A stretch of 64,000 bases of DNA. Source: Ianthella basta. Lineage: Eukaryota; Porifera; Demospongiae; Verongiida; Ianthellidae. The translations under genes and the position numbers were made by a program. The stretch is taken from NCBI GenBank assembly GCA_964019415.1, contig OZ025873.1, positions 7,344,234-7,408,233 of the forward strand, read 5' to 3'. Below are positions 1-64,000 of the stretch, piece by piece; within the stretch, counting starts at the first letter, position 1; each line of letters begins with the position of its first letter. The notes below the pieces were generated by a model. It saw only the letters and a list, made by a program, of their open reading frames with translations, searched no databases and was not told the origin of the DNA.

Positions 1-390
1 GCTTGTTTACCATGCATATGGCAACCTACACAGTGACAGTTGCTATATATGTTACTACAAGACCACCGCCCCATATAATATAATATATGCACACACTCAA
101 GTAGAGTAATTTAATTGACTAGTAATTAATGCAACATTGCCTGTAAACACTTTCACAGTTTGTTTTCATTATTCACCGGCCACAAACATGGTAGTGTCAC
201 AGTACTGTCAAATAGCAAATTGGATTATAGTGAAGGAAAATAATTGGTTAAAGCTGGGTGCTGTAAGTTCCACTCTTGATTACAATGTATATATATATGC
301 ACACATGTGCAGCACACACACTATGATACACTGTAGTTCACACTGTCGTTGATTACATGAAATCAAACTTAATGAGGGGTATACGCTCCA

Positions 391-3300
391 TCACATAGCA
401 ACATTCTCATACAGGCACTGGCTCCTTCCCACCTCCATCTCCTCATACACCTGACCCTCAGTAGTCTCGAGCTCTCCTCTGCCTCCTCCTGGGCCCCTTT
501 CCCTCCCTCCACCTCCTCCTTGCTCTCCTCTTCCCCTAGCCCTACCCGTGTGTCCCGCTGCACCCTGGATGTGGTAACGCACTTCACAGGCATCTATAGA
601 CACCACAGGTGTGAAAGAGAAGCATGTTAATTCACTACATGTAATGTAGTAACTTAAGGCAATCCTACTAGTGTGTGTGCCGCATGTACAACAATGCTTG
701 GAACACTCCGTCACTGAAAGTTAGCTATAGTGTTATATCATTCTGTGAATGCATGCAGAAATGTGTACGTATGTGTAGAGCTAGCTACTGTACATGTGTG
801 TGTATGTTTGCATTAAGCAGCACTTCAGCTTCACTATATACAATGCCTCCTGTGTACATTACTACAGTGGCCTGCCCACAATGTTAGGAGACACCTTGCC
901 AAGTACACAATGTAGAATGCATTATATAGTCCTCACCTTCACCCGCTGTATGCTCAACATCACCGTAGGCTGGGTTAGAGTCCATTTTGAAGTCATTTTC
1001 ATTCCCATTAGTCCTATTCCTCTCACACTGAGTGAGGCTGCTTGGGTTGGTCACAGTCACTGGCCTGCTGTACAATGCATGATACATTAACATATATAAC
1101 ATTATGCACATCATAGCCTCATATGCCTTTAGTATAGTATATACACACAAGCCCATTTGCAGTTAATATTGTATAATATTTACACTGTTACAATGTAAAC
1201 CATTATTTTGTTTCATCATGTATGTGTGCATGTATTTTAAGACAGTATGCCTGGTATGGTAGGTACGTTTGTGAAACTTTAATGTATTGCATAGGCGTAG
1301 GAACCATGGGGGCCAGGGGGGCCATGGCCCCCCCAGATTTCAAAAGAGGGGGACCAGGCCCCCATAGATTTTTAGCCTTGTCTCACTTCTGTAATCTATA
1401 ATTTGGCTAGCAAGTGCTCAGACCATCTCTCCAAAGTATACAGAGTGAGTCCACAGCATTTTCGTTCGAAGCTACATTCAACAAAACCTGTTGTTTAAGT
1501 TTCTGGTTAGAGACTTGCATCTGGAAGCCATTTTACGGATTGCGCAATTGACCCGTGACCTAAATATGAATGTAATATCCTGCCGCTCTGTATGTTTGGC
1601 CCCCTTAGTTTTGAAAGTGTTCCTACGCCCCTGTATTGCTTATATAATGACAACAATAAATGGCTGGCGCTTGAGGAAATAGAGTTGCCTAATGACAAAT
1701 GACAGCTAGTACACTTTGCAAAATTTTATTATGCCATTGTACACAGGTTCTATAGAGGTGAAAGTCCTTCAAAGCATTGTGTAAACATTTCCTAAAGCAT
1801 TCAACCCACCTTTCATTTACATTGCTCTTTCTCCTCTTCATCATCTTCCACACAATGAAGCACACCAGCACAGTCACACCACACACAACCAACACAATCA
1901 CCAACATCACACCACCACCACCAACACCACCCTTGACTGACTCTGACACTCCTCCCAACATGGTGGTTATATTGGCAGAGTAAAATGGCTGTAGACCTGA
2001 TGGTGTCCTAGTCATGAGCGTCACTTGGTAGGTGACCCCTGGCTGTAGACCTCCCAGCAGTGCAGTGTGACGTGACCCAGGCAGTGAGTATGTTACAACA
2101 TCCGCTGTGTCTTGTATAGGGGACAATGACACAACGTATGAAGCAATCCCCTCTTCTTTAAGACTGTGCGGTGCTGTCCATAGCAGCATAATTGACGACT
2201 CAGTCAATACAGAACTCACTGCAGAGATATAGAATTAGTACATATAATATGGCAAAGATACTGAAAGTACACTGGAAGATCTACCATAACGAACACCCTA
2301 CAACTGGCAAGCACAGTAACTCACAACACCTTGCACTAATGAACACCTGTGTATATTTGATTTTTACCTCCAGTGAAATTGAAATTGCACCATTGCAGAG
2401 ACACTATAGCAATCATGCCAATACAAAGTCTGGTCTTAAACTGAGTTGACCGTGCAGTAATCACACATGCTAACGTTGCATTGCCTGTACAGCAGCTCCA
2501 TGCATATTGATATGCATTAGAATACATGACCAATACACTCAAACTAACCAATAGCTGTGGTGGTGAACCTTGCCCATTCTGTGAAGTTGCTCCTTCCAGC
2601 CTCATTCATGGCAGCCACTCGGTAGGAGTACTCTGTCCCTGGTAGCAAGCCATCAATGAATAGAACATTACTACTCACATCCACAACTGCTTCAGTAGCA
2701 CGTCCAGCAGTACTCCCAGTTGTAGGAAGGACAGACACAAGACACTGTTCTATGAGGTCATAAGACTGTGCTGGGGTGAGTTTGATAATGACAGCTGTGT
2801 CCCTGCTAACAGTGGCAGTGACTGTTGGCATACCAGGCTCTGCATAGAGCATGCATGATGTATGCATACCAAAGAGGAACACTGTACATACTGGTGCATG
2901 CAGGAACACTTTGCTGTTGTGATGCATGTTCTGGCCTATAATTAGCTGGAGACCTCCACTGATACTAGGTTCTGATAAAAACATATAATAGGTAAACAGA
3001 AATGATTCCACACAGGAAAACATAGGAACAGATGCAATATGGCTATGGCCACAGATAATGGCGTAGAGGCTGATTGCTATGTACGAGGTATAATTGCCAT
3101 ATAGTGGTAGCTTTTGCTGTCACTCTCACATGGTATGTATACAGAAGAGTTTGAGACTGCTCAGGACATTTCACCACATGTATATATAGGCTGTACTTCC
3201 AGCATGTGATCTTGAACCCTTCAGCTACGTAGAGTTGCTCAAAAGCTACTACTATAATTATTTACAATTTATGCATGGTGATCCAGGAATGGCAACATAA

Positions 3301-4566
3301 TTAATTTAAGCTGATGTTGCAGTTTGAAATATTAAACAAATCTGCATAATTATGTAGTACGTAGAATAGTTACACTATAAAGTGGCATACCTAATGGTCT
3401 GGTCTTGACCTCCCTCACAACCCAGGATCCTTGGTTATTAGCAAAGTGTGTCCCATTTGCTCTGAGATACAAGAAGTACTCTGTACTTGAGAGCAAGCCT
3501 TCCACAGTTGCATTGAGGATGGACACTGGGAAGTAGTGAGAGAGAACAGCTGTAGTCGAAATAGTTGTTCCATTTCTCTGCCAAACTAGGACTTCATGTC
3601 CATCAGGTGCTGGACCAGTGTAGTAATCTTCTTGAAGAAAGATTTGCAGTGCCTCTGTACTAGCAAACCACTGGAACTGTGGCACTATGAATTAAAAAAG
3701 ACACGTAGTCGCAAAACATTGTGTCATACCGTACATGGTGTACGAGCTGAGGTGCATGCATAAGTTAACAGTCGTCACCCACCTTCCGGTCTAGTTGTTA
3801 TGGTGATACTATAGCTGAAATATGCACTCCCAACTGTGCATGGGTCATAGTAGTGTTCGGAACACCCCAGGAATTCCAAGGTATATAGAGTGTTAGGCAT
3901 TAAGGAATTGAACATTCGGAATGTTACCAGATTACTGGAATAGTTTTGATTGTACAAGTTCAAGCACTCATAGTCATAGCAGGAAAGAAGCCTCTCAGTG
4001 TAATTCCAAGTGCTGCCAGATGCTTCCTTAATGGCTGCTCTCATGGCACTTTCTCTGTAGCGTAGACCACGAAGAAAGAAATTATAATCAGAGCAGAAGT
4101 ACACGGTGAGGCGTGTGTCCTCAATCAGCAAGGGAGGGGTGGAGATCCATATGTTATACCTGTAGTCCTCTAAATGGTATAGGTGACAAACTAGGGTTAA
4201 GGTATCCACGGTCATACCCTCTAAGTGCAGAGTAAACAAACAGTAGCTCACAATGTAGCTAGCTAGTTACGTAGAATAAGTTATACAGATACGTAAGTAA
4301 ATGTAGCTTACCCAATGCATACAGTTTACGATCAGACCCGATTGGGACTGCTCATCAGGCTGTATAGTCTCTCTCTTAGCCCACGTATATAGAACAGGCG
4401 CATAGGCGGTCAGCGACTGAGCAATGGCGCTGCAATGGCGCTAGTATGTAGCTAGGCTCGTAGGCTCAGTAAGCTCACCTCTCGTGTAGGTGCATTCTGG
4501 AGCTACTTGTCCGTGGACAACTCCTCCAAGGATGAAGAGAAACGCGACACAGAACGCTTTCACCAT
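391..4566 (-). CDS. Gene F: type I membrane protein with FN3-like modules and a tyrosine-rich tail (599 aa, 7 exons)
   Basis: Predicted cell-surface receptor; ligand unknown. Exons on the minus strand: 4566-4479 (signal peptide, starting MVKAFCVAFLFILGG), 4169-3783, 3684-3391, 2839-2549, 2218-1810, 1064-937 and 593-391. All splice sites used are GT..AG and the sum is 600 codons including the stop. Exons 2-5 each encode one FN3-like module; typical FN3 signatures are LMPNTLYTLEF, LPGTEYSYRVAAMNEAG and LQPGVTYQVTL. Exon 5 also carries the transmembrane helix (about residues 457-477, GVMLVIVLVVCGVTVLVCF) followed by basic KMMKRRK. The tail contains NPAY (exon 6) and, in exon 7, VYEEM and the terminal YENVAM. 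The first four introns and the last are phase 1; the one after the transmembrane exon is phase 2. It is a close paralogue of gene E. Exons 2 and 3 are divergent and their FN3 assignment is less sure. I do not recognise a named orthologue. Confidence 0.85.
1290..1633. mobile_element. Short hAT-like non-autonomous element in the sixth intron region of gene F
   Basis: Termini CATAGGCGTAGGAAC and GTTCCTACGCCCCTG form an inverted repeat. A direct duplication TATTG flanks them (1285-1289 and 1634-1638); the match can be extended to an 8-bp TGTATTGC if the ends are moved by one or two bases. The interior shares several blocks, in inverted orientation, with the longer element at 57202-58191. CAGGGG-type ends suggest hAT, but no transposase is present. 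Confidence 0.7.
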
Positions 4567-5624
4567 GTCTCGATTCTCGTGGAGCGGGGCACAGCAAAAA
4601 ATATGGCGTACCATTTCCTGTAAACATGCAGCGCTAGCTAAGCTGGCATTCGCAGGGGAGCATTCCTGTCATACGAATAATTAGTGATTCTAATGCAATT
4701 CTGTGAAATTAATACTGATGCATATTATTGAAATCTACTGCCGCCAGCTAGCTTCCACTCCGAATGTCATATTGTGTACCAATGTCAGTCATGTCTTGCG
4801 AACACATGGGATGTGTATATGAGCACACCCTCTGGAATTTTGGCTTCCCGTGCACCCCGGACAAGAGTGCAGATAATTGCTACTATTGATTTCAGAAGAC
4901 ATCTGGTGCTATGTCTTTTCCAACATCTAGTGTACATGCACATGCACTTATAAAACTTTACACCTCATAAATTTTATAAAAATGAATTCACAATGTGTAC
5001 TATACAGCAATGCCATTACATCCCCAGATATGGAGTGAAGTTGCATGTAAACTAGCTGTTATCATGAATTAATGTATATATATATATATGTGTGGAGTGC
5101 TATAGTGCAGCATTGTACCGCGTCATCAGCAGCACATGAAATGACATGTGCAGTGTAAGTGATGAAGAACTAGCTAAATATATAAGCCTACCTCAAACCA
5201 CGATAGCCTGAAGCAATGTCAGCCAACTACTATTATACCCATTGTCTCAAAATAGTCTCATTTTAAGCTGGTCTACCATGCAGGTGAGTTTATTGCATAA
5301 ATGTTGCACAACCTCAAAATTCTAGCTCACTTAATCTAAGTGACCAGTATGCAGTCTGCATGTGCTTAATGTTTTAATTTAGTGTTGATGAGATATCTGC
5401 GCCACAAATGCAAACTCAGGAAATAACAACTCATTTTTGGCAAAATGTAATATTCAAAGCAATACCATGAATATTTTTAGAGCATGCATATGAAGGAAGA
5501 AAATTGTTAAAATCCACTCAAACAAAGGATAAGCTCACACACACACATGCACACACAGTAATGCACGGTAATTCACACATGTCCTTTAAGCATTGTATAA
5601 TATGTGCGAAATCGAGAAGTTCCA
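4567..5624. other. Intergenic region between genes E and F
   Basis: About 1.06 kb between the stop of gene E and the start codon of gene F. AT-rich, with a short TATATATA tract near 5080. I see no coding exon, repeat array or clear core promoter motif. It must contain the 3' UTR of E and the promoter of F. Confidence 0.6.
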
Positions 5625-8600
5625 TCACATAGCAACATTCTCATAAGGGCACTGGCTCCTTCCCTCCTCCATCTCCTCATACACCTGACCTTCAGTAGTC
5701 TCTCCATTGCCTCCCCCCCTTTCCCTCCTTCCATTGCCTAATCCCTCTCCTCTTCCACTCCCTGTGTGTCCCGCCTCACCTTGGGTGTGGTAGCGCACTT
5801 CACAGACATCTGTACCACAGGTGAAAGACAAACAGCAATAATTATGCATCCACTTCATGCAAGACAGTATAATGCTAAAACAATGCTACTACCATGTGTA
5901 TTAATGTGGAGAGCCACACTGTATAATTATGTGTACTAATTTACATGGAAGAACATTTACTGAATACCCCTTGCCTGATTGAGGATTTTCACTAATATAA
6001 TTTACGAAGCCCTTGTATCCTCATACTGTCTAATAACAGCAGGAAATGTTGCATTTTAGTTTCATGTCCATCTGCTAATTTGCAAAATTCACATTTAAAT
6101 ATTGTCCCATGACATATTGCACACTTATACGCACACGGTATACTTCATATTGTAAGTGTACACATTAAGCAGTGCCTTCAGCTTCATCAATCATTATTAT
6201 ACCTCCTATGCCATGCACTAGTCCACCTGTAGTGTGGTCACATCTATATCTGTCCCTCACCTTCACCTTCAGTGTACTCAATGCCACCGTAGGCTGGGTT
6301 AGAGTCCATCTTGATGTCATTTTCATTCCCATTAGTCATATGTCCCTCAATTTGAGTGCAACTGTTTGGGTTGGTCAAATCACATAATAATTATTTCATT
6401 TGGTTGTTATAATTATAATCATTACCACTTCAATAACTTAGACAATCTGAAATGCATTGTATGTTTGAAGTGTTTACTTTGAGACCATTAATTCTGCAGT
6501 GCTAAATCTTAGACAGATCAATCTTAAGGTGACAAAGTGACAAAGCACATGTTTGGTAAGGGAAACTTGGCCAAGCATTAAGACATTTCCCATAATTGAA
6601 ATACTATTATTTCCCAGTTAATTTAAAGAGGGTACATAAAACTGAAAGTCCTAGCTAAAAACCTACTCATGCAAACATTATTTTTGAATCATTCAACCCA
6701 CCTTTCATTCGTTGCACTGTTTCTCCTCTTCATCATCTTCCACACAATGAAGCACACCAGCACAGTCACACCACACACAACCAGCACAATCACCAACATC
6801 ACACCGGCACCACCAATACCACCCTTGACTGACTCTGACACTCCTCCCAACATGGTGGTTACATTGGCAGAGTAAAATGGCTGTAGACCTGATGGTGTCC
6901 CAGTCATGAGCGTCACTTGGTAGGTGACCCCTGACTGTAGACCTCCCAGCAGTGCAGTGTGACGTGACCCAGGCAGTGAGTATGTCACAACATCCGCTGT
7001 GTCTTGTATAGGGGACAATGACACAACGTATGAAGCAATCCCCTCTTCATTCAGACTGTGTGGTGTTGTCCATAGCAACGTAATTGAAACTTCAGTCACT
7101 ACAGACTGCACTGTGAACAAAACAGATAAATATAATGATATATAGGAACATCAGCGATATTAAACAGTAATATACTTTCAATAGACTCATTCATCAACTT
7201 TGATACTCATACTTATTCTTAACCCACACGTGAATGTAAGATAGAAGCTCAGACTGATCAATGCATACATACGTACTGCCAGTAATGCTTTGAGAGTGAA
7301 TGGAGAACATGGATGTATATGTTTACTTCTGTGACTGTTACACCTCACCAATCGGCCATTAATTCCCGGCCCCTTACATGTAAGTTATTTAGATGCAATC
7401 AACAAACTGTTAAAAATAGGGAATGACGATCACACCCAAAATTGGTGTGAATTGGTTGCCACAGTGAGCACACCCTATTGCAGTGTGATGTTCACTTCAG
7501 CCATGCAGTATACAACAAACCATTATGGGAAGCAGTTTGTAAGAGAGTAAGCACTGAATGGTACATTCACTACAGATATGGTACACTACTTTAAGGATTT
7601 GAGTATACGTAGTACACAGCATACCACCTTGCGGGATAGTTTGTGGGTGATGGCATCCGGATCCCTGCAAACATTGGGCATCTGGTGCCCCCGTGAACTC
7701 ACTGGAAAATATATATGGCGTCCCCTGCAAACATTGGGCACCTGGTGCCCCAATGAACTTCACCGGGGAATATGGCATCCCCTGCAAACTTTGGGCATCT
7801 GGTGCCCTGATGAACTTCACCCGGGAATACGGCATCCCTTGCAAACATTGCATGGGCATCTGTGCCCCAACGAACTTCACCAGGGAATACGGCATCCCTT
7901 GCAAACATTGGGCATCTGGTGCTCCAATGAACTTCACCGGGGATCACGGCATCCCCTGCAAACATTGGGCATCTAGTGCCCTAGTGAACTCACCGGGAAT
8001 ATATATGGCATTCCCTGCAAACATTGGGCACCTGGTGCCCCAATGAACTTCACTGGGGAATACAGCATCCCCTGCAAACATTGGGCATCTGGTGCTCCAA
8101 TGAACTTCACCGGGGAATACGGCATCCCCTGCAAACATTGGGCACCTGGTGCCTCAATGAACTTCACTGGGGAATACAGCATCCCCTGCAAACATTGGGC
8201 ATCTGGTGCTCCAATGAACTTCACCAGGAAATACGGCATCCCCTGCAAACATTGGGCATCTTGTGCCCCAGTGAACTTCACCAAGGAATACGGCATTCCC
8301 TGCAAACATTGGGCATCTGGTGCCCCAATAAACTTCACCAGGGAATACGGCATCCCCTGCAAACACAAAGTACCTAATGGTACAATTAAAATGCACAAAT
8401 AGCCATACTTAGTTTGAGGAGGTCCTCCCATTGTACACAACATATATACCATCAGGCTTAGCTGTGTCCTGGGTAGCTATGTACTTAGATAGCTTGTATA
8501 GGATTCCAAATAGAATCTTGTCATCTTTAACTTTGGTTGTGAAGTTTCAAAGTCTCTTAATCTATTAGAAATGACATGACAGTGTGGACACTGGTGTATA

Positions 8601-10542
8601 CATTAATCACAGACAGTGTGCATGTGTGCCTTATTGTAATCACTGAATTGATGAGCATATGATGAAAAAAATACTGGTGTCCGTGTGAATGTCACACTTA
8701 AGCAATGGAGTGACTGAGCACACCTTTGGTGTGAGCACTGACTGATGTGATGGTCACGCCATATTTTTAACAGTGCACAGCAACAGGGAGAATAAACATT
8801 TACAAGATAGTTTGAGCTAGAGTTTGAGCTCACCAATAGCTGTGGTGGTGAACCTTGCCCATTCCGTGAAGTTGCTCCTTCCAGCCTCATTCATGGCAGC
8901 CACTCGGTAGGAGTACTCTGTCCCTGGTAGCAAGCCATCAATGAATAGAACATTACTACTCACATTCACAACTGTTTCAGTAGCACGTCTAGCATCACTC
9001 CCAGTTGTAGGAAGGACAGACACAAGGCACTGCTTGATGAGGTCATAGGACTGTGATGGGGTGAGTTTGATAATGACAGCTGTGTCCCTGCTAATGGCGG
9101 CAGTGGCTGTTGGCGTACCAGGCTCTGCATAAAGAGTAGTAGTTGTGGGTTTACCTGGTTCTGTATAGGGTAAGGTAATTGTAACAGAATAGCAGAGGGA
9201 ATTGCTTACAGTGTGTTTAATACTGTAGTGATTGTCATTTGAGAGTACTTCAATTTGTACTGTATAATATAAACTATACAATTTATAGCAAGCACACATG
9301 CATTCCTGAATCCAAATGCAAGCTATACTATTGTACTGACAGATATAGTTGAGTAGTGTATGCAACATTGTACACTCATGAAATGCCTTACCTAATTAAA
9401 TAATACTGTCAGAACAATGCAAGGAAATAGCTTTAAAAGAAATTCAAAGTCTATAATACAATAGCAAACTAGGAAGGTAGTGAATCATGCTGAAAGTGAA
9501 TTAACCTGGCATGAATGGCTTGAGGTATTGAATAGCATGCAAGCTTCACCTTCACATGTGGCGGTCTAGGGGTGTAGAGAAACTGTAGTAGTGCACAATT
9601 ACTAACAACCCATGTAGCTACCCCTAGTCATGTGTGCATGCATGCACCCACCAACTGGCAGTGATCTGACTGCTTGTACAGTCCAGCGTCCATAGTTATT
9701 GGCAGAGCCGGCTCCATCAGAACTAGCTACAGATCGGACAACTAGTCTGTACCCAGTCCCAGGTTGTAAGTTTTTCACCACAGCTTCCTGCACTGATAGT
9801 TCAAAGTAATGGGAGAAAGGTCCTGTTGCAGTATTCAGTGTCAATGGCACCGGCCACACTGCAATCTCGTGGCCTTGTGGAGGTGGTCCAGCCACATGGT
9901 AGTTGGTCTTGAAGCGGATGTTGAGTGATGTGGTGCCCCTTGTGACACTGAATTCTGGCACTGCGAACCATGGGTTACAGAAGGAATGCTTCACCAAAAT
10001 ACAAATTTGGTATCTTGCCACACTAAAAAAGCATTACATTTACCTACCCAAAGGTCTTGTTGATATGTTCACTTTGGGGGACTGGTTAATTGCTTGATCA
10101 ATAGTGCAAGCTCGTTCATTGTTGATAAATTGGTTGCATAGAAATGTAACCATAGTGTATAATGTATTGGGCTTCAAGTTGGTAAAGGTTGCCGATCCAA
10201 TAAGGTAGTTGCTGAAATTGGAATACCACAAGTCATCACATTCACGCTCACAGTTGTAAGTAAGGACAGTCTTGTACTGCCAGGGGAAGTTAGTCGATTC
10301 AGCTTCTTGTAAAGCAAGCTGCACACTATTGGGCCTTTCACGACGTTGTCTGAAGGAAATGCTCCCGGGCCCCATGCAGGAATACCCAGAAATTGATGTC
10401 TCATTCACTGACATGGGAGGGTTGGCTACCCATGAGGGGCGAGGGATTGAGTCTGTAGCTGAAGAGGTACAGGGTGCATGGCAATGGTGCTCAATTGTGG
10501 GTGGTGCACACACCTTTGCATGGATGTACACACACACACACA

Positions 10543-10573
<31 letters not shown>

Positions 10574-11199
10574 CAGTCTTGTTTTGGTTAACCATAATCA
10601 AAAGTACTATAATTTTTAGTGAGTCAATAATATTTTTTGTTAACTAAACTATTACTAACTACTTGTGTGTAATTTGTAGGATAACTAACTAAAATCAATG
10701 GTAATCTGGCCTTGCAGCTATATATTATATAACACAAACATTTTCTAGTTAGCTATAGCTAGCTGCAGTTAGCTACATAGCTTTGATTTTTGTACCTTGT
10801 ACACACCATCTATACTGCCAATTGACCAAGAAATGACTATGCCATCATATTGTGTTCAGCACACTAAAAATATATACTAAGAATACTATAACAATAACTA
10901 TTACTGCAATCTTTAGTGATACCTTAACTAGAACTATACTAAACCAAAGGCGATGGCCGCCTTGGTGAACTAACTATAACTCACTTAAACACTATGAGCT
11001 GCAACCAAAACAACACTGACACGTACACACACACACACACACACACGCACACAAGCACGCACGCACTAGCACACTGCCCTGCTCTAGTGTGATTCTGCTC
11101 ACAGTATCTGCATTCTTCTGCCACCTGCACCTGTCCACCGACAGGCTCATGGACAATTGCAGCTAAAATGGTTAGAAGGAACCACGAGATATCCTGCAT
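5625..11199 (-). CDS. Gene E: type I membrane protein with FN3-like modules, paralogue of gene F (about 600 aa, 7 exons)
   Basis: Predicted surface receptor with the same plan as gene F. Exons: 11199-11103 (signal peptide, MQDISWFLLTILAAIVHEP), 10458-10048, 9960-9652, 9124-8834, 7110-6702, 6361-6261 and 5809-5625. Exon 2 could instead start at 10452, because two in-frame AG acceptors lie 6 bp apart. The total is 601 codons with stop. Exons 2-4 and the first part of exon 5 each look like one FN3-like module (LKPNTLYTMVTF, LQPGTGYRLVV, LPGTEYSYRVAAMNEAG, LQSGVTYQVTL). Exon 5 ends with a transmembrane helix and KMMKRRN. The tail has SNPAYGGIEY, VYEEM and a terminal YENVAM. YENV fits the pY-x-N pattern bound by Grb2-type SH2 domains, and NPAY fits NPxY (family knowledge; function not shown). 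The long fourth intron contains the 57-bp minisatellite. The acceptor of exon 6 has a weak pyrimidine tract, so that exon start is the least certain. Confidence 0.82.
7658..8365. repeat. 57-bp minisatellite, about 12.5 units, in an intron of gene E
   Basis: Units start with GAACTTCACC or a close variant at 7694, 7755, 7812, 7872, 7929, 7986, 8045, 8102, 8159, 8216, 8273 and 8330, with a partial unit before. Most are exactly 57 bp; a few are 57-61 bp. Each contains GCATCCCCTGCAAACATTGG. Two units (7694 and 7986) share a longer ATATATATGGC variant, which suggests a higher-order duplication. Because 57 is a multiple of three, long open frames appear on both strands. I read these as a by-product, since the array lies between two exons that join in frame without it. 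Confidence 0.92.
10528..10573. repeat. (AC)n microsatellite in an intron of gene E
   Basis: A near-pure AC run of about 45 bp with one T interruption, just upstream (in gene direction) of exon 2. A shorter AC run lies at about 11025-11046. Cys/Val-rich and His/Thr-rich readings across both are artefacts. Confidence 0.9.
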
Positions 11200-11556
11200 T
11201 GCAGCAAGATGAGATCTAGAACGATGGTCCTTTGTCAGTCCTACCACGTACACTAAAACAAGACGTAGCTATATAGCACACACACACCCTATATATGTGC
11301 ATGTGAAAATAAGAGCTACAACCTCAAAGCCTCAAGCTCTTGATCTACTCATTTTACTTGCACTAGCTAGCTGTCAATTAATATATACATGGGCATATGT
11401 ACTCGAGCTGCTGAAGCATGACAGAGCTGCTGCCTACTGCATAAAATTATTATTGTGTATGCATTCTTGAGTCATTCATGCCAACTATATAATTTAATTA
11501 TACTAATGGTTTGTATACACAAGTCATGCTTCTGCAATGCAAAATTAATTATGACT

Positions 11557-11966
11557 TGACAATGGCACCTATTCATCAATTTAAATAGAGTCCACCAAAA
11601 TTTATTTCAAGCATGCTTGCAATCCAACCAATTCAGCACTAGTAGACCTTGTCCTAGTTTGAAGCCAAAAGCATGTTTGGCTTAGTAAATACAAGCATTC
11701 AAAATTTGCGCTTTCCCCATACATTACACAGCTGCAGGCGAGGGGAAAGGGTGTCCCCTCGCCCATGTAATGTATGAGAAAGTTACAAGTTTTGGATGCT
11801 TCTAGTTTACTAAACCAAACATGCTTTTGGCTTCAAACTTGGACATTTCACCACTTACCACAAGGTCTACCAGTGCTGAAAAGGGTAGATTGCCAGCATA
11901 AAATTTAATGCTTGGAAAATTTTTTAGGTAGGCTCTATTCGGAATGATAAATAGGGGCCATTGTCA
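11557..11966. mobile_element. MITE-like foldback element between genes D and E
   Basis: A 410-bp segment whose left half is an imperfect inverted copy of its right half. It starts TGACAATGGC and ends GCCATTGTCA, with further matching blocks such as AGCATGTTTGG against CCAAACATGCT and GTAGACCTTG against CAAGGTCTAC. No reading frame of note. It has the form of a non-autonomous foldback DNA transposon; the superfamily is unknown and no clean target duplication was identified. Confidence 0.7.
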
Positions 11967-12123
11967 CCATGCATTACTGAAATTAATCAAATTTGTATGA
12001 GAGCGAAACATCATTTCTGGTGCAATGACTGTATCACTGCACTACAAGTACACCCATATAAATATACAACGTTCTGGCAATACAAATTGTAGTTATCAGC
12101 TGCAAATATTTAATACAGTGGTT

Positions 12124-15100
12124 TCAGGCTTGATTAGCTGTAGCTCCTTCATCTACTCTCATCTCATTCTCCAAATGCTCTGCACCTACTCCACTGCCCA
12201 TTCTATCTTCATCTTCCTCTCCTCCTCCACTCCGCCCACCTCCCCCTTCCACCTGGGCCCCATCCACCACAGGTTGACAGATGTAAGGAGTGTCATAGGT
12301 ATGTGGCTCGGTAGTGTCCTCACCTGCAGACCCTGAGCAGAGTGAGAAGGCATCTACGTGTTTCACACATAACTGACTTGCATGCAACACCATCTTACAC
12401 CTCAGTATACGTACATGTTAGCATAATGCTCACATGCACATAAACACAGCCAGGTGATGCTCCAAACATATTGCAGTAAACTTAAAACAGGATATACTGC
12501 CATGAATGCCAGAAATACAACATCAGTGGCACTCTATCCACAATGGCACATGTGCTCATGATGCTATACCTTCCAAGGTGAGAGGTGCATAAGCTGGGTT
12601 AGCCTTCATGGTGACTTCTTCACACTCATCACTGAGAGTGTTCTCCAAAGTGGACCTGCCAAATTAATAATCATTTATAATCACAAGTATGACAACTTTG
12701 TTCTACACCATACCGGGTAGCTTCATAGACACACATAGGCAAATTAAGCAATACTTTTAGTTTACTAATTCTAATGGTTACCAATTTAGTGAACTTAGTG
12801 AGTAGTGAAAAAGTGCTTAAAATTGTACGCATAAAAATTTTGTACAGGCAAAATTTCTTTTATTCACAAAAACTTCACAATTGCTACTATTATTACTCAC
12901 CATATCCTAGACAGTTCAAAACACAAAATTTACTTGCCTCTCAAATGTTTAGCCTTACGGTAGCTATAAATTATAATTATAGGGAGATTAAGCGTTGGTA
13001 GAAATCAAGCCTTAATTGATGCAATCATAGACAATCCACTCTACATAATTATGATGCAATACAACCAAGTAGCATCACTAGTTGTACATTGTACAGTAAA
13101 CAATTAGTGACAGTGCAGCAGTTTCCCCTTCTCTCACTCTTGAGTAGCTGGTTGACTTGTCTTCCCTTCATCTATGTTGTAGTACTCGGCAACCATCGCA
13201 TCTTGAGGATGCAAATTGGAATGAAAATAATTACCATACACTGCAGTAGTCAGTTGCCATGATCAGGGGTAAACATTGGAGGAGGTAGCCAGCAAATGTT
13301 GATCAAGCTGGGCAGCAGGGGCAAAGGAGGGGGCTGGGCAGCAGCATCTGAAAACTCCATAGTATGAATTCACCACATTGCCAGTAACCAAAATATGAAA
13401 ATGAAAATGAAAATGATTACCATACACTGCAGTTGTCAGTTGCCATGACGATTAGGGTAAACATTAGAGATGGTAGCCAGAAAAAGTTGGTCAAGTTCTG
13501 GGGCCTTGTCACTAGCATCTGAAAACTCCATACCTTGCCAACAACCACATGCACATGCTGTTATGTGTGCATGTACTTACTGCTAAATGCTGCAGCAGTT
13601 GAAGTGGCCACCATTCCTATTCCTTCATCTTGTTGCTTTAAGGAGTATCTGTGACAAACAAAAGACCATCATCCAAAATTATTATTCAGTACTAATGTGT
13701 GTACGTGCTAGTGTGTGTCTGTGACTTAGCTGTAAACAATGCATGCAATTACATAATGAAAGCACACACAAATACAAACCTTCCACTTCTCCTCCAGCAG
13801 ATCAAAGCCACCACAAATGCTACAACCATGCATATCAACAGAATACCAGCTACAACCCAGCCACTGGCTATAACAATAATAGGAATAGCAATAGTAGCTG
13901 GTGGGCATGTGGGAGGTGGTGGATTAGATGTTGTAGGAATGGTAATGTTCATCGAGTAAAATGGCTGCAGTAGTCCTGAGTCCACTCTGGTCTCAATCTC
14001 AACCTGGTACTCCTCCCCTGTCTGGAGACCCTGTGCAGTGAGTTGAGACTGAGTGGCTGGGAGGATGTACCTCAACTGGGCAGCTGGCCCCACCTCCAGG
14101 GGAGTCAGAGTGACCTCATACTGTAACAGTGAGTCACCATCAAACTGAGTGGGAGGAGTCCATTGGAGCAGGAGGGCATTGGAAATAGTTGCTGGACTGT
14201 AACCCACTGTCAGTGAAAGCAAGAATGTAGAACATAAAGTAATATTATTACACAATGCAGCTGGGAGATCAAGTAAAAGTATATCAGTGTACAACTCTAC
14301 TACATAATACATACGTATACATCCAACATGATCATCTATAAGAATATCTTCCTGCACAACTTCAAGACAAATACAATGGTACAAGACGCAGGCCAGCTTG
14401 GAGCTTGTGCTTTGCTTGGGAGCATTGTTCTCCTACCTGTGTTTGTAGTAGTCACGTTGATCCACTCTGTGAATCTGCTGACTGCTGCATCATTGACAGT
14501 TGCTACTTTCAAGCTATACTCCTGTCCAGGTGTCAACCCCAGTACATAAAGGAAACTGCCTCCTTCAAGAGAGACGTTTACCAATGATGCATCAGTGAAA
14601 TCATTAGCTTGTCTCTTTGCTCTGTTGGCAGTGGGTTCGAGCAATAGCACCTGACCACCTGTAATGACATTCATTACTGCACTGGTGGCATTCAATTTGA
14701 GGAGAACAGCAGTGTCTCTTGTGATGTACTGCTCAATGACAGGAATAGGCTGACCTGAGAATGGAATGTGGAATCAAATATGATTAATTGGCATGATACA
14801 GCTCTGGACAATACCAGTTAAGCAGTTTAATACCGAAGTATGTCCACAGCCCATTAATTGCCTACAGCAACTAGCCATATGTGAATTAAAATTCATTGGA
14901 AGGGTTCAGAGAGAATAGGTACGCACTACATCACCATGTATAAATGCATTAACCTTCTTCATTCATGATGTTGACAGTTGCGGTATCAGGTGATCCCTTA
15001 ATGACACCCATAGCTGCAGATGCAGATGGGATCTCCAGGGCAAGAGTGAAGGTCTCGTCAAATTCGGCAATGTCGTCACTAATGATAGGCACATTGAAAG

Positions 15101-18100
15101 TGATCACATTCACTCCAGCAGGGAAGGTCACTGAGAAACTTTCACCCTCGTAGTCAGAGCCACCTGTAAGTGAAGTCATGGGTGAAAGGAGGTATGAAGA
15201 GTTGCAAGGAGGTGAAAGGATGTGAGGATACTCGCAAGAATGTACATTTCATGCTATGGAGCTACACATCTTGTCCTTGCTAGAATTATACTGCAGTAGA
15301 GCCGGACTCTTATGCACAAGCCCCACCACAAGCGTACACACTCGCTAGTATAAAGTGTACGAGAGGTGACAGGACTCACCAATAGCACTTCCATCCTGTG
15401 TGAGGACTGTGACAGTGAAGGCAAAGTCAGGATGGCCCACAAGTGCTTCCAAGGTGATGACAGCATTTCTGTCCACTCCTTCCATCACAGAGTAGTTGGA
15501 GGGATTAAAACGTACTGGAACCATGGCTGTGGGTATAAAGACAATACTCACCATAATCACATAACAGTGTAAGTACATTTGAGAGATTTCATGCGGAAGT
15601 CAATAAATGTGTGGGTTCCAAACATACAAGCAGTATCCAAGATGGTGACAAATGCCACATCTGGAGAGCCAACAGCCACAGCTTCCTGTGCAAAAGGCAG
15701 ACTGAGGGTGGCCCTGAAGTACTCGTCAGGTTCCACAAAGTTGTCTTCATTAGTAGTCACAGGAACTGCCACAGTCACTGAGCCAGCAGAGATGACCACA
15801 TTAGTGGACACACTGGTATAGTCATCAGGATCTGCGTGGAATTGAAGGAATACAAAATTTTAATGTGGTTCTAAGGAATGAATGAAGCAACAATAGACAG
15901 GTGTTAGATCACATCCAACACAAGTATTCACCCTCAGCTGTGATGTCCATGCTAGTGATAGTAACAGTGATGTCCTTTGGTGAAGGCTGGTCCAGTGTAA
16001 TCATCAGGTTAGCTGGAGTGCCCTCAGGAACAGTGTAGTTCTGAGGGCTGAAACTGACGACCACCACTGAAATGGAACATGCATATAGAAGATCAGTACA
16101 CACAGAACAAAGGAAAATAACAATATGCTAACCCATGAGGAATTCAGCTAACCCTCGTCATCCATGATGTTGACAGTTGCAGTGTCAGGTGACCCCTTGA
16201 TGACACCCATAGCTGCAGATGCTGGAGGGATCACCAGGCCAAGAGTGAAGGACTCAGCAAGTTCAGCAATGTTGTCATTATTGATGGGCACATTGAAGCT
16301 CATCACATTCACTCCAGCAGGGAAGGTCACTGAGAAACTTTCACCTTCGTAGTCAGAGCTAACTGTAAATGAATTCATGGGTGAGAGGAGGTGAGGAGAG
16401 GTGAAAGAACATCTTATTATAAATTTATCCTGCAGTAATGCACGTCTCTAGTCTCATGGGCCAAGATCACTAGCTTGTCTTCATTTTTCTCAGATAACAT
16501 CATTGCATGCAAGGTAAAAATGGTATAGAAAGAATAGAATATAGAAAGTGAGAAAGTACGTGAAAGAGAAGGCGAGTAGGGTGGTTCTTCTGCACTTTTC
16601 CCACGTACACAATTGAGATTACACACTCTAGCAAGAAGTGGAACAAAGTGTACAAGTGGTGACAAGACTCACGAAAAGCACTTCCATTTTGTGTGAGGAC
16701 TGTGACAGTGAAGGCAAAGGGATGGGCCACAAGTGCTTCCATGGTGATAACAGCATTGCTGTCCACTCCTTCTGTCACAGAGTAGTTGGATGGATTGAAT
16801 CGTACTGGAATCATGGCTGTAGAGATATATGAAAGGAGAACACAGTCCAATTGATGATTGCATGCACTGTACAGTTGAGGAGCATCATGTGAGGTATTCC
16901 AAGAAGTGAGTGTACCAAACCGGGAATGCCTATCTCAAACATACAAATAGTATCAGTGATGGTGACAAAGGCCACATCTGGAGAGCCAACAGCCACAGCT
17001 TCCTGTGCACCAGGCAGACTGAGGGTGGCACTGAAGTACTCGTCAGGTTCCACGAAGTTGTCTTCATTAGTAGTCACAGGGACTGTCACAGTCACTGAGC
17101 CAGCAGAGATGACCACACTAGTGGACACACCAGTGTAGTCATTAGGGTCTGGGTGGAATTGAAAGGAATTTGAAGACAATGTTGTTCTGACCTTTGAGGA
17201 ATGCATCAAGTGACTATAGACAGATCTTAGACAATATAATGTACAATACTGTTACAGCCACTTACCCTCGGCAGAGATGTCCGTGGTAGTGACAATAATG
17301 GTGATGTCCTTTGGGGAAGGCTGGTCCAGTACAATCATCAGGTTAGCTGGAGTGCCCTCAGGAGCAGTGTAGTTCTGAGGACTAAAACTGACGACCACCA
17401 CTGAAATGGAAGAATTACCATGTCTGTAATAGACGCAAAGTGTGAATACGTAGACATTGGGATGTACGTACTGTACTAACCCTCGTCGTCTATGATGTTG
17501 ACAGTTATATTGTCCGGTGATCCCCTGGTGACAGCCAAAGCCACTGATTCTTCTGGGATCTCCAGGGTAAGAGTGAAGGACTCAACAAGTTCGGCGATGC
17601 CATCATTAATGATGGGCACATTGAAGGTGACCATATTCACACCAGCAGGGAAGGTCAGTGGGAAACTTTCACCCTCGTAGTCAGAGTCACCTTTGTTGGT
17701 TGTGTACGCGAAGTGGTTGGAGCAAGAATAGGAAATGACAGCATTGTCATATATGCATAATAATTATTATACAGTTTTACAATTATCATACATTGAATGA
17801 GTGAAGGTAAGACTTACGAGTAGCACTTCCATCCTGTGCGAGCACTGTGACTGTGAAGCCGTAGGAAGGGTGGTGTGTACGTGCTTCCAAGGTGATGACA
17901 GCATTGCTGTCCACTCCTTCTGTCACAGAGTAGATGGGGCGACTGAACCGTACAGGAATTGAGGCTGTGCAAGTGCAAAGCAGAAACAGTCTACATAAAA
18001 AGTCTTGAATACAACAAAATGTCATGGGACAGTGCATGCTGTCAACATGTTCATTAACTACTACAACATATAAATTATCAAACGTGTACCATCAGTAAGG

Positions 18101-19836
18101 TCTACTGTACATAATGTGTACCTGGACAACCTATAGGAATGGTCATTTCCAGCTGATTTCAGACTAACAGACTTACACAGCAGAACAGATATGTAACAGA
18201 AAACTTGAAGTAGCATCCTGTATTGGTGATGGTGTTATTTTGTCAAGGAAATGTAATTTGTGTGACTGCCTGCTCACAGACAAAGTTAAACTGCAAACAC
18301 ATACTGTCATTATACACACCAACATGTAGAGACTTTGGTTACTCTTTAATTAACTGTAGAAATAGCATTGGTTTACTCTTTGAAAGAAATTCCATCTAGA
18401 AACATTTCCTTAATCCCTACATTGGTCAGAATCCTTATCTACAGAGGCAGTCAGACAGATGAATCTAGATTAATTCATTCACATAGACACACGTTTAACC
18501 ATAGCTGTCCCTTCCCAATTACCACCCACAGGAGTTGACACAAGGCATTACTGTAGCAGCTGTGTAATGTGACTCACGACATGCAATGGCAGTTGATAGC
18601 TCTGAGGTTAAATTCCTAAGGACATCGAGGGTTTCAGCAATGAAAACGTGGTCTGGGTCATTCCCAGTGATGGTCAGTAGCTCTGAGGTGGCATGGTCAA
18701 TCACGTTCATCACCCGGCTACCAAATGCAACACCGTAGTTGGTAGTGCCTGCTGCAACAGTGACAGCTGTAGCATTCTCCAGTCTCTGCTGGTCAAACTC
18801 ATCAGTTTCACCAAAGTAATGAGTGACACCATCAGTAATGACAATGATGACTCTAGAGACACCAACACGACCCTGTTCTTCAAATATCCTAACACACTCC
18901 TCCATAGCTCCTGGAGTGTTGGTTCCACCAGGAGTAATCCTCTCTAGTCTGACCACATTGCGGATGACATTCACCAAAGTGGTTTTGTCAGTGTAAGTGG
19001 TCAAATTGAACTCTCTGAACACATCTCTCCCATACTTGACCATAGTCACCCTGCTGTCCTGAGCTGTGGGGCCAACATTTAGCCCATCAACAATCTGAGA
19101 AATGATGTCTACCAGTGTGATGAAGTCATCATCATTGATACTGTTGGACGAATCAGCAGCAATGCAGTAGTCCACAGGGATGGAGCAGTTTATTTGCACT
19201 GAATTCAAAACAAGAGCAACACAATAGAATACAGTAACATCTGTTCTCCACCCCCAGGCATGTAGCTACTGTTGTTCCAAACAGTGACGTTAACTTTAAT
19301 AAGCCTGTACGGTTCTACGTATGTACAGTCACTCTCTATCCAACATCAGCGATGCACTTAAGCAGTGAATAAACAATAACACTACACATTCAAGTAGCTA
19401 GCTAAGATGGAACGGTACGCACAATATCAGCAGCTAAGCTAATCTTGTAGTGCGCAACAACAACAACAACCATTCCCACACGGTCAACATTAGCTTGTGC
19501 AGCACACCACTCCCTGTGCATGTGATCAGCTCACCTTGAGCTGCCGCACCAAGCAGGCAGGCGAGTGCTGCGCGTATGTAGAGGAAAGACAGGCTTCAAG
19601 TAACATAACTCAGCAACAAACGTTATCAAGGTGCACATATACGCAGTGTCAAGTGAACTGATTTCAAGCAAAGGTTAGCTTGACGCCAATTCGTGGTCGA
19701 GGCCACGTACGTAGCCAGCTAGCTACAGTGTGATTCCCTAAACAGGGAGCTGAAACGAAGCTGGATGCATATAGCGAGCCTGCACCATATACATACCTGC
19801 AATAAGCCTAAGCCTTGCGGCAACAGCATCCATCAT
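12124..19836 (-). CDS. Gene D: VWA / Calx-beta(5) / FN3(2) / transmembrane receptor, beta-tail form (1156 aa)
   Basis: Predicted adhesion receptor. Exons: 19836-19797 and 19567-19535 (signal peptide MMDAVAARLRLIA + ALACLLGAAAQ), 19198-18578 (VWA), then Calx-beta half-domain exons 17964-17818, 17690-17481, 17400-17266, 17148-16945, 16816-16673, 16362-16153, 16066-15932, 15831-15628, 15526-15380, 15163-14954, then FN3 14754-14437, FN3 plus transmembrane 14206-13780, and tail 12655-12570 and 12323-12124. All are joined by GT..AG introns and the total is 1157 codons with stop. Approximate residues: VWA 25-231, five Calx-beta 232-813, FN3 814-919, FN3 plus transmembrane 920-1061, tail to 1156. The tail has NPAYAP, HTYDTP and a Gly/Glu-rich stretch. 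An alternative tail lies at 13134-13648. It is the most diverged of the three complete VWA paralogues. The name and ligand are unknown. Confidence 0.88.
13134..13648 (-). CDS. Alternative alpha tail of gene D (two exons)
   Basis: Exon alpha-1 (13648-13581, 68 nt, phase 2 to 1) begins RYSLKQQDEGIGMVATS and exon alpha-2 (13201-13134, 68 nt) encodes NAMVAEYYNIDEGKTSQP and stops at ATQE. Joined to the phase-2 donor of the transmembrane exon, they give an in-frame protein of 1106 residues. Both exons have consensus AG and GT sites and recur with the frame kept in genes A, B and C, mostly with silent or conservative changes, which argues that they are coding. The two beta exons lie further downstream, so alpha and beta are mutually exclusive ends. 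YYNI resembles a pYxN SH2-binding site. Confidence 0.65.
13260..13526 (-). other. Two copies of a possible decayed tail cassette in gene D
   Basis: Between alpha-1 and alpha-2 are two related segments (about 13525-13430 and 13360-13260). Each starts after a TTTTCAG acceptor and is open in phase 1: the first reads NASDKAPELDQLFLATIS up to a stop, the second NAAAQPPPLPLLPSL up to a stop. Counterparts near 48190-48110 and 63305-63225 have a 1-nt difference in the T run and read in another frame. The gene C copy near 23510 stops at once. It may be a dying alternative terminal exon or simply conserved intron. Confidence 0.3.
13780..14754 (-). other. Membrane-proximal FN3 pair and transmembrane helix of gene D
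   Basis: Exon 14754-14437 encodes one FN3 (LTPGQEYSLKVATVNDAA) whose loop contains NRAKRQ, a dibasic RxKR site. Exon 14206-13780 encodes a second FN3 (LQTGEEYQVEIE) followed by a transmembrane helix around GWVVAGILLICMVVAFVVAL and the stop-transfer CWRRSGR. The exon ends in phase 2, which fits the first exon of either tail module downstream. Confidence 0.88.
14954..17964 (-). repeat. Calx-beta array of gene D: five domains, ten exons
   Basis: Each Calx-beta domain is split over two phase-1 exons: a (144-147 nt) + b (210 nt) or c (135 nt) + d (204 nt). The order is ab-cd-ab-cd-ab. Diagnostic sequences are PVRFNPSNYSVTEGVDSNA (a), IAELxESFTLxLEIP (b), SFSPQNYTVPEGTPA (c) and NEDNFVEPDEYF (d). 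These carry the acidic D..E.DE.F pattern typical of Calx-beta. This is the shortest of the three complete arrays and its units differ most from each other, so it may be nearest to the ancestral order. Confidence 0.9.
18578..19198 (-). other. VWA domain exon of gene D
   Basis: A single 621-nt, phase 1-1 exon encodes a whole VWA domain of about 207 residues. All parts of the metal-ion-dependent adhesion site can be seen: DSSNS (DxSxS), the threonine in GGTNTPGAM, and ITDG. It should therefore be able to bind a divalent cation and an acidic ligand residue (family knowledge). Cysteines near both ends (INCSIP...YC and AIAC) may form a disulphide. Confidence 0.92.
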
Positions 19837-20427
19837 TCGAATTCAACACTGGCAGGAGCTCGAAGGAAGCCCTAGGTCTACAAAATCGTAGGCCGAGATC
19901 TATGGCACAATCAACAACTTACAGTAATTAACGCCCAGGAGGCGCTAACTGATGCAGCGCATACGTGTGCGCAGCGTGACATGAGCAATCACAGAATGAT
20001 ATTGTACTAAGCAATTCTTCGATCTCAGATGAGCCCACCTCTCAACATATAATATTATAGTCTTGATCACTTAGCCAGTGTGCTTTAAATTTGGCACTCT
20101 GATTCCACCGATGGATCTATGCTATGTGGCTTGCTTGGCCTAGTCAATGATGGCAGGCCTAGCTAGTGGGTATTAGCTAGCAGTGCACATTAATAATGTG
20201 GTTGACATATTAACATTGTTTTGACCAACAGTTTAACCATCTATCAAGATACTGTGTGTTTCAACTCAATTCAAGCTGGCATGTACTAAATGTTGGGATG
20301 CACATATTATATGTACATAACACAGACATAGCTAACATCAAATGACTTTGTATTACATAAAAATGTGTAAAGATTTTAACAAATTATGTAGTTGGCAAAT
20401 AATGGTAGCTTACTTCTTGCTTACACT
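19837..20427. other. 5' flank of gene D
   Basis: Contains the presumed promoter of gene D. From about 19890 to 20310 it is homologous to the upstream regions of genes C (38770-39181) and B (56740-57154) and to an orphan copy at 43180-43596. Unlike those, it has no foldback element after the shared CTGGCATGTACTAAA motif. No confident TATA box or initiator was seen. Confidence 0.6.
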
Positions 20428-20788
20428 CTACTTGAAAATTTGACTGTCTTCCTCCATTCTTAACTTGTCATATGTACAGACTATCCACGCTCCTTTTATT
20501 GTCTCCGTCACAAGTTCCCCCATGGCTGTACCTCTCATCCGTGCACTCAAATATGAGTAGGGAGCATCATCGTAGGGATCAGTGCCATCCTCATCTACAG
20601 GTCACGAGCAGAAAGACACTATTACAAGCAACAGTGTTTACGTAACTGTTATACTGCACTCATCTCTTTACACCATCCATTCATGGCATACTAATACTCA
20701 GCATTCGCCTGCAGTGGGCACATAAGCTGGGTTAGCCTTCATGGCGACCTTGTCAAGCTCATCATCATAGTTTGCTTTCAAAGTGGAC
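20428..20788 (-). CDS. Alternative gamma tail downstream of gene C (two exons)
   Basis: Exon gamma-1 (20788-20709, 80 nt, phase 2 to 1) reads STLKANYDDELDKVAMKANP then AYVPTA. Exon gamma-2 (20594-20428) reads DEDGTDPYDDAPYSYLSARM and ends KLRMEEDSQIFK before the stop. It is homologous to the beta tail at its first exon and has the same phases, so it could be spliced to the transmembrane exon of gene C to give 2542 residues. The donor of gamma-1 is GC rather than GT (GCAG|GCGAAT), whereas the copy after gene A has GT. GC..AG introns do work, but this may also be early decay. It lies 1.5 kb beyond the beta stop of gene C. Alternatively it is the relic of a lost gene. Confidence 0.55.
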
Positions 20789-21251
20789 CTACTGGAGCAA
20801 ACATGAGTGTGGCTATCTTGTGTCGTTGTATACAGTAGAAGCATGTGCATAAACACAATGTCATGCTTGCTAGTGGAGATAATGGTGTCCAATAAATGAT
20901 TGCAAGCAAGTCTAAGAGTACTGCAACTTTGAGCACACAAAACACAAGTATACATCCCTCTTATGGCATGTACAAGACTACTACAGTGAATGCTAGAAAG
21001 AGTAATTGTTCCTCATGTACCCTGGTGCAGAAGGATGCCTTGCCTGCCCTTCACTCATGGTGTTGTACTGTGCAGCCATGTCATTTAGAGGTGCAATGAA
21101 GTGAATGTGCCTATTTGATATACCCACACATTGGTAATACAGAGCTGAACTTAACATTGGAGCATCCACTGCAGTCAGTGTTGTCTGTGGCTACTTGTTG
21201 TGTCTGAAAAAGACATGTCACATGCCTTTGGACCTTGCAATTGGGGCAGCA

Positions 21252-21359
<108 letters not shown>

Positions 21360-21903
21360 ATGTGTGTGCATGTACATTTGTACAGTCATTCCTTACATTT
21401 TTGTAATACTATAATGTACTAACTGTCAAATGCTGTCAGCCCTTTCAAACAGCATATTTATATAATTTATATTATACACTAAAACAAGACATTATAGCAC
21501 ACACACATGTGTATACTATGCTTGTGCATGTGTGACAATAAGAGCTATATATAGAACCTCAAGCTTCAAGCTCTTGCTCTATGCATTTTAATTGAACTTG
21601 TTGTATAGCTAGCAGTCTAATTATGCATACATGCACGTGTACAATCGCTGACAGTATCCACCACAGTATATCCATACTCTGCAATGTTGTGACAATGTAA
21701 ATTTTAGAAGTAGTCAACATTGTAATTATAAGCTGCATAATACAGTGGTTTCAGGCGTGATTAGCTACACAGCTCCATCATCAACTTGCGCCGTATTCTC
21801 CAAATGCTCTCGAGGAGCGAGGGATTGAGTCTGCAGTTGAGGCAGGACAGGGTGCATGGCAATAGTGATCAATTGTGGGTGGTGCACACACCTTTGCACG
21901 AAT

Positions 21904-22016
<113 letters not shown>

Positions 22017-22303
22017 CTCACACACACACTACATATTTTTATAGCACTGCCACTAGCTAGCTGTCTAAATAGCTACATGTGGACATATGTAGAATTATAT
22101 AGGGAACTGCTGCATACTCATCATGACAGACTGCTGCCGGCTGCATAAAATTATAGTGTATATACAGTATGTGTTCCTGAGCCCATTCATTCAAACAACT
22201 TAATTATGCTAATTGTTTGTGTGCACAAGTCATGCATTTACAATAGCTGTTGTGATAATATAAATTTAGAAGTAGTAAACAATGTACTTATCGGCTGCAT
22301 CTA

Positions 22304-22309
22304 TTTATT
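22304..22309 (-). terminator. Possible AATAAA polyadenylation signal of gene C
   Basis: AATAAA on the minus strand (TTTATT on plus) 16 bases after the beta-tail stop of gene C. Gene D has ATTAAA at the equivalent place (12109-12114), while genes A and B have neither. The closeness to the stop makes this tentative. Confidence 0.3.
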
Positions 22310-22324
22310 TCAAATACAGTGGTT

Positions 22325-24310
22325 TCAGGCTTGATTAGCTGTAGCTCCATCATCTACTCTCATCTCATTCTCCAAGTGCCCTACGCCTACTCTGCTGCCT
22401 ATTCCATCTTCATATTCCTCTCCTCCTCCACTCCGCCCACCTCCCCCCTCCACCTGGGCCCCATCCACCACAGGTTGACAGATGCAGGGAGTGTCATAGG
22501 TATGTGGCTCGGTAGTGTCCTCACCTGCAGACCGTGAGCAGAGTGGGAAGGCATTTACGTGTGTTCCATAACTGACTTGCATGCAACATCACCTTACACC
22601 TCAGTATACGTGCATGTTGGCATAATGCTCACATGCACATAAACACAGTCAGGTGATGCTCCAAACATATTGCAATATGCTTAAAACAGGAGATATATAC
22701 TGCCATGAATGCCAGAAATACAGCATCAGTGGCACTCTATCCACAATGCATGGCACATGTGCTCATAATGGTATACCTTTCAAGGTGAGAGGTGCATAAG
22801 CTGGGTTGGCCTTCATGGTGACTTCTTCACACTCATCACTGAGAGTGTTCCCCAAAGTAGACCTGCCAAATTAAACAATTATTTACAATCACAAATAAAA
22901 TTATGACAACCTCACTATGCACCATACCAGGTAACTGCACAGACACACATAGGCTAATTAAGCAATAAATTAAGGTTACTAATTTTAATGGGTACTAATT
23001 TAGCGAACTTAGTGAGTAGTGAAAAATCGCTAATATTGTACTCACAAAATTTTGCACAGGCAAAATTTATTTCATACACAAAAACTTAGAATGCTACTAT
23101 TTTTACCCACCAAATCCTAGACTGTTCAAAACACAAAATTTAGTTGCCTCTCAAATGTTTAGCCTTAAGGTAGCTACGTATAAATTATATTTATATATAG
23201 GGAGACTAAGCATTGGTAGCTATCAAGCCTTAAGCGATGCAATCATAACCAATGCAATACAACCAACTAGCATCACTAGTTGAACATATTGTACAATAAA
23301 CAATTAGTGACAGTGCAGCAGTTTCCCCTTCTCTCACTCTTGAGTAGCTGGTTGACCTGTCTCCCCTTCATCTATGTTGTTGTACTCAGCAACCATTGCA
23401 TCTTGAGGATGCAAATTGGGATGAAAACAATTAATATTACCATACACTGCAGTTGTCAGTTGCCATGATTAGGGTAAACTGGTCAAGCTCAGTTGGTCAC
23501 GTCCATCTGAAAACTTTGTAGCATGAACTGCCTTGCCAACAACCACATGCACGTGCTGTTATGTGTGCCATGTACTTACTGCTAAATGCTGCAGCAGTCG
23601 AAGTGGCCACCATTCCTATTCCTTCATCTTGTGGCTTTAAGGAATATCTATGACAAACAAAAACCACTGTCCAATTGTTACTCAATACTAGTGTGTGTAT
23701 GCACTAGTGTGTGTCTGTGGCTTAGCTGTAAACAATGCATGCTAGTGCATATAATGAAGGCATGTTTACCAAAACGCACAAACAAATACAAACCTTTCAC
23801 TCTTACTCCAGCAGATAAAAGCTACCATTAATGTCACAACCATGCACATCAGCAGAATACCAGCTGCAATCCAGCCACTGGCTATAACAATGGTAGTTGG
23901 TTGGCATGTGGGATATGGTGGATTAGATGCCGTAGGAATTGTAATGTTCCTGGAATAAAATGGCTGCAGCAGTCCTGAGTCCATTCTGGTCTCAATCTCA
24001 ACCTGGTACTCCTCCCCTGTCTGGAGACCCTGTGCAGTGAGTTGAGACTGAGCGGCTGGGAGGATGTACCTCACCTGGGCAACTGGCCCCACCCCCAGGG
24101 GGGTTAGAGTGACCTCATACTGTAACAGGGAGTCACCAACACTCTGAGTGGGAGGTGTCCACTGGAGCAGGAGGGTATTGGTAGTAGTTGTTGGACTGTA
24201 ACCCACTGTCAACGAAAGCAGAATTCAGAATATATAGTAATATAATTATACAATGCAGCTGGGAGATCAAGTACAAGTCTATATATATCAGTGTGCATCT
24301 CTACAACATA

Positions 24311-24355
<45 letters not shown>

Positions 24356-27300
24356 TGCAAGTTACAATATACACCACTAATCTAAAGTAAATAATATAAT
24401 ATAATATAATATAATATAATATAATATAATATAATATAATTCCCGGGGGGTTAGGCACCCCTCACGAACATGTGATAGGTGTGCCTTTGAAGTATGGGAG
24501 ATTTTAAGACTTTTAAATGAGGCAGAATTTTTAATTAGGTCTTCGTTCTTCTACAAGCAGCCCGCCAAATCCTAATATAAATGTGCATAGCATAACACTT
24601 AATGTATGGTGCATTTATATTGATGCATAGTGGTATCTTGTATATGAATGCAACTTGGCTCGTTGAGACGTGAAACTTGGTGGACACATCCAAGTGGTCC
24701 ACCTTCCTATGTTATTAGCGGGATTTCTTAATTAGTCTCAAAATGGCCGACATATGTGATGTGTATGATGTATTCAACCAGCCCGGCCCGCTCAGTCATG
24801 ACACTTGATGGACCTAGCCAGATAATGCAACTGTTCATGTCATTAGCAGGATTTCTTAATTAGTGGCAAAATGGCCGAGAAAAATGAGGTTCATTGCATA
24901 TCTTACCAACCCAGCCCTGCTAAGTCATGATTCTAAGTGGATGAAGTTAGATGACCAATTTCCTCATGTCATTAGCAGTATTGCTTAATTAGTCACAAAA
25001 TGGAGGCGATGTTTTGAACAATCACATTTTGAAACCAATTTGTAGGCATTTGCCGCTATGCTGGAGCAGAGCAGCACCAACATGTACACTTGCTCACAAC
25101 TATCCAGCCACAATATCCAGCTACTACACCACCACATAGATAAATACAACCGCCATCACCACCACCACAGTGGAAGTTGCAATGAGCACACCAGTATAAT
25201 ATTATGTGCTAGAGCTGCAAGAAAACAGACCACCACATCAGGCGCTGCTACTATATACTACTACTACCACCACCACACAGTGCAAGTTACAATATTACGG
25301 CCACCACATGCATTCCTAAATGAAAATGACCACCACCACCACCACATGGTGCCAGTACAATGGATGCATTCAGTATATGTGCCATTGCTCTAGAAAAAAC
25401 ACCGCCACCACCACCACACAGTGCAAGTTACAATATCGCAGCCACCACCACCTGTGCCAGTAAAGTATCTGTGCTAGTTGGTCATAGAGAAAAAGACCAC
25501 CAGTGCAAGTTACAGTAGCCACCACCACATGTGCCAGTAGAGTATCTGCACTAGTTGGTCATAGAAAAAGACCACCAGTGCAAGTTACAGTGGCACCAGC
25601 ACCATTCGCACCACCACATGTGCCAGAAAGTGAATGCGCTCAATGGCTGAAGAAAAAGACCACCAGCGCAAGTTACAGCTGGTCAGAACCTGCACCGCCG
25701 CCATTGGAGTGCACGCTGCAGCAAGCAATTGTAACTTGCCTAAGGGCATGCCATTGAATTTCTTCCCATGCACCCCAATTCAATGGCATGCCCTTAGGCA
25801 AGCTTACATTTGCTTGCTGCAGCGTGCACTCCAATGGCGGCGGTGCAGGTTCTGACCAGCTGTAACTTGCGCTGGTGGTCTTTTTCTTCAGCCATTGAGC
25901 GCATTCACTTTCTGGCACATGTGGTGGTGCGAATGGTGCTGGTGCCACTGTAACTTGCACTGGTGGTCTTTTTCTATGACCAACTAGTGCAGATACTCTA
26001 CTGGCACATGTGGTGGTGGCTACTGTAACTTGCACTGGTGGTCTTTTTCTCTATGACCAACTAGCACAGATACTTTACTGGCACAGGTGGTGGTGGCATA
26101 TATATACATATAGTCATCTATAAGAAAAGCGTCCTACACAACTGCAAGACAAAGACAAAGGCAATGACGCAGGCCAGCTTGGAGCTTGTGCTTTGCTTGG
26201 CAGCACTGTTCTCCTACCTATGTTTGTAGTAGTGATGTTGATCCACTCTGTGAATCTGCTGACTGCTGCATCATTGACAGTTGCCACTTTCAAGCTATAC
26301 TCCTGACCAGGTGTCAACCCTAGTACATAAAGGAAACTGCCTCCTTCAAGAGAGACATTTACCAATGTTGCATCACTGACATCATTAGCTCTGTTAGCAG
26401 TGGGTTGGAACAGTAACACCTGACCACCTGTAATGACATTCATGACTACACTGGTGGCATTCAATTTGAGGAGGACAGCAGTGTCTCTTGTGATGTACTG
26501 CTCAATGACAGGGATAGGCTGACCTGAGAATGGAATGTGAAATTCAATATGATTAATTGGCATGATACAGATCTGGACATTACCAGTTAAGTAATTTAGT
26601 ACTGAAGTATATTCACAGCCCATTAACTGCATGCCTACAGCAACCAGCCCTAAATCTGAATTAAAATTCATTGGAAGGGTTCAGAGTGAAAAGGTATACA
26701 CTACATCATCATGTATAAGTGCAATAACCTCCATCATTCATGATGTTGACAGTTGCGGTATTAGGTGATCCCTTGATGACACCCATAGCCACAGATGGTG
26801 GTGGGATCACCAGGTCAAGACTGAAGAACTCAGCAAGTTCGACAATGTTGTCACTAATGATAGGCACATTGAAAGTGATCACATTCACTCCAGCAGGGAA
26901 GGTCACTGAGAAGCTTTCACTCCCGTAGTCAGAGCCAACTGTGAGTGAAGTCATGGGTGAGAGGAGGTATGAAGAGTTGCAAGAATGTACATTTCATGCT
27001 ATGAAACTACACATGTTGTCCTTGCTTGAACTATACTGCAGTAGAGGGGGCTCTTATGCACTAGCTCCACCACAAGCGTACACACTCTAGCTGGTAGTAG
27101 AATAAAGTGTACGAGAGGTGACAAGACTCACCAATAGCACTTCCATTTTGTGTGAGGACTGTGACAGTGAAGGCAAAGTCAAGATGGGCTGCAAGTGCTT
27201 CCAAGGTGATGACAGCATTGCTGTCCACTCCTTCTGTCACAGAGTAGTCGGAGGGATTAAAACGTACTGGAATCATGGCTGTGGAAATAAATACAATACT

Positions 27301-30300
27301 CACCATGATCACATTACAGTGTAAATACATTTGAGAGATTTATGAAGAAGTCAAAAAATGTGCATGTGTTCCAAACATACAAGTATTATCCATGATGGTG
27401 ACAAAGGCCACATCTGGAGAGCCCACAGCCACAGCTTCCTGTGCACCAGGCAGACTGAGGGTGGCACTGAAGTACTCTTCAGGTTCCACAAAGTTGTCTT
27501 CATTAGTAGTCACAGGGACTGTCACAGTCACTGAGCCAGCAGAGATGATCACATTAGTGGACACACTAGTGTAGTCATCAGGATCTGGGTGGAAATGAAA
27601 GGAATATACTTTCAGTCTGGACCTCAAAGCAATGATAAGGTATCAAGTAATGGCAAATTGATGTACCATCAGCTGTGATATCCATGGTGGTGACGGTAAT
27701 GGTGATGTCCTTTGGTGAAGGCTGGTCCAGTACAATCATCAGGTCAGCTGGAGTGCCCTCAGAAACAGTGTAGTTCTGAGGGCTGAAACTGATAATCACC
27801 ACTGAAATGAAAGAATTAACATGTCTGTAATAGAGGCAAAGTATGAATTCGTAGGCACTGAGATGTATGTACTGTACTAACCCTTGTCATTTATTTTTAC
27901 CAGATCGGTAAGCTGACAATAAAATGATGCTACCACACAGAAATGTATTCAACTAACCCTCGCTATCCGTGATGTTGACAATTGCAGTGTCGAATGACCC
28001 TGCAATGACACCAAAGGACATAGATGCAGCTGGGATCTCCAGGGTAAGAGTGAAGGATTCATCAAGTTCAGCAATGTTGTCATTGATGATGGACACATTG
28101 AAGCTCATCATATTTACTCCAGCAGGGAAGGTCACTGAGAAACTTTCACCCTCATAGTCAGAGCCACCTTTGGGAAAGTTAAAGGGTACAGAATGGTGAG
28201 GAGAGCAGTAAGAACTGTAGTCTTTTGCTTGAATCAAACTCCAGAGTGAAGCCAAGACATCCTAGCTAGAATGTGCACCAAGGTGCATGTATGTGTCATG
28301 ATGAAACTCACGAATAGCACTTCCATTCTGTGTCGCCACTGTGACACTAAAGCCAAATTCAGGATGGTCTCCAATTGTTTCTAAGGTGATGACAGCATTG
28401 CTGTCCACACCTTCCGTCACAGAGTAGTTGGAGGGATTGAACTGTATTTGAATCATGGCTGTGAATGAAAACAGAATATAGAAAGTACAAATGAGCATTG
28501 TATTGGACAGTTGATGAGCATTTTGTGACCAAATGAATAAGTGACTCACGCAAACCACTACCACGTTCATCAATGATGGTGACAAAGGCTACATCAGGAG
28601 AACCGATAACCACTGTGTCCGGCGAACCAGGCAGACTGAGGGTGGCACTGAAGTACTCTTCAGGTTCCACAAAGTTGTCTTCATTAGTAGTCACAGGGAC
28701 TGTCACAGTCACTGAGCCAGCAGAGATGACCACATTAGTGGACACACTAGTGTAGTCATTAGGATCTGGGTGGAATTGAAAGGAATATACTTTCAGTCTG
28801 GTCCTCAAAGCAATGATAAAGTATCAAGTAATGGCAAATTGATGTACCTTCAGCTGTGATATCCATGGTGGTGATGGCAATGGTGATGTCCTTTGGTGAA
28901 GGCTGGTCCAGTACAATCATCAGGTTAGTTGGAGTGCCCTCAAGAACAGTGTAGTTCTGAGGGCTGAAACTGATAATCACCACTGAAATGGAAGAATTAA
29001 CATGTCTGTAATAGAGGCAAAGTATGAATACGTAGACACTGAGATGTATGTACTGTACTAACCCTTGTCGTCTATTTTTACCAGATCGGTAAGCTGACAA
29101 TATAATGATGCTACCACACAGAAATGTATTCAACTAACCCTCGCTATCCGTGATGTTGACAGTTGCAGTGTCGAATGACCCTGCAATGACACCAAAGGAC
29201 ATAGATACAGCTGGGATCTCCAGGGTAAGAGTGAAGGATTCATCAAGTTCAGCAATGTTGTCATCAATGATGGGCACATTGAAGCTCATCATATTTACTC
29301 CAGCAGGGAAGGTCACTGAGAAGCTTTCACCCCCGTAGTCAGAGCCAACTGTGAGTGAAGTCATGGGTGAGAGGAGGTATGAAGAGTTGCAAGAATGTAC
29401 ATTTCATGCTATGAAACTACACGTTGTCCTTGCTTGAACTATACTGCAGTAGAGGGGGGCTCTTATGCACTAGCTCCACCACAAGCGTACACACTCTAGC
29501 GGGTAGTAGAATAAAGTGTACGAGAGGTGACAAGACTCACCAATAGCACTTCCATTTTGTGTGAGGACTGTGACAGTGAAGGCAAAGTCAAGATGGGCTG
29601 CAAGTGCTTCCAAGGTGATGACAGCATTGCTGTCCACTCCTTCTGTCACAGAGTAGTCGGAGGGATTAAAACGTACTGGAATCATGGCTGTGGAAATAAA
29701 TACAATACTCACCATGATCACATTACAGTGTAAATACATTTGAGAGATTTATGAAGAAGTCAAAAAATGTGCATGTGTTCCAAACATACAAGTATTATCC
29801 ATGATGGTGACAAAGGCCACATCTGGAGAGCCCACAGCCACAGCTTCCTGTGCACCAGGCAGACTGAGGGTGGCACTGAAGTACTCTTCAGGTTCCACAA
29901 AGTTGTCTTCATTAGTAGCCACAGGGACTGTCACAGTCACTGAGCCAGCAGAGATGACCACATTAGTGGACACACTAGTGTAGTCATTAGGATCTGGATG
30001 GAATTGAAAGGAATATACTTTCAGTCTGGTCCTCAAAGCAATGATGAAGTATCAAGTAATGGCAAATTGATGTACCTTCAGCTGTGATATCCATGGTGGT
30101 GATGTTAATGGTGATGTCCTTTGGTGAAGGCTGGTCCAGTACAATCATCAGGTTAGTTGGAGTGCCCTCAGAAACAGTGTAGTTCTGAGGGCTGAAACTG
30201 ATAATCACCACTGAAATGGAAGAATTAACATGTCTGTAATAGAGGCAAAGTATGAATACGTAGACACTGAGATGCATGTACTGTACTAACCCTCGTCATC

Positions 30301-33300
30301 TATTTTTACCAGATCGGTAAGCTGACAATAAAATGATGCTACCACACAGAAATGTATTCAACTAACCCTCGCTATCCGTGATGTTGACAATTGCAGTGTT
30401 GAATGACCCTGCAATGACTCCAAAGGACATAGATGCAGCTGGGATCTCCAGGGTAAGAGTGAAGGATTCATCAAGTTCAGCAACGTTGTCATCAATGATG
30501 GACACATTGAAGCTCATCATATTTACTCCAGCAGGGAAGGTCACTGAGAAACTTTCACCCTCATAGTCAGAGCCACCTTTGAGAAAGTTAAAGGGTACAG
30601 AATGGTGAGGAGAGCAGTAAGAACTGTAGTCTTTTGCTTGAATCAAACTCCAGAGTGAAGCCAAGACATCCTAGCTAGAATGTGCACCAAGGTGCATGTA
30701 TGTGTCATGATGAAACTCACGAATAGCACTTCCATTCTGTGTCGCCACTGTGACACTAAAGCCAAATTCAGGATGGTCTCCAATTGTTTCTAAGGTGATG
30801 GCAGCATTGCTGTCCACACCTTCCGTCACTGAGTAGTTGGAGGCATTGAACTGTACTTGAATCATGGCTGTGAATGAAAACAGAATATAGAAAGTACAAA
30901 TGAGCATTGTATTGGACAGTTGATGAGCATTTTGTGACCAAATGAATAAGTGACTCACGCAAACCACTACCACGTTCATCAATGATGGTGACAAAGGCTA
31001 CATCAGGAGAACCGATAACCACTGTGTCCGGCGAACCAGGCAGACTGAGGGTGGCACTGAAGTACTCGTCAGGTTCCACAAAGTTGTCTTCATTAGTAGT
31101 CACAGGGACTGTCACAGTCACTGAGCCAGCAGAGATGACCACATTAGTGGACACACTAGTGTAGTCATTAGGATCTGGGTGGAATTGAAAGGAATATACT
31201 TTCAGTCTGGTCCTCAAAGCAATGATAAAGTATCAAGTAATGGCAAATTGATGTACCTTCAGCTGTGATATCCATGGTGGTGATGTTAATGGTGATGTCA
31301 TTTGGTGAAGCCTGGTCCAGTACAATCATCAGGTCAGCTGGAGTGCCCTCAGGAACAGTGTAGTTCTGAAGGCTGAAACTGATGGTTACCACTGAAATGG
31401 AAGAATTAACATGTCTGTAATAGAGGCAAAGTATGAATACGTAGACACTGAGATGTATGTACTGTACTAACCCTCGTCATCTATTTTTACCAGATCGGTA
31501 AGCTGACAATATAATGATGCTACCACACAGAAATGTATTCAACTAACCCTCGCTATCCGTGATGTTGACAGTTGCAGTGTCGAATGACCCTGCAATGACA
31601 CCAAAGGACATAGATGCAGCTGGGATCTCCAGGGTAAGAGTGAAGGATTCATCAAGTTCAGCAATGTTGTCATTGATGATGGACACATTGAAGCTCATCA
31701 TATTTACTCCAGCAGGGAAGGTCACTGAGAAGCTTTCGCCCCCGTAGTCAGAGCCAACTGTGAGTGAAGTCATGGGTGAGAGGAGGTATGAAGAGTTGCA
31801 AGAATGTACATTTCATGCTATGAAACTACACATGTTGTCCTTGCTTGAACTATACTGCAGTAGAGGGGGGCTCTTATGCACTAGCTCCACCACAAGCGTA
31901 CACACTCTAGCTGGTAGTAGAATAAAGTGTACGAGAGGTGACAAGACTCACCAATAGCACTTCCATTTTGTGTGAGGACTGTGACAGTGAAGGCAAAGTC
32001 AAGATGGGCTGCAAGTGCTTCCAAGGTGATGACAGCATTGCTGTCCACTCCTTCTGTCACAGAGTAGTCGGAGGGATTAAAACGTACTGGAATCATGGCT
32101 GTGGAAATAAATACAATACTCACCATGATCACATTACAGTGTAAATACATTTGAGAGATTTATGAAGAAGTCAAAAAATGTGCATGTGTTCCAAACATAC
32201 AAGTATTATCTATGATGGTGACAAAGGCCACATCTGGAGAGCCAACAGCCACAGCTTCCTGTGCACCAGGCAGACTGAGGGTGGCACTGAAGTACTCTTC
32301 AGGTTCCACAAAGTTGTCTTCATTAGTAGCCACAGGGACTGTCACAGTCACTGAGCCAGCAGAGATGACCACATTAGTGGACACACTAGTGTAGTCATCA
32401 GGATCTGGGTGGAAATGAAAGGAATATACTTTCAGTCTGGACCTCAAAGCAATGATGAAGTATCAAGTAATGGCAAATTGATGTACCTTCAGCTGTGATA
32501 TCCATGGTGGTGACGGTAATGGTGATGTCCTTTGGTGAAGGCTGGTCCAGTACAATCATCAGGTCAGCTGGAGTGCCCTCAGAAACAGTGTAGTTCTGAG
32601 GGCTGAAACTGATAATCACCACTGAAATGGAAGAATTAACATGTCTGTAATAGAGGCAAAGTATGAATACGTAGACACTGAGATGTATGTACTGTACTAA
32701 CCCTTGTCGTTTATTTTTACCAGATCGATAAGCTGACAATATAATGATGCTACCACACAGAAATGTATTCAACTAACCCTCGCTATCCGTGATGTTGACA
32801 GTTGCAGTGTCGAATGACCCTGCAATGACACCAAAGGACATAGATGCAGCTGGGATCTCCAGGGTAAGAGTGAAGGATTCATCAAGTTCAGCAATGTTGT
32901 CATTGATGATGGACACATTGAAGCTCATCATATTTACTCCAGCAGGGAAGGTCACTGAGAAGCTTTCACCCCCGTAGTCAGAGCCAACTGTGAGTGAAGT
33001 CATGGGTGAGAGGAGGTATGAAGAGTTGCAAGAATGTACATTTCATGCTATGAAACTACACATGTTGTCCTTGCTTGAACTATACTGCAGTAGAGGGGGG
33101 CTCTTATGCACTAGCTCCACCACAAGCGTACACACTCTAGCGGGTAGTAGAATAAAGTGTACGAGAGGTGACAAGACTCACCAATAGCACTTCCATTTTG
33201 TGTGAGGACTGTGACAGTGAAGGCAAAGTCAAGATGGGCTGCAAGTGCTTCCAAGGTGATGACAGCATTGCTGTCCACTCCTTCTGTCACAGAGTAGTCG

Positions 33301-36300
33301 GAGGGATTAAAACGTACTGGAATCATGGCTGTGGAAATAAATACAATACTCACCATGATCACATTACAGTGTAAATACATTTGAGAGATTTATGAAGAAG
33401 TCAAAAAATGTGCATGTGTTCCAAACATACAAGTATTATCTATGATGGTGACAAAGGCCACATCTGGAGAGCCAACAGCCACAGCTTCCTGTGCACCAGG
33501 CAGACTGAGGGTGGCACTGAAGTACTCGTCAGGTTCCACAAAGTTGTCTTCATTAGTAGCCACAGGGACTGTCACAGTCACTGAGCCAGCAGAGATGATC
33601 ACATTAGTGGACACACTAGTGTAGTCATTAGGATCTGGATGGAATTGAAAGGAATATACTTTCAGTCTGGACCTCAAAGCAATGATAAAGTATCAAGTAA
33701 TGGCAAATTGATGTACCTTCAGCTGTGATATCCATGGTGGTGACGGTAATGGTGATGTCCTTTGGTGAAGGCTGGTCCAGTACAATCATCAGGTCAGCTG
33801 GAGTGCCCTCAGGAACAGTGTAGTTCTGAGGGCTGAAACTGATAATCACCACTGAAATGGAAGAATTAACATGTCTGTAATAGAGGCAAAGTATGAATAC
33901 GTAGACACTGAGATGTATGTACTGTACTAACCCTTGTCGTTTAATTTTACCAGATCGGTAAGCTGACAATAAAATGATGCTACCACACAGAAATGTATTC
34001 AACTAACCCTCGCTATCCGTGATGTTGACAATTGCAGTGTCGAATGACCCTGCAATGACACCAAAGGACATAGATGCAGCTGGGATCTCCAGGGTAAGAG
34101 TGAAGGATTCATCAAGTTCAGCAATGTTGTCATCAATGATGGACACATTGAAGCTCATCATATTTACTCCAGCAGGGAAGGTCACTGAGAAACTTTCACC
34201 CTCATAGTCAGAGCCACCTTTGAGAAAGTTAAAGGGTACAGAATGGTGAGGAGAGCAGTAAGAACTGTAGTCTTTTGCTTGAATCAAACTCCAGAGTGAA
34301 GCCAAGACATCCTAGCTAGAATGTGCACCAAGGTGCATGTATGTGTCATGATGAAACTCACGAATAGCACTTCCATTCTGTGTCGCCACTGTGACACTAA
34401 AGCCAAATTCAGGATGGTCTCCAATTGTTTCTAAGGTGATGACAGCATTGCTGTCCACACCTTCCGTCACTGAGTAGTTGGAGGCATTGAACTGTACTTG
34501 AATCATGGCTGTGAATGATAACAGAATATAGAAAGTACAAATGAGCATTGTATTGGACAGTTGATGAGCATTTTGTGACCAAATGAATAAGTGACTCACG
34601 CAAACCACTACCACGTTCATCAATAATGGTGACAAAGGCTGCATCAGGAGAACCGATAATCACTGTGTCCGGCGAACCAGGCAGACTGAGGGTGGCACTG
34701 AAGTACTCGTCAGGTTCCACAAAGTTGTCTTCATTAGTAGTCACAGGGACTGTCACAGTCACTGAGCCAGCAGAGATGACCACATTAGTGGACACACTAG
34801 TGTAGTCATTAGGATCTGGATGGAATTGAAAGGAATATACTTTCAGTCTGGTCCTCAAAGCAATGATGAAGTATCAAGTAATGGCAAATTGATGTACCTT
34901 CAGCTGTGATATCCATGGTGGTGATGTTAATGGTGATGTCCTTTGGTGAAGGCTGGTCCAGTACAATCATCAGGTCAGCTGGAGTGCCCTCAGGAACAGT
35001 GTAGTTCTGAGGGCTGAAACTGATGGTTACCACTGAAATGAAAGAATTAACATGTCTGTAATAGAGGCAAAGTATGAATACGTAGACACTGAGATGCATG
35101 TACTGTACTAACCCTTGTCATCTATTTTTACCAGATCGGTAAGCTGACAATAAAATGATGCTACCACACAGAAATGTATTCAACTAACCCTCGCTATCCG
35201 TGATGTTGACAATTGCAGTGTCGAATGACCCTGCAATGACACCAAAGGACATAGATGCAGCTGGGATCTCCAGGGTAAGAGTGAAGGATTCATCAAGTTC
35301 AGCAATGTTGTCATCAATGATGGACACATTGAAGCTCATCATATTTACTCCAGCAGGGAAGGTCACTGAGAAACTTTCACCCTCATAGTCAGAGCCACCT
35401 TTGAGAAAGTTAAAGGGTACAGAATGGTGAGGAGAGCAGTAAGAACTGTAGTCTTTTGCTTGAATCAAACTCCAGAGTGAAGCCAAGACATCCTAGCTAG
35501 AATGTGCACCAAGGTGCATGTATGTGTCATGATGAAACTCACGAATAGCACTTCCATTCTGTGTCGCCACTGTGACACTAAAGCCAAATTCAGGATGGTC
35601 TCCAATTGTTTCTAAGGTGATGACAGCATTGCTGTCCACACCTTCCGTCACAGAGTAGTTGGAGGCATTGAACTGTACTTGAATCATGGCTGTGAATGAT
35701 AACAGAATATAGAAAGTACAAATGAGCATTGTATTGGACAGTTGATGAGCATTTTGTGATGAAATCAGTTGTGTGACCAAATGAATAAGTGACTCACGCA
35801 AATCACTACCACGTTCATCAATGATGGTGACAAAGGCTACATCAGGAGAACCGATAACCACTGTGTCCGGTGAACCAGGCAGACTGAGGGTGGCACCAAA
35901 GTACTCATCTTCTTCCACAATATCTTCTACAACAGTATTCACCGAGAGTGTGACCTGATCTGTACCAGTTGGGATGGTCACATTGAAGGATCCCCCAACA
36001 AAGTCACCAGAACCTGGGTGTAGGTAGAAAGATAACGCTACGATCAGGTGAAGGTACTAAGTATTGGTGAACTGATTGATGTTAAAAAATGCTATGTACT
36101 TTTAGAAGTGATGTCCATGGTAGTAACAGTGGCAGTGATGTCCTTTGGTGAAGGCTGGTTCAGTACAATCATCAGGTTAGCTGGAGTGCCCTCGGGAACA
36201 GTGTAGTTCTGAGGACTGAAACTGACGACCACCTCTGAAATGGAAGAATTAGCATGTCTGTAATAGAGGCAAAGTATGAATATGTAGACACTGAGATGTA

Positions 36301-38708
36301 CTGTACTAACCCTCGTCATCTATGATGTTGACAGTTACATTGTCTGGTGACCCCCTAGTGACAGCCAAAGCTACAGATGCAGCTGGGATCTCCAGGGTAA
36401 GAGTGAAGGACTCAGCTAGTTCGGCAATGCCATCATTAAGGATGGGCACATTGAAGGTGACCACATTCACTCCAGCAGGGAAGGTCACTGGGAAACTTTC
36501 ACCAGTGTAGTCAGAGTCACCTTTGTTGGTTGTGTACATGAAGTAGTTTGAGCAAGAATAGGAAATGACAGCATTGCCGTGTATGCACATACAGCTTTAC
36601 AATTATCATACATTGAATGAGTGAAGGCAAGACTTACGAACAGCTGTTCCATCCTGTGTGAGCACTGTGACATTGAAGCCATAGGAAGGATGGTTTGTAA
36701 GTGCTTCCAAGGTAATGACAGCATTGCTGTCCACTCCTTCCTTCACAGAGTAGATGGGGCGACTGAACCGTACAGGAATTGAGGCTGTGCAAGTTTAAAG
36801 CAAAAACAGTCTAGTCTTGAACACAACAAAATGTCAAGGGACAGTGTGTACTAACAGCATGTTCATCAACTATTGCAATATAGAAATTATCGAATGTGTA
36901 CCATGCATCAGTAAGGTCTACTGTACATAATGTGTACCTGGACAGCCTATAGGAATGATCATTTCCAGCTAATTTTCAGACTAACAGACTTACACAGCAG
37001 AACAGATATGTAACAGAACACTCCAAGTAGCATCCTGTATTGGTGATGGTGTTATTTTGTCAGGGAAATGTAATTTGTGTGACTGCCTGCTCACAGACAC
37101 AGATAAACTGCAAACACATACTATCATTACACACACCAACATTTGGAGACTTTGGTTACTCTTTAACTATCTGCAGAAATAGCATTGATTTACTCTTTGA
37201 AAGAAATTCATCTAGGCACATTTCCTTAATTTCTATATACATTGATCAGAATTGAACAGAGGTAGTCAGATAGATGAATATACGTAGTTCTAACAATTCA
37301 TTTACAAAATTTATAGGCATGCGTTAGCCATATAGCTGTCCCTTCCCATGTACCACCCCCAGGACTTAACACAAAGCATTACTGTAGCAGCTGGGTAATG
37401 TGACTCACGGCATGCAATGGCAGCTGATAGCCCTGAGGTTAAATTGTTAAGGACATCGAGGATTTCAGCAATGAAAACGTGGTCTGAGTTGTTCCCAGTG
37501 ATGGTCAGTAGCTCTGAGGTGGCACGGTCAATCATGCTCTTCACTCGACTACCAAATGCAACACCGTAGTTGGTAGTGCCTGCTGCGACAGTGACAGCTG
37601 TAGCATTCTCCAGTCTCTGCTGGTCAAACTCATCAGTTTCACCAGAGTAGTGAGTGACACCATCAGTAATGACTACAATGACTCTAGAGACACCAACACG
37701 ACCCTGTTCTTCAAATATCCTAACGCACTCCTCCATAGCTCCTGGAGTGTTGGTTCCACCGGGAGTAGTCCTCTCTATTCTGGACACATTGCGAATGACA
37801 TCCACCAAAGTGGTCTTGTCAGTGTAAGTGGTCAAGTTGAACTCTCTAAACACATCTCTCCCATACTTGACCATAGCCACCCTGCTGTCCTGAGCTGTGG
37901 GGCCGACATTCAGCCCATCAACAATCTGAGAAATGATGTCTACCAGGGTAATGAAGTCATCGTCATTGATACTGTTGGACGAATCAGCAGCTATGCAGTA
38001 ATCCGCAGGAATGGTGCAATTTATTTCCACTGAATTCAAAGCAAGAACAACACAGTAATATCTGTTACCCACACCCAGGCAGCTACTGTTGTTCCAAACA
38101 GTAACATTAACTTTAAGACTGCACGGTTCTACATAAATGTACAGTCACTCTCTATCCAACATCAGTGATGCACTTGAGCAGTGAATGAACAATAACACTA
38201 CACACTCAGGTAGCTACCTAATGTGGAACGGTACATACAATATCAGCATTTTAAGTCCAAATAGCTACCTACATACGATGCATACGATACACATCAGGCC
38301 ACATTAGCTAATCTTGCACTGCAACAACGACAACAACCATTCCCACACAGTCAACATTAGCTCGTGCAGCACACCACTCCCTGTGCATGTGATCAGCTCA
38401 CCTTGGGCTGCCGCACCAAGCAGGCAAGCGAGTGCTGCGGCGTATGTGTATAGAGGTAAGAAAGGCTTCAAGTAACATAACTCAGCAACAAACGTTATCA
38501 AGCTGCATATGTACGCAGTGTCAAGTGAACTCATTGAAGCGAATGTTAGCTTGACGTCAAGTCGTGGTGAAAGCCACGTACGTAGCCAGTTAGCTACAGT
38601 GTGATCTCCTCGGCGGGTAGCTAGCTAAAATGAAGCTGAACGCATATAGCCAGCCTGCAACATATACATACCTGCAATAAGCCTTAGCCTTGCGGCAACA
38701 GGAGTCAT
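22325..38708 (-). CDS. Gene C: VWA / Calx-beta(17) / FN3(2) / transmembrane receptor, beta-tail form (2555 aa)
   Basis: Largest member of the family, a predicted adhesion receptor. Exons: 38708-38672 and 38434-38402 (signal peptide MTPVAARLRLIA + ALACLLGAAAQ), 38029-37409 (VWA), 34 Calx-beta half exons from 36784 to 26729, FN3 26523-26218, FN3 plus transmembrane 24205-23794, and tail 22862-22777 and 22524-22325. I traced every exon with GT..AG ends; all are phase 1 until the phase-2 transmembrane donor, and the sum is 2556 codons with stop. Residues: VWA 24-230, Calx-beta 231-2221, FN3 to about 2323, FN3 plus transmembrane to about 2460, then the tail with NPAYAP and HTYDTP. The intron between the two FN3 exons is about 2.0 kb instead of about 0.23 kb and holds a large palindrome. 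Alternative tails lie at 23334-23647 and 20428-20788. Confidence 0.88.
23334..23647 (-). CDS. Alternative alpha tail of gene C (two exons)
   Basis: Exon alpha-1 (23647-23580, 68 nt) reads RYSLKPQDEGIGMVATS and exon alpha-2 (23401-23334, 68 nt) reads NAMVAEYNNIDEGETGQP and ends ATQE. The phases match the transmembrane exon and give 2505 residues. Compared with gene D, one tyrosine of the YY pair is asparagine (EYNN), but a single Y followed by NN remains. Confidence 0.62.
24309..24440. repeat. (TA)n and (ATAAT)n microsatellites
   Basis: A TA tract of about 44 bp (24309-24352), then after about 38 bp a pentanucleotide ATAAT tract (24391-24440). They mark the low-coordinate edge of the insertion in this intron of gene C. 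Confidence 0.9.
24441..25110. repeat. Unclassified insertion with three degenerate repeats of about 128 bp
   Basis: Inside the expanded intron of gene C. Related segments recur at about 24711, 24839 and 24968, each with a core like CATTAGCAGGATTTCTTAAT followed by TTAGT and CAAAATGG. No open frame of note and no terminal repeats seen. It might be a satellite fragment or the body of an unknown element. Confidence 0.6.
25110..25440. repeat. CCA-rich region with GTGCAAGTTACAAT repeats
   Basis: Runs of CCA/CACCAC interspersed with a recurring GTGCAAGTTACAAT motif (for example near 24355, 25280 and 25420). The same motif occurs inside the adjoining palindrome arms as GTGCAAGTTACAGT, so the palindrome probably grew out of this array. 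Confidence 0.7.
25441..26096. repeat. 656-bp near-perfect palindrome in an intron of gene C
   Basis: Left arm 25441-25760, right arm 25777-26096, with a spacer of about 16 bp (25761-25776). The arms match almost base for base along about 320 bp; I noticed only a few mismatches and a 1-bp indel close to the centre. Each arm contains three or four degenerate units with GACCACCAGTGCAAGTTACA. Genes B and D have nothing here. Confidence 0.95.
26729..36784 (-). repeat. Calx-beta array of gene C: 17 domains, 34 exons
   Basis: Nine ab domains (a-exons starting 36784, 35689, 34508, 33328, 32098, 30867, 29687, 28458, 27278) alternate with eight cd domains (c-exons starting 36234, 35032, 33851, 32621, 31391, 30210, 28982, 27801). 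Exon sizes are constant: a 147, b 210, c 135, d 204 or 216 nt. The long d form ends in DERGSGL or DERGSDL and the short one in DNT. The two-domain unit is about 1.2 kb; from 27 to 32 kb a four-domain unit of about 2.41 kb repeats, introns included. All junctions are phase 1, so any whole unit can be gained or lost without breaking the frame. Confidence 0.92.
37409..38029 (-). other. VWA domain exon of gene C
   Basis: A 621-nt single exon, nearly identical to that of gene B. The MIDAS is complete: DSSNS, the threonine in GGTNTPGAM, and ITDG. Begins VEINCTIPADYCIAADSSN and ends at AIAC. Confidence 0.92.
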
Positions 38709-39181
38709 CCTTCATTCGAATTCAGCACTGGCAGAAGCTCGAAAGAAGCCCTAGGCCTATACATTTATAGACCGAGATCTAGGGCACAATTAACAAATTA
38801 CAGTAATTATCGCCCAGGAGACGCTACCTAATGCAGCGCATACGTAGCAATCACAAAATGACATTGTACTAAGCAATTCTTTGATCTCAGATGAGCCCAC
38901 CTCTCTACATATATAGTCTTGATCACTTAGCTAGTGTGCATTAAATTGGGCACTCTGATTTCATCAATGGATCTACACTATACTAGCTATGTGGCTTGGC
39001 CTAGTCAATGATGGCAGGCCAAGTAGTGGTTATTAGCTAGCAGTGTACATTAATACTAACAATATGGTTGGCATGTTAATATTGTTTCGACCAACAGTTC
39101 CTCTAGCCATCTATCAGGATACTGTGTGTTTCAACTCAATTCAAGCTGGCATGTACTGAAATGTTGGGATGCACACATATA
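38709..39181. other. 5' flank of gene C
   Basis: Shared with the flanks of genes B and D. Runs from the start codon up to the first foldback element and presumably contains the promoter. A conserved block around GATCTAGGGCACAATTAACAA and GCGCATACGTAGCAATCAC is present in all copies. No clear TATA box. Confidence 0.55.
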
Positions 39182-40469
39182 CAAAGGTGTGTAATAATGT
39201 TTCCTCCAAAAACAAGGGCAGATGTAGGGATGGTGCAGTGTGCACCTGCAAGGTAAAACCATGTGGCAGAAAATTGTAGGAACAAGGAAGAGGGCCGGTC
39301 CATGCAAAGAGTGGGGTCAGCCAGTCCATGCAACAAGGAGGGCTGGTCCCTGCAAAATCCAGGTCATTAACATGCGCTGACTTTAAATACGTTTCACCAT
39401 CCCTATATCTGTCAACATTTTACCACACTTGCGGTCTTGCTACCATCCCCTGTTTCCCCGCCTGCGTATTATAGTGCAATTGTACATGTGAGTGTGCAAT
39501 AACAAGGGTTGCCACAGGAGACTATCCTATTGCCTGCATATGCCCATTCCAGCTACATGTTCCCATGTACACATATACCACCATGCATACATCCATGTAC
39601 AGTGGATTTATGCAACCTTGCAACAGTTCCCATATCTGGGCAGTCATTACCTAGGATACGAACATGGTGGCACGTAATAGGTGTATACAGTACCAGTCCG
39701 TATCCTAGGTAACGACCGCCCATGGTGCGGGAACTGTTGCAAGGTTGCATAAATCCACTGTACATGACTGAAGCGCTAATGAGGAAAGCCTGAATAGCAA
39801 GAAATTGCAGTCTGGTGTGCACCATGGCGCATGTACAGCTGCACTCTGTACACTGTATAAGCCATTTGCATCCTGGATATAGGGAGTTAAATTGCACTTC
39901 GCAAGTGTTGACAGTGAAGTGTGCTGGTGTACACTGTGTGAATTCAGACCATCATTGGTGCTTCTCAGGGACTAAACGTGTTACAGTGGTTGTTTGAAAC
40001 CACAGCTCGACCCTGAAATCCACCACTGGTGGCCATGACCTGAAACCATCACTGTTTTTACAGTGTAGAGCCAAACAGAGAGGGCCTGAAAGTGGGTGTA
40101 CCGGTTTGCTGACAGCAATGTATAGTGAAGAGCAATGGTAAGCAATAACATGTAATAGTACTAGTAGTTGAGCTGGGTGGTTTTCCAGTGTCACAAGGCG
40201 GAGCATGCATAGCTACATAAGTGATGAATCCAAAGAATATGGATCCTGCAGCTAGCTGTTACATCAAAACACGTACGTAATGGATTGCATGGAAGAGCAG
40301 GATGGCCTAGATTCTAGAGCACAGCAACGTAGATTGAGTAGCAAGCAATTTGCAAGGATAAACCTAATAACTATAGTGTACAGGGTACATGCAACAAAGC
40401 AGAAAGATGGGGAAGTTGTAAGGCTGTACCTGCGGGTGTAAAGGGGAAGCTGAAGAGCCGAAATGGGCA
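39182..40469. mobile_element. Foldback element copy 1, truncated and tandemly duplicated
   Basis: Left terminal inverted repeat and body of the 1.55-kb foldback family, ending abruptly at GAAATGGGCAT where the flank of the next copy begins. The segment about 39109-40468 and the one starting at 40469 are a direct tandem repeat with a 1360-bp period, including the flanking CTATCAAGATACTGTG. This points to unequal exchange rather than a new insertion. Confidence 0.8.
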
Positions 40470-40541
40470 TCTATCAAGATACTGTGTGTTTCAACTCAAT
40501 TCAAGCTGGCATGTACTAAAATGTTAGGATGCACACGTATA

Positions 40542-42090
40542 CAAAGGTGTGTAAAATGGTTTCCTCCAAAAACAAGGGCAGATGTAGGGATGGTGCAGTG
40601 TGTACCTGCAAGGTAAAACCATCTGGCAGAAAATTGTAGGAACAAGGAAGAGGGCCGGTCCATGCAAAGAGTGGGGTCAGCCGGTCCATGCAACAAGGAG
40701 GGCTAGTCCCTGCAAAACCCAGGTCATTATCATGCGCTGACTTTAAATACGTTTCACCATCCCTATATCTGTCAACATTTTACCGCACTTGCAGTCTTGC
40801 TACCATCCCCTGTTTCCCCGCCTGCGTATTATAGTGCAATTGTACATGTGAGTGTGCAATAACAAGGGTTGTCACAGGAGACTATCCTATTGCCTGCATA
40901 TGCCCATTCCAGCTACATGTTCCCATGTACACATATACCACCATGCATACATCCATGTACAGTGGATTTATGCAACCTTGCAACAGTTCCCATACCTGGG
41001 CAGTCGTTACCTAGAATACGAACATGGTGGCACGTAATAGGTGTATACAGTACCAGTCCGTATCCTAGGTAACGACCGCCCATGGTGCGGGAACTGTTGC
41101 AAGGTTGCATAAATCCACTGTACATGACTGAAGCGCTAATGAGGAAAGCCTGAATAGCAAGAAATTGCAGTCTGGTGTGCACCATGGCGCATGTACAGCT
41201 GCACTCTGTACACTGTATAAGCCATTTGCATCCTGGATATAGGGAGTTAAATTGCACTTCGCAAGTGTTGACAGTGAAGTGTGCTGGTGTACACTGTGTG
41301 AATTCAGACCATCATTGGTGTTTCTCAGGGACTAAACGTGTTACAGTGGTTGTTTGAAACCACAGCTTGACCCTGAAATCCACCACTGGTGGCCATGACC
41401 TGAAACCACCACTGTTTTTACAGTGTAGAGCCAAACAGAGAGGCCTGAAAGTGGGTGTACCGGTTTGCTGACAGCAATGTATAGTGAAGAGCAATGGTAA
41501 GCAATAACATGTAATAGTACTAGTAGTTGAGCTGGGTGGTTTTCCAGTGTCACAAGGCGGAGCATGCATAGCTACATAAGTGATGAATCCAAAGAATATG
41601 GATCCTGCAGCTAGCTGTTACATCAAAACACGTACGTAATGGATTGCATGGAAGAGCAGGATGGCCTAGATTCTAGAGCACAGCAACGTAGATTGAGTAG
41701 CAAGCAATTTGCAAGGATAAACCTAATAACTATAGTGTATACAGAGCACATGCAACAAAGCAGAGAGATGGGGAAATTGTAAGGCTGTACCTGCGGGTGT
41801 AAGGGGGAAGCTGAAGAGCCGAAATGGGCATGCAGTAGTAGGAGGCGCAGCAAATGTTGGCAGATGTAGGGATGGTGAAAACGTATTCAAAGTCAGCGCA
41901 AGTTAATGACCTGGGTTTTGAATGGACCGGCCCTCCTTGTTGCATGGACCGGCTGGCTCCACTCTGCATGGACCAGCCCTCGTCGTTGTTCCTACGGTTT
42001 TTCCGCCAGGTGGTTTTACCTTGCAGGTACACACTGCACCATCCCTACATCTGCCCTTGTTTTTGGAGGAAACATTTTTACACACCCTTG
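40542..42090. mobile_element. Foldback element copy 2, complete
   Basis: About 1549 bp with terminal inverted repeats of about 240 bp: left end CAAAGGTGTGTAAA, right end TTTACACACCCTTG. The arms contain the GGCCGGTCCATGCA motif twice. A second, inner hairpin (about 40953-41128; arms CAACCTTGCAACAGTTCCC and GGGAACTGTTGCAAGGTTG) lies in the body. No transposase frame. Superfamily unknown. Confidence 0.85.
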
Positions 42091-42095
42091 TTTCT

Positions 42096-43180
42096 ATACT
42101 TTGTATGGAATGCAAACTACTCATGGGTCAGTCAACTTTTAAGGCTTCCAAACAACAGTGGCAACAAAGGGACATTCTCTGAATTATGGCAGGGTGTGTA
42201 GCACGATAGCACAATGTGGGTTGTGTCTGGGTGGGCAACCTAGGGTAGGCTGTGGCAGGCGGGTCAAAGATATAATATATTACAATTACCTATGTTTGGA
42301 TAGGCTGAGAGTTAGTTGTGATGCAGGCTAAGGCAGCAGAACAGGGGGGTGTAGCTATGGCCCCTACATACAAGAGAGTTGCACCATACATACGTACCTA
42401 CACTCCTGATGTAGGGCGTGGAGTGGAACTGGAAGCGGCAGCTAGCTAAAGCGCTGGCCGGAAGCAACCACACAGTAATTGCAAATGGCGGTCAAATCAT
42501 AGATAATCGAGGGAATCAAATGGCACGATCGTTGGGGGCCAGCCTAGCACCACCGCAGATGACCTTCGATAACGGAACCCAGACGAACGCTAGTCGAAGT
42601 TTGTCTTGTATTCACCTTGGAACAGTCATCTGACTGCACTGTGATAGTATTGAATTGAAACTGAAGGAGCTCGGGTAAGGCGAAGAACGGTGGCCAAAAC
42701 GTGTGGTGACGTCAGCATTAGATGGCGCCTTTCTCCCAGGAACGCCTCCCTAACTTCTGGAAACCTCCATTTGTGAACGTGCTCGCAGAGTTATCTAACC
42801 TACAGAAGGTACTTAACCGTCGAAAGCGCCGTAGAACTGTGGGTAAAACATTCTCTTACTCCCTATCGTTCGTGCGCTACAGTTGACGGAGAAGACAGAT
42901 TACCCACACTCCTTTAATTGTCTCCGTCACCAGTTTCCCCCATGGCCGTCCCTCTCATCCGTGCACTCAAATATGAGTAGGGAACATCATAGGTATCAGT
43001 GCCATCCCCATCTACAAGTCACGAGCAGAAAGACACTATTACAAACAACACAGTGTTACACTGCATGATGCACAAGTATACAGTATATGTACCGGAAAGA
43101 ATCAGTAATTAGTGTTTATGTAACTGTTACACTGCACTCATCTCTTTACACCATTCACTCACGGCATACTCGTAATAGAT
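42096..43180. other. Orphan copy of the gamma-region block
   Basis: Segment homologous to 45144-46056 and 59670-61040. It contains gamma-2 but not gamma-1 and is joined at about 43178 directly to a copy of the 5' flank of the VWA genes. It looks like the remains of a unit whose gene was deleted between gamma-1 and the promoter flank, or a partial segmental duplication. Confidence 0.65.
42914..43011 (-). pseudogene. Orphan gamma-2 tail exon
   Basis: 98-nt phase-1 exon, open to a TAA stop: DGDGTDTYDVPYSYLSARMR then GTAMGETGDGDN. The AG acceptor is intact but no gamma-1 exon lies upstream, so it could be used only by splicing from far away (gene B). Shorter than the gamma-2 copies after genes A and C because of the early stop. 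Confidence 0.5.
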
Positions 43181-43596
43181 CGAGATCTAGGGCACAATTA
43201 ACAACTTACAGTAATTAATGCCCAGGAGGCGCTACCTGATGCAGCGCATACGTGTGCATAGCGTGACATGAGCAATCACAAAATGACATTGTACTAAGCA
43301 ATTCTTCAATCTCAGATGAGCCCATCTCTCTACATATATAGTCTTGATCACTTAGCTAGTGTGCATTAAATTGGGCACTCTGATTTCATTAATGGATCTA
43401 CACTATGTGGCTTGGCCTAGTCATGACAGCAGGCCAAGTAGTGGCTATTAGCTAGCAGTGTACATTAATACTAACAATATAGTTGGCATGTTAACATTGT
43501 TTCGACCAACCGTTCCTCTAGCCATCTATCAAGATACTGTGTGTTTCAACTCAATTCAAGCTGGCATGTACTAAAATGTTGGGATGCACACGTATA
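43180..43596. other. Orphan copy of the VWA-gene 5' flank
   Basis: Homologous to 38770-39181 and 56740-57154, in the same orientation, but not followed by a signal-peptide exon. It ends at foldback element copy 3, as the other flanks do. Confidence 0.7.
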
Positions 43597-45138
43597 CAAA
43601 GGTGTGTAAAAATGTTTCCTCCAAAAACAAGGGCAGATGTAGGGATGGTGCAGTGTGTACCTGCAAGGTAAAACCATCTGGCAGAAAATTGTAGGAACAA
43701 GGAAGAGGGCCGGTCCATGCAAAGAGTGGGGCCAGCCGGTCCATGCAACAAGGAGGGCTAGTCCCTGCAAAACCCAGGTCATTATCATGCGCTGACTTTA
43801 AATATGTTTCACCATCCCTATATCTGTCAACATTTTACCGCACTTGCAGTCTTGCTACCATCCCCTGTTTCCCCGCCTGCGTATTATAGTGCAATTGTAC
43901 ATGTGAGTGCGCAATAACAAGGGTTGCCACAGGAGACTATCCTATTGCCTGCATATGCCCATTCCAGCTACATGTTCCCATGTACACATATACCACCATG
44001 CATACATCCATGTACAGTGGATTTATGCAACCTTGCAACAGTTCCCATATCTGGGCAGTCGTTACCTAGGATACGAACATGGTGGCACGTAATAGGTGTA
44101 TACAGTACCAGTCCGTATCCTAGGTAACAACCGCCCATGGTGCGGGAACTGTTGCAAGGTTGCATAAATCCACTGTACATGACTGAAGCGCTAATGAGGA
44201 AAGCCTGAATAGCAAGAAATTGCAGTCTGGTGTGCACCATGGCGCATGTACAGCTGCACTCTGTACACTGTATAAGCCATTTGCATCCTGGATATAGGGA
44301 GTTAAATTGCACTTCGCAAGTGTTGACAGTGAAGTGTGCTGGTGTACACTGTGTGAATTCAGACCATCATTGGTGTTTCTCAGGGACTAAACGTGTTACA
44401 GTGGTTGTTTGAAACCACAGCTTGACCCTGAAATCCACCACTGGTGGCCATGACCTGAAACCACCACTGTTTTTACAGTGTAGAGCCAAACAGAGAGGGC
44501 CTGAAAGTGGGTGTACCGGTTTGCTGACAGCAATGTATAGTGAAGAGCAATGGTAAGCAATAACATGTAATAGTACTAGTAGTTGAGCTGGGTGGTTTTC
44601 CAGTGTCACAAGGCGGAGCATGCATAGCTACATAAGTGATGAATCCAAAGAATATGGATCCTGCAGCTAGCTGTTACATCAAAACACATAATGGATTGCA
44701 TGGAAGAGCAGGAGGGCCTAGATTCTAGAGCACAGCAACGTAGATTGAGTAGCAAGCAATTTGCAAGGATAAACCTAATAACTAGTGCACAGAGCACATG
44801 CAGCAAAGCAGAGAGATGGGGAAGTTGTAAGGCTGTACCTGCGGGTGTAAAGGGGAAACTGAAGAGCTGGAATGGGCATGTAGTAGTAGGAGGCGCAGCA
44901 AAATGTTGGCAGATGTAGGGATGGTGAAAACGTATTCAAAGTCAGCGCAAGTTAATGACCTGGGTTTTGAATGGACCGGCCCTCCTTGTTGCATGGACCG
45001 GCTGGCCCCACTCTGCATGGACTGGCCCTCCTCCTTGTTCCTACGGTATTCCGCCAGGTGGTTTTACCTTGCAGGTACACACTGTACCATCCCTACATCT
45101 GCCCTTGTTTTTGGAGGAAACATTTTTACACACCCTTG
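43597..45138. mobile_element. Foldback element copy 3, complete
   Basis: About 1542 bp, terminal inverted repeats roughly 43597-43837 and 44897-45138, with the same inner hairpin and the same insertion context as copies 2 and 4. Confidence 0.85.
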
Positions 45139-45889
45139 TTTCTATACTTTTTCTGAATGCAAACTACTCATGGGTCAGTCAACTTTTAAGGCTTCCAAAC
45201 AACAGTGGCAACAAAGGGACATTCTCTGAATCATGGCAGGGTGTGTAGCACGATAGCACAATGTGGGTTGTGTCTGGGTGGGCAACCTAGGGTAGGCTGT
45301 GGCAGGCGGGTCAAAGATGTAGTACAATTACCTATGTTTGGATAGGCTGAGAGTTAGTTGTGATGCAGGCTAAGGCAGCAGAACAGGAGGATGTAGCTAT
45401 GGCCCCTACATACAAGAGAGTTGCACCATACATACCTGCACCCCTGATGTAGGGCGTGGAGTGGAACTGGAAGCGGCAGCTAGCTATAGCGCTGGCCGGA
45501 AGCAACCACACAGTAATTGCAAATGGCGGTCAAATGGCACGACCGCGGCTTCGATAACGGCACGCAGACGAACGGTAGTCGAAGTTTGTCTTGTATTCAC
45601 CTTGGAACAGTCATCTGATCGCGCTGTGATAGTATTGAATTGAAACTGAACTAGGATTAGGCGAAAAACGGTGGCCAAAACGTGTGGTGACGTCAGCATT
45701 AAATAGCGCCTTTCTCCCAGGAACGCCTCCCTAACTTCTGGAAACCTCCATTTGTGAACGTGCTAGCGGAGTTATCTAACCTACAAAAGGTACTTAACCG
45801 TCGAAAGCGCCGTAGAACTGTGGGTAAAACATTCTCTTACTCCCTATCGTCCGTGCGCTACAGTTGACGGCGAAGGCAGATTAACCACA

Positions 45890-45990
45890 CACCTTATATT
45901 GTAACCGTCACCAGTTTCCCCCATGGCCGTCCCTCTCATCCGTGCACTCAAATATGAGTAGGGACATCATAGGATCAGTGCCATCCTCAT
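45890..45990 (-). pseudogene. Frameshifted gamma-2 tail exon downstream of gene B
   Basis: Recognisable copy of gamma-2, but single-base losses in the GATACCTATGATGTTCCC part break the frame before the YSYL motif. The gamma-1 exon expected upstream is deleted (junction near 46056). Gene B therefore has no usable gamma tail nearby. Confidence 0.7.
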
Positions 45991-46060
45991 CTACAAGTCA
46001 CGAGCAGAAAGACAGTGCATTACAAATAACACAGTGTTACACTGCATGATGCATCATATA

Positions 46061-46480
46061 CAGTAGAAGCATGTGCATAAACACAATGTCATGCTTGCTA
46101 GTGGAGAAAATGGTGTCAAATAAATGATTGCAAGCAAGTCTAAGAGCACTACAACTTTGAGCACACAAAAACACAAGTATACATCTCTCTTACGACATGA
46201 ACGAGACTACTACAGAATGCTATAAAGAGAATATGTTCCTCACCCTAGTGCAGAAGAGTGTCTTGCCTGCCCTTCACTCATGGTGTTGTACTGTGCAGCC
46301 ATGCCATCTAGAGGTGCAATGAAGTGAATGTGTCTGTTTGATGCACCCAGACATTGGTAATACAGAGTTGAACTTAACATTGGAGCATCCATTGCAATCA
46401 GTGTTTGATGTGGCTACGTGTTGTGTCTGAAAAAGGCATGTCACATGCCTTTGGACCTTGCAATTGGGGCAGCAGTGTGT

Positions 46481-46562
<82 letters not shown>

Positions 46563-46959
46563 ATGTACATTTGTACAGTCATTACTTACACTACTGTAAT
46601 ACTACAATGCACTAATTGTCAAATGCTGTCAGCCCTTTCAAACAGCATAATTATATAATTTATATTATACACTAAAACAAGACATTATAGCACACACACA
46701 TGCGTATACTATGCTTGTGCATGTGTGACAATAAGAGCTATATATAGAACCTCAAGCTTCAAGCTCTTGCTCAGTCTATGCATTTTAATTGAGCTAGTTG
46801 TATAGCTAGCAGTCTAATTATGCATACATGCACGTGTACAATCGCTGACAGTATACACCAGTACATCCATACTCTGCAATGTTGTGACAATGTAAATTTT
46901 AGAAGTAGTCAACATTGTAGTTATCAGCTGCATAATACAGTGGTTTCAGGCGTGATTAG
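46061..46959. other. 3' flank of gene B with (TG)n tract
   Basis: Homologous to the region downstream of genes A and C. Contains a TG microsatellite at about 46476-46561. No exon found. Confidence 0.7.
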
Positions 46960-49900
46960 CTACACAGCTCCATCATCAACTCGCACCGTATTCTCCAAAT
47001 GCTCTGCATCTACACCGCTGCCCATTCTATCTTCATCTTCCTCTCCTCCTCCACTCCGCCCACCTCCCCCTTCCACCTGGGCCCCATCCACCACAGGTTG
47101 ACAGATGCAGGGAGTGTCATAGGTATGTGGCTCAGTAGTGTCCTCACCTGCAGACCCTGAGCAGAGTGGGAAGGCATCTATGTGTGTTTCACGCATAACT
47201 GACTTGCATGCAACATCACCTTACACCTCAGTATACGTACATGTTGGCATAATGCTCACATGCACATAACATATTGCAATACGCGCTTAAAACAGCAGGT
47301 ATACACTGCCATGGACATGAGAAATACAACATCAGTGGCATTCTATCCACAGTGGGACATATGCTCATGATGCTATACCTTCCAAGGTGAGAGGTGCATA
47401 AGCAGGGTTGGCCTTCATGGCCACTTCTTCACACTCATCACTGAGAGTGTTCCCCAAAGTGGACCTGCCAAATTAAACATTATTATTTATGATCACAGGT
47501 ATGACAACCTCACTCTGCACTTTACCAGGTAGTTGCATAGACACACATAGGCTACTTGCGCAATACCATAAGGCTACTAATTTTACCGGGTACTAATTTT
47601 AGCGAACTTAGTGTGTAGTGAAAATTGCTAAAAATTGTACTCACAAAACTTTGTACAGGCAATGCAATAATATTATTACCCACAAACTCCTAGACTGTTC
47701 AAAACACTAAATTTAGTTGCCTCTCAAATTTTTAGCCTTAAGGCATTTTACTTATAGGGAGATTAAGCATTGGTAGCTATCAAGCCTAAATTCAATACAT
47801 TCATAGACAATTCACCCTATCTATAGTGCAATACAACCTAATAGCATCACTAGTTGAACATTGTACAGTAAACAATTAGTGATAGTGCAGCAGTTTCCCA
47901 TTCTCTCACTCATGAGTATCTGGTTGACTTGTGACCCCTTCATCCATGTTGTAGTACTCGGCAACCATCGCATCTTGAGGATGCAAATTGGGATGCAAAT
48001 AATTACCATACACTGCAGTAGTCAGTTGCCATAACAATTTTTTTTCTTCCATTATGATGTATCAACTGAAGTAACTCAAACAACACACAACATACATGCA
48101 GTAAGTTGCCATGACAATCAGGATAAGCAGTAGAGATGGTAGCCAGAAAAGTTGGTCAAGTTCAGGGGGCCGGGCACCAGCATCTGAAAACTCCATAGCA
48201 TGAACTCACCACATTGCCAGCAACCACATGTGCAGTTATGTATGCATGTACTTACTGCTGAATGCTATGTCAGTCATTCTTATTCCTTCACCTTGTTGCT
48301 TTACGGAATATCTGTGACAAACAAAGACCATCATCCAAAATTATTACTCAATATTAGTGTGTGTATGTGCTGGTGTGTGTCTGTGACATAGCTGTAAACA
48401 ATGCATGCAAGTACATAATTATAATGAAGGCATGTTTACCACAGCGCACACAATACAAACCTTCCACTTCTCCTCCAGCAGATCAAAGCCACCACAAATG
48501 CTACGACCATACATATCAGCAGAATACCAGCTACAATCCAGCCACTGGCTATAGGAATAGTAGCTGGTGGGCATGTGGTAGGTGGTGAATTAGATATTGT
48601 AGGAATTGTAATGTTCCTCAAGTAAAATGGCTGCAGCAGCCCTGAGTCCACTCTGGTCTCAATCTGAACTTGGTACTCCTCCCCTGTCTGGACACCCTGT
48701 GCAGTGAGTTGAGACTGAATGGCTGGGAGGATGTACCTCAACTGGTCAGCTGGCCACACCCCTAGAGGGGCCAAAGTGACCTCATACTGTAATAGGGAAT
48801 CACCAACAAACTGAGTGGGAGGAGTCCACTGGAGTAGGAGAGCATCGGCAATAGTCACTGGACTGTAACCCACTGTCAGCAAATGCAAAATTCAGCATTT
48901 GAAATAATATATACAATGCAACTGGAAGATTGAGTAAAAGTCTATCAGTATGCATCTCTACAACATACGTATGTATACATACAGCATATATTATCATCTA
49001 TAAGAGTATCCTCCTGCACAACTTCAAGACAAAGGTAATGGTACATGACACAGGCCAGCATGAAGCTTGTGCTTTGCTTGGGAGCATTGTTCTCCTACCT
49101 GTGTTTGTAGTAGTGACGTTGATCCACTCTGTGAATCTGCTGACTGCTGCATCATTGACAGTTGCCACTTTCAAGCTATACTCCTGACCAGGTGTCAACC
49201 CTAGTACATAAAGGAAACTGCCTCCTTCAAGAAAGACGTTTATCAATGTTGCATCACTGAAATCATTAGCTTGTCTCTTTGCTCTGTTGGCAGCGGGTTG
49301 GAGCAGTAGCACCTGTCCACCTGTAATGACATTCATGACTACACTGGTGGCATTCAATTTGAGGAGAACAGCAGTGTCTCTTGTGATGTACTGCTCAATG
49401 ACAGGGATAGGCTGGCCTGAGAATGGAATGTGGAATTCAATATGATTAATTGGCATGATATAGATCTGGACATTACCAATTAAGTATTTTAGTACTGAAG
49501 TATATTCACAGCCCAGTAACTGCATGCCTACAGCAACCAGCCCTAAATCTGAATTAAAATTCATTGGAAGGATTCAGAGTGAAAAGGTATACACTACATC
49601 ATCATGTATAAATGCAATAACCTCCATCATTCATGATGTTGACAGTTGCGGTATTAGGTGATCCCTTGATGACACCCATAGCCGCAGATGGTGGTGGGAT
49701 CACCAGGTCAAGACTGAAGGACTCAGCAAGTTCGACAATGTTGTCACTAATGATAGGCACATTGAAAGTGATCACATTCACTCCAGCAGGGAAGGTCACT
49801 GAGAAGCTTTCACCCCCGTAGTCAGAGCCAACTGTGGTACAGAATGGTGAGGAGAGCAGTAAGAATGTGTCTTTTGCTTGAATCAAACTCCAGGGTGAAG

Positions 49901-52900
49901 CCAAGACATCCTAGCTAGAATGTGCACCAAGGTGCATGTATGTGTCATGATGAAACTCACGAATAGCACTTCCATTCTGTGTCGCCACTGTGACACTAAA
50001 GCCAAATTCAGGATGGTCTCCTTCTGTTTCTAAGGTGATGACAGCATTGCTGTCCACACCTTCCGTCACTGAGTAGTTGGAGGGATTGAACTGTACTTGA
50101 ATCATGGCTGTGAATGAAAACAGAATATAGAAAGTACAAATGAGCATTGTATTGGACAGTTGATGAGCATTTTGTGACCAAATGAATAAGTGACTCACGC
50201 AAACCACTACCACGTTCATCAATGATGGTGACGAAGGCTACACCAGGTGAACCGATAACCACTGTGTCCAGCGAACCAGGCAGACTGAGGGTGGCACTGA
50301 AGTACTCGTCAGGTTCCACAAAGTTGTCTTCATTAGTAGTCACAGGGACTGTCACAGTCACTGAGCCAGCGGAGATGACCACACTAGTGGACACACTAGT
50401 GTAGTCATTAGGATCTGGATGGAATTGAAAGGAATATACTTTCAGTCTAGACCTCAAAGCAATGATAAAGTATGCAAGTAATGGCAAATTGATGTACCTT
50501 CAGCTGTGATATCCATGGTGGTGACGGTAATGGTGATGTCCTTTGGTGAAGGCTGGTCCAGTACAATCATCAGGTCAGCTGGAGTGCACTCAGAAACAGT
50601 GTAGTTCTGAGGGCTGAAACTGATAATCACCACTGAAATGGAAGAATTAACATGTCTGTAATAGAGGCAAAGTATGAATACGTAGACACTGAGATGTATG
50701 TACTGTACTAACCCTTGTCGTTTATTTTTACCAGATCGGTAAGCTGACAATGAAATGCTGCTACCACACAGAAATGTATTCAACTAACCCTCGCTATCCA
50801 TGATGTTGACAGTTGCAGTGTCGAATGACCCTGCAATGACACCAAAGGCCATAGATACAGCTGGGATCTCCAGGGTAAGAGTGAAGTATTCATCAAGTTC
50901 AGCAATGTTGTCATTGATGATGGACACATTGAAGCTCATCATATTTACTCCAGCAGGGAAGGTCACTGAGAAGCTTTCGCCCCCGTAGTCAGAGCCAACT
51001 GTGAGTGAAGTCATGGGTGAGAGGAGGTATGAAGAGTTGCAAGAATGTACATTTCATGCTATGAAACTACACATGTTGTCCTTGCTTGAACTATACTGCA
51101 GTAGAGGGGGGCTCTTATGCACTAGCTCCACCACAAGCGTACACACTCTAGCTGGTAGTAGAATAAAGTGTACGAGAGGTGACAAGACTCACCAATAGCA
51201 CTTCCATTTTGTGTGAGGACTGTGACAGTGAAGGCAAAGTCAAGATGGGCTGCAAGTGCTTCCAAGGTGATGACAGCATTGCTGTCCACTCCTTCTGTCA
51301 CAGAGTAGTCGGAGGGATTAAAACGTACTGGAATCATGGCTGTGGAAATAAATACAATACTCACCATGATCACATTACAGTGTAAATACATTTGAGAGAT
51401 TTATGAAGAAGTCAAAAAATGTGCATGTGTTCCAAACATACAAGTATTATCCATGATGGTGACAAATGCCACATCTGGAGAGTCAACAGCCACAGCTTCC
51501 TGTGCACCAGGCAGACTGAGGGTGGCACTGAAGTACTCGTCAGGTTCCACAAAGTTGTCTTCATTAGTAGTCACAGGGACTGTCACAGTCACTGAGCCAG
51601 CAGAGATGACCACATTAGTGGACACACTAGTGTAGTCATTAGGATCTGGATGGAATTGAAAGGAATATACTTTCAGTCTGGACCTCAAAGCAATGATAAA
51701 GTATCAAGTAATGGCAAATTGATGTACCTTCAGCTGTGATATCCGTGGTGGTGACGGTAATGGTGATATCCTTTGGTGAAGGCTGGTCCAGTACAATCAT
51801 CAGGTCAGCTGGAGTGCCCTCAGGAACAGTGTAGTTCTGAGGGCTGAAACTGATAATCACCACTGAAATGGAAGAATTAACATGTCTGTAATAGAGGCAA
51901 AGTATGAATACATAGACACTGAGATGTATGTACTGTACTAACCCTTGTCGTTTATTTTTACCAGGTCGGTAAGCCGACAATGAAATGCTGCTACTACACA
52001 GAAATGTATTCAACTAACCTTCGCTATCCGTGATGTTGACAATTGCAGTGTCGAATGACCCTGCAATGACACCAAAGGCCATAGATACAGCTGGGATCTC
52101 CAGGGTAAGAGTGAAGGATTCATCAAGTTCAGCAATGTTGTCATTGATGATGGACACATTGAAGCTCCTCATATTTACTCCAGCAGGGAAGGTCACTGAG
52201 AAACTTTCACCCTCATAGTCAGAGCCACCTTTGAGAAAGTTAAAGGGTACAGAATGGTGAGGAGAGCAGTAAGAACTGTAGTCTTTTGCTTGAATCAAAC
52301 TCCAGGGTGAAGCCAAGACATCCTAGCTAGAATGTGCACCAAGGTGCATGTATGTGTCATGATGAAACTCACGAATAGCACTTCCATTCTGTGTCACCAC
52401 TGTGACACTAAAGCCAAATTCAGGATGGTCTCCAATTGTTTCTAAGGTGATGACAGCATTGCTGTCCACACCTTCTGTCACTGAGTAGTTGGAGGGATTG
52501 AACTGTACTTGAATCATGGCTGTGAATGAAAACAGAATATAGAAAGTACAAATGAGCATTGTATTGGACAGTTGATGAGCATTTTGTGACCAAATGAATA
52601 AGTGACTCACACAAACCACTACCACGTTCATCAATGATGGTGACAAAGGCTACATCAGGAGAACCGATAGCCACTGTGTCCGGCGAACCAGGCAGACTGA
52701 GGGTGGCAATGAAGTACTCTACAGGTTCCACAAAGTTGTCTTCATTAGTAGTCACAGGGACTGTCACAGTCACTGAGCCAGCAGAGATGACCACACTAGT
52801 GGACACACTAGTGTAGTCATTAGGATCTGGATGGAATTGAAAGGAATATACTTTCAGTCTGGACCTCAAAGCAACGATAAAGTATCAAGTAATGGCAAAT

Positions 52901-55900
52901 TGATGTACATTCAGCTGTGATATTCGTGGTGGTGACGGTAATGGTGATGTCCTTTGGTGAAGGCTGGTCCAGTACAATCATCAGGTCAGCTGGAGTGCCC
53001 TCAAAAACAATGTAGTTCTGAGGGCTGAAACTGATAATCACCACTGAAATGGAAGAATTAACATGTCTGTAATAGAGGCAAAGTATGAATACGTAGACAC
53101 TGAGATGTATGTACTGTACTAACCCTTGTCGTTTATTTTACCAGATCGGTAAGCTGACAATGAAATGCTGCTACTACACAGAAATGTATTCAACTAACCC
53201 TCGCTATCCATGATGTTGACAGTTGCAGTGTCGAATGACCCTGCAATGACACCAAAGGCCATAGATACAGCTGGGATCTCCAGGGTAAGAGTGAAGGATT
53301 TATCAAGTTCAGCAATGTTGTCATTGATGATGGACACATTGAAGCTCATCATATTTACTCCAGCAGGGAAGGTCACTGAGAAACTTTCACCCTCATAGTC
53401 AGAGCCACCTTTGAGAAAGTTAAAGGGTACAGAATGGTGAGGAGAGCAGTAAGAACTGTAGTCTTTTGCTTGAATCAAACTCCAGGGTGAAGCCAAGACA
53501 TCCTAGCTAGAATGTGCACCAAGGTGCATGTATGTGTCATGATGAAACTCACGAATAGCACTTCCATTCTGTGTCGCCACTGTGACACTAAAGCCAAATT
53601 CAGGATGGTCTCCAATTGTTTCTAAGGTGATGACAGCATTGCTGTCCACACCTTCTGTCACAGAGTAGTTGGAGGGATTGAACTGTACTTGAATCATGGC
53701 TGTGAATGATAACAGAATATAGAAAGTACAAATGAGCATTGTATTGGACAGTTGATGAGCATTTTGTGATGAAATCAGTTGTGTGACCAAATGAATAAGT
53801 GACTCACGCAAATCACTACCACGTTCATCAATGATGGTGACAAAGGCTACATCAGGAGAACCGATAACCACTGTGTCCGGTGAACCAGGCAGACTGAGGG
53901 TGGCACCAAAGTACTCATCTTCTTCCACAATATCTTCTACAACAGTATTCACTGAGAGTGTGACCTGATCTGTACCAGTTGGGATGGTCACATTGAAGGA
54001 TCCCCCAACAAAGTCACCAGAACCTGGGTAGTGAAAGTACTAAGTATTGGTGAACTGATTGATGTTAAAGAATGCTATGTACTTTTAGCAGTGATGTCCA
54101 TGGTAGTAACAGTGGCAGTGATGTCTTTTGGTGAAGGCTGGTCCAGTACAATGATCAGGTTAGCTGGAGTGCCCTCGGGAACAGTGTAGTTCTGAGGACT
54201 GAAACTGACGACCACCTCTGAAATGGAAGAATTAACATGTCTGTAATAGAGGCAAAGTATGAATACGTAGACACTGAGATGTACTGTACTAACCCTCGTC
54301 ATCTATGATGTTGACAGTTACATTGTCTGGTGACCCCCTAGTGACAGCCAAAGCTACAGATGCAGCTGGGATCTCCAGGGTAAGAGTGAAGGACTCAGCT
54401 AGTTCGGCAATGCCATCATTAAGGATGGGCACATTGAAGGTGACCACATTCACTCCAGCAGGGAAGGTCACTCGGAAACTTTCACCAGTGTAGTCAGAGT
54501 CACCTTTGTTGGTTGTGTACATGAAGTAGTTTGAGCAAGAATAGGAAATGATAGCATTGCCGTGTATGCACATACAGCTTTACAATTATCATACATTGAA
54601 TGAGTGAAGGCAAGACTTACGAACAGCTGTTCCATCCTGTCTGAGCACTATGACGTTGAAGCCATAGGAAGGATGGTTTGTAAGTGCTTCCAAGGTGATA
54701 ACAGCATTGCTGTCCACTCCTTCCGTCACAGAGTAGATGGGGCGAGTGAACCGTACAGGAATTGAGGCTGTGCAAGTTTAAAGCAAAAACAGTCTAGTCT
54801 TGAACACAACAAAATGTCAAGGGACAGTGTGTACTAACAGCATGTTCATCAACTATTGCAATATAGAAATTATCGAACGTGTACCATCAGTAAGGTCTAC
54901 TGTACATAATGTGTACCTGGACAGCCTATAGGAATGATCATTTCCAGCTAATTTTCAGACTAACAGACTTACACAGCAGAACAGATATGTAACAGAACAC
55001 TCCAAGTAGCATCCTGTATTGGTGATGGTGTTATTTTGTCAGAGAAATGTAATTTGTGTGACTGCCTGCTCACAGACACAGATAAACTGCAAACACATAC
55101 TGTCATTACACACATCAACATTTAGAGACTTTGGTTACTCTTTAACTATCTGCAGAAATAGCATTGATTCACTCTTTGAAAGAAATTCATCTAGGCACAT
55201 TTCCTTAATTCCTATATACATTGATCAGAATTGAACAGAGGTAGTCAGATAGATGAATATACGTAGTTCTAACAATTCATTTACAAAATTTATAGGCATG
55301 CGTTAGCCATATAGCTGTCCCTTCCCATGTACCACCCCCAGGACTTAACACATTGCATTACTGTAGCAGCTGTGTAGTGTGACTCACGGCATGCAATGGC
55401 AGCTGATAGCTCTGAGGTTAAATTGTTAAGGACATCGAGGATTTCAGCAATGAAAACGTGGTCTGAGTTGTTCCCAGCGATGGTCAGTAGCTCTGAGGTG
55501 GCACGGTCAATCATGTTCTTCACTCGACTACCAAATGCAACACCGTAGTTGGTAGTGCCTGCTGCGACAGTGACAGCTGTAGCTTTCTCCAGTCTCTGCT
55601 GGTCAAACTCATCAGTTTCACCAGAGTAGTGAGTGACACCATCAGTAATGACTACAATGACTCTAGAGACACCAACACGACCCTGTTCTTCAAATATCCT
55701 AACACACTCCTCCATAGCTCCAGGAGTGTTGGTTCCACCGGGAGTAGTCCTCTCTATTCTGGCCACATTGCGAATGACATCCACCAAAGTGGTCTTGTCA
55801 GTGTAAGTGGTCAAGTTGAACTCTCTAAACACATCTCTCCCATACTTGACCATAGCCACCCTGCTGTCCTGAGCTGTGGGGCCAACATTCAGCCCATCAA

Positions 55901-56685
55901 CAATCTGAGAAATGATGTCTACCAGGGTGATGAAGTCATCGTCATTGATACTGTTGGACGAATCAGCAGCTATGCAGTAATCCGCAGGAATAGTGCAATT
56001 CATTTCCACTGAATTCAAAACAAGAACAACACAGTAATATCTGTTACCCACACCCAGGCAGCTACTGTTGTTCCAAACAGTAACATTAACTTTAAGACTG
56101 CACGGTTCTACATAAATGTACAGTCACTCTCTATCCAACATCAGTGATGCACTTGAGCGGTGAATGAACAATAACACTACACACTCAGGTAGCTACCTAA
56201 TGTGGAACGGTACATACAATCAGCATTTTAAGTCCAAATAGCTACCTACATACGATACATACGATACACATCAGGCCACATTAGCTAATCTTGCAGTGCA
56301 ACAACGACAACAACCATTCCCACACAGTCAACATTAGCTCTTGCAGCACACCACTCCCTGTGCATGTGATCAGCTCACCTTGAGCTGCCGCACCAAGCAG
56401 GCAGGCGAGTGCTGCGGCGTATGTGTATAGAGGTAAGAAAGGCTTCAAGTAACATAACTCAGCAACAAACGTTATCAAGGTGCATATGTACGCAGTGTCA
56501 AGTGAACTCATTGAAGCGAATGTTAGCTTGACGTCAAGTCGTGGTGAAAGCCACGTACGTAGCCAGTTAGCTACAGTGTGATCTCCTCGGCGGGTAGCTA
56601 GCTGAAACGAAGCTGAACGCATATAGCCAGCCTGCAACGTATACATACCTGCAATAAGCCTTAGCCTTGCGGCAACAGGAGTCAT
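46960..56685 (-). CDS. Gene B: VWA / Calx-beta(9) / FN3(2) / transmembrane receptor, beta-tail form (1623 aa)
   Basis: Predicted adhesion receptor, the closest paralogue of gene C. Exons: 56685-56649 and 56411-56379 (signal peptide), 56008-55388 (VWA), 18 Calx-beta half exons from 54767 to 49622, FN3 49416-49099, FN3 plus transmembrane 48872-48461, and tail 47464-47379 and 47147-46960. All splice sites are GT..AG; the sum is 1624 codons with stop. Residues: VWA 24-230, Calx-beta 231-1289, FN3 1290-1395, FN3 plus transmembrane 1396-1532, tail to 1623. The tail has NPAYAP, HTYDTP and an acidic Gly-rich segment ending VDDGAV. Promoter flank, signal exons and VWA are nearly identical to gene C, so the duplication is recent; the arrays differ by eight domains. 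An alternative alpha tail is at 47906-48311. Confidence 0.88.
47906..48311 (-). CDS. Alternative alpha tail of gene B (two exons)
   Basis: Exon alpha-1 (48311-48256, 56 nt) reads RYSVKQQGEGIRMTDIAFS. Exon alpha-2 (47973-47906, 68 nt) reads NAMVAEYYNMDEGVTSQP and ends DTHE. Alpha-1 is 12 nt shorter than in genes C and D, a loss of four codons that keeps the frame. Spliced to the transmembrane exon, it gives 1573 residues. Confidence 0.63.
48461..49416 (-). other. Membrane-proximal FN3 pair and transmembrane helix of gene B
   Basis: FN3 exon 49416-49099 carries NRAKRQ in a loop (possible RxKR proprotein-convertase site). Exon 48872-48461 has the second FN3 (VQTGEEYQVQIE) and a transmembrane helix around GWIVAGILLICMVVAFVVAL, then CWRRSGR. 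Confidence 0.88.
49622..54767 (-). repeat. Calx-beta array of gene B: nine domains, 18 exons
   Basis: Five ab domains (a-exons starting 54767, 53699, 52519, 51339, 50107) alternate with four cd domains (c-exons starting 54217, 53043, 51862, 50632). Three of the four d exons are the 216-nt form. Domains at both ends are similar to the end domains of gene C, and the middle ones match gene C units closely. Confidence 0.92.
55388..56008 (-). other. VWA domain exon of gene B
   Basis: A 621-nt phase 1-1 exon with the complete MIDAS (DSSNS, T in GGTNTPGAM, ITDG). It differs from the gene C exon at only a handful of residues, for example NVARIE versus NVSRIE. Confidence 0.92.
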
Positions 56686-57154
56686 CCTTCATTCGAATTC
56701 AGTACTGGCAGAAGCTCGAAAGAAGCCCTAGGCCTATACATTTATAGACCGAGATCTAGGGCACAATTAACAACTTACAGTAATTATCGCCCAGGAGACG
56801 CTACCTAATGCAGCGCATACGTAGCAATCACAAAATGACATTGTACTAAGCAATTCTTTGATCTCAGATGAGCCCACCTCTCTACATAGTCTTGATCACT
56901 TAGCTAGTGTGCATTAAATTGGGCACTCTGATTTCATCAATGGATCTACACTATACTAGCTATGTGGCTTGGCCTAGTCAATGATGGCAGGCCAAGTAGT
57001 GGTTATTAGCTAGCAGTGTACATTAATACTAACAATATGGTTGGCATGTTAACATTGTTTCGACCAACAGTTCCTCTAGCCATCTATCAAGATACTGTGT
57101 GTTTCAACTCAATTCAAGCTGGCATGTACTAAAATGTTGGGATGCACACGTATA
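56686..57154. other. 5' flank of gene B
   Basis: Homologous to the flank of gene C nearly base for base up to the foldback element. Presumed promoter. No recognised core element. Confidence 0.55.
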
Positions 57155-59664
57155 CAAAGGTGTGTAAAAATGTTTCCTCCAAAATCAAGGGCAGATGTAG
57201 GCAGGGGCGTAGGAACACTTTCAAAACTAGGGGGGCCGAAGATAGCAGGTACACCAGAGGTAGATTTGCGAGCGAAGCGAGCGAAAAAATTTTTGAGGCT
57301 AATTAAATTTAGTAGGGAAATGAGAGTGCGAACCTCACGAGCTCAGTTACAGATCTGCATACTCCTCTATTATATAGTAATTTACATTTCATTAACAGCT
57401 ATGATGCCAAAAGCAATGCCACCTGTTGGTTGCATTGCTTTTTCTTCTCTTTGCTGGCTTTTCCAGAAAACTTAGGAGAGATTGCTGAGACAAACAAATA
57501 TTATAGCGCGGTAGGATATTATATTCATACTAGCAGAGTGGCCCGCCTTCGGCGAGCTACGGCATCCAATGCCTGTACCCCGATGCTCTCAGCAACCATG
57601 TTACTGCTACAGCTAAAAAATAATGATTATCGGTTTAAATTCGAACGTAGGACGACAGCAAATCAACTGGTAAAAACCGGAAATTGGTAACAATAATTAG
57701 AAAATGGCCGTCGTCCGCGAAGGAAAAAGCGGAAATGGACGAATAACTCTCTGTCAACCGCAAGACGAGCGACGTCAACCCCGCTATAACCTGACCTCCG
57801 ATGCCCCCAGCAACCACAGCGAGTTTGAGGGCGACGGAGCAAGAAACGCGCGCGCGTATCGCGAACACACACACACACACACACAGACACGGTCGGCTCT
57901 ATATATATTAGATTCAGGTAATGTGTCAATTGCGCAATCAATAAAATGGCTTCCAAGCAAGCCACTAAACCAGAATTTTGAACAACAGGTTTTGTTGGAT
58001 ATAGATCCGAACGAAAATGCTGCGGACTCTTTCTGTATACTTTGGTGAGAGGGCCTGAGCATTTGCTAGCATTTACTAATCAAAGATTGCAGAGGTGAGA
58101 CAGGGCTAAACATATATGGGGGCCTGGTCCCCCCCTTGTGAATTCTGGGGGGGCCATGGCCCCCACGGCCCCCATGGTTCCTACGCCTATGGTAGGGATG
58201 GTGCAGTGTGTACCTGCAAGGTAAAACCATCTGGCAGAAAATTGTAGGAACAAGGAAGAGGGCCGGTCCATGCAACAAGGAGGGCTGCTCCCTGCTAAAC
58301 CCAGGTCATTAACATGCGCTGACTTTAAATACGTTTCACCATCCCTATATCTGTCAACATTTTACTGCACTTGCAGTCTTGCTACCATCCCCTGTTTCCC
58401 CACCTGCGTATTATAGTGCAATTGTACATGTGAGTGTGCAATAGCAAGGGTTGCCACAGGAGACTATACTATTGCCTGCATATGCCCATTTCAGCTACAT
58501 GTTCCCATGTACACATATACCACCATGCATACATCCATGTACAGTGGATTTATGCAACCTTGCAACAGTTCCCATACCTGGGCAGTCGTTACCTAGGATA
58601 CGAACATGGTGGCACGTAATAGGTGTATACAGTACCAGTCCGTATCCTAGGCAACGACCGCCCATGGTGCGGGAACTGTTGCAAGGTTGCATAAATCCAC
58701 TGTACATGACTGAAGCGCTAATGAGGAAAGCCTGAATAGCAAGAAATTGCAGTCTGGTGTGCACCATGGCGCATGTACAGCTGCACTCTGTACACTGTAT
58801 AAGCCATTTGCATCCTGGATATAGGGAGTTAAATTGCACTTCGCAAGTGTTGACAGTGAAGTGTGCTGGTGTACACTGTGTGAATTCAGACCATCATTGG
58901 TGTTTCTCAGGGACTAAACGTGTTACAGTGGTTGTTTGAAACCACAGCTTGACACTGAAATCCACCACTGGTGGCCATGACCTGAAACCACCACTGTTTT
59001 TACAGTGTAGAGCCAAACAGAGAGGGCCTGAAAGTGGGTGTACCGGTTTGCTGACAGCAATGTATAGTGAAGAGCAATGGTAAGCAATAACATGTAATAG
59101 TAGTTGAGCTGGGTGGTTTTCCAGTGTCACAAGGCGGAGCATGCATAGCTACATAAGTGATGAATCCAAAGAATATGGATCCTGCAGCTAGCTGTTACAT
59201 CAAAACACGTAATGGATTGCATGGAAGAGCAGGAGGGCCTAGATTCTAGAGCACAGCAACGTAGATTGAGTAGCAAGCAATTTGCAAGGATAAACCTAAT
59301 AACTATAGTGTATACAGAGCACATGCAACAAAGCAGAAAGATGGGGAAGTTGTAAAGCTGTACCTGTGGATGTAAAGGGGAAGCTGAAGAGCCGAAATGG
59401 GCATGCAGTAGTAGGAGGCGCAGCAAAATGTTGGCAGATGTAGGGATGGTGAAAACGTATTCAAAGTCAGCGGAAGTTAATGACCTGGGTTTTGAATGGA
59501 CCGGCCCTCCTTGTTGCATGGACCGGCTGGCTCCACTCTGCATGGGCCGGCCCTCGTCGTTGTTCCTACGGTTTTTCCACCAGGTGGTGTTACCTTGCAG
59601 GTACACACTGTACCATCCCTACATCTGCCCTTGTTTTTGGAGGAAACATTTTTACACACCCTTG
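57155..59664. mobile_element. Foldback element copy 4, split by a nested hAT-like insertion
   Basis: Left end CAAAGGTGTGTAAA at 57155, right end TTTACACACCCTTG at 59664. The left terminal repeat is interrupted after GCAGATGTAGG by a 990-bp element and resumes with GTAGGGATGGTGCAG. Without the insertion the length would be about 1.5 kb, like copies 2 and 3. Confidence 0.85.
57202..58191. mobile_element. hAT-like non-autonomous element nested in foldback copy 4
   Basis: Starts CAGGGGCGTAGGAAC and ends GTTCCTACGCCTATG, flanked by a 5-bp direct duplication GTAGG (57197-57201 and 58192-58196). It shares terminal and inner blocks, inverted, with the 344-bp element at 1290. About 400 bp in the middle (roughly 57525-57910, including an AC tract) is absent from that copy and may be a further insertion. 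No transposase frame. Confidence 0.75.
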
Positions 59665-59669
59665 TTTCT

Positions 59670-60150
59670 ATACTTTGTATGGAATGCAAACTACTCATGG
59701 GCCAGTCAACTTTTAAGGCTTCCAAACAACAGTGGCAACAAGGGACAATCTCTGAATCATGGCAGGGTGTGTAGCACGATAGCACAATGTGGGTTGTGTC
59801 TGGGTGGGCAGCCTAGGGTAGGCAGTGGCAGGTGGGTCAAAGATATATTACAATTACCTATGTTTGGAATACTCTATAGTATCTAACCTATGACAATATA
59901 ATTATACTAAAAGCTCAATTTTCATTTGTATGTATGAACGACCCCCATGTGTTTCGGGGATTGTGTTCAGTCAACTTTTAAGGCTTCCAAACAACAGTGG
60001 CAACAAGGGACGTTCTCTGAATCATGGCAGGGTGTGTAGCACGATAGCACAATGTGGGTTGTATTGTAATTTGTATGTATGAATGACCCCCATGTGTTTC
60101 GGGGATTGTGTTCTAATGATGATGATGATGATGATGACCTATGTTTGGAT
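59670..60150. repeat. Local duplication with a possible LINE/SINE 3' end
   Basis: A block with ACTTTTAAGGCTTCCAAACA and GGCAGGGTGTGTAGCACGAT occurs twice here. Between and after the copies stands a short sequence, GACCCCCATGTGTTTCGGGG (about 59940 and 60084); the second copy ends in a (GAT)n run at 60114-60137. Sequence plus simple trinucleotide tail suggests the 3' end of a retroposon. The family is not identified. Confidence 0.5.
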
Positions 60151-60677
60151 AGGCTGAGAGTTAGTTGTGATGCAGGCTAAGGCAGCAGAACAGGGGGATG
60201 TAGCTATGGCCCCTACAGAGTTGCACCATACATACGTACCTACACCCTTGATGTAGGGCGTGGAGTGGAACTGGAAGCGGAAGCTAGCTAAAGCGCTGGC
60301 CGGAAGCAACCACACAGTAATTGCAAATGGCGGTCAAATCATAGATAATCGAGGGAATCAAATGGCACGATCGTTGGGGGCCAGCCCCTCCACCTCGAGG
60401 TGGAGGGACTGGCGCGCCAGACTAGCACCACCGCAGATGACCTTCGATAACGGAACGCAGACGAACGCTAGTCGAAGTTTGTCTTGTATTCACCTTGGAA
60501 CAGTCATCTGACTGCGCTGTGATAGTATTGAATTGAAACTGAAGGAGCTCGGGTAAGGCGAAGAACGGTGGCCAAAACGTGTGGTGACGTCAGCATTAGA
60601 TGGCGCCTTTCTCCCAGGAACGCCTCCCTAACTTCTGGAAACCTCCATTTGTGAACGTGCTCGCAGAGTTATCTAAC

Positions 60678-61147
60678 CTACAGAAGGTACTTACCCGTCG
60701 AAAGCGCTGTAGAACTGTGGGTAAAACATTCTCTTACTCCATATCGTTCGTGCGCTACAGTTGACGGAGAAGACAGATTACCCACACTCCTTTTATTGTC
60801 TCCGTCACCAGTTTTCCCCATGGCCGTCCCTCTCATCCGTGCACTCAAATATGAGTAGGAAACATCATAGGTATCAGTGCCATCCTCATCTACAAGTCAC
60901 GAGCAGAAAGACACTATTACAAACAACACAGTGTTACACTGCATGATGCACAAGTATACAGTATATGTACCGGAAAGAATCAGTAATTAGTGTTTATGTA
61001 ACTGTTACACTGCACTCATCTCTTTACACCATTCACTCACGGCATACTCGTAATACTCATCATTCACCTGCAGTGGGTACATAAGCTGGGTTAGCCTTCA
61101 TGGCAACCTTGTCAAACTCATTCTCATAGTTTGCTTCCAAAGTGGAC
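60678..61147 (-). CDS. Alternative gamma tail downstream of gene A (two exons)
   Basis: Gamma-1 (61147-61068, 80 nt, phase 2 to 1, GT donor) reads STLEANYENEFDKVAMKANP then AYVPTA. Gamma-2 (60889-60678, 212 nt) reads DEDGTDTYDVSYSYLSARMR and continues to KYLL before the stop. The phases match the transmembrane exon of gene A. Both splice sites are canonical here. The C-terminal extension differs from the gene C copy because of a frame difference after GTAMG, so only the part up to there is conserved. Confidence 0.55.
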
Positions 61148-61606
61148 CTACTGGAGCAAACATGAGTGTGGCAATCTTGTGTCATCGTATACAGTAGAAG
61201 CATGTGCATAAACACAATGTCATGCTTGCTAGTGGAGAAAATGGTGTCCAATAAATGATTGCAAGCAAGTCTAAGAGTACTGCAACTTTGAGCACACAAA
61301 ACACAAGTACACATCTCTCTTATGACATGTACGAGATTGCTACAGTGAATGCTAGAAAGAGTAATTGTTCCTCACCCTAGTGCAGAAGAGTGCCTTGCCT
61401 GCCCTTCACTCACGGTGTTTTACTGTGCAGCCATGTCATCTAGAGGTGCAATGAAGTGAATGTGTCTGTTTGATGCACCAACACATTGGCAATACAGAGT
61501 TGAACTTAACATTGGAGCATCCACTGCAATCAGTGTTTGATGTGGCTACGTGTTGTGTCTGAAAAAGGCATGTCACATGCCTTTGGACCTTGCAATTGGG
61601 GCAGCA

Positions 61607-61616
61607 GTGTGTGTGT

Positions 61617-61699
<83 letters not shown>
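61607..61699. repeat. (TG)n microsatellite
   Basis: About 90 bp of TG in the 3' flank of gene A, the counterpart of the tracts downstream of genes B and C. Confidence 0.95.
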
Positions 61700-61700
<1 letters not shown>

Positions 61701-62099
61701 ATGTACATTTGTACAGTCATTACTTACACTACTGTAATACTACAATGCACTAACTGTCAAATGCTGTCAGCCCTTTCAAACAGCATATTTATATAATTTA
61801 TATTATACACTAAAACAAGACATTATAGCACACACACATGCGTATACTATGCTTGTGCATGTGTGACAATAAGAGCTATATATAGAACCTCAAGCTTCAA
61901 GCTCTTGCTCAGTCTATGCATTTTAATTGAACTTGTTGTATAGCTAGCAGTCTAATTATGCATACATGCACGTGTACAATCTCTGACAGTATCCACCACA
62001 GTACATCCATACTCTGCAATGTTGTGACAATGTAAATTTTAGAAGTAGTCAACATTGTAGTTATCAGCTGCATAATACAGTGGTTTCAGGCTTGATTAG

Positions 62100-63991
62100 C
62101 TACACAGCTCCATCATCAACTCGCGCTGTATTCTCCAAATGTTCTACACCTACGCCGCTGCCTATTCCATCTTCATCTTCCTCTCCTCCTCCACTCCGCC
62201 CACCTCCCCCTTCCACCTGGGCCCCATCCACCACAGGTTGACTGATGTAGGGAGTGTCATAGGTATGTGGCTCGGTAGTGTCCTCACCTGCAGACCATGA
62301 GCAGAGTGGGAAGGCATCTATGTGTGTTTCACACATAACTGACTTGCATGCAACACCACCTTACACCTCAGTATACGTACATGTTAGCATAATGCTCACA
62401 TGCACATAACATGTACAGCTGGTGATGCTCCAAACATATTGCAATACGCGCTTAAAACAGAAGGTATATACTGCCATGGACATGAGAAATACAACATCAA
62501 TGGCACTACTTCCACAGTGGCCCATGTGCTCATGATGATATACCTTCCAAGGTGAGAGGTGCATAAGCTGGATTAGCCTTCATGGTGACTTCTTCACACT
62601 CATCACTAAGAGTATTCCCCAAAGTGGACCTGCCAAATTAAACATTATTATTTACAATCACAGGTATGACAACCTCACTCTGCACTTTACCAGGTAGTTG
62701 CATAGACACACATAGGCTACTTGTGCAATACCTTAAGGCTACTAATTTTACCACTACTCACTAATTTAGCAAACTTAGTGAGTAGTGAAAATTGCTAAAA
62801 ATTTGTACTCACAAAATTTTGTACAGGCAATGCAAAAATATCACTATACACAAACTTCAGAATTGCTACTATTATTACCCACCAAATCCTAGACTGTTCA
62901 AAACACTAAATTTAGTTGCCTCTCAAATTTTTAGCCTTAAGGCATTTTACTTATAGGAAGAGTAAGCATTGGTAGCTATCAAGCCTTAATTCAATACAAT
63001 CATAGACAATCCACTCTACCTATGGTGCAATACAACCTAACAGCATCACTAGTTAAACATTGTACAGTAAACAATTAGTGACAGTGCAGCAGTTTCCCCT
63101 TCTCTCACTCTTGAGTAACTGGCTGATTTGTCTGCCCTTCATCCATGTTGTAGTACTCGGTAAACATTTCATCTTGAGGATGCAAATTGGGATGCAAATA
63201 ATTACCATACACTGCAGTAGTCAGTTGCCATGACAATCAGGATAAGCAGTAGAGATGGTAGCCAGAAAAGTTGGTCAAGCTCAGGGGGCCGGGCACCAGC
63301 ATCTGAAAACTCCATAGCATGCACTCACCACATTGCCAGCAACCACATGTGCAGTTATGTGTGCATGTACTTACTGCTGAATGCTATGTCAGTCATTCTT
63401 ATTCCTTCACCTTGTTGCTTTACGGAATATCTGTAACAAACAAAGACCATCATTCAAAATTATTACTCAATACTAGTGTGCGTATGTGCTGGTGTGTGTC
63501 TGTGACTTAGCTGTAAACAATGCATGCAAGTACATAATTATAATGAAGGCATGTTTACCACAGCGCACACAATACAAACCTTCCACTTCTCCTCCAGCAG
63601 ATCAAAGCCACCACAAATGCTACGACCATACATATCGGCAGAACACCAGCTACAATCCAGCCACTGGCTATAGCAATAGTAGATGGCGGGCATGTGGGAG
63701 GTGGCGGACTGGATATTGTAGGAATTGTAATGTTCCTCAAGTAAAATGGCTGCAGCAGCCCTGAGTCCACTCTGGTCTCAATCTGAACTTGGTACTCCTC
63801 CCCTGTCTGGACACCCTGTGCAGTGAGTTGAGACTGAGTGGCTGGGAGGATGTACCGTAACTGGGTAGCTGGCCACACCCCTAGAGGGGCCAAAGTGACC
63901 TCATACTGTAATAGGGAATCACCAACAAACTGAGTAGGAGGAGTCCACTGGAGTAGGAGAGCATCGGCAATAGTCGCTGGACTGTAACCCA
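62100..63991 (-). CDS. Gene A (partial, 3' end): FN3 / transmembrane / beta tail
   Basis: Last exons of a further family member running off the right edge. Exon 63991-63580 encodes an FN3 (VQTGEEYQVQIE) and a transmembrane helix around GWIVAGVLPICMVVAFVVAL, then CWRRSGR. Tail exons 62629-62544 (NPAYAP) and 62287-62100 (HTYDTPYISQ, acidic Gly-rich, ending VDDGAV) follow. Very close to gene B in this part, so VWA and Calx-beta exons are expected upstream but cannot be seen. Confidence 0.85.
63105..63430 (-). CDS. Alternative alpha tail of gene A (two exons)
   Basis: Alpha-1 (63430-63375, 56 nt) reads RYSVKQQGEGIRMTDIAFS, as in gene B. Alpha-2 (63172-63105, 68 nt) reads NEMFTEYYNMDEGQTNQP and ends VTQE. 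Sizes, phases and the EYYN core are kept. Confidence 0.63.
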
Positions 63992-64000
63992 CTGTCAGCA

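Follow-up and report, generated by a model that had tools for sequence, protein, structure and literature searches.

In the 64,000-nucleotide stretch of Ianthella basta DNA analysed here (contig OZ025873.1, positions 7,344,234 to 7,408,233; hereafter the window), a family of VWA genes probably has one linear cytoplasmic tail per gene, encoded by the exon series TM-alpha1-alpha2-beta1-beta2, with the gamma exons as the 3' part of a duplicated block. A preliminary description had instead proposed that alpha, beta and gamma are interchangeable two-exon modules behind one transmembrane (TM) exon.

Receptor genes and their tail exons

As judged from their sequence, genes A to D and their relatives form a tandem array of related VWA cell-surface receptor genes, the tails of which evolve as blocks. 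The gene D ectodomain comprises VWA, Calx-beta and Fn3 domains, with five Calx-beta stretches (E 7.5e-81). In the family, a TM segment, judged by eye from its hydrophobic stretch, is followed by NPAY (NPAN in g4) in one open frame. A protein search with the complete model of gene D, beta tail included, returned 138 proteins among 8000 scored candidates; nearly all of the 120 matches listed had Calx-beta, and the names that gave an organism were bacterial. For the Fn3-TM-tail part, none of 8000 scored candidates gave a protein match at E <= 1.

Seven paralogues carry both alpha and beta, namely A to D in the window and g4, g5 and g6 beyond it. Because they lack the alpha-beta set, g7 (alpha'/gamma tail), g8, g9, a broken copy near 7476 kb and two Fn3-like genes at 1-11200 were omitted from the alpha/beta tests. 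Among the best candidates scored in genome searches, the TM exon had 13 matches and alpha-2 DNA had seven, all on this stretch of C6, and MxANPAY exons are present in other clusters of the genome. A tblastn search of alpha-1, alpha-2 and alpha-2' against 12 other loci gave two rows, both with E > 0.5 over 9-10 residues, which we took as chance; NPAY stretches were read in seven of these loci and open reading frames in one further locus, L022.

The tail exons of the four genes have the following window positions:

13780..14206, minus strand, gene D Fn3-like and TM exon, phase 1 to 2
13581..13648, minus strand, gene D alpha-1, 68 nt, phase 2 to 1
13138..13201, minus strand, gene D alpha-2, 64 nt up to donor-like GTGAGA, phase 1 to 2
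13134-13136, minus strand, gene D in-frame TGA after alpha-2, within the putative intron
12570..12655, minus strand, gene D beta-1 (NPAY), 86 nt, phase 2 to 1
12124..12323, minus strand, gene D beta-2 (YDTP) with stop, ATTAAA 9 nt after it
23794..24205, minus strand, gene C Fn3-like and TM exon
23580..23647, minus strand, gene C alpha-1
23338..23401, minus strand, gene C alpha-2 (EYNN), to donor-like site
22777..22862, minus strand, gene C beta-1
22325..22524, minus strand, gene C beta-2 with stop
48461..48872, minus strand, gene B Fn3-like and TM exon
48256..48311, minus strand, gene B alpha-1, 56 nt
47910..47973, minus strand, gene B alpha-2, to donor-like site
47379..47464, minus strand, gene B beta-1
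46960..47147, minus strand, gene B beta-2 with stop
63580..63991, minus strand, gene A Fn3-like and TM exon
63375..63430, minus strand, gene A alpha-1, 56 nt
63109..63172, minus strand, gene A alpha-2, to donor-like site
62544..62629, minus strand, gene A beta-1
62100..62287, minus strand, gene A beta-2 with stop

Gene D beta-2 has a second in-phase acceptor at 12332, used in one gene D model.

All 24 exon borders proposed earlier fall at splice-like sites on the minus strand, with AG before 20 and GTTTGT after the four TM donors. The phases were also confirmed: the TM exon leaves in phase 2, alpha-1 and beta-1 run from phase 2 to 1, second exons enter in phase 1, and each module by itself completes the frame. 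The distinct tyrosine motifs EYYN, NPAY, YDTP and YSYL are present, but gene C has EYNN instead of EYYN. Gene g4 is a paralogue without the EYYN, NPAY and YDTP tyrosines.

Alpha-1 is 56, 68 or 74 nt long and alpha-2 measures 64 nt, or 79 nt in a single gene, and the sum of the two is divisible by three in 7/7 paralogues. All three alpha gaps are multiples of three, whereas 18 of 81 gap classes are so in four intervals between tail exons. A neutral simulation with intron rates started from the gene D sequence and scored the borders of the linear model; none of its 5000 runs left all seven alpha copies open with GT/AG borders, which suggests that alpha is coding. Omega for alpha was below 1 (about 0.6), but with 2dlnL of 2.9 this is not significant alone, and alpha dN/dS was rejected as sole proof of function because it is too weak. 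In sum, alpha and beta appear to be real coding exons, matched in phase and each with tyrosine motifs of its own.

The TGA after alpha-2: stop codon or splice donor

Alpha-2 had been taken to end in its own stop. Its TGA lies inside GA/GTGAGA (the slash marks the exon border), a donor-like motif kept in 7/7 paralogues; cut there, alpha-2 leaves in phase 2 and can join beta-1 in frame. Beta-2 ends in a plain stop. Since GTGA after a phase-2 exon always reads nnG-TGA, an internal exon can look terminal. A 5' splice site accounts for this TGA better than a stop codon does, and on that reading alpha and beta join in one frame with no choice needed. In all seven paralogues, TM-alpha1-alpha2-beta1-beta2 is a single open frame to the beta-2 stop.

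The tail would thus consist of consecutive exons with phases 1-2, 2-1, 1-2, 2-1 and 1-stop, and the apparent stop would be no more than the start of the downstream intron, read on in frame. From the exon positions, phases, open frames and donor-like motif that we observe, we infer splicing and function of this kind: the product would carry YxN, NPxY and YDTP on a single tail, presumably for SH2- and PTB-type partners. Tyrosine loss hits alpha and beta jointly (HGSN, NPAN and no YDTP in g4; no YDTP in g6), which supports the linear tail.

The modules were also said to exclude one another, which their phases do not bear out. Joining two of them keeps the frame for alpha+beta in 7/7 and for alpha'+gamma in g7, and, if phase is the only criterion, alpha-1+beta-2, alpha+gamma and beta-1+gamma-2 would keep it too. 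The weakness of the alpha-2 donor counts against the linear tail: in gene D this donor, AGA/gtgaga, has the lowest score of the gene model, 4.23 against 4.68-10.97 for the 17 other donors, and 15.6% of the 4578 GTs on the minus strand of the window do as well. Such a weak donor, and the fact that every module completes the frame alone, would suit terminal modules alpha and beta (with gamma as a third after A and C) that exclude one another, the choice being made by splicing or alternative polyadenylation. However, GTGAGA stands in 7/7 genes at the position matching the beta-1 phase and recurs in g7 alpha-2'.

Polyadenylation-like hexamers (AATAAA/ATTAAA) give both sides something. The segments between alpha-2 and beta-1 hold five in 2478 nt, in 4/7 genes (D, C, g4 and g6), and the other three tail introns hold none in 4200 nt; none was found between alpha-2 and beta-1 in A, B and g5, or between alpha-2' and gamma-1 of g7. 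Their position after alpha-2 varies, being +61 in g4/g6 and +262 to +269 in D/C. The hexamers of D/C and those of g4/g6 may be shared by descent. Beyond beta-2, a hexamer lies within 200 nt in 5/7 genes, and 8-15 nt past the stop in D, C and g5. The hexamers between alpha-2 and beta-1 lean towards an alpha-only end in some genes. Exclusive tails could draw on them, but with none in A, B, g5 or g7, and with gamma disabled in most remnants (see below), we consider such tails very improbable. The same hexamers in 4/7 genes, with a weak donor overlapping an in-frame stop, could also point to nested tails: if splicing at this donor had to compete with polyadenylation in the intron that follows, one gene would yield both a short alpha-only tail and a long alpha+beta tail. 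The absence of the hexamers from A, B, g5 and g7 and their inconsistent position make this quite unlikely. With phase 2 at both ends, the alpha pair could also be skipped; optional use of alpha is possible, through skipping or a transcript end in the alpha-2/beta-1 intron.

The gamma block and its remnants

The homology of beta-1 and gamma-1 noted earlier holds, at 77-84% identity over 71-75 nt, as does the duplication of the tail. Gamma as an intact third module does not: behind C, gamma-1 has a GC donor and gamma-2 carries a frameshift, and after both A and C an alpha-2-like relic precedes gamma-1. The remnants in the window are:

61755..61766, minus strand, last 12 nt of alpha-1' exon behind A
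61376..61439, minus strand, alpha-2' relic behind A, in-frame TAA
61068..61147, minus strand, gamma-1 behind A, intact
60678..60889, minus strand, gamma-2 behind A, open to a stop
21682..21810, minus strand, partial second copy of A-type beta-2 3' end and flank, behind gene C
21424..21435, minus strand, last 12 nt of alpha-1' exon behind C
21021..21084, minus strand, alpha-2' relic behind C, acceptor AG changed to AA
20709..20788, minus strand, gamma-1 behind C, donor GC
20428..20594, minus strand, gamma-2 behind C, frame shift past the YSYL part
46244..46307, minus strand, alpha-2' relic behind B, acceptor and donor kept, no gamma-1 follows
45805..45960, minus strand, gamma-2 remnant behind B, early stop, tblastn range

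A second copy of the gamma-2 remnant behind B starts near 43006.

The complete block is found in g7, where TM-alpha1'-alpha2'-gamma1-gamma2 is in frame and open and is the only tail found; its alpha-2' is 64 nt long and ends in CAGG/GTGAGG. Outside g7 there are six block remnants, five of which have lost a gamma exon or gamma splice site, and only behind A do both gamma exons keep normal splice sites. Alpha-2' precedes gamma-1 behind A, C, g4 and g5; behind B and near 7444 kb it is followed by gamma-2 but no gamma-1. Behind A and C the final 12 nt of alpha-1' survive as well, and behind B there is a blastn match at the same query position.

Gamma appears to be the rear half of a second block of alpha-beta type, a duplicate that is decaying except possibly after A. 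The gamma exons would be the 3' part of a duplicated alpha1'-alpha2'-gamma1-gamma2, of which the remnant behind A and C starts inside alpha-1'. From the block homology and disabling changes observed, we infer as the simplest origin a deletion that fused a g7-like gene onto the sequence behind beta-2, followed by copies along the array. That gamma-1/gamma-2 after gene A are a real alternative end to beta-1/beta-2 is unlikely. Both exons are intact, A and g7 differ by six synonymous and two amino-acid changes over gamma-1 and a gamma-2 core, and g7 shows that a gamma end can serve alone; yet the preceding alpha-2' is broken, five of the six remnants are damaged as above, and the A/g7 conservation may predate the remnant. 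With low though appreciable probability, tail length is switched: donor use would give the long alpha+beta tail (YxN, NPxY, YDTP), donor failure with intronic polyadenylation the short alpha-only tail, and after A the gamma end may be a third choice.

Comparison with known receptors and biological meaning

Integrin beta and the LDL-receptor are single-pass receptors with multi-exon tyrosine tails containing NPxY. The tail described here is likewise short, with NPxY and other tyrosine motifs, but its ectodomain is of VWA, Calx-beta and Fn3. Alternatively spliced cytoplasmic tails occur in integrin beta-1 variants and in the long and short forms of CEACAM1, which resemble the earlier proposal of one ectodomain with several tails; here, by contrast, a single frame joins alpha to beta. 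Literature searches on such tails turned up nothing that we recognised, which does not exclude prior publication. The sponge aggregation factor is a secreted proteoglycan core without a transmembrane tail, whereas the gene D model has a TM exon and tail. Demosponge aggregation factors with Calx-beta domains are linked to allorecognition (PMC10815962). Calx-beta domains and clustered genes are common to these factors and to this family, but the genes here are VWA-headed, with a transmembrane segment and a tyrosine tail.

A tempting misreading is corrected by this analysis, as a phase-2 exon with a GTGA donor shows an in-frame TGA and mimics a terminal exon. It also describes a tandem receptor family with block-wise tail evolution, a decaying duplicate block and one member, g4, stripped of its motif tyrosines. 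A nested tail-length switch, if true, would be a simple sequence-level device to rewire a receptor array.

Receptor genes and the extended array

We modelled gene D, one of four minus-strand VWA receptor genes in the window (D, C, B and A), as a signal peptide, VWA, Calx-beta (five Pfam stretches), Fn3 (one Pfam stretch), transmembrane region and tail, and read a further exon as a second Fn3-like one. From exon 2 through the Fn3-like exon preceding the TM exon (Fn3-like plus transmembrane), all exons are phase 1 on both sides; the TM exon enters in phase 1 and leaves in phase 2. Demosponge Calx-beta proteins are described in PMC10815962 as aggregation factors linked to allorecognition; Calx-beta is common to both, whereas the genes here encode VWA-headed membrane proteins.

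The array was mapped by tblastn over the window (C6:7344234-7408233) and nine neighbouring stretches of a 209 Mb assembly. Judged by the style of its genes, the animal may be a sponge. Alpha and beta tail exons are present in seven genes, namely D, C, B and A plus g4, g5 and g6 beyond the window, and every exon coordinate in the preliminary description turned out to be a splice-like border.

Paralogues beyond the window (contig C6, tblastn)
g4, TM 7415297: alpha and beta tail
g5, TM 7427690: alpha and beta tail
g6, TM 7434567: alpha and beta tail
g7, TM 7467307: gamma tail
g8 and g9: beta-1-like exon a short way past TM

Among the best candidates scored in the genome search (E <= 0.001), the TM exon had 13 matches, none of them outside this stretch of C6. 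Two adjoining genes on the minus strand (window 1-11200) show Fn3-like matches together with a TM-exon match; NPAY tail exons were recognised there by eye, and a VWA match is absent. An Fn3-like gene also has, between its exons, a 57-nt unit repeated in tandem at 7663-8365 (12.2 copies, 85% matches).

The end of alpha-2 and the coding status of alpha

It had been proposed that alpha-2 ends at its own stop and that alpha and beta exclude each other. Neither claim was confirmed: alpha-2 has a donor-like end in all seven alpha-beta genes, CA[A/T]GA followed by GTGAGAGAA. Cut immediately before GTGAGAGAA, the exon is 64 nt long (79 nt in g6) and leaves in phase 2, the entry phase of beta-1. The summed length of alpha-1 and alpha-2 is divisible by 3 in 7/7, though alpha-1 is 56, 68 or 74 nt, and the joined frame TM-alpha1-alpha2-beta1-beta2 is open as far as the beta-2 stop in every gene. 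A phase-2 exon followed by GTGA always reads nnG-TGA, so the TGA does not have to be accounted for as a stop. Gene g7 is laid out in the same way in clearly diverged sequence: a single continuous frame runs through alpha-1' (74 nt), alpha-2' (64 nt, its CAGG end abutting GTGAGG), gamma-1 (80 nt) and gamma-2.

We simulated neutral evolution along the intron tree, starting from the gene D sequence, with the borders of the linear model and an indel rate that we set from intron gap counts. In 5000 runs, the seven alpha copies never all stayed open with GT/AG borders: on average 0.48 of 7 were intact. Dropping indels again gave 0/5000, with a mean of 1.23. Alpha gaps are multiples of three in 3/3 cases; for the four intervals between tail exons the figure is 18/81 gap classes. 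In beta-2, one of five aligned gaps is 11; the exon lengths nonetheless all agree modulo 3. As for dN/dS, omega of alpha is below 1, at about 0.6 (IQ-TREE 0.58; grid 0.65), but not significant by itself (2dlnL 2.9); beta gives 0.65 (2dlnL 5.8) and the TM exon 0.5 (2dlnL 11.7). Pooled pairwise values for alpha, beta and the TM exon are 0.47, 0.49 and 0.43 over seven genes and 0.65, 0.34 and 0.39 over the five closer ones; for alpha in g4-g6 alone the value is 1.29, resting on 6 differences. Simulation, gap pattern and omega together therefore indicate that alpha is coding but loosely constrained, which favours the linear and exclusive-tail models alike.

The gamma block and its remnants

The full set alpha1'-alpha2'-gamma1-gamma2 was found in g7. 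Behind A, C, g4 and g5 an alpha-2-like sequence, DMAAQYNTMSEGQARHPSAP, lies upstream of gamma-1; behind B and near 7444 kb it is followed by gamma-2 alone. The final 12 nt of alpha-1' survive behind A and C, and B has a blastn match at the same query position as these ends. A remnant starting inside alpha-1' is the expected product of a deletion fusing a g7-like gene to sequence behind beta-2, a putative route of origin. Behind gene C, 21682-21810 is an extra partial copy of the A-type beta-2 3' end (95% over 129 nt), which we interpret as a scar of unequal recombination.

Remnants of the gamma block
Behind A: alpha-2' with in-frame TAA; gamma-1 and gamma-2 intact
Behind C: alpha-2' acceptor AA; gamma-1 donor GC; gamma-2 frame changed
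Behind g5: alpha-2' acceptor AA; gamma-2 acceptor lost
Behind g4: alpha-2' frameshifted and without its acceptor; NPAH in gamma-1; gamma-2 not found
Behind B: gamma-1 absent; two gamma-2 copies, both with early stops
Near 7444 kb: gamma-1 absent

Normal borders on both gamma exons thus survive in one of the six remnants, the one behind A. The dN/dS check on gamma-1 gave a divided result. In the seven pairs with g4 or g5, amino-acid changes number 6-9 in about 61 sites and synonymous changes 0-1.5 in about 17; these pairs show no constraint signal. Over gamma-1 and a gamma-2 core, with amino-acid sites about three to four times the synonymous sites, synonymous and amino-acid changes number 6 and 2 for A-g7, 5 and 3 for C-g7, and 4 and 5 for A-C; these pairs are constrained or undecided. 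From the substitutions among A, C and g7, we therefore conclude that gamma was a working tail, and it may still be one behind A or C. Beyond the window, at C6:7475941-7476754, lies an apparently broken copy: a partial VWA match adjoins an Fn3/TM piece, with a start resembling alpha-1' and a long run of GT repeats.

Arrangement of the tail

Two observations count against a linear tail. Scored with a small matrix from gene D itself, its alpha-2 donor reaches 4.23, below the gene's 17 other donors (4.68-10.97), and 15.6% of 4578 GTs score at least as high. Moreover, the alpha-2/beta-1 segments (2478 nt in all) contain AATAAA/ATTAAA five times (D 1, C 2, g4 1, g6 1; none in A, B or g5), against zero occurrences in the other three tail introns (4200 nt); none lies between alpha-2' and gamma-1 of g7. 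Because distances match within the D/C and g4/g6 pairs, these hexamers may be inherited, leaving perhaps three independent cases. Such hexamers also lie within 200 nt behind beta-2 in 5/7 genes; in D, C and g5 the distance from the stop is 8-15 nt. The weak donor and intronic hexamers suggest that a short alpha-only form may exist. Receptors with alternative tails are on record, as in integrin beta-1 and CEACAM1; here, the symmetric alpha pair may be skipped, transcripts may end after alpha, or A may use gamma.

Exons encoding M[EQ]ANPAY have 54 genome matches (control 0), 12 of them in this array, 17 at C1:13.83-14.33 Mb, seven at C15:2.74-2.93 Mb and six at C11:4.67-4.80 Mb; this may be a tail exon common to other receptor families. 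Locus L025 has four same-strand open stretches with NPAY (5944, 6295, 6852 and 9868), as if the NPAY exons of one tail had multiplied.

Judged from sequence, the exons appear real, the tail is most likely ordinary and linear, and gamma is probably mostly relic. A single tail carrying EYYN, NPAY and YDTP is the simplest reading. In g4 (C6:7413843-7414780) the EYYN and NPAY tyrosines are lost and the YDTP stretch is deleted, and g6 also lacks YDTP; this joint loss, seen in two genes related to each other, would be expected if alpha and beta work as a single tail. Gene g4 is perhaps a receptor with a silenced tail.
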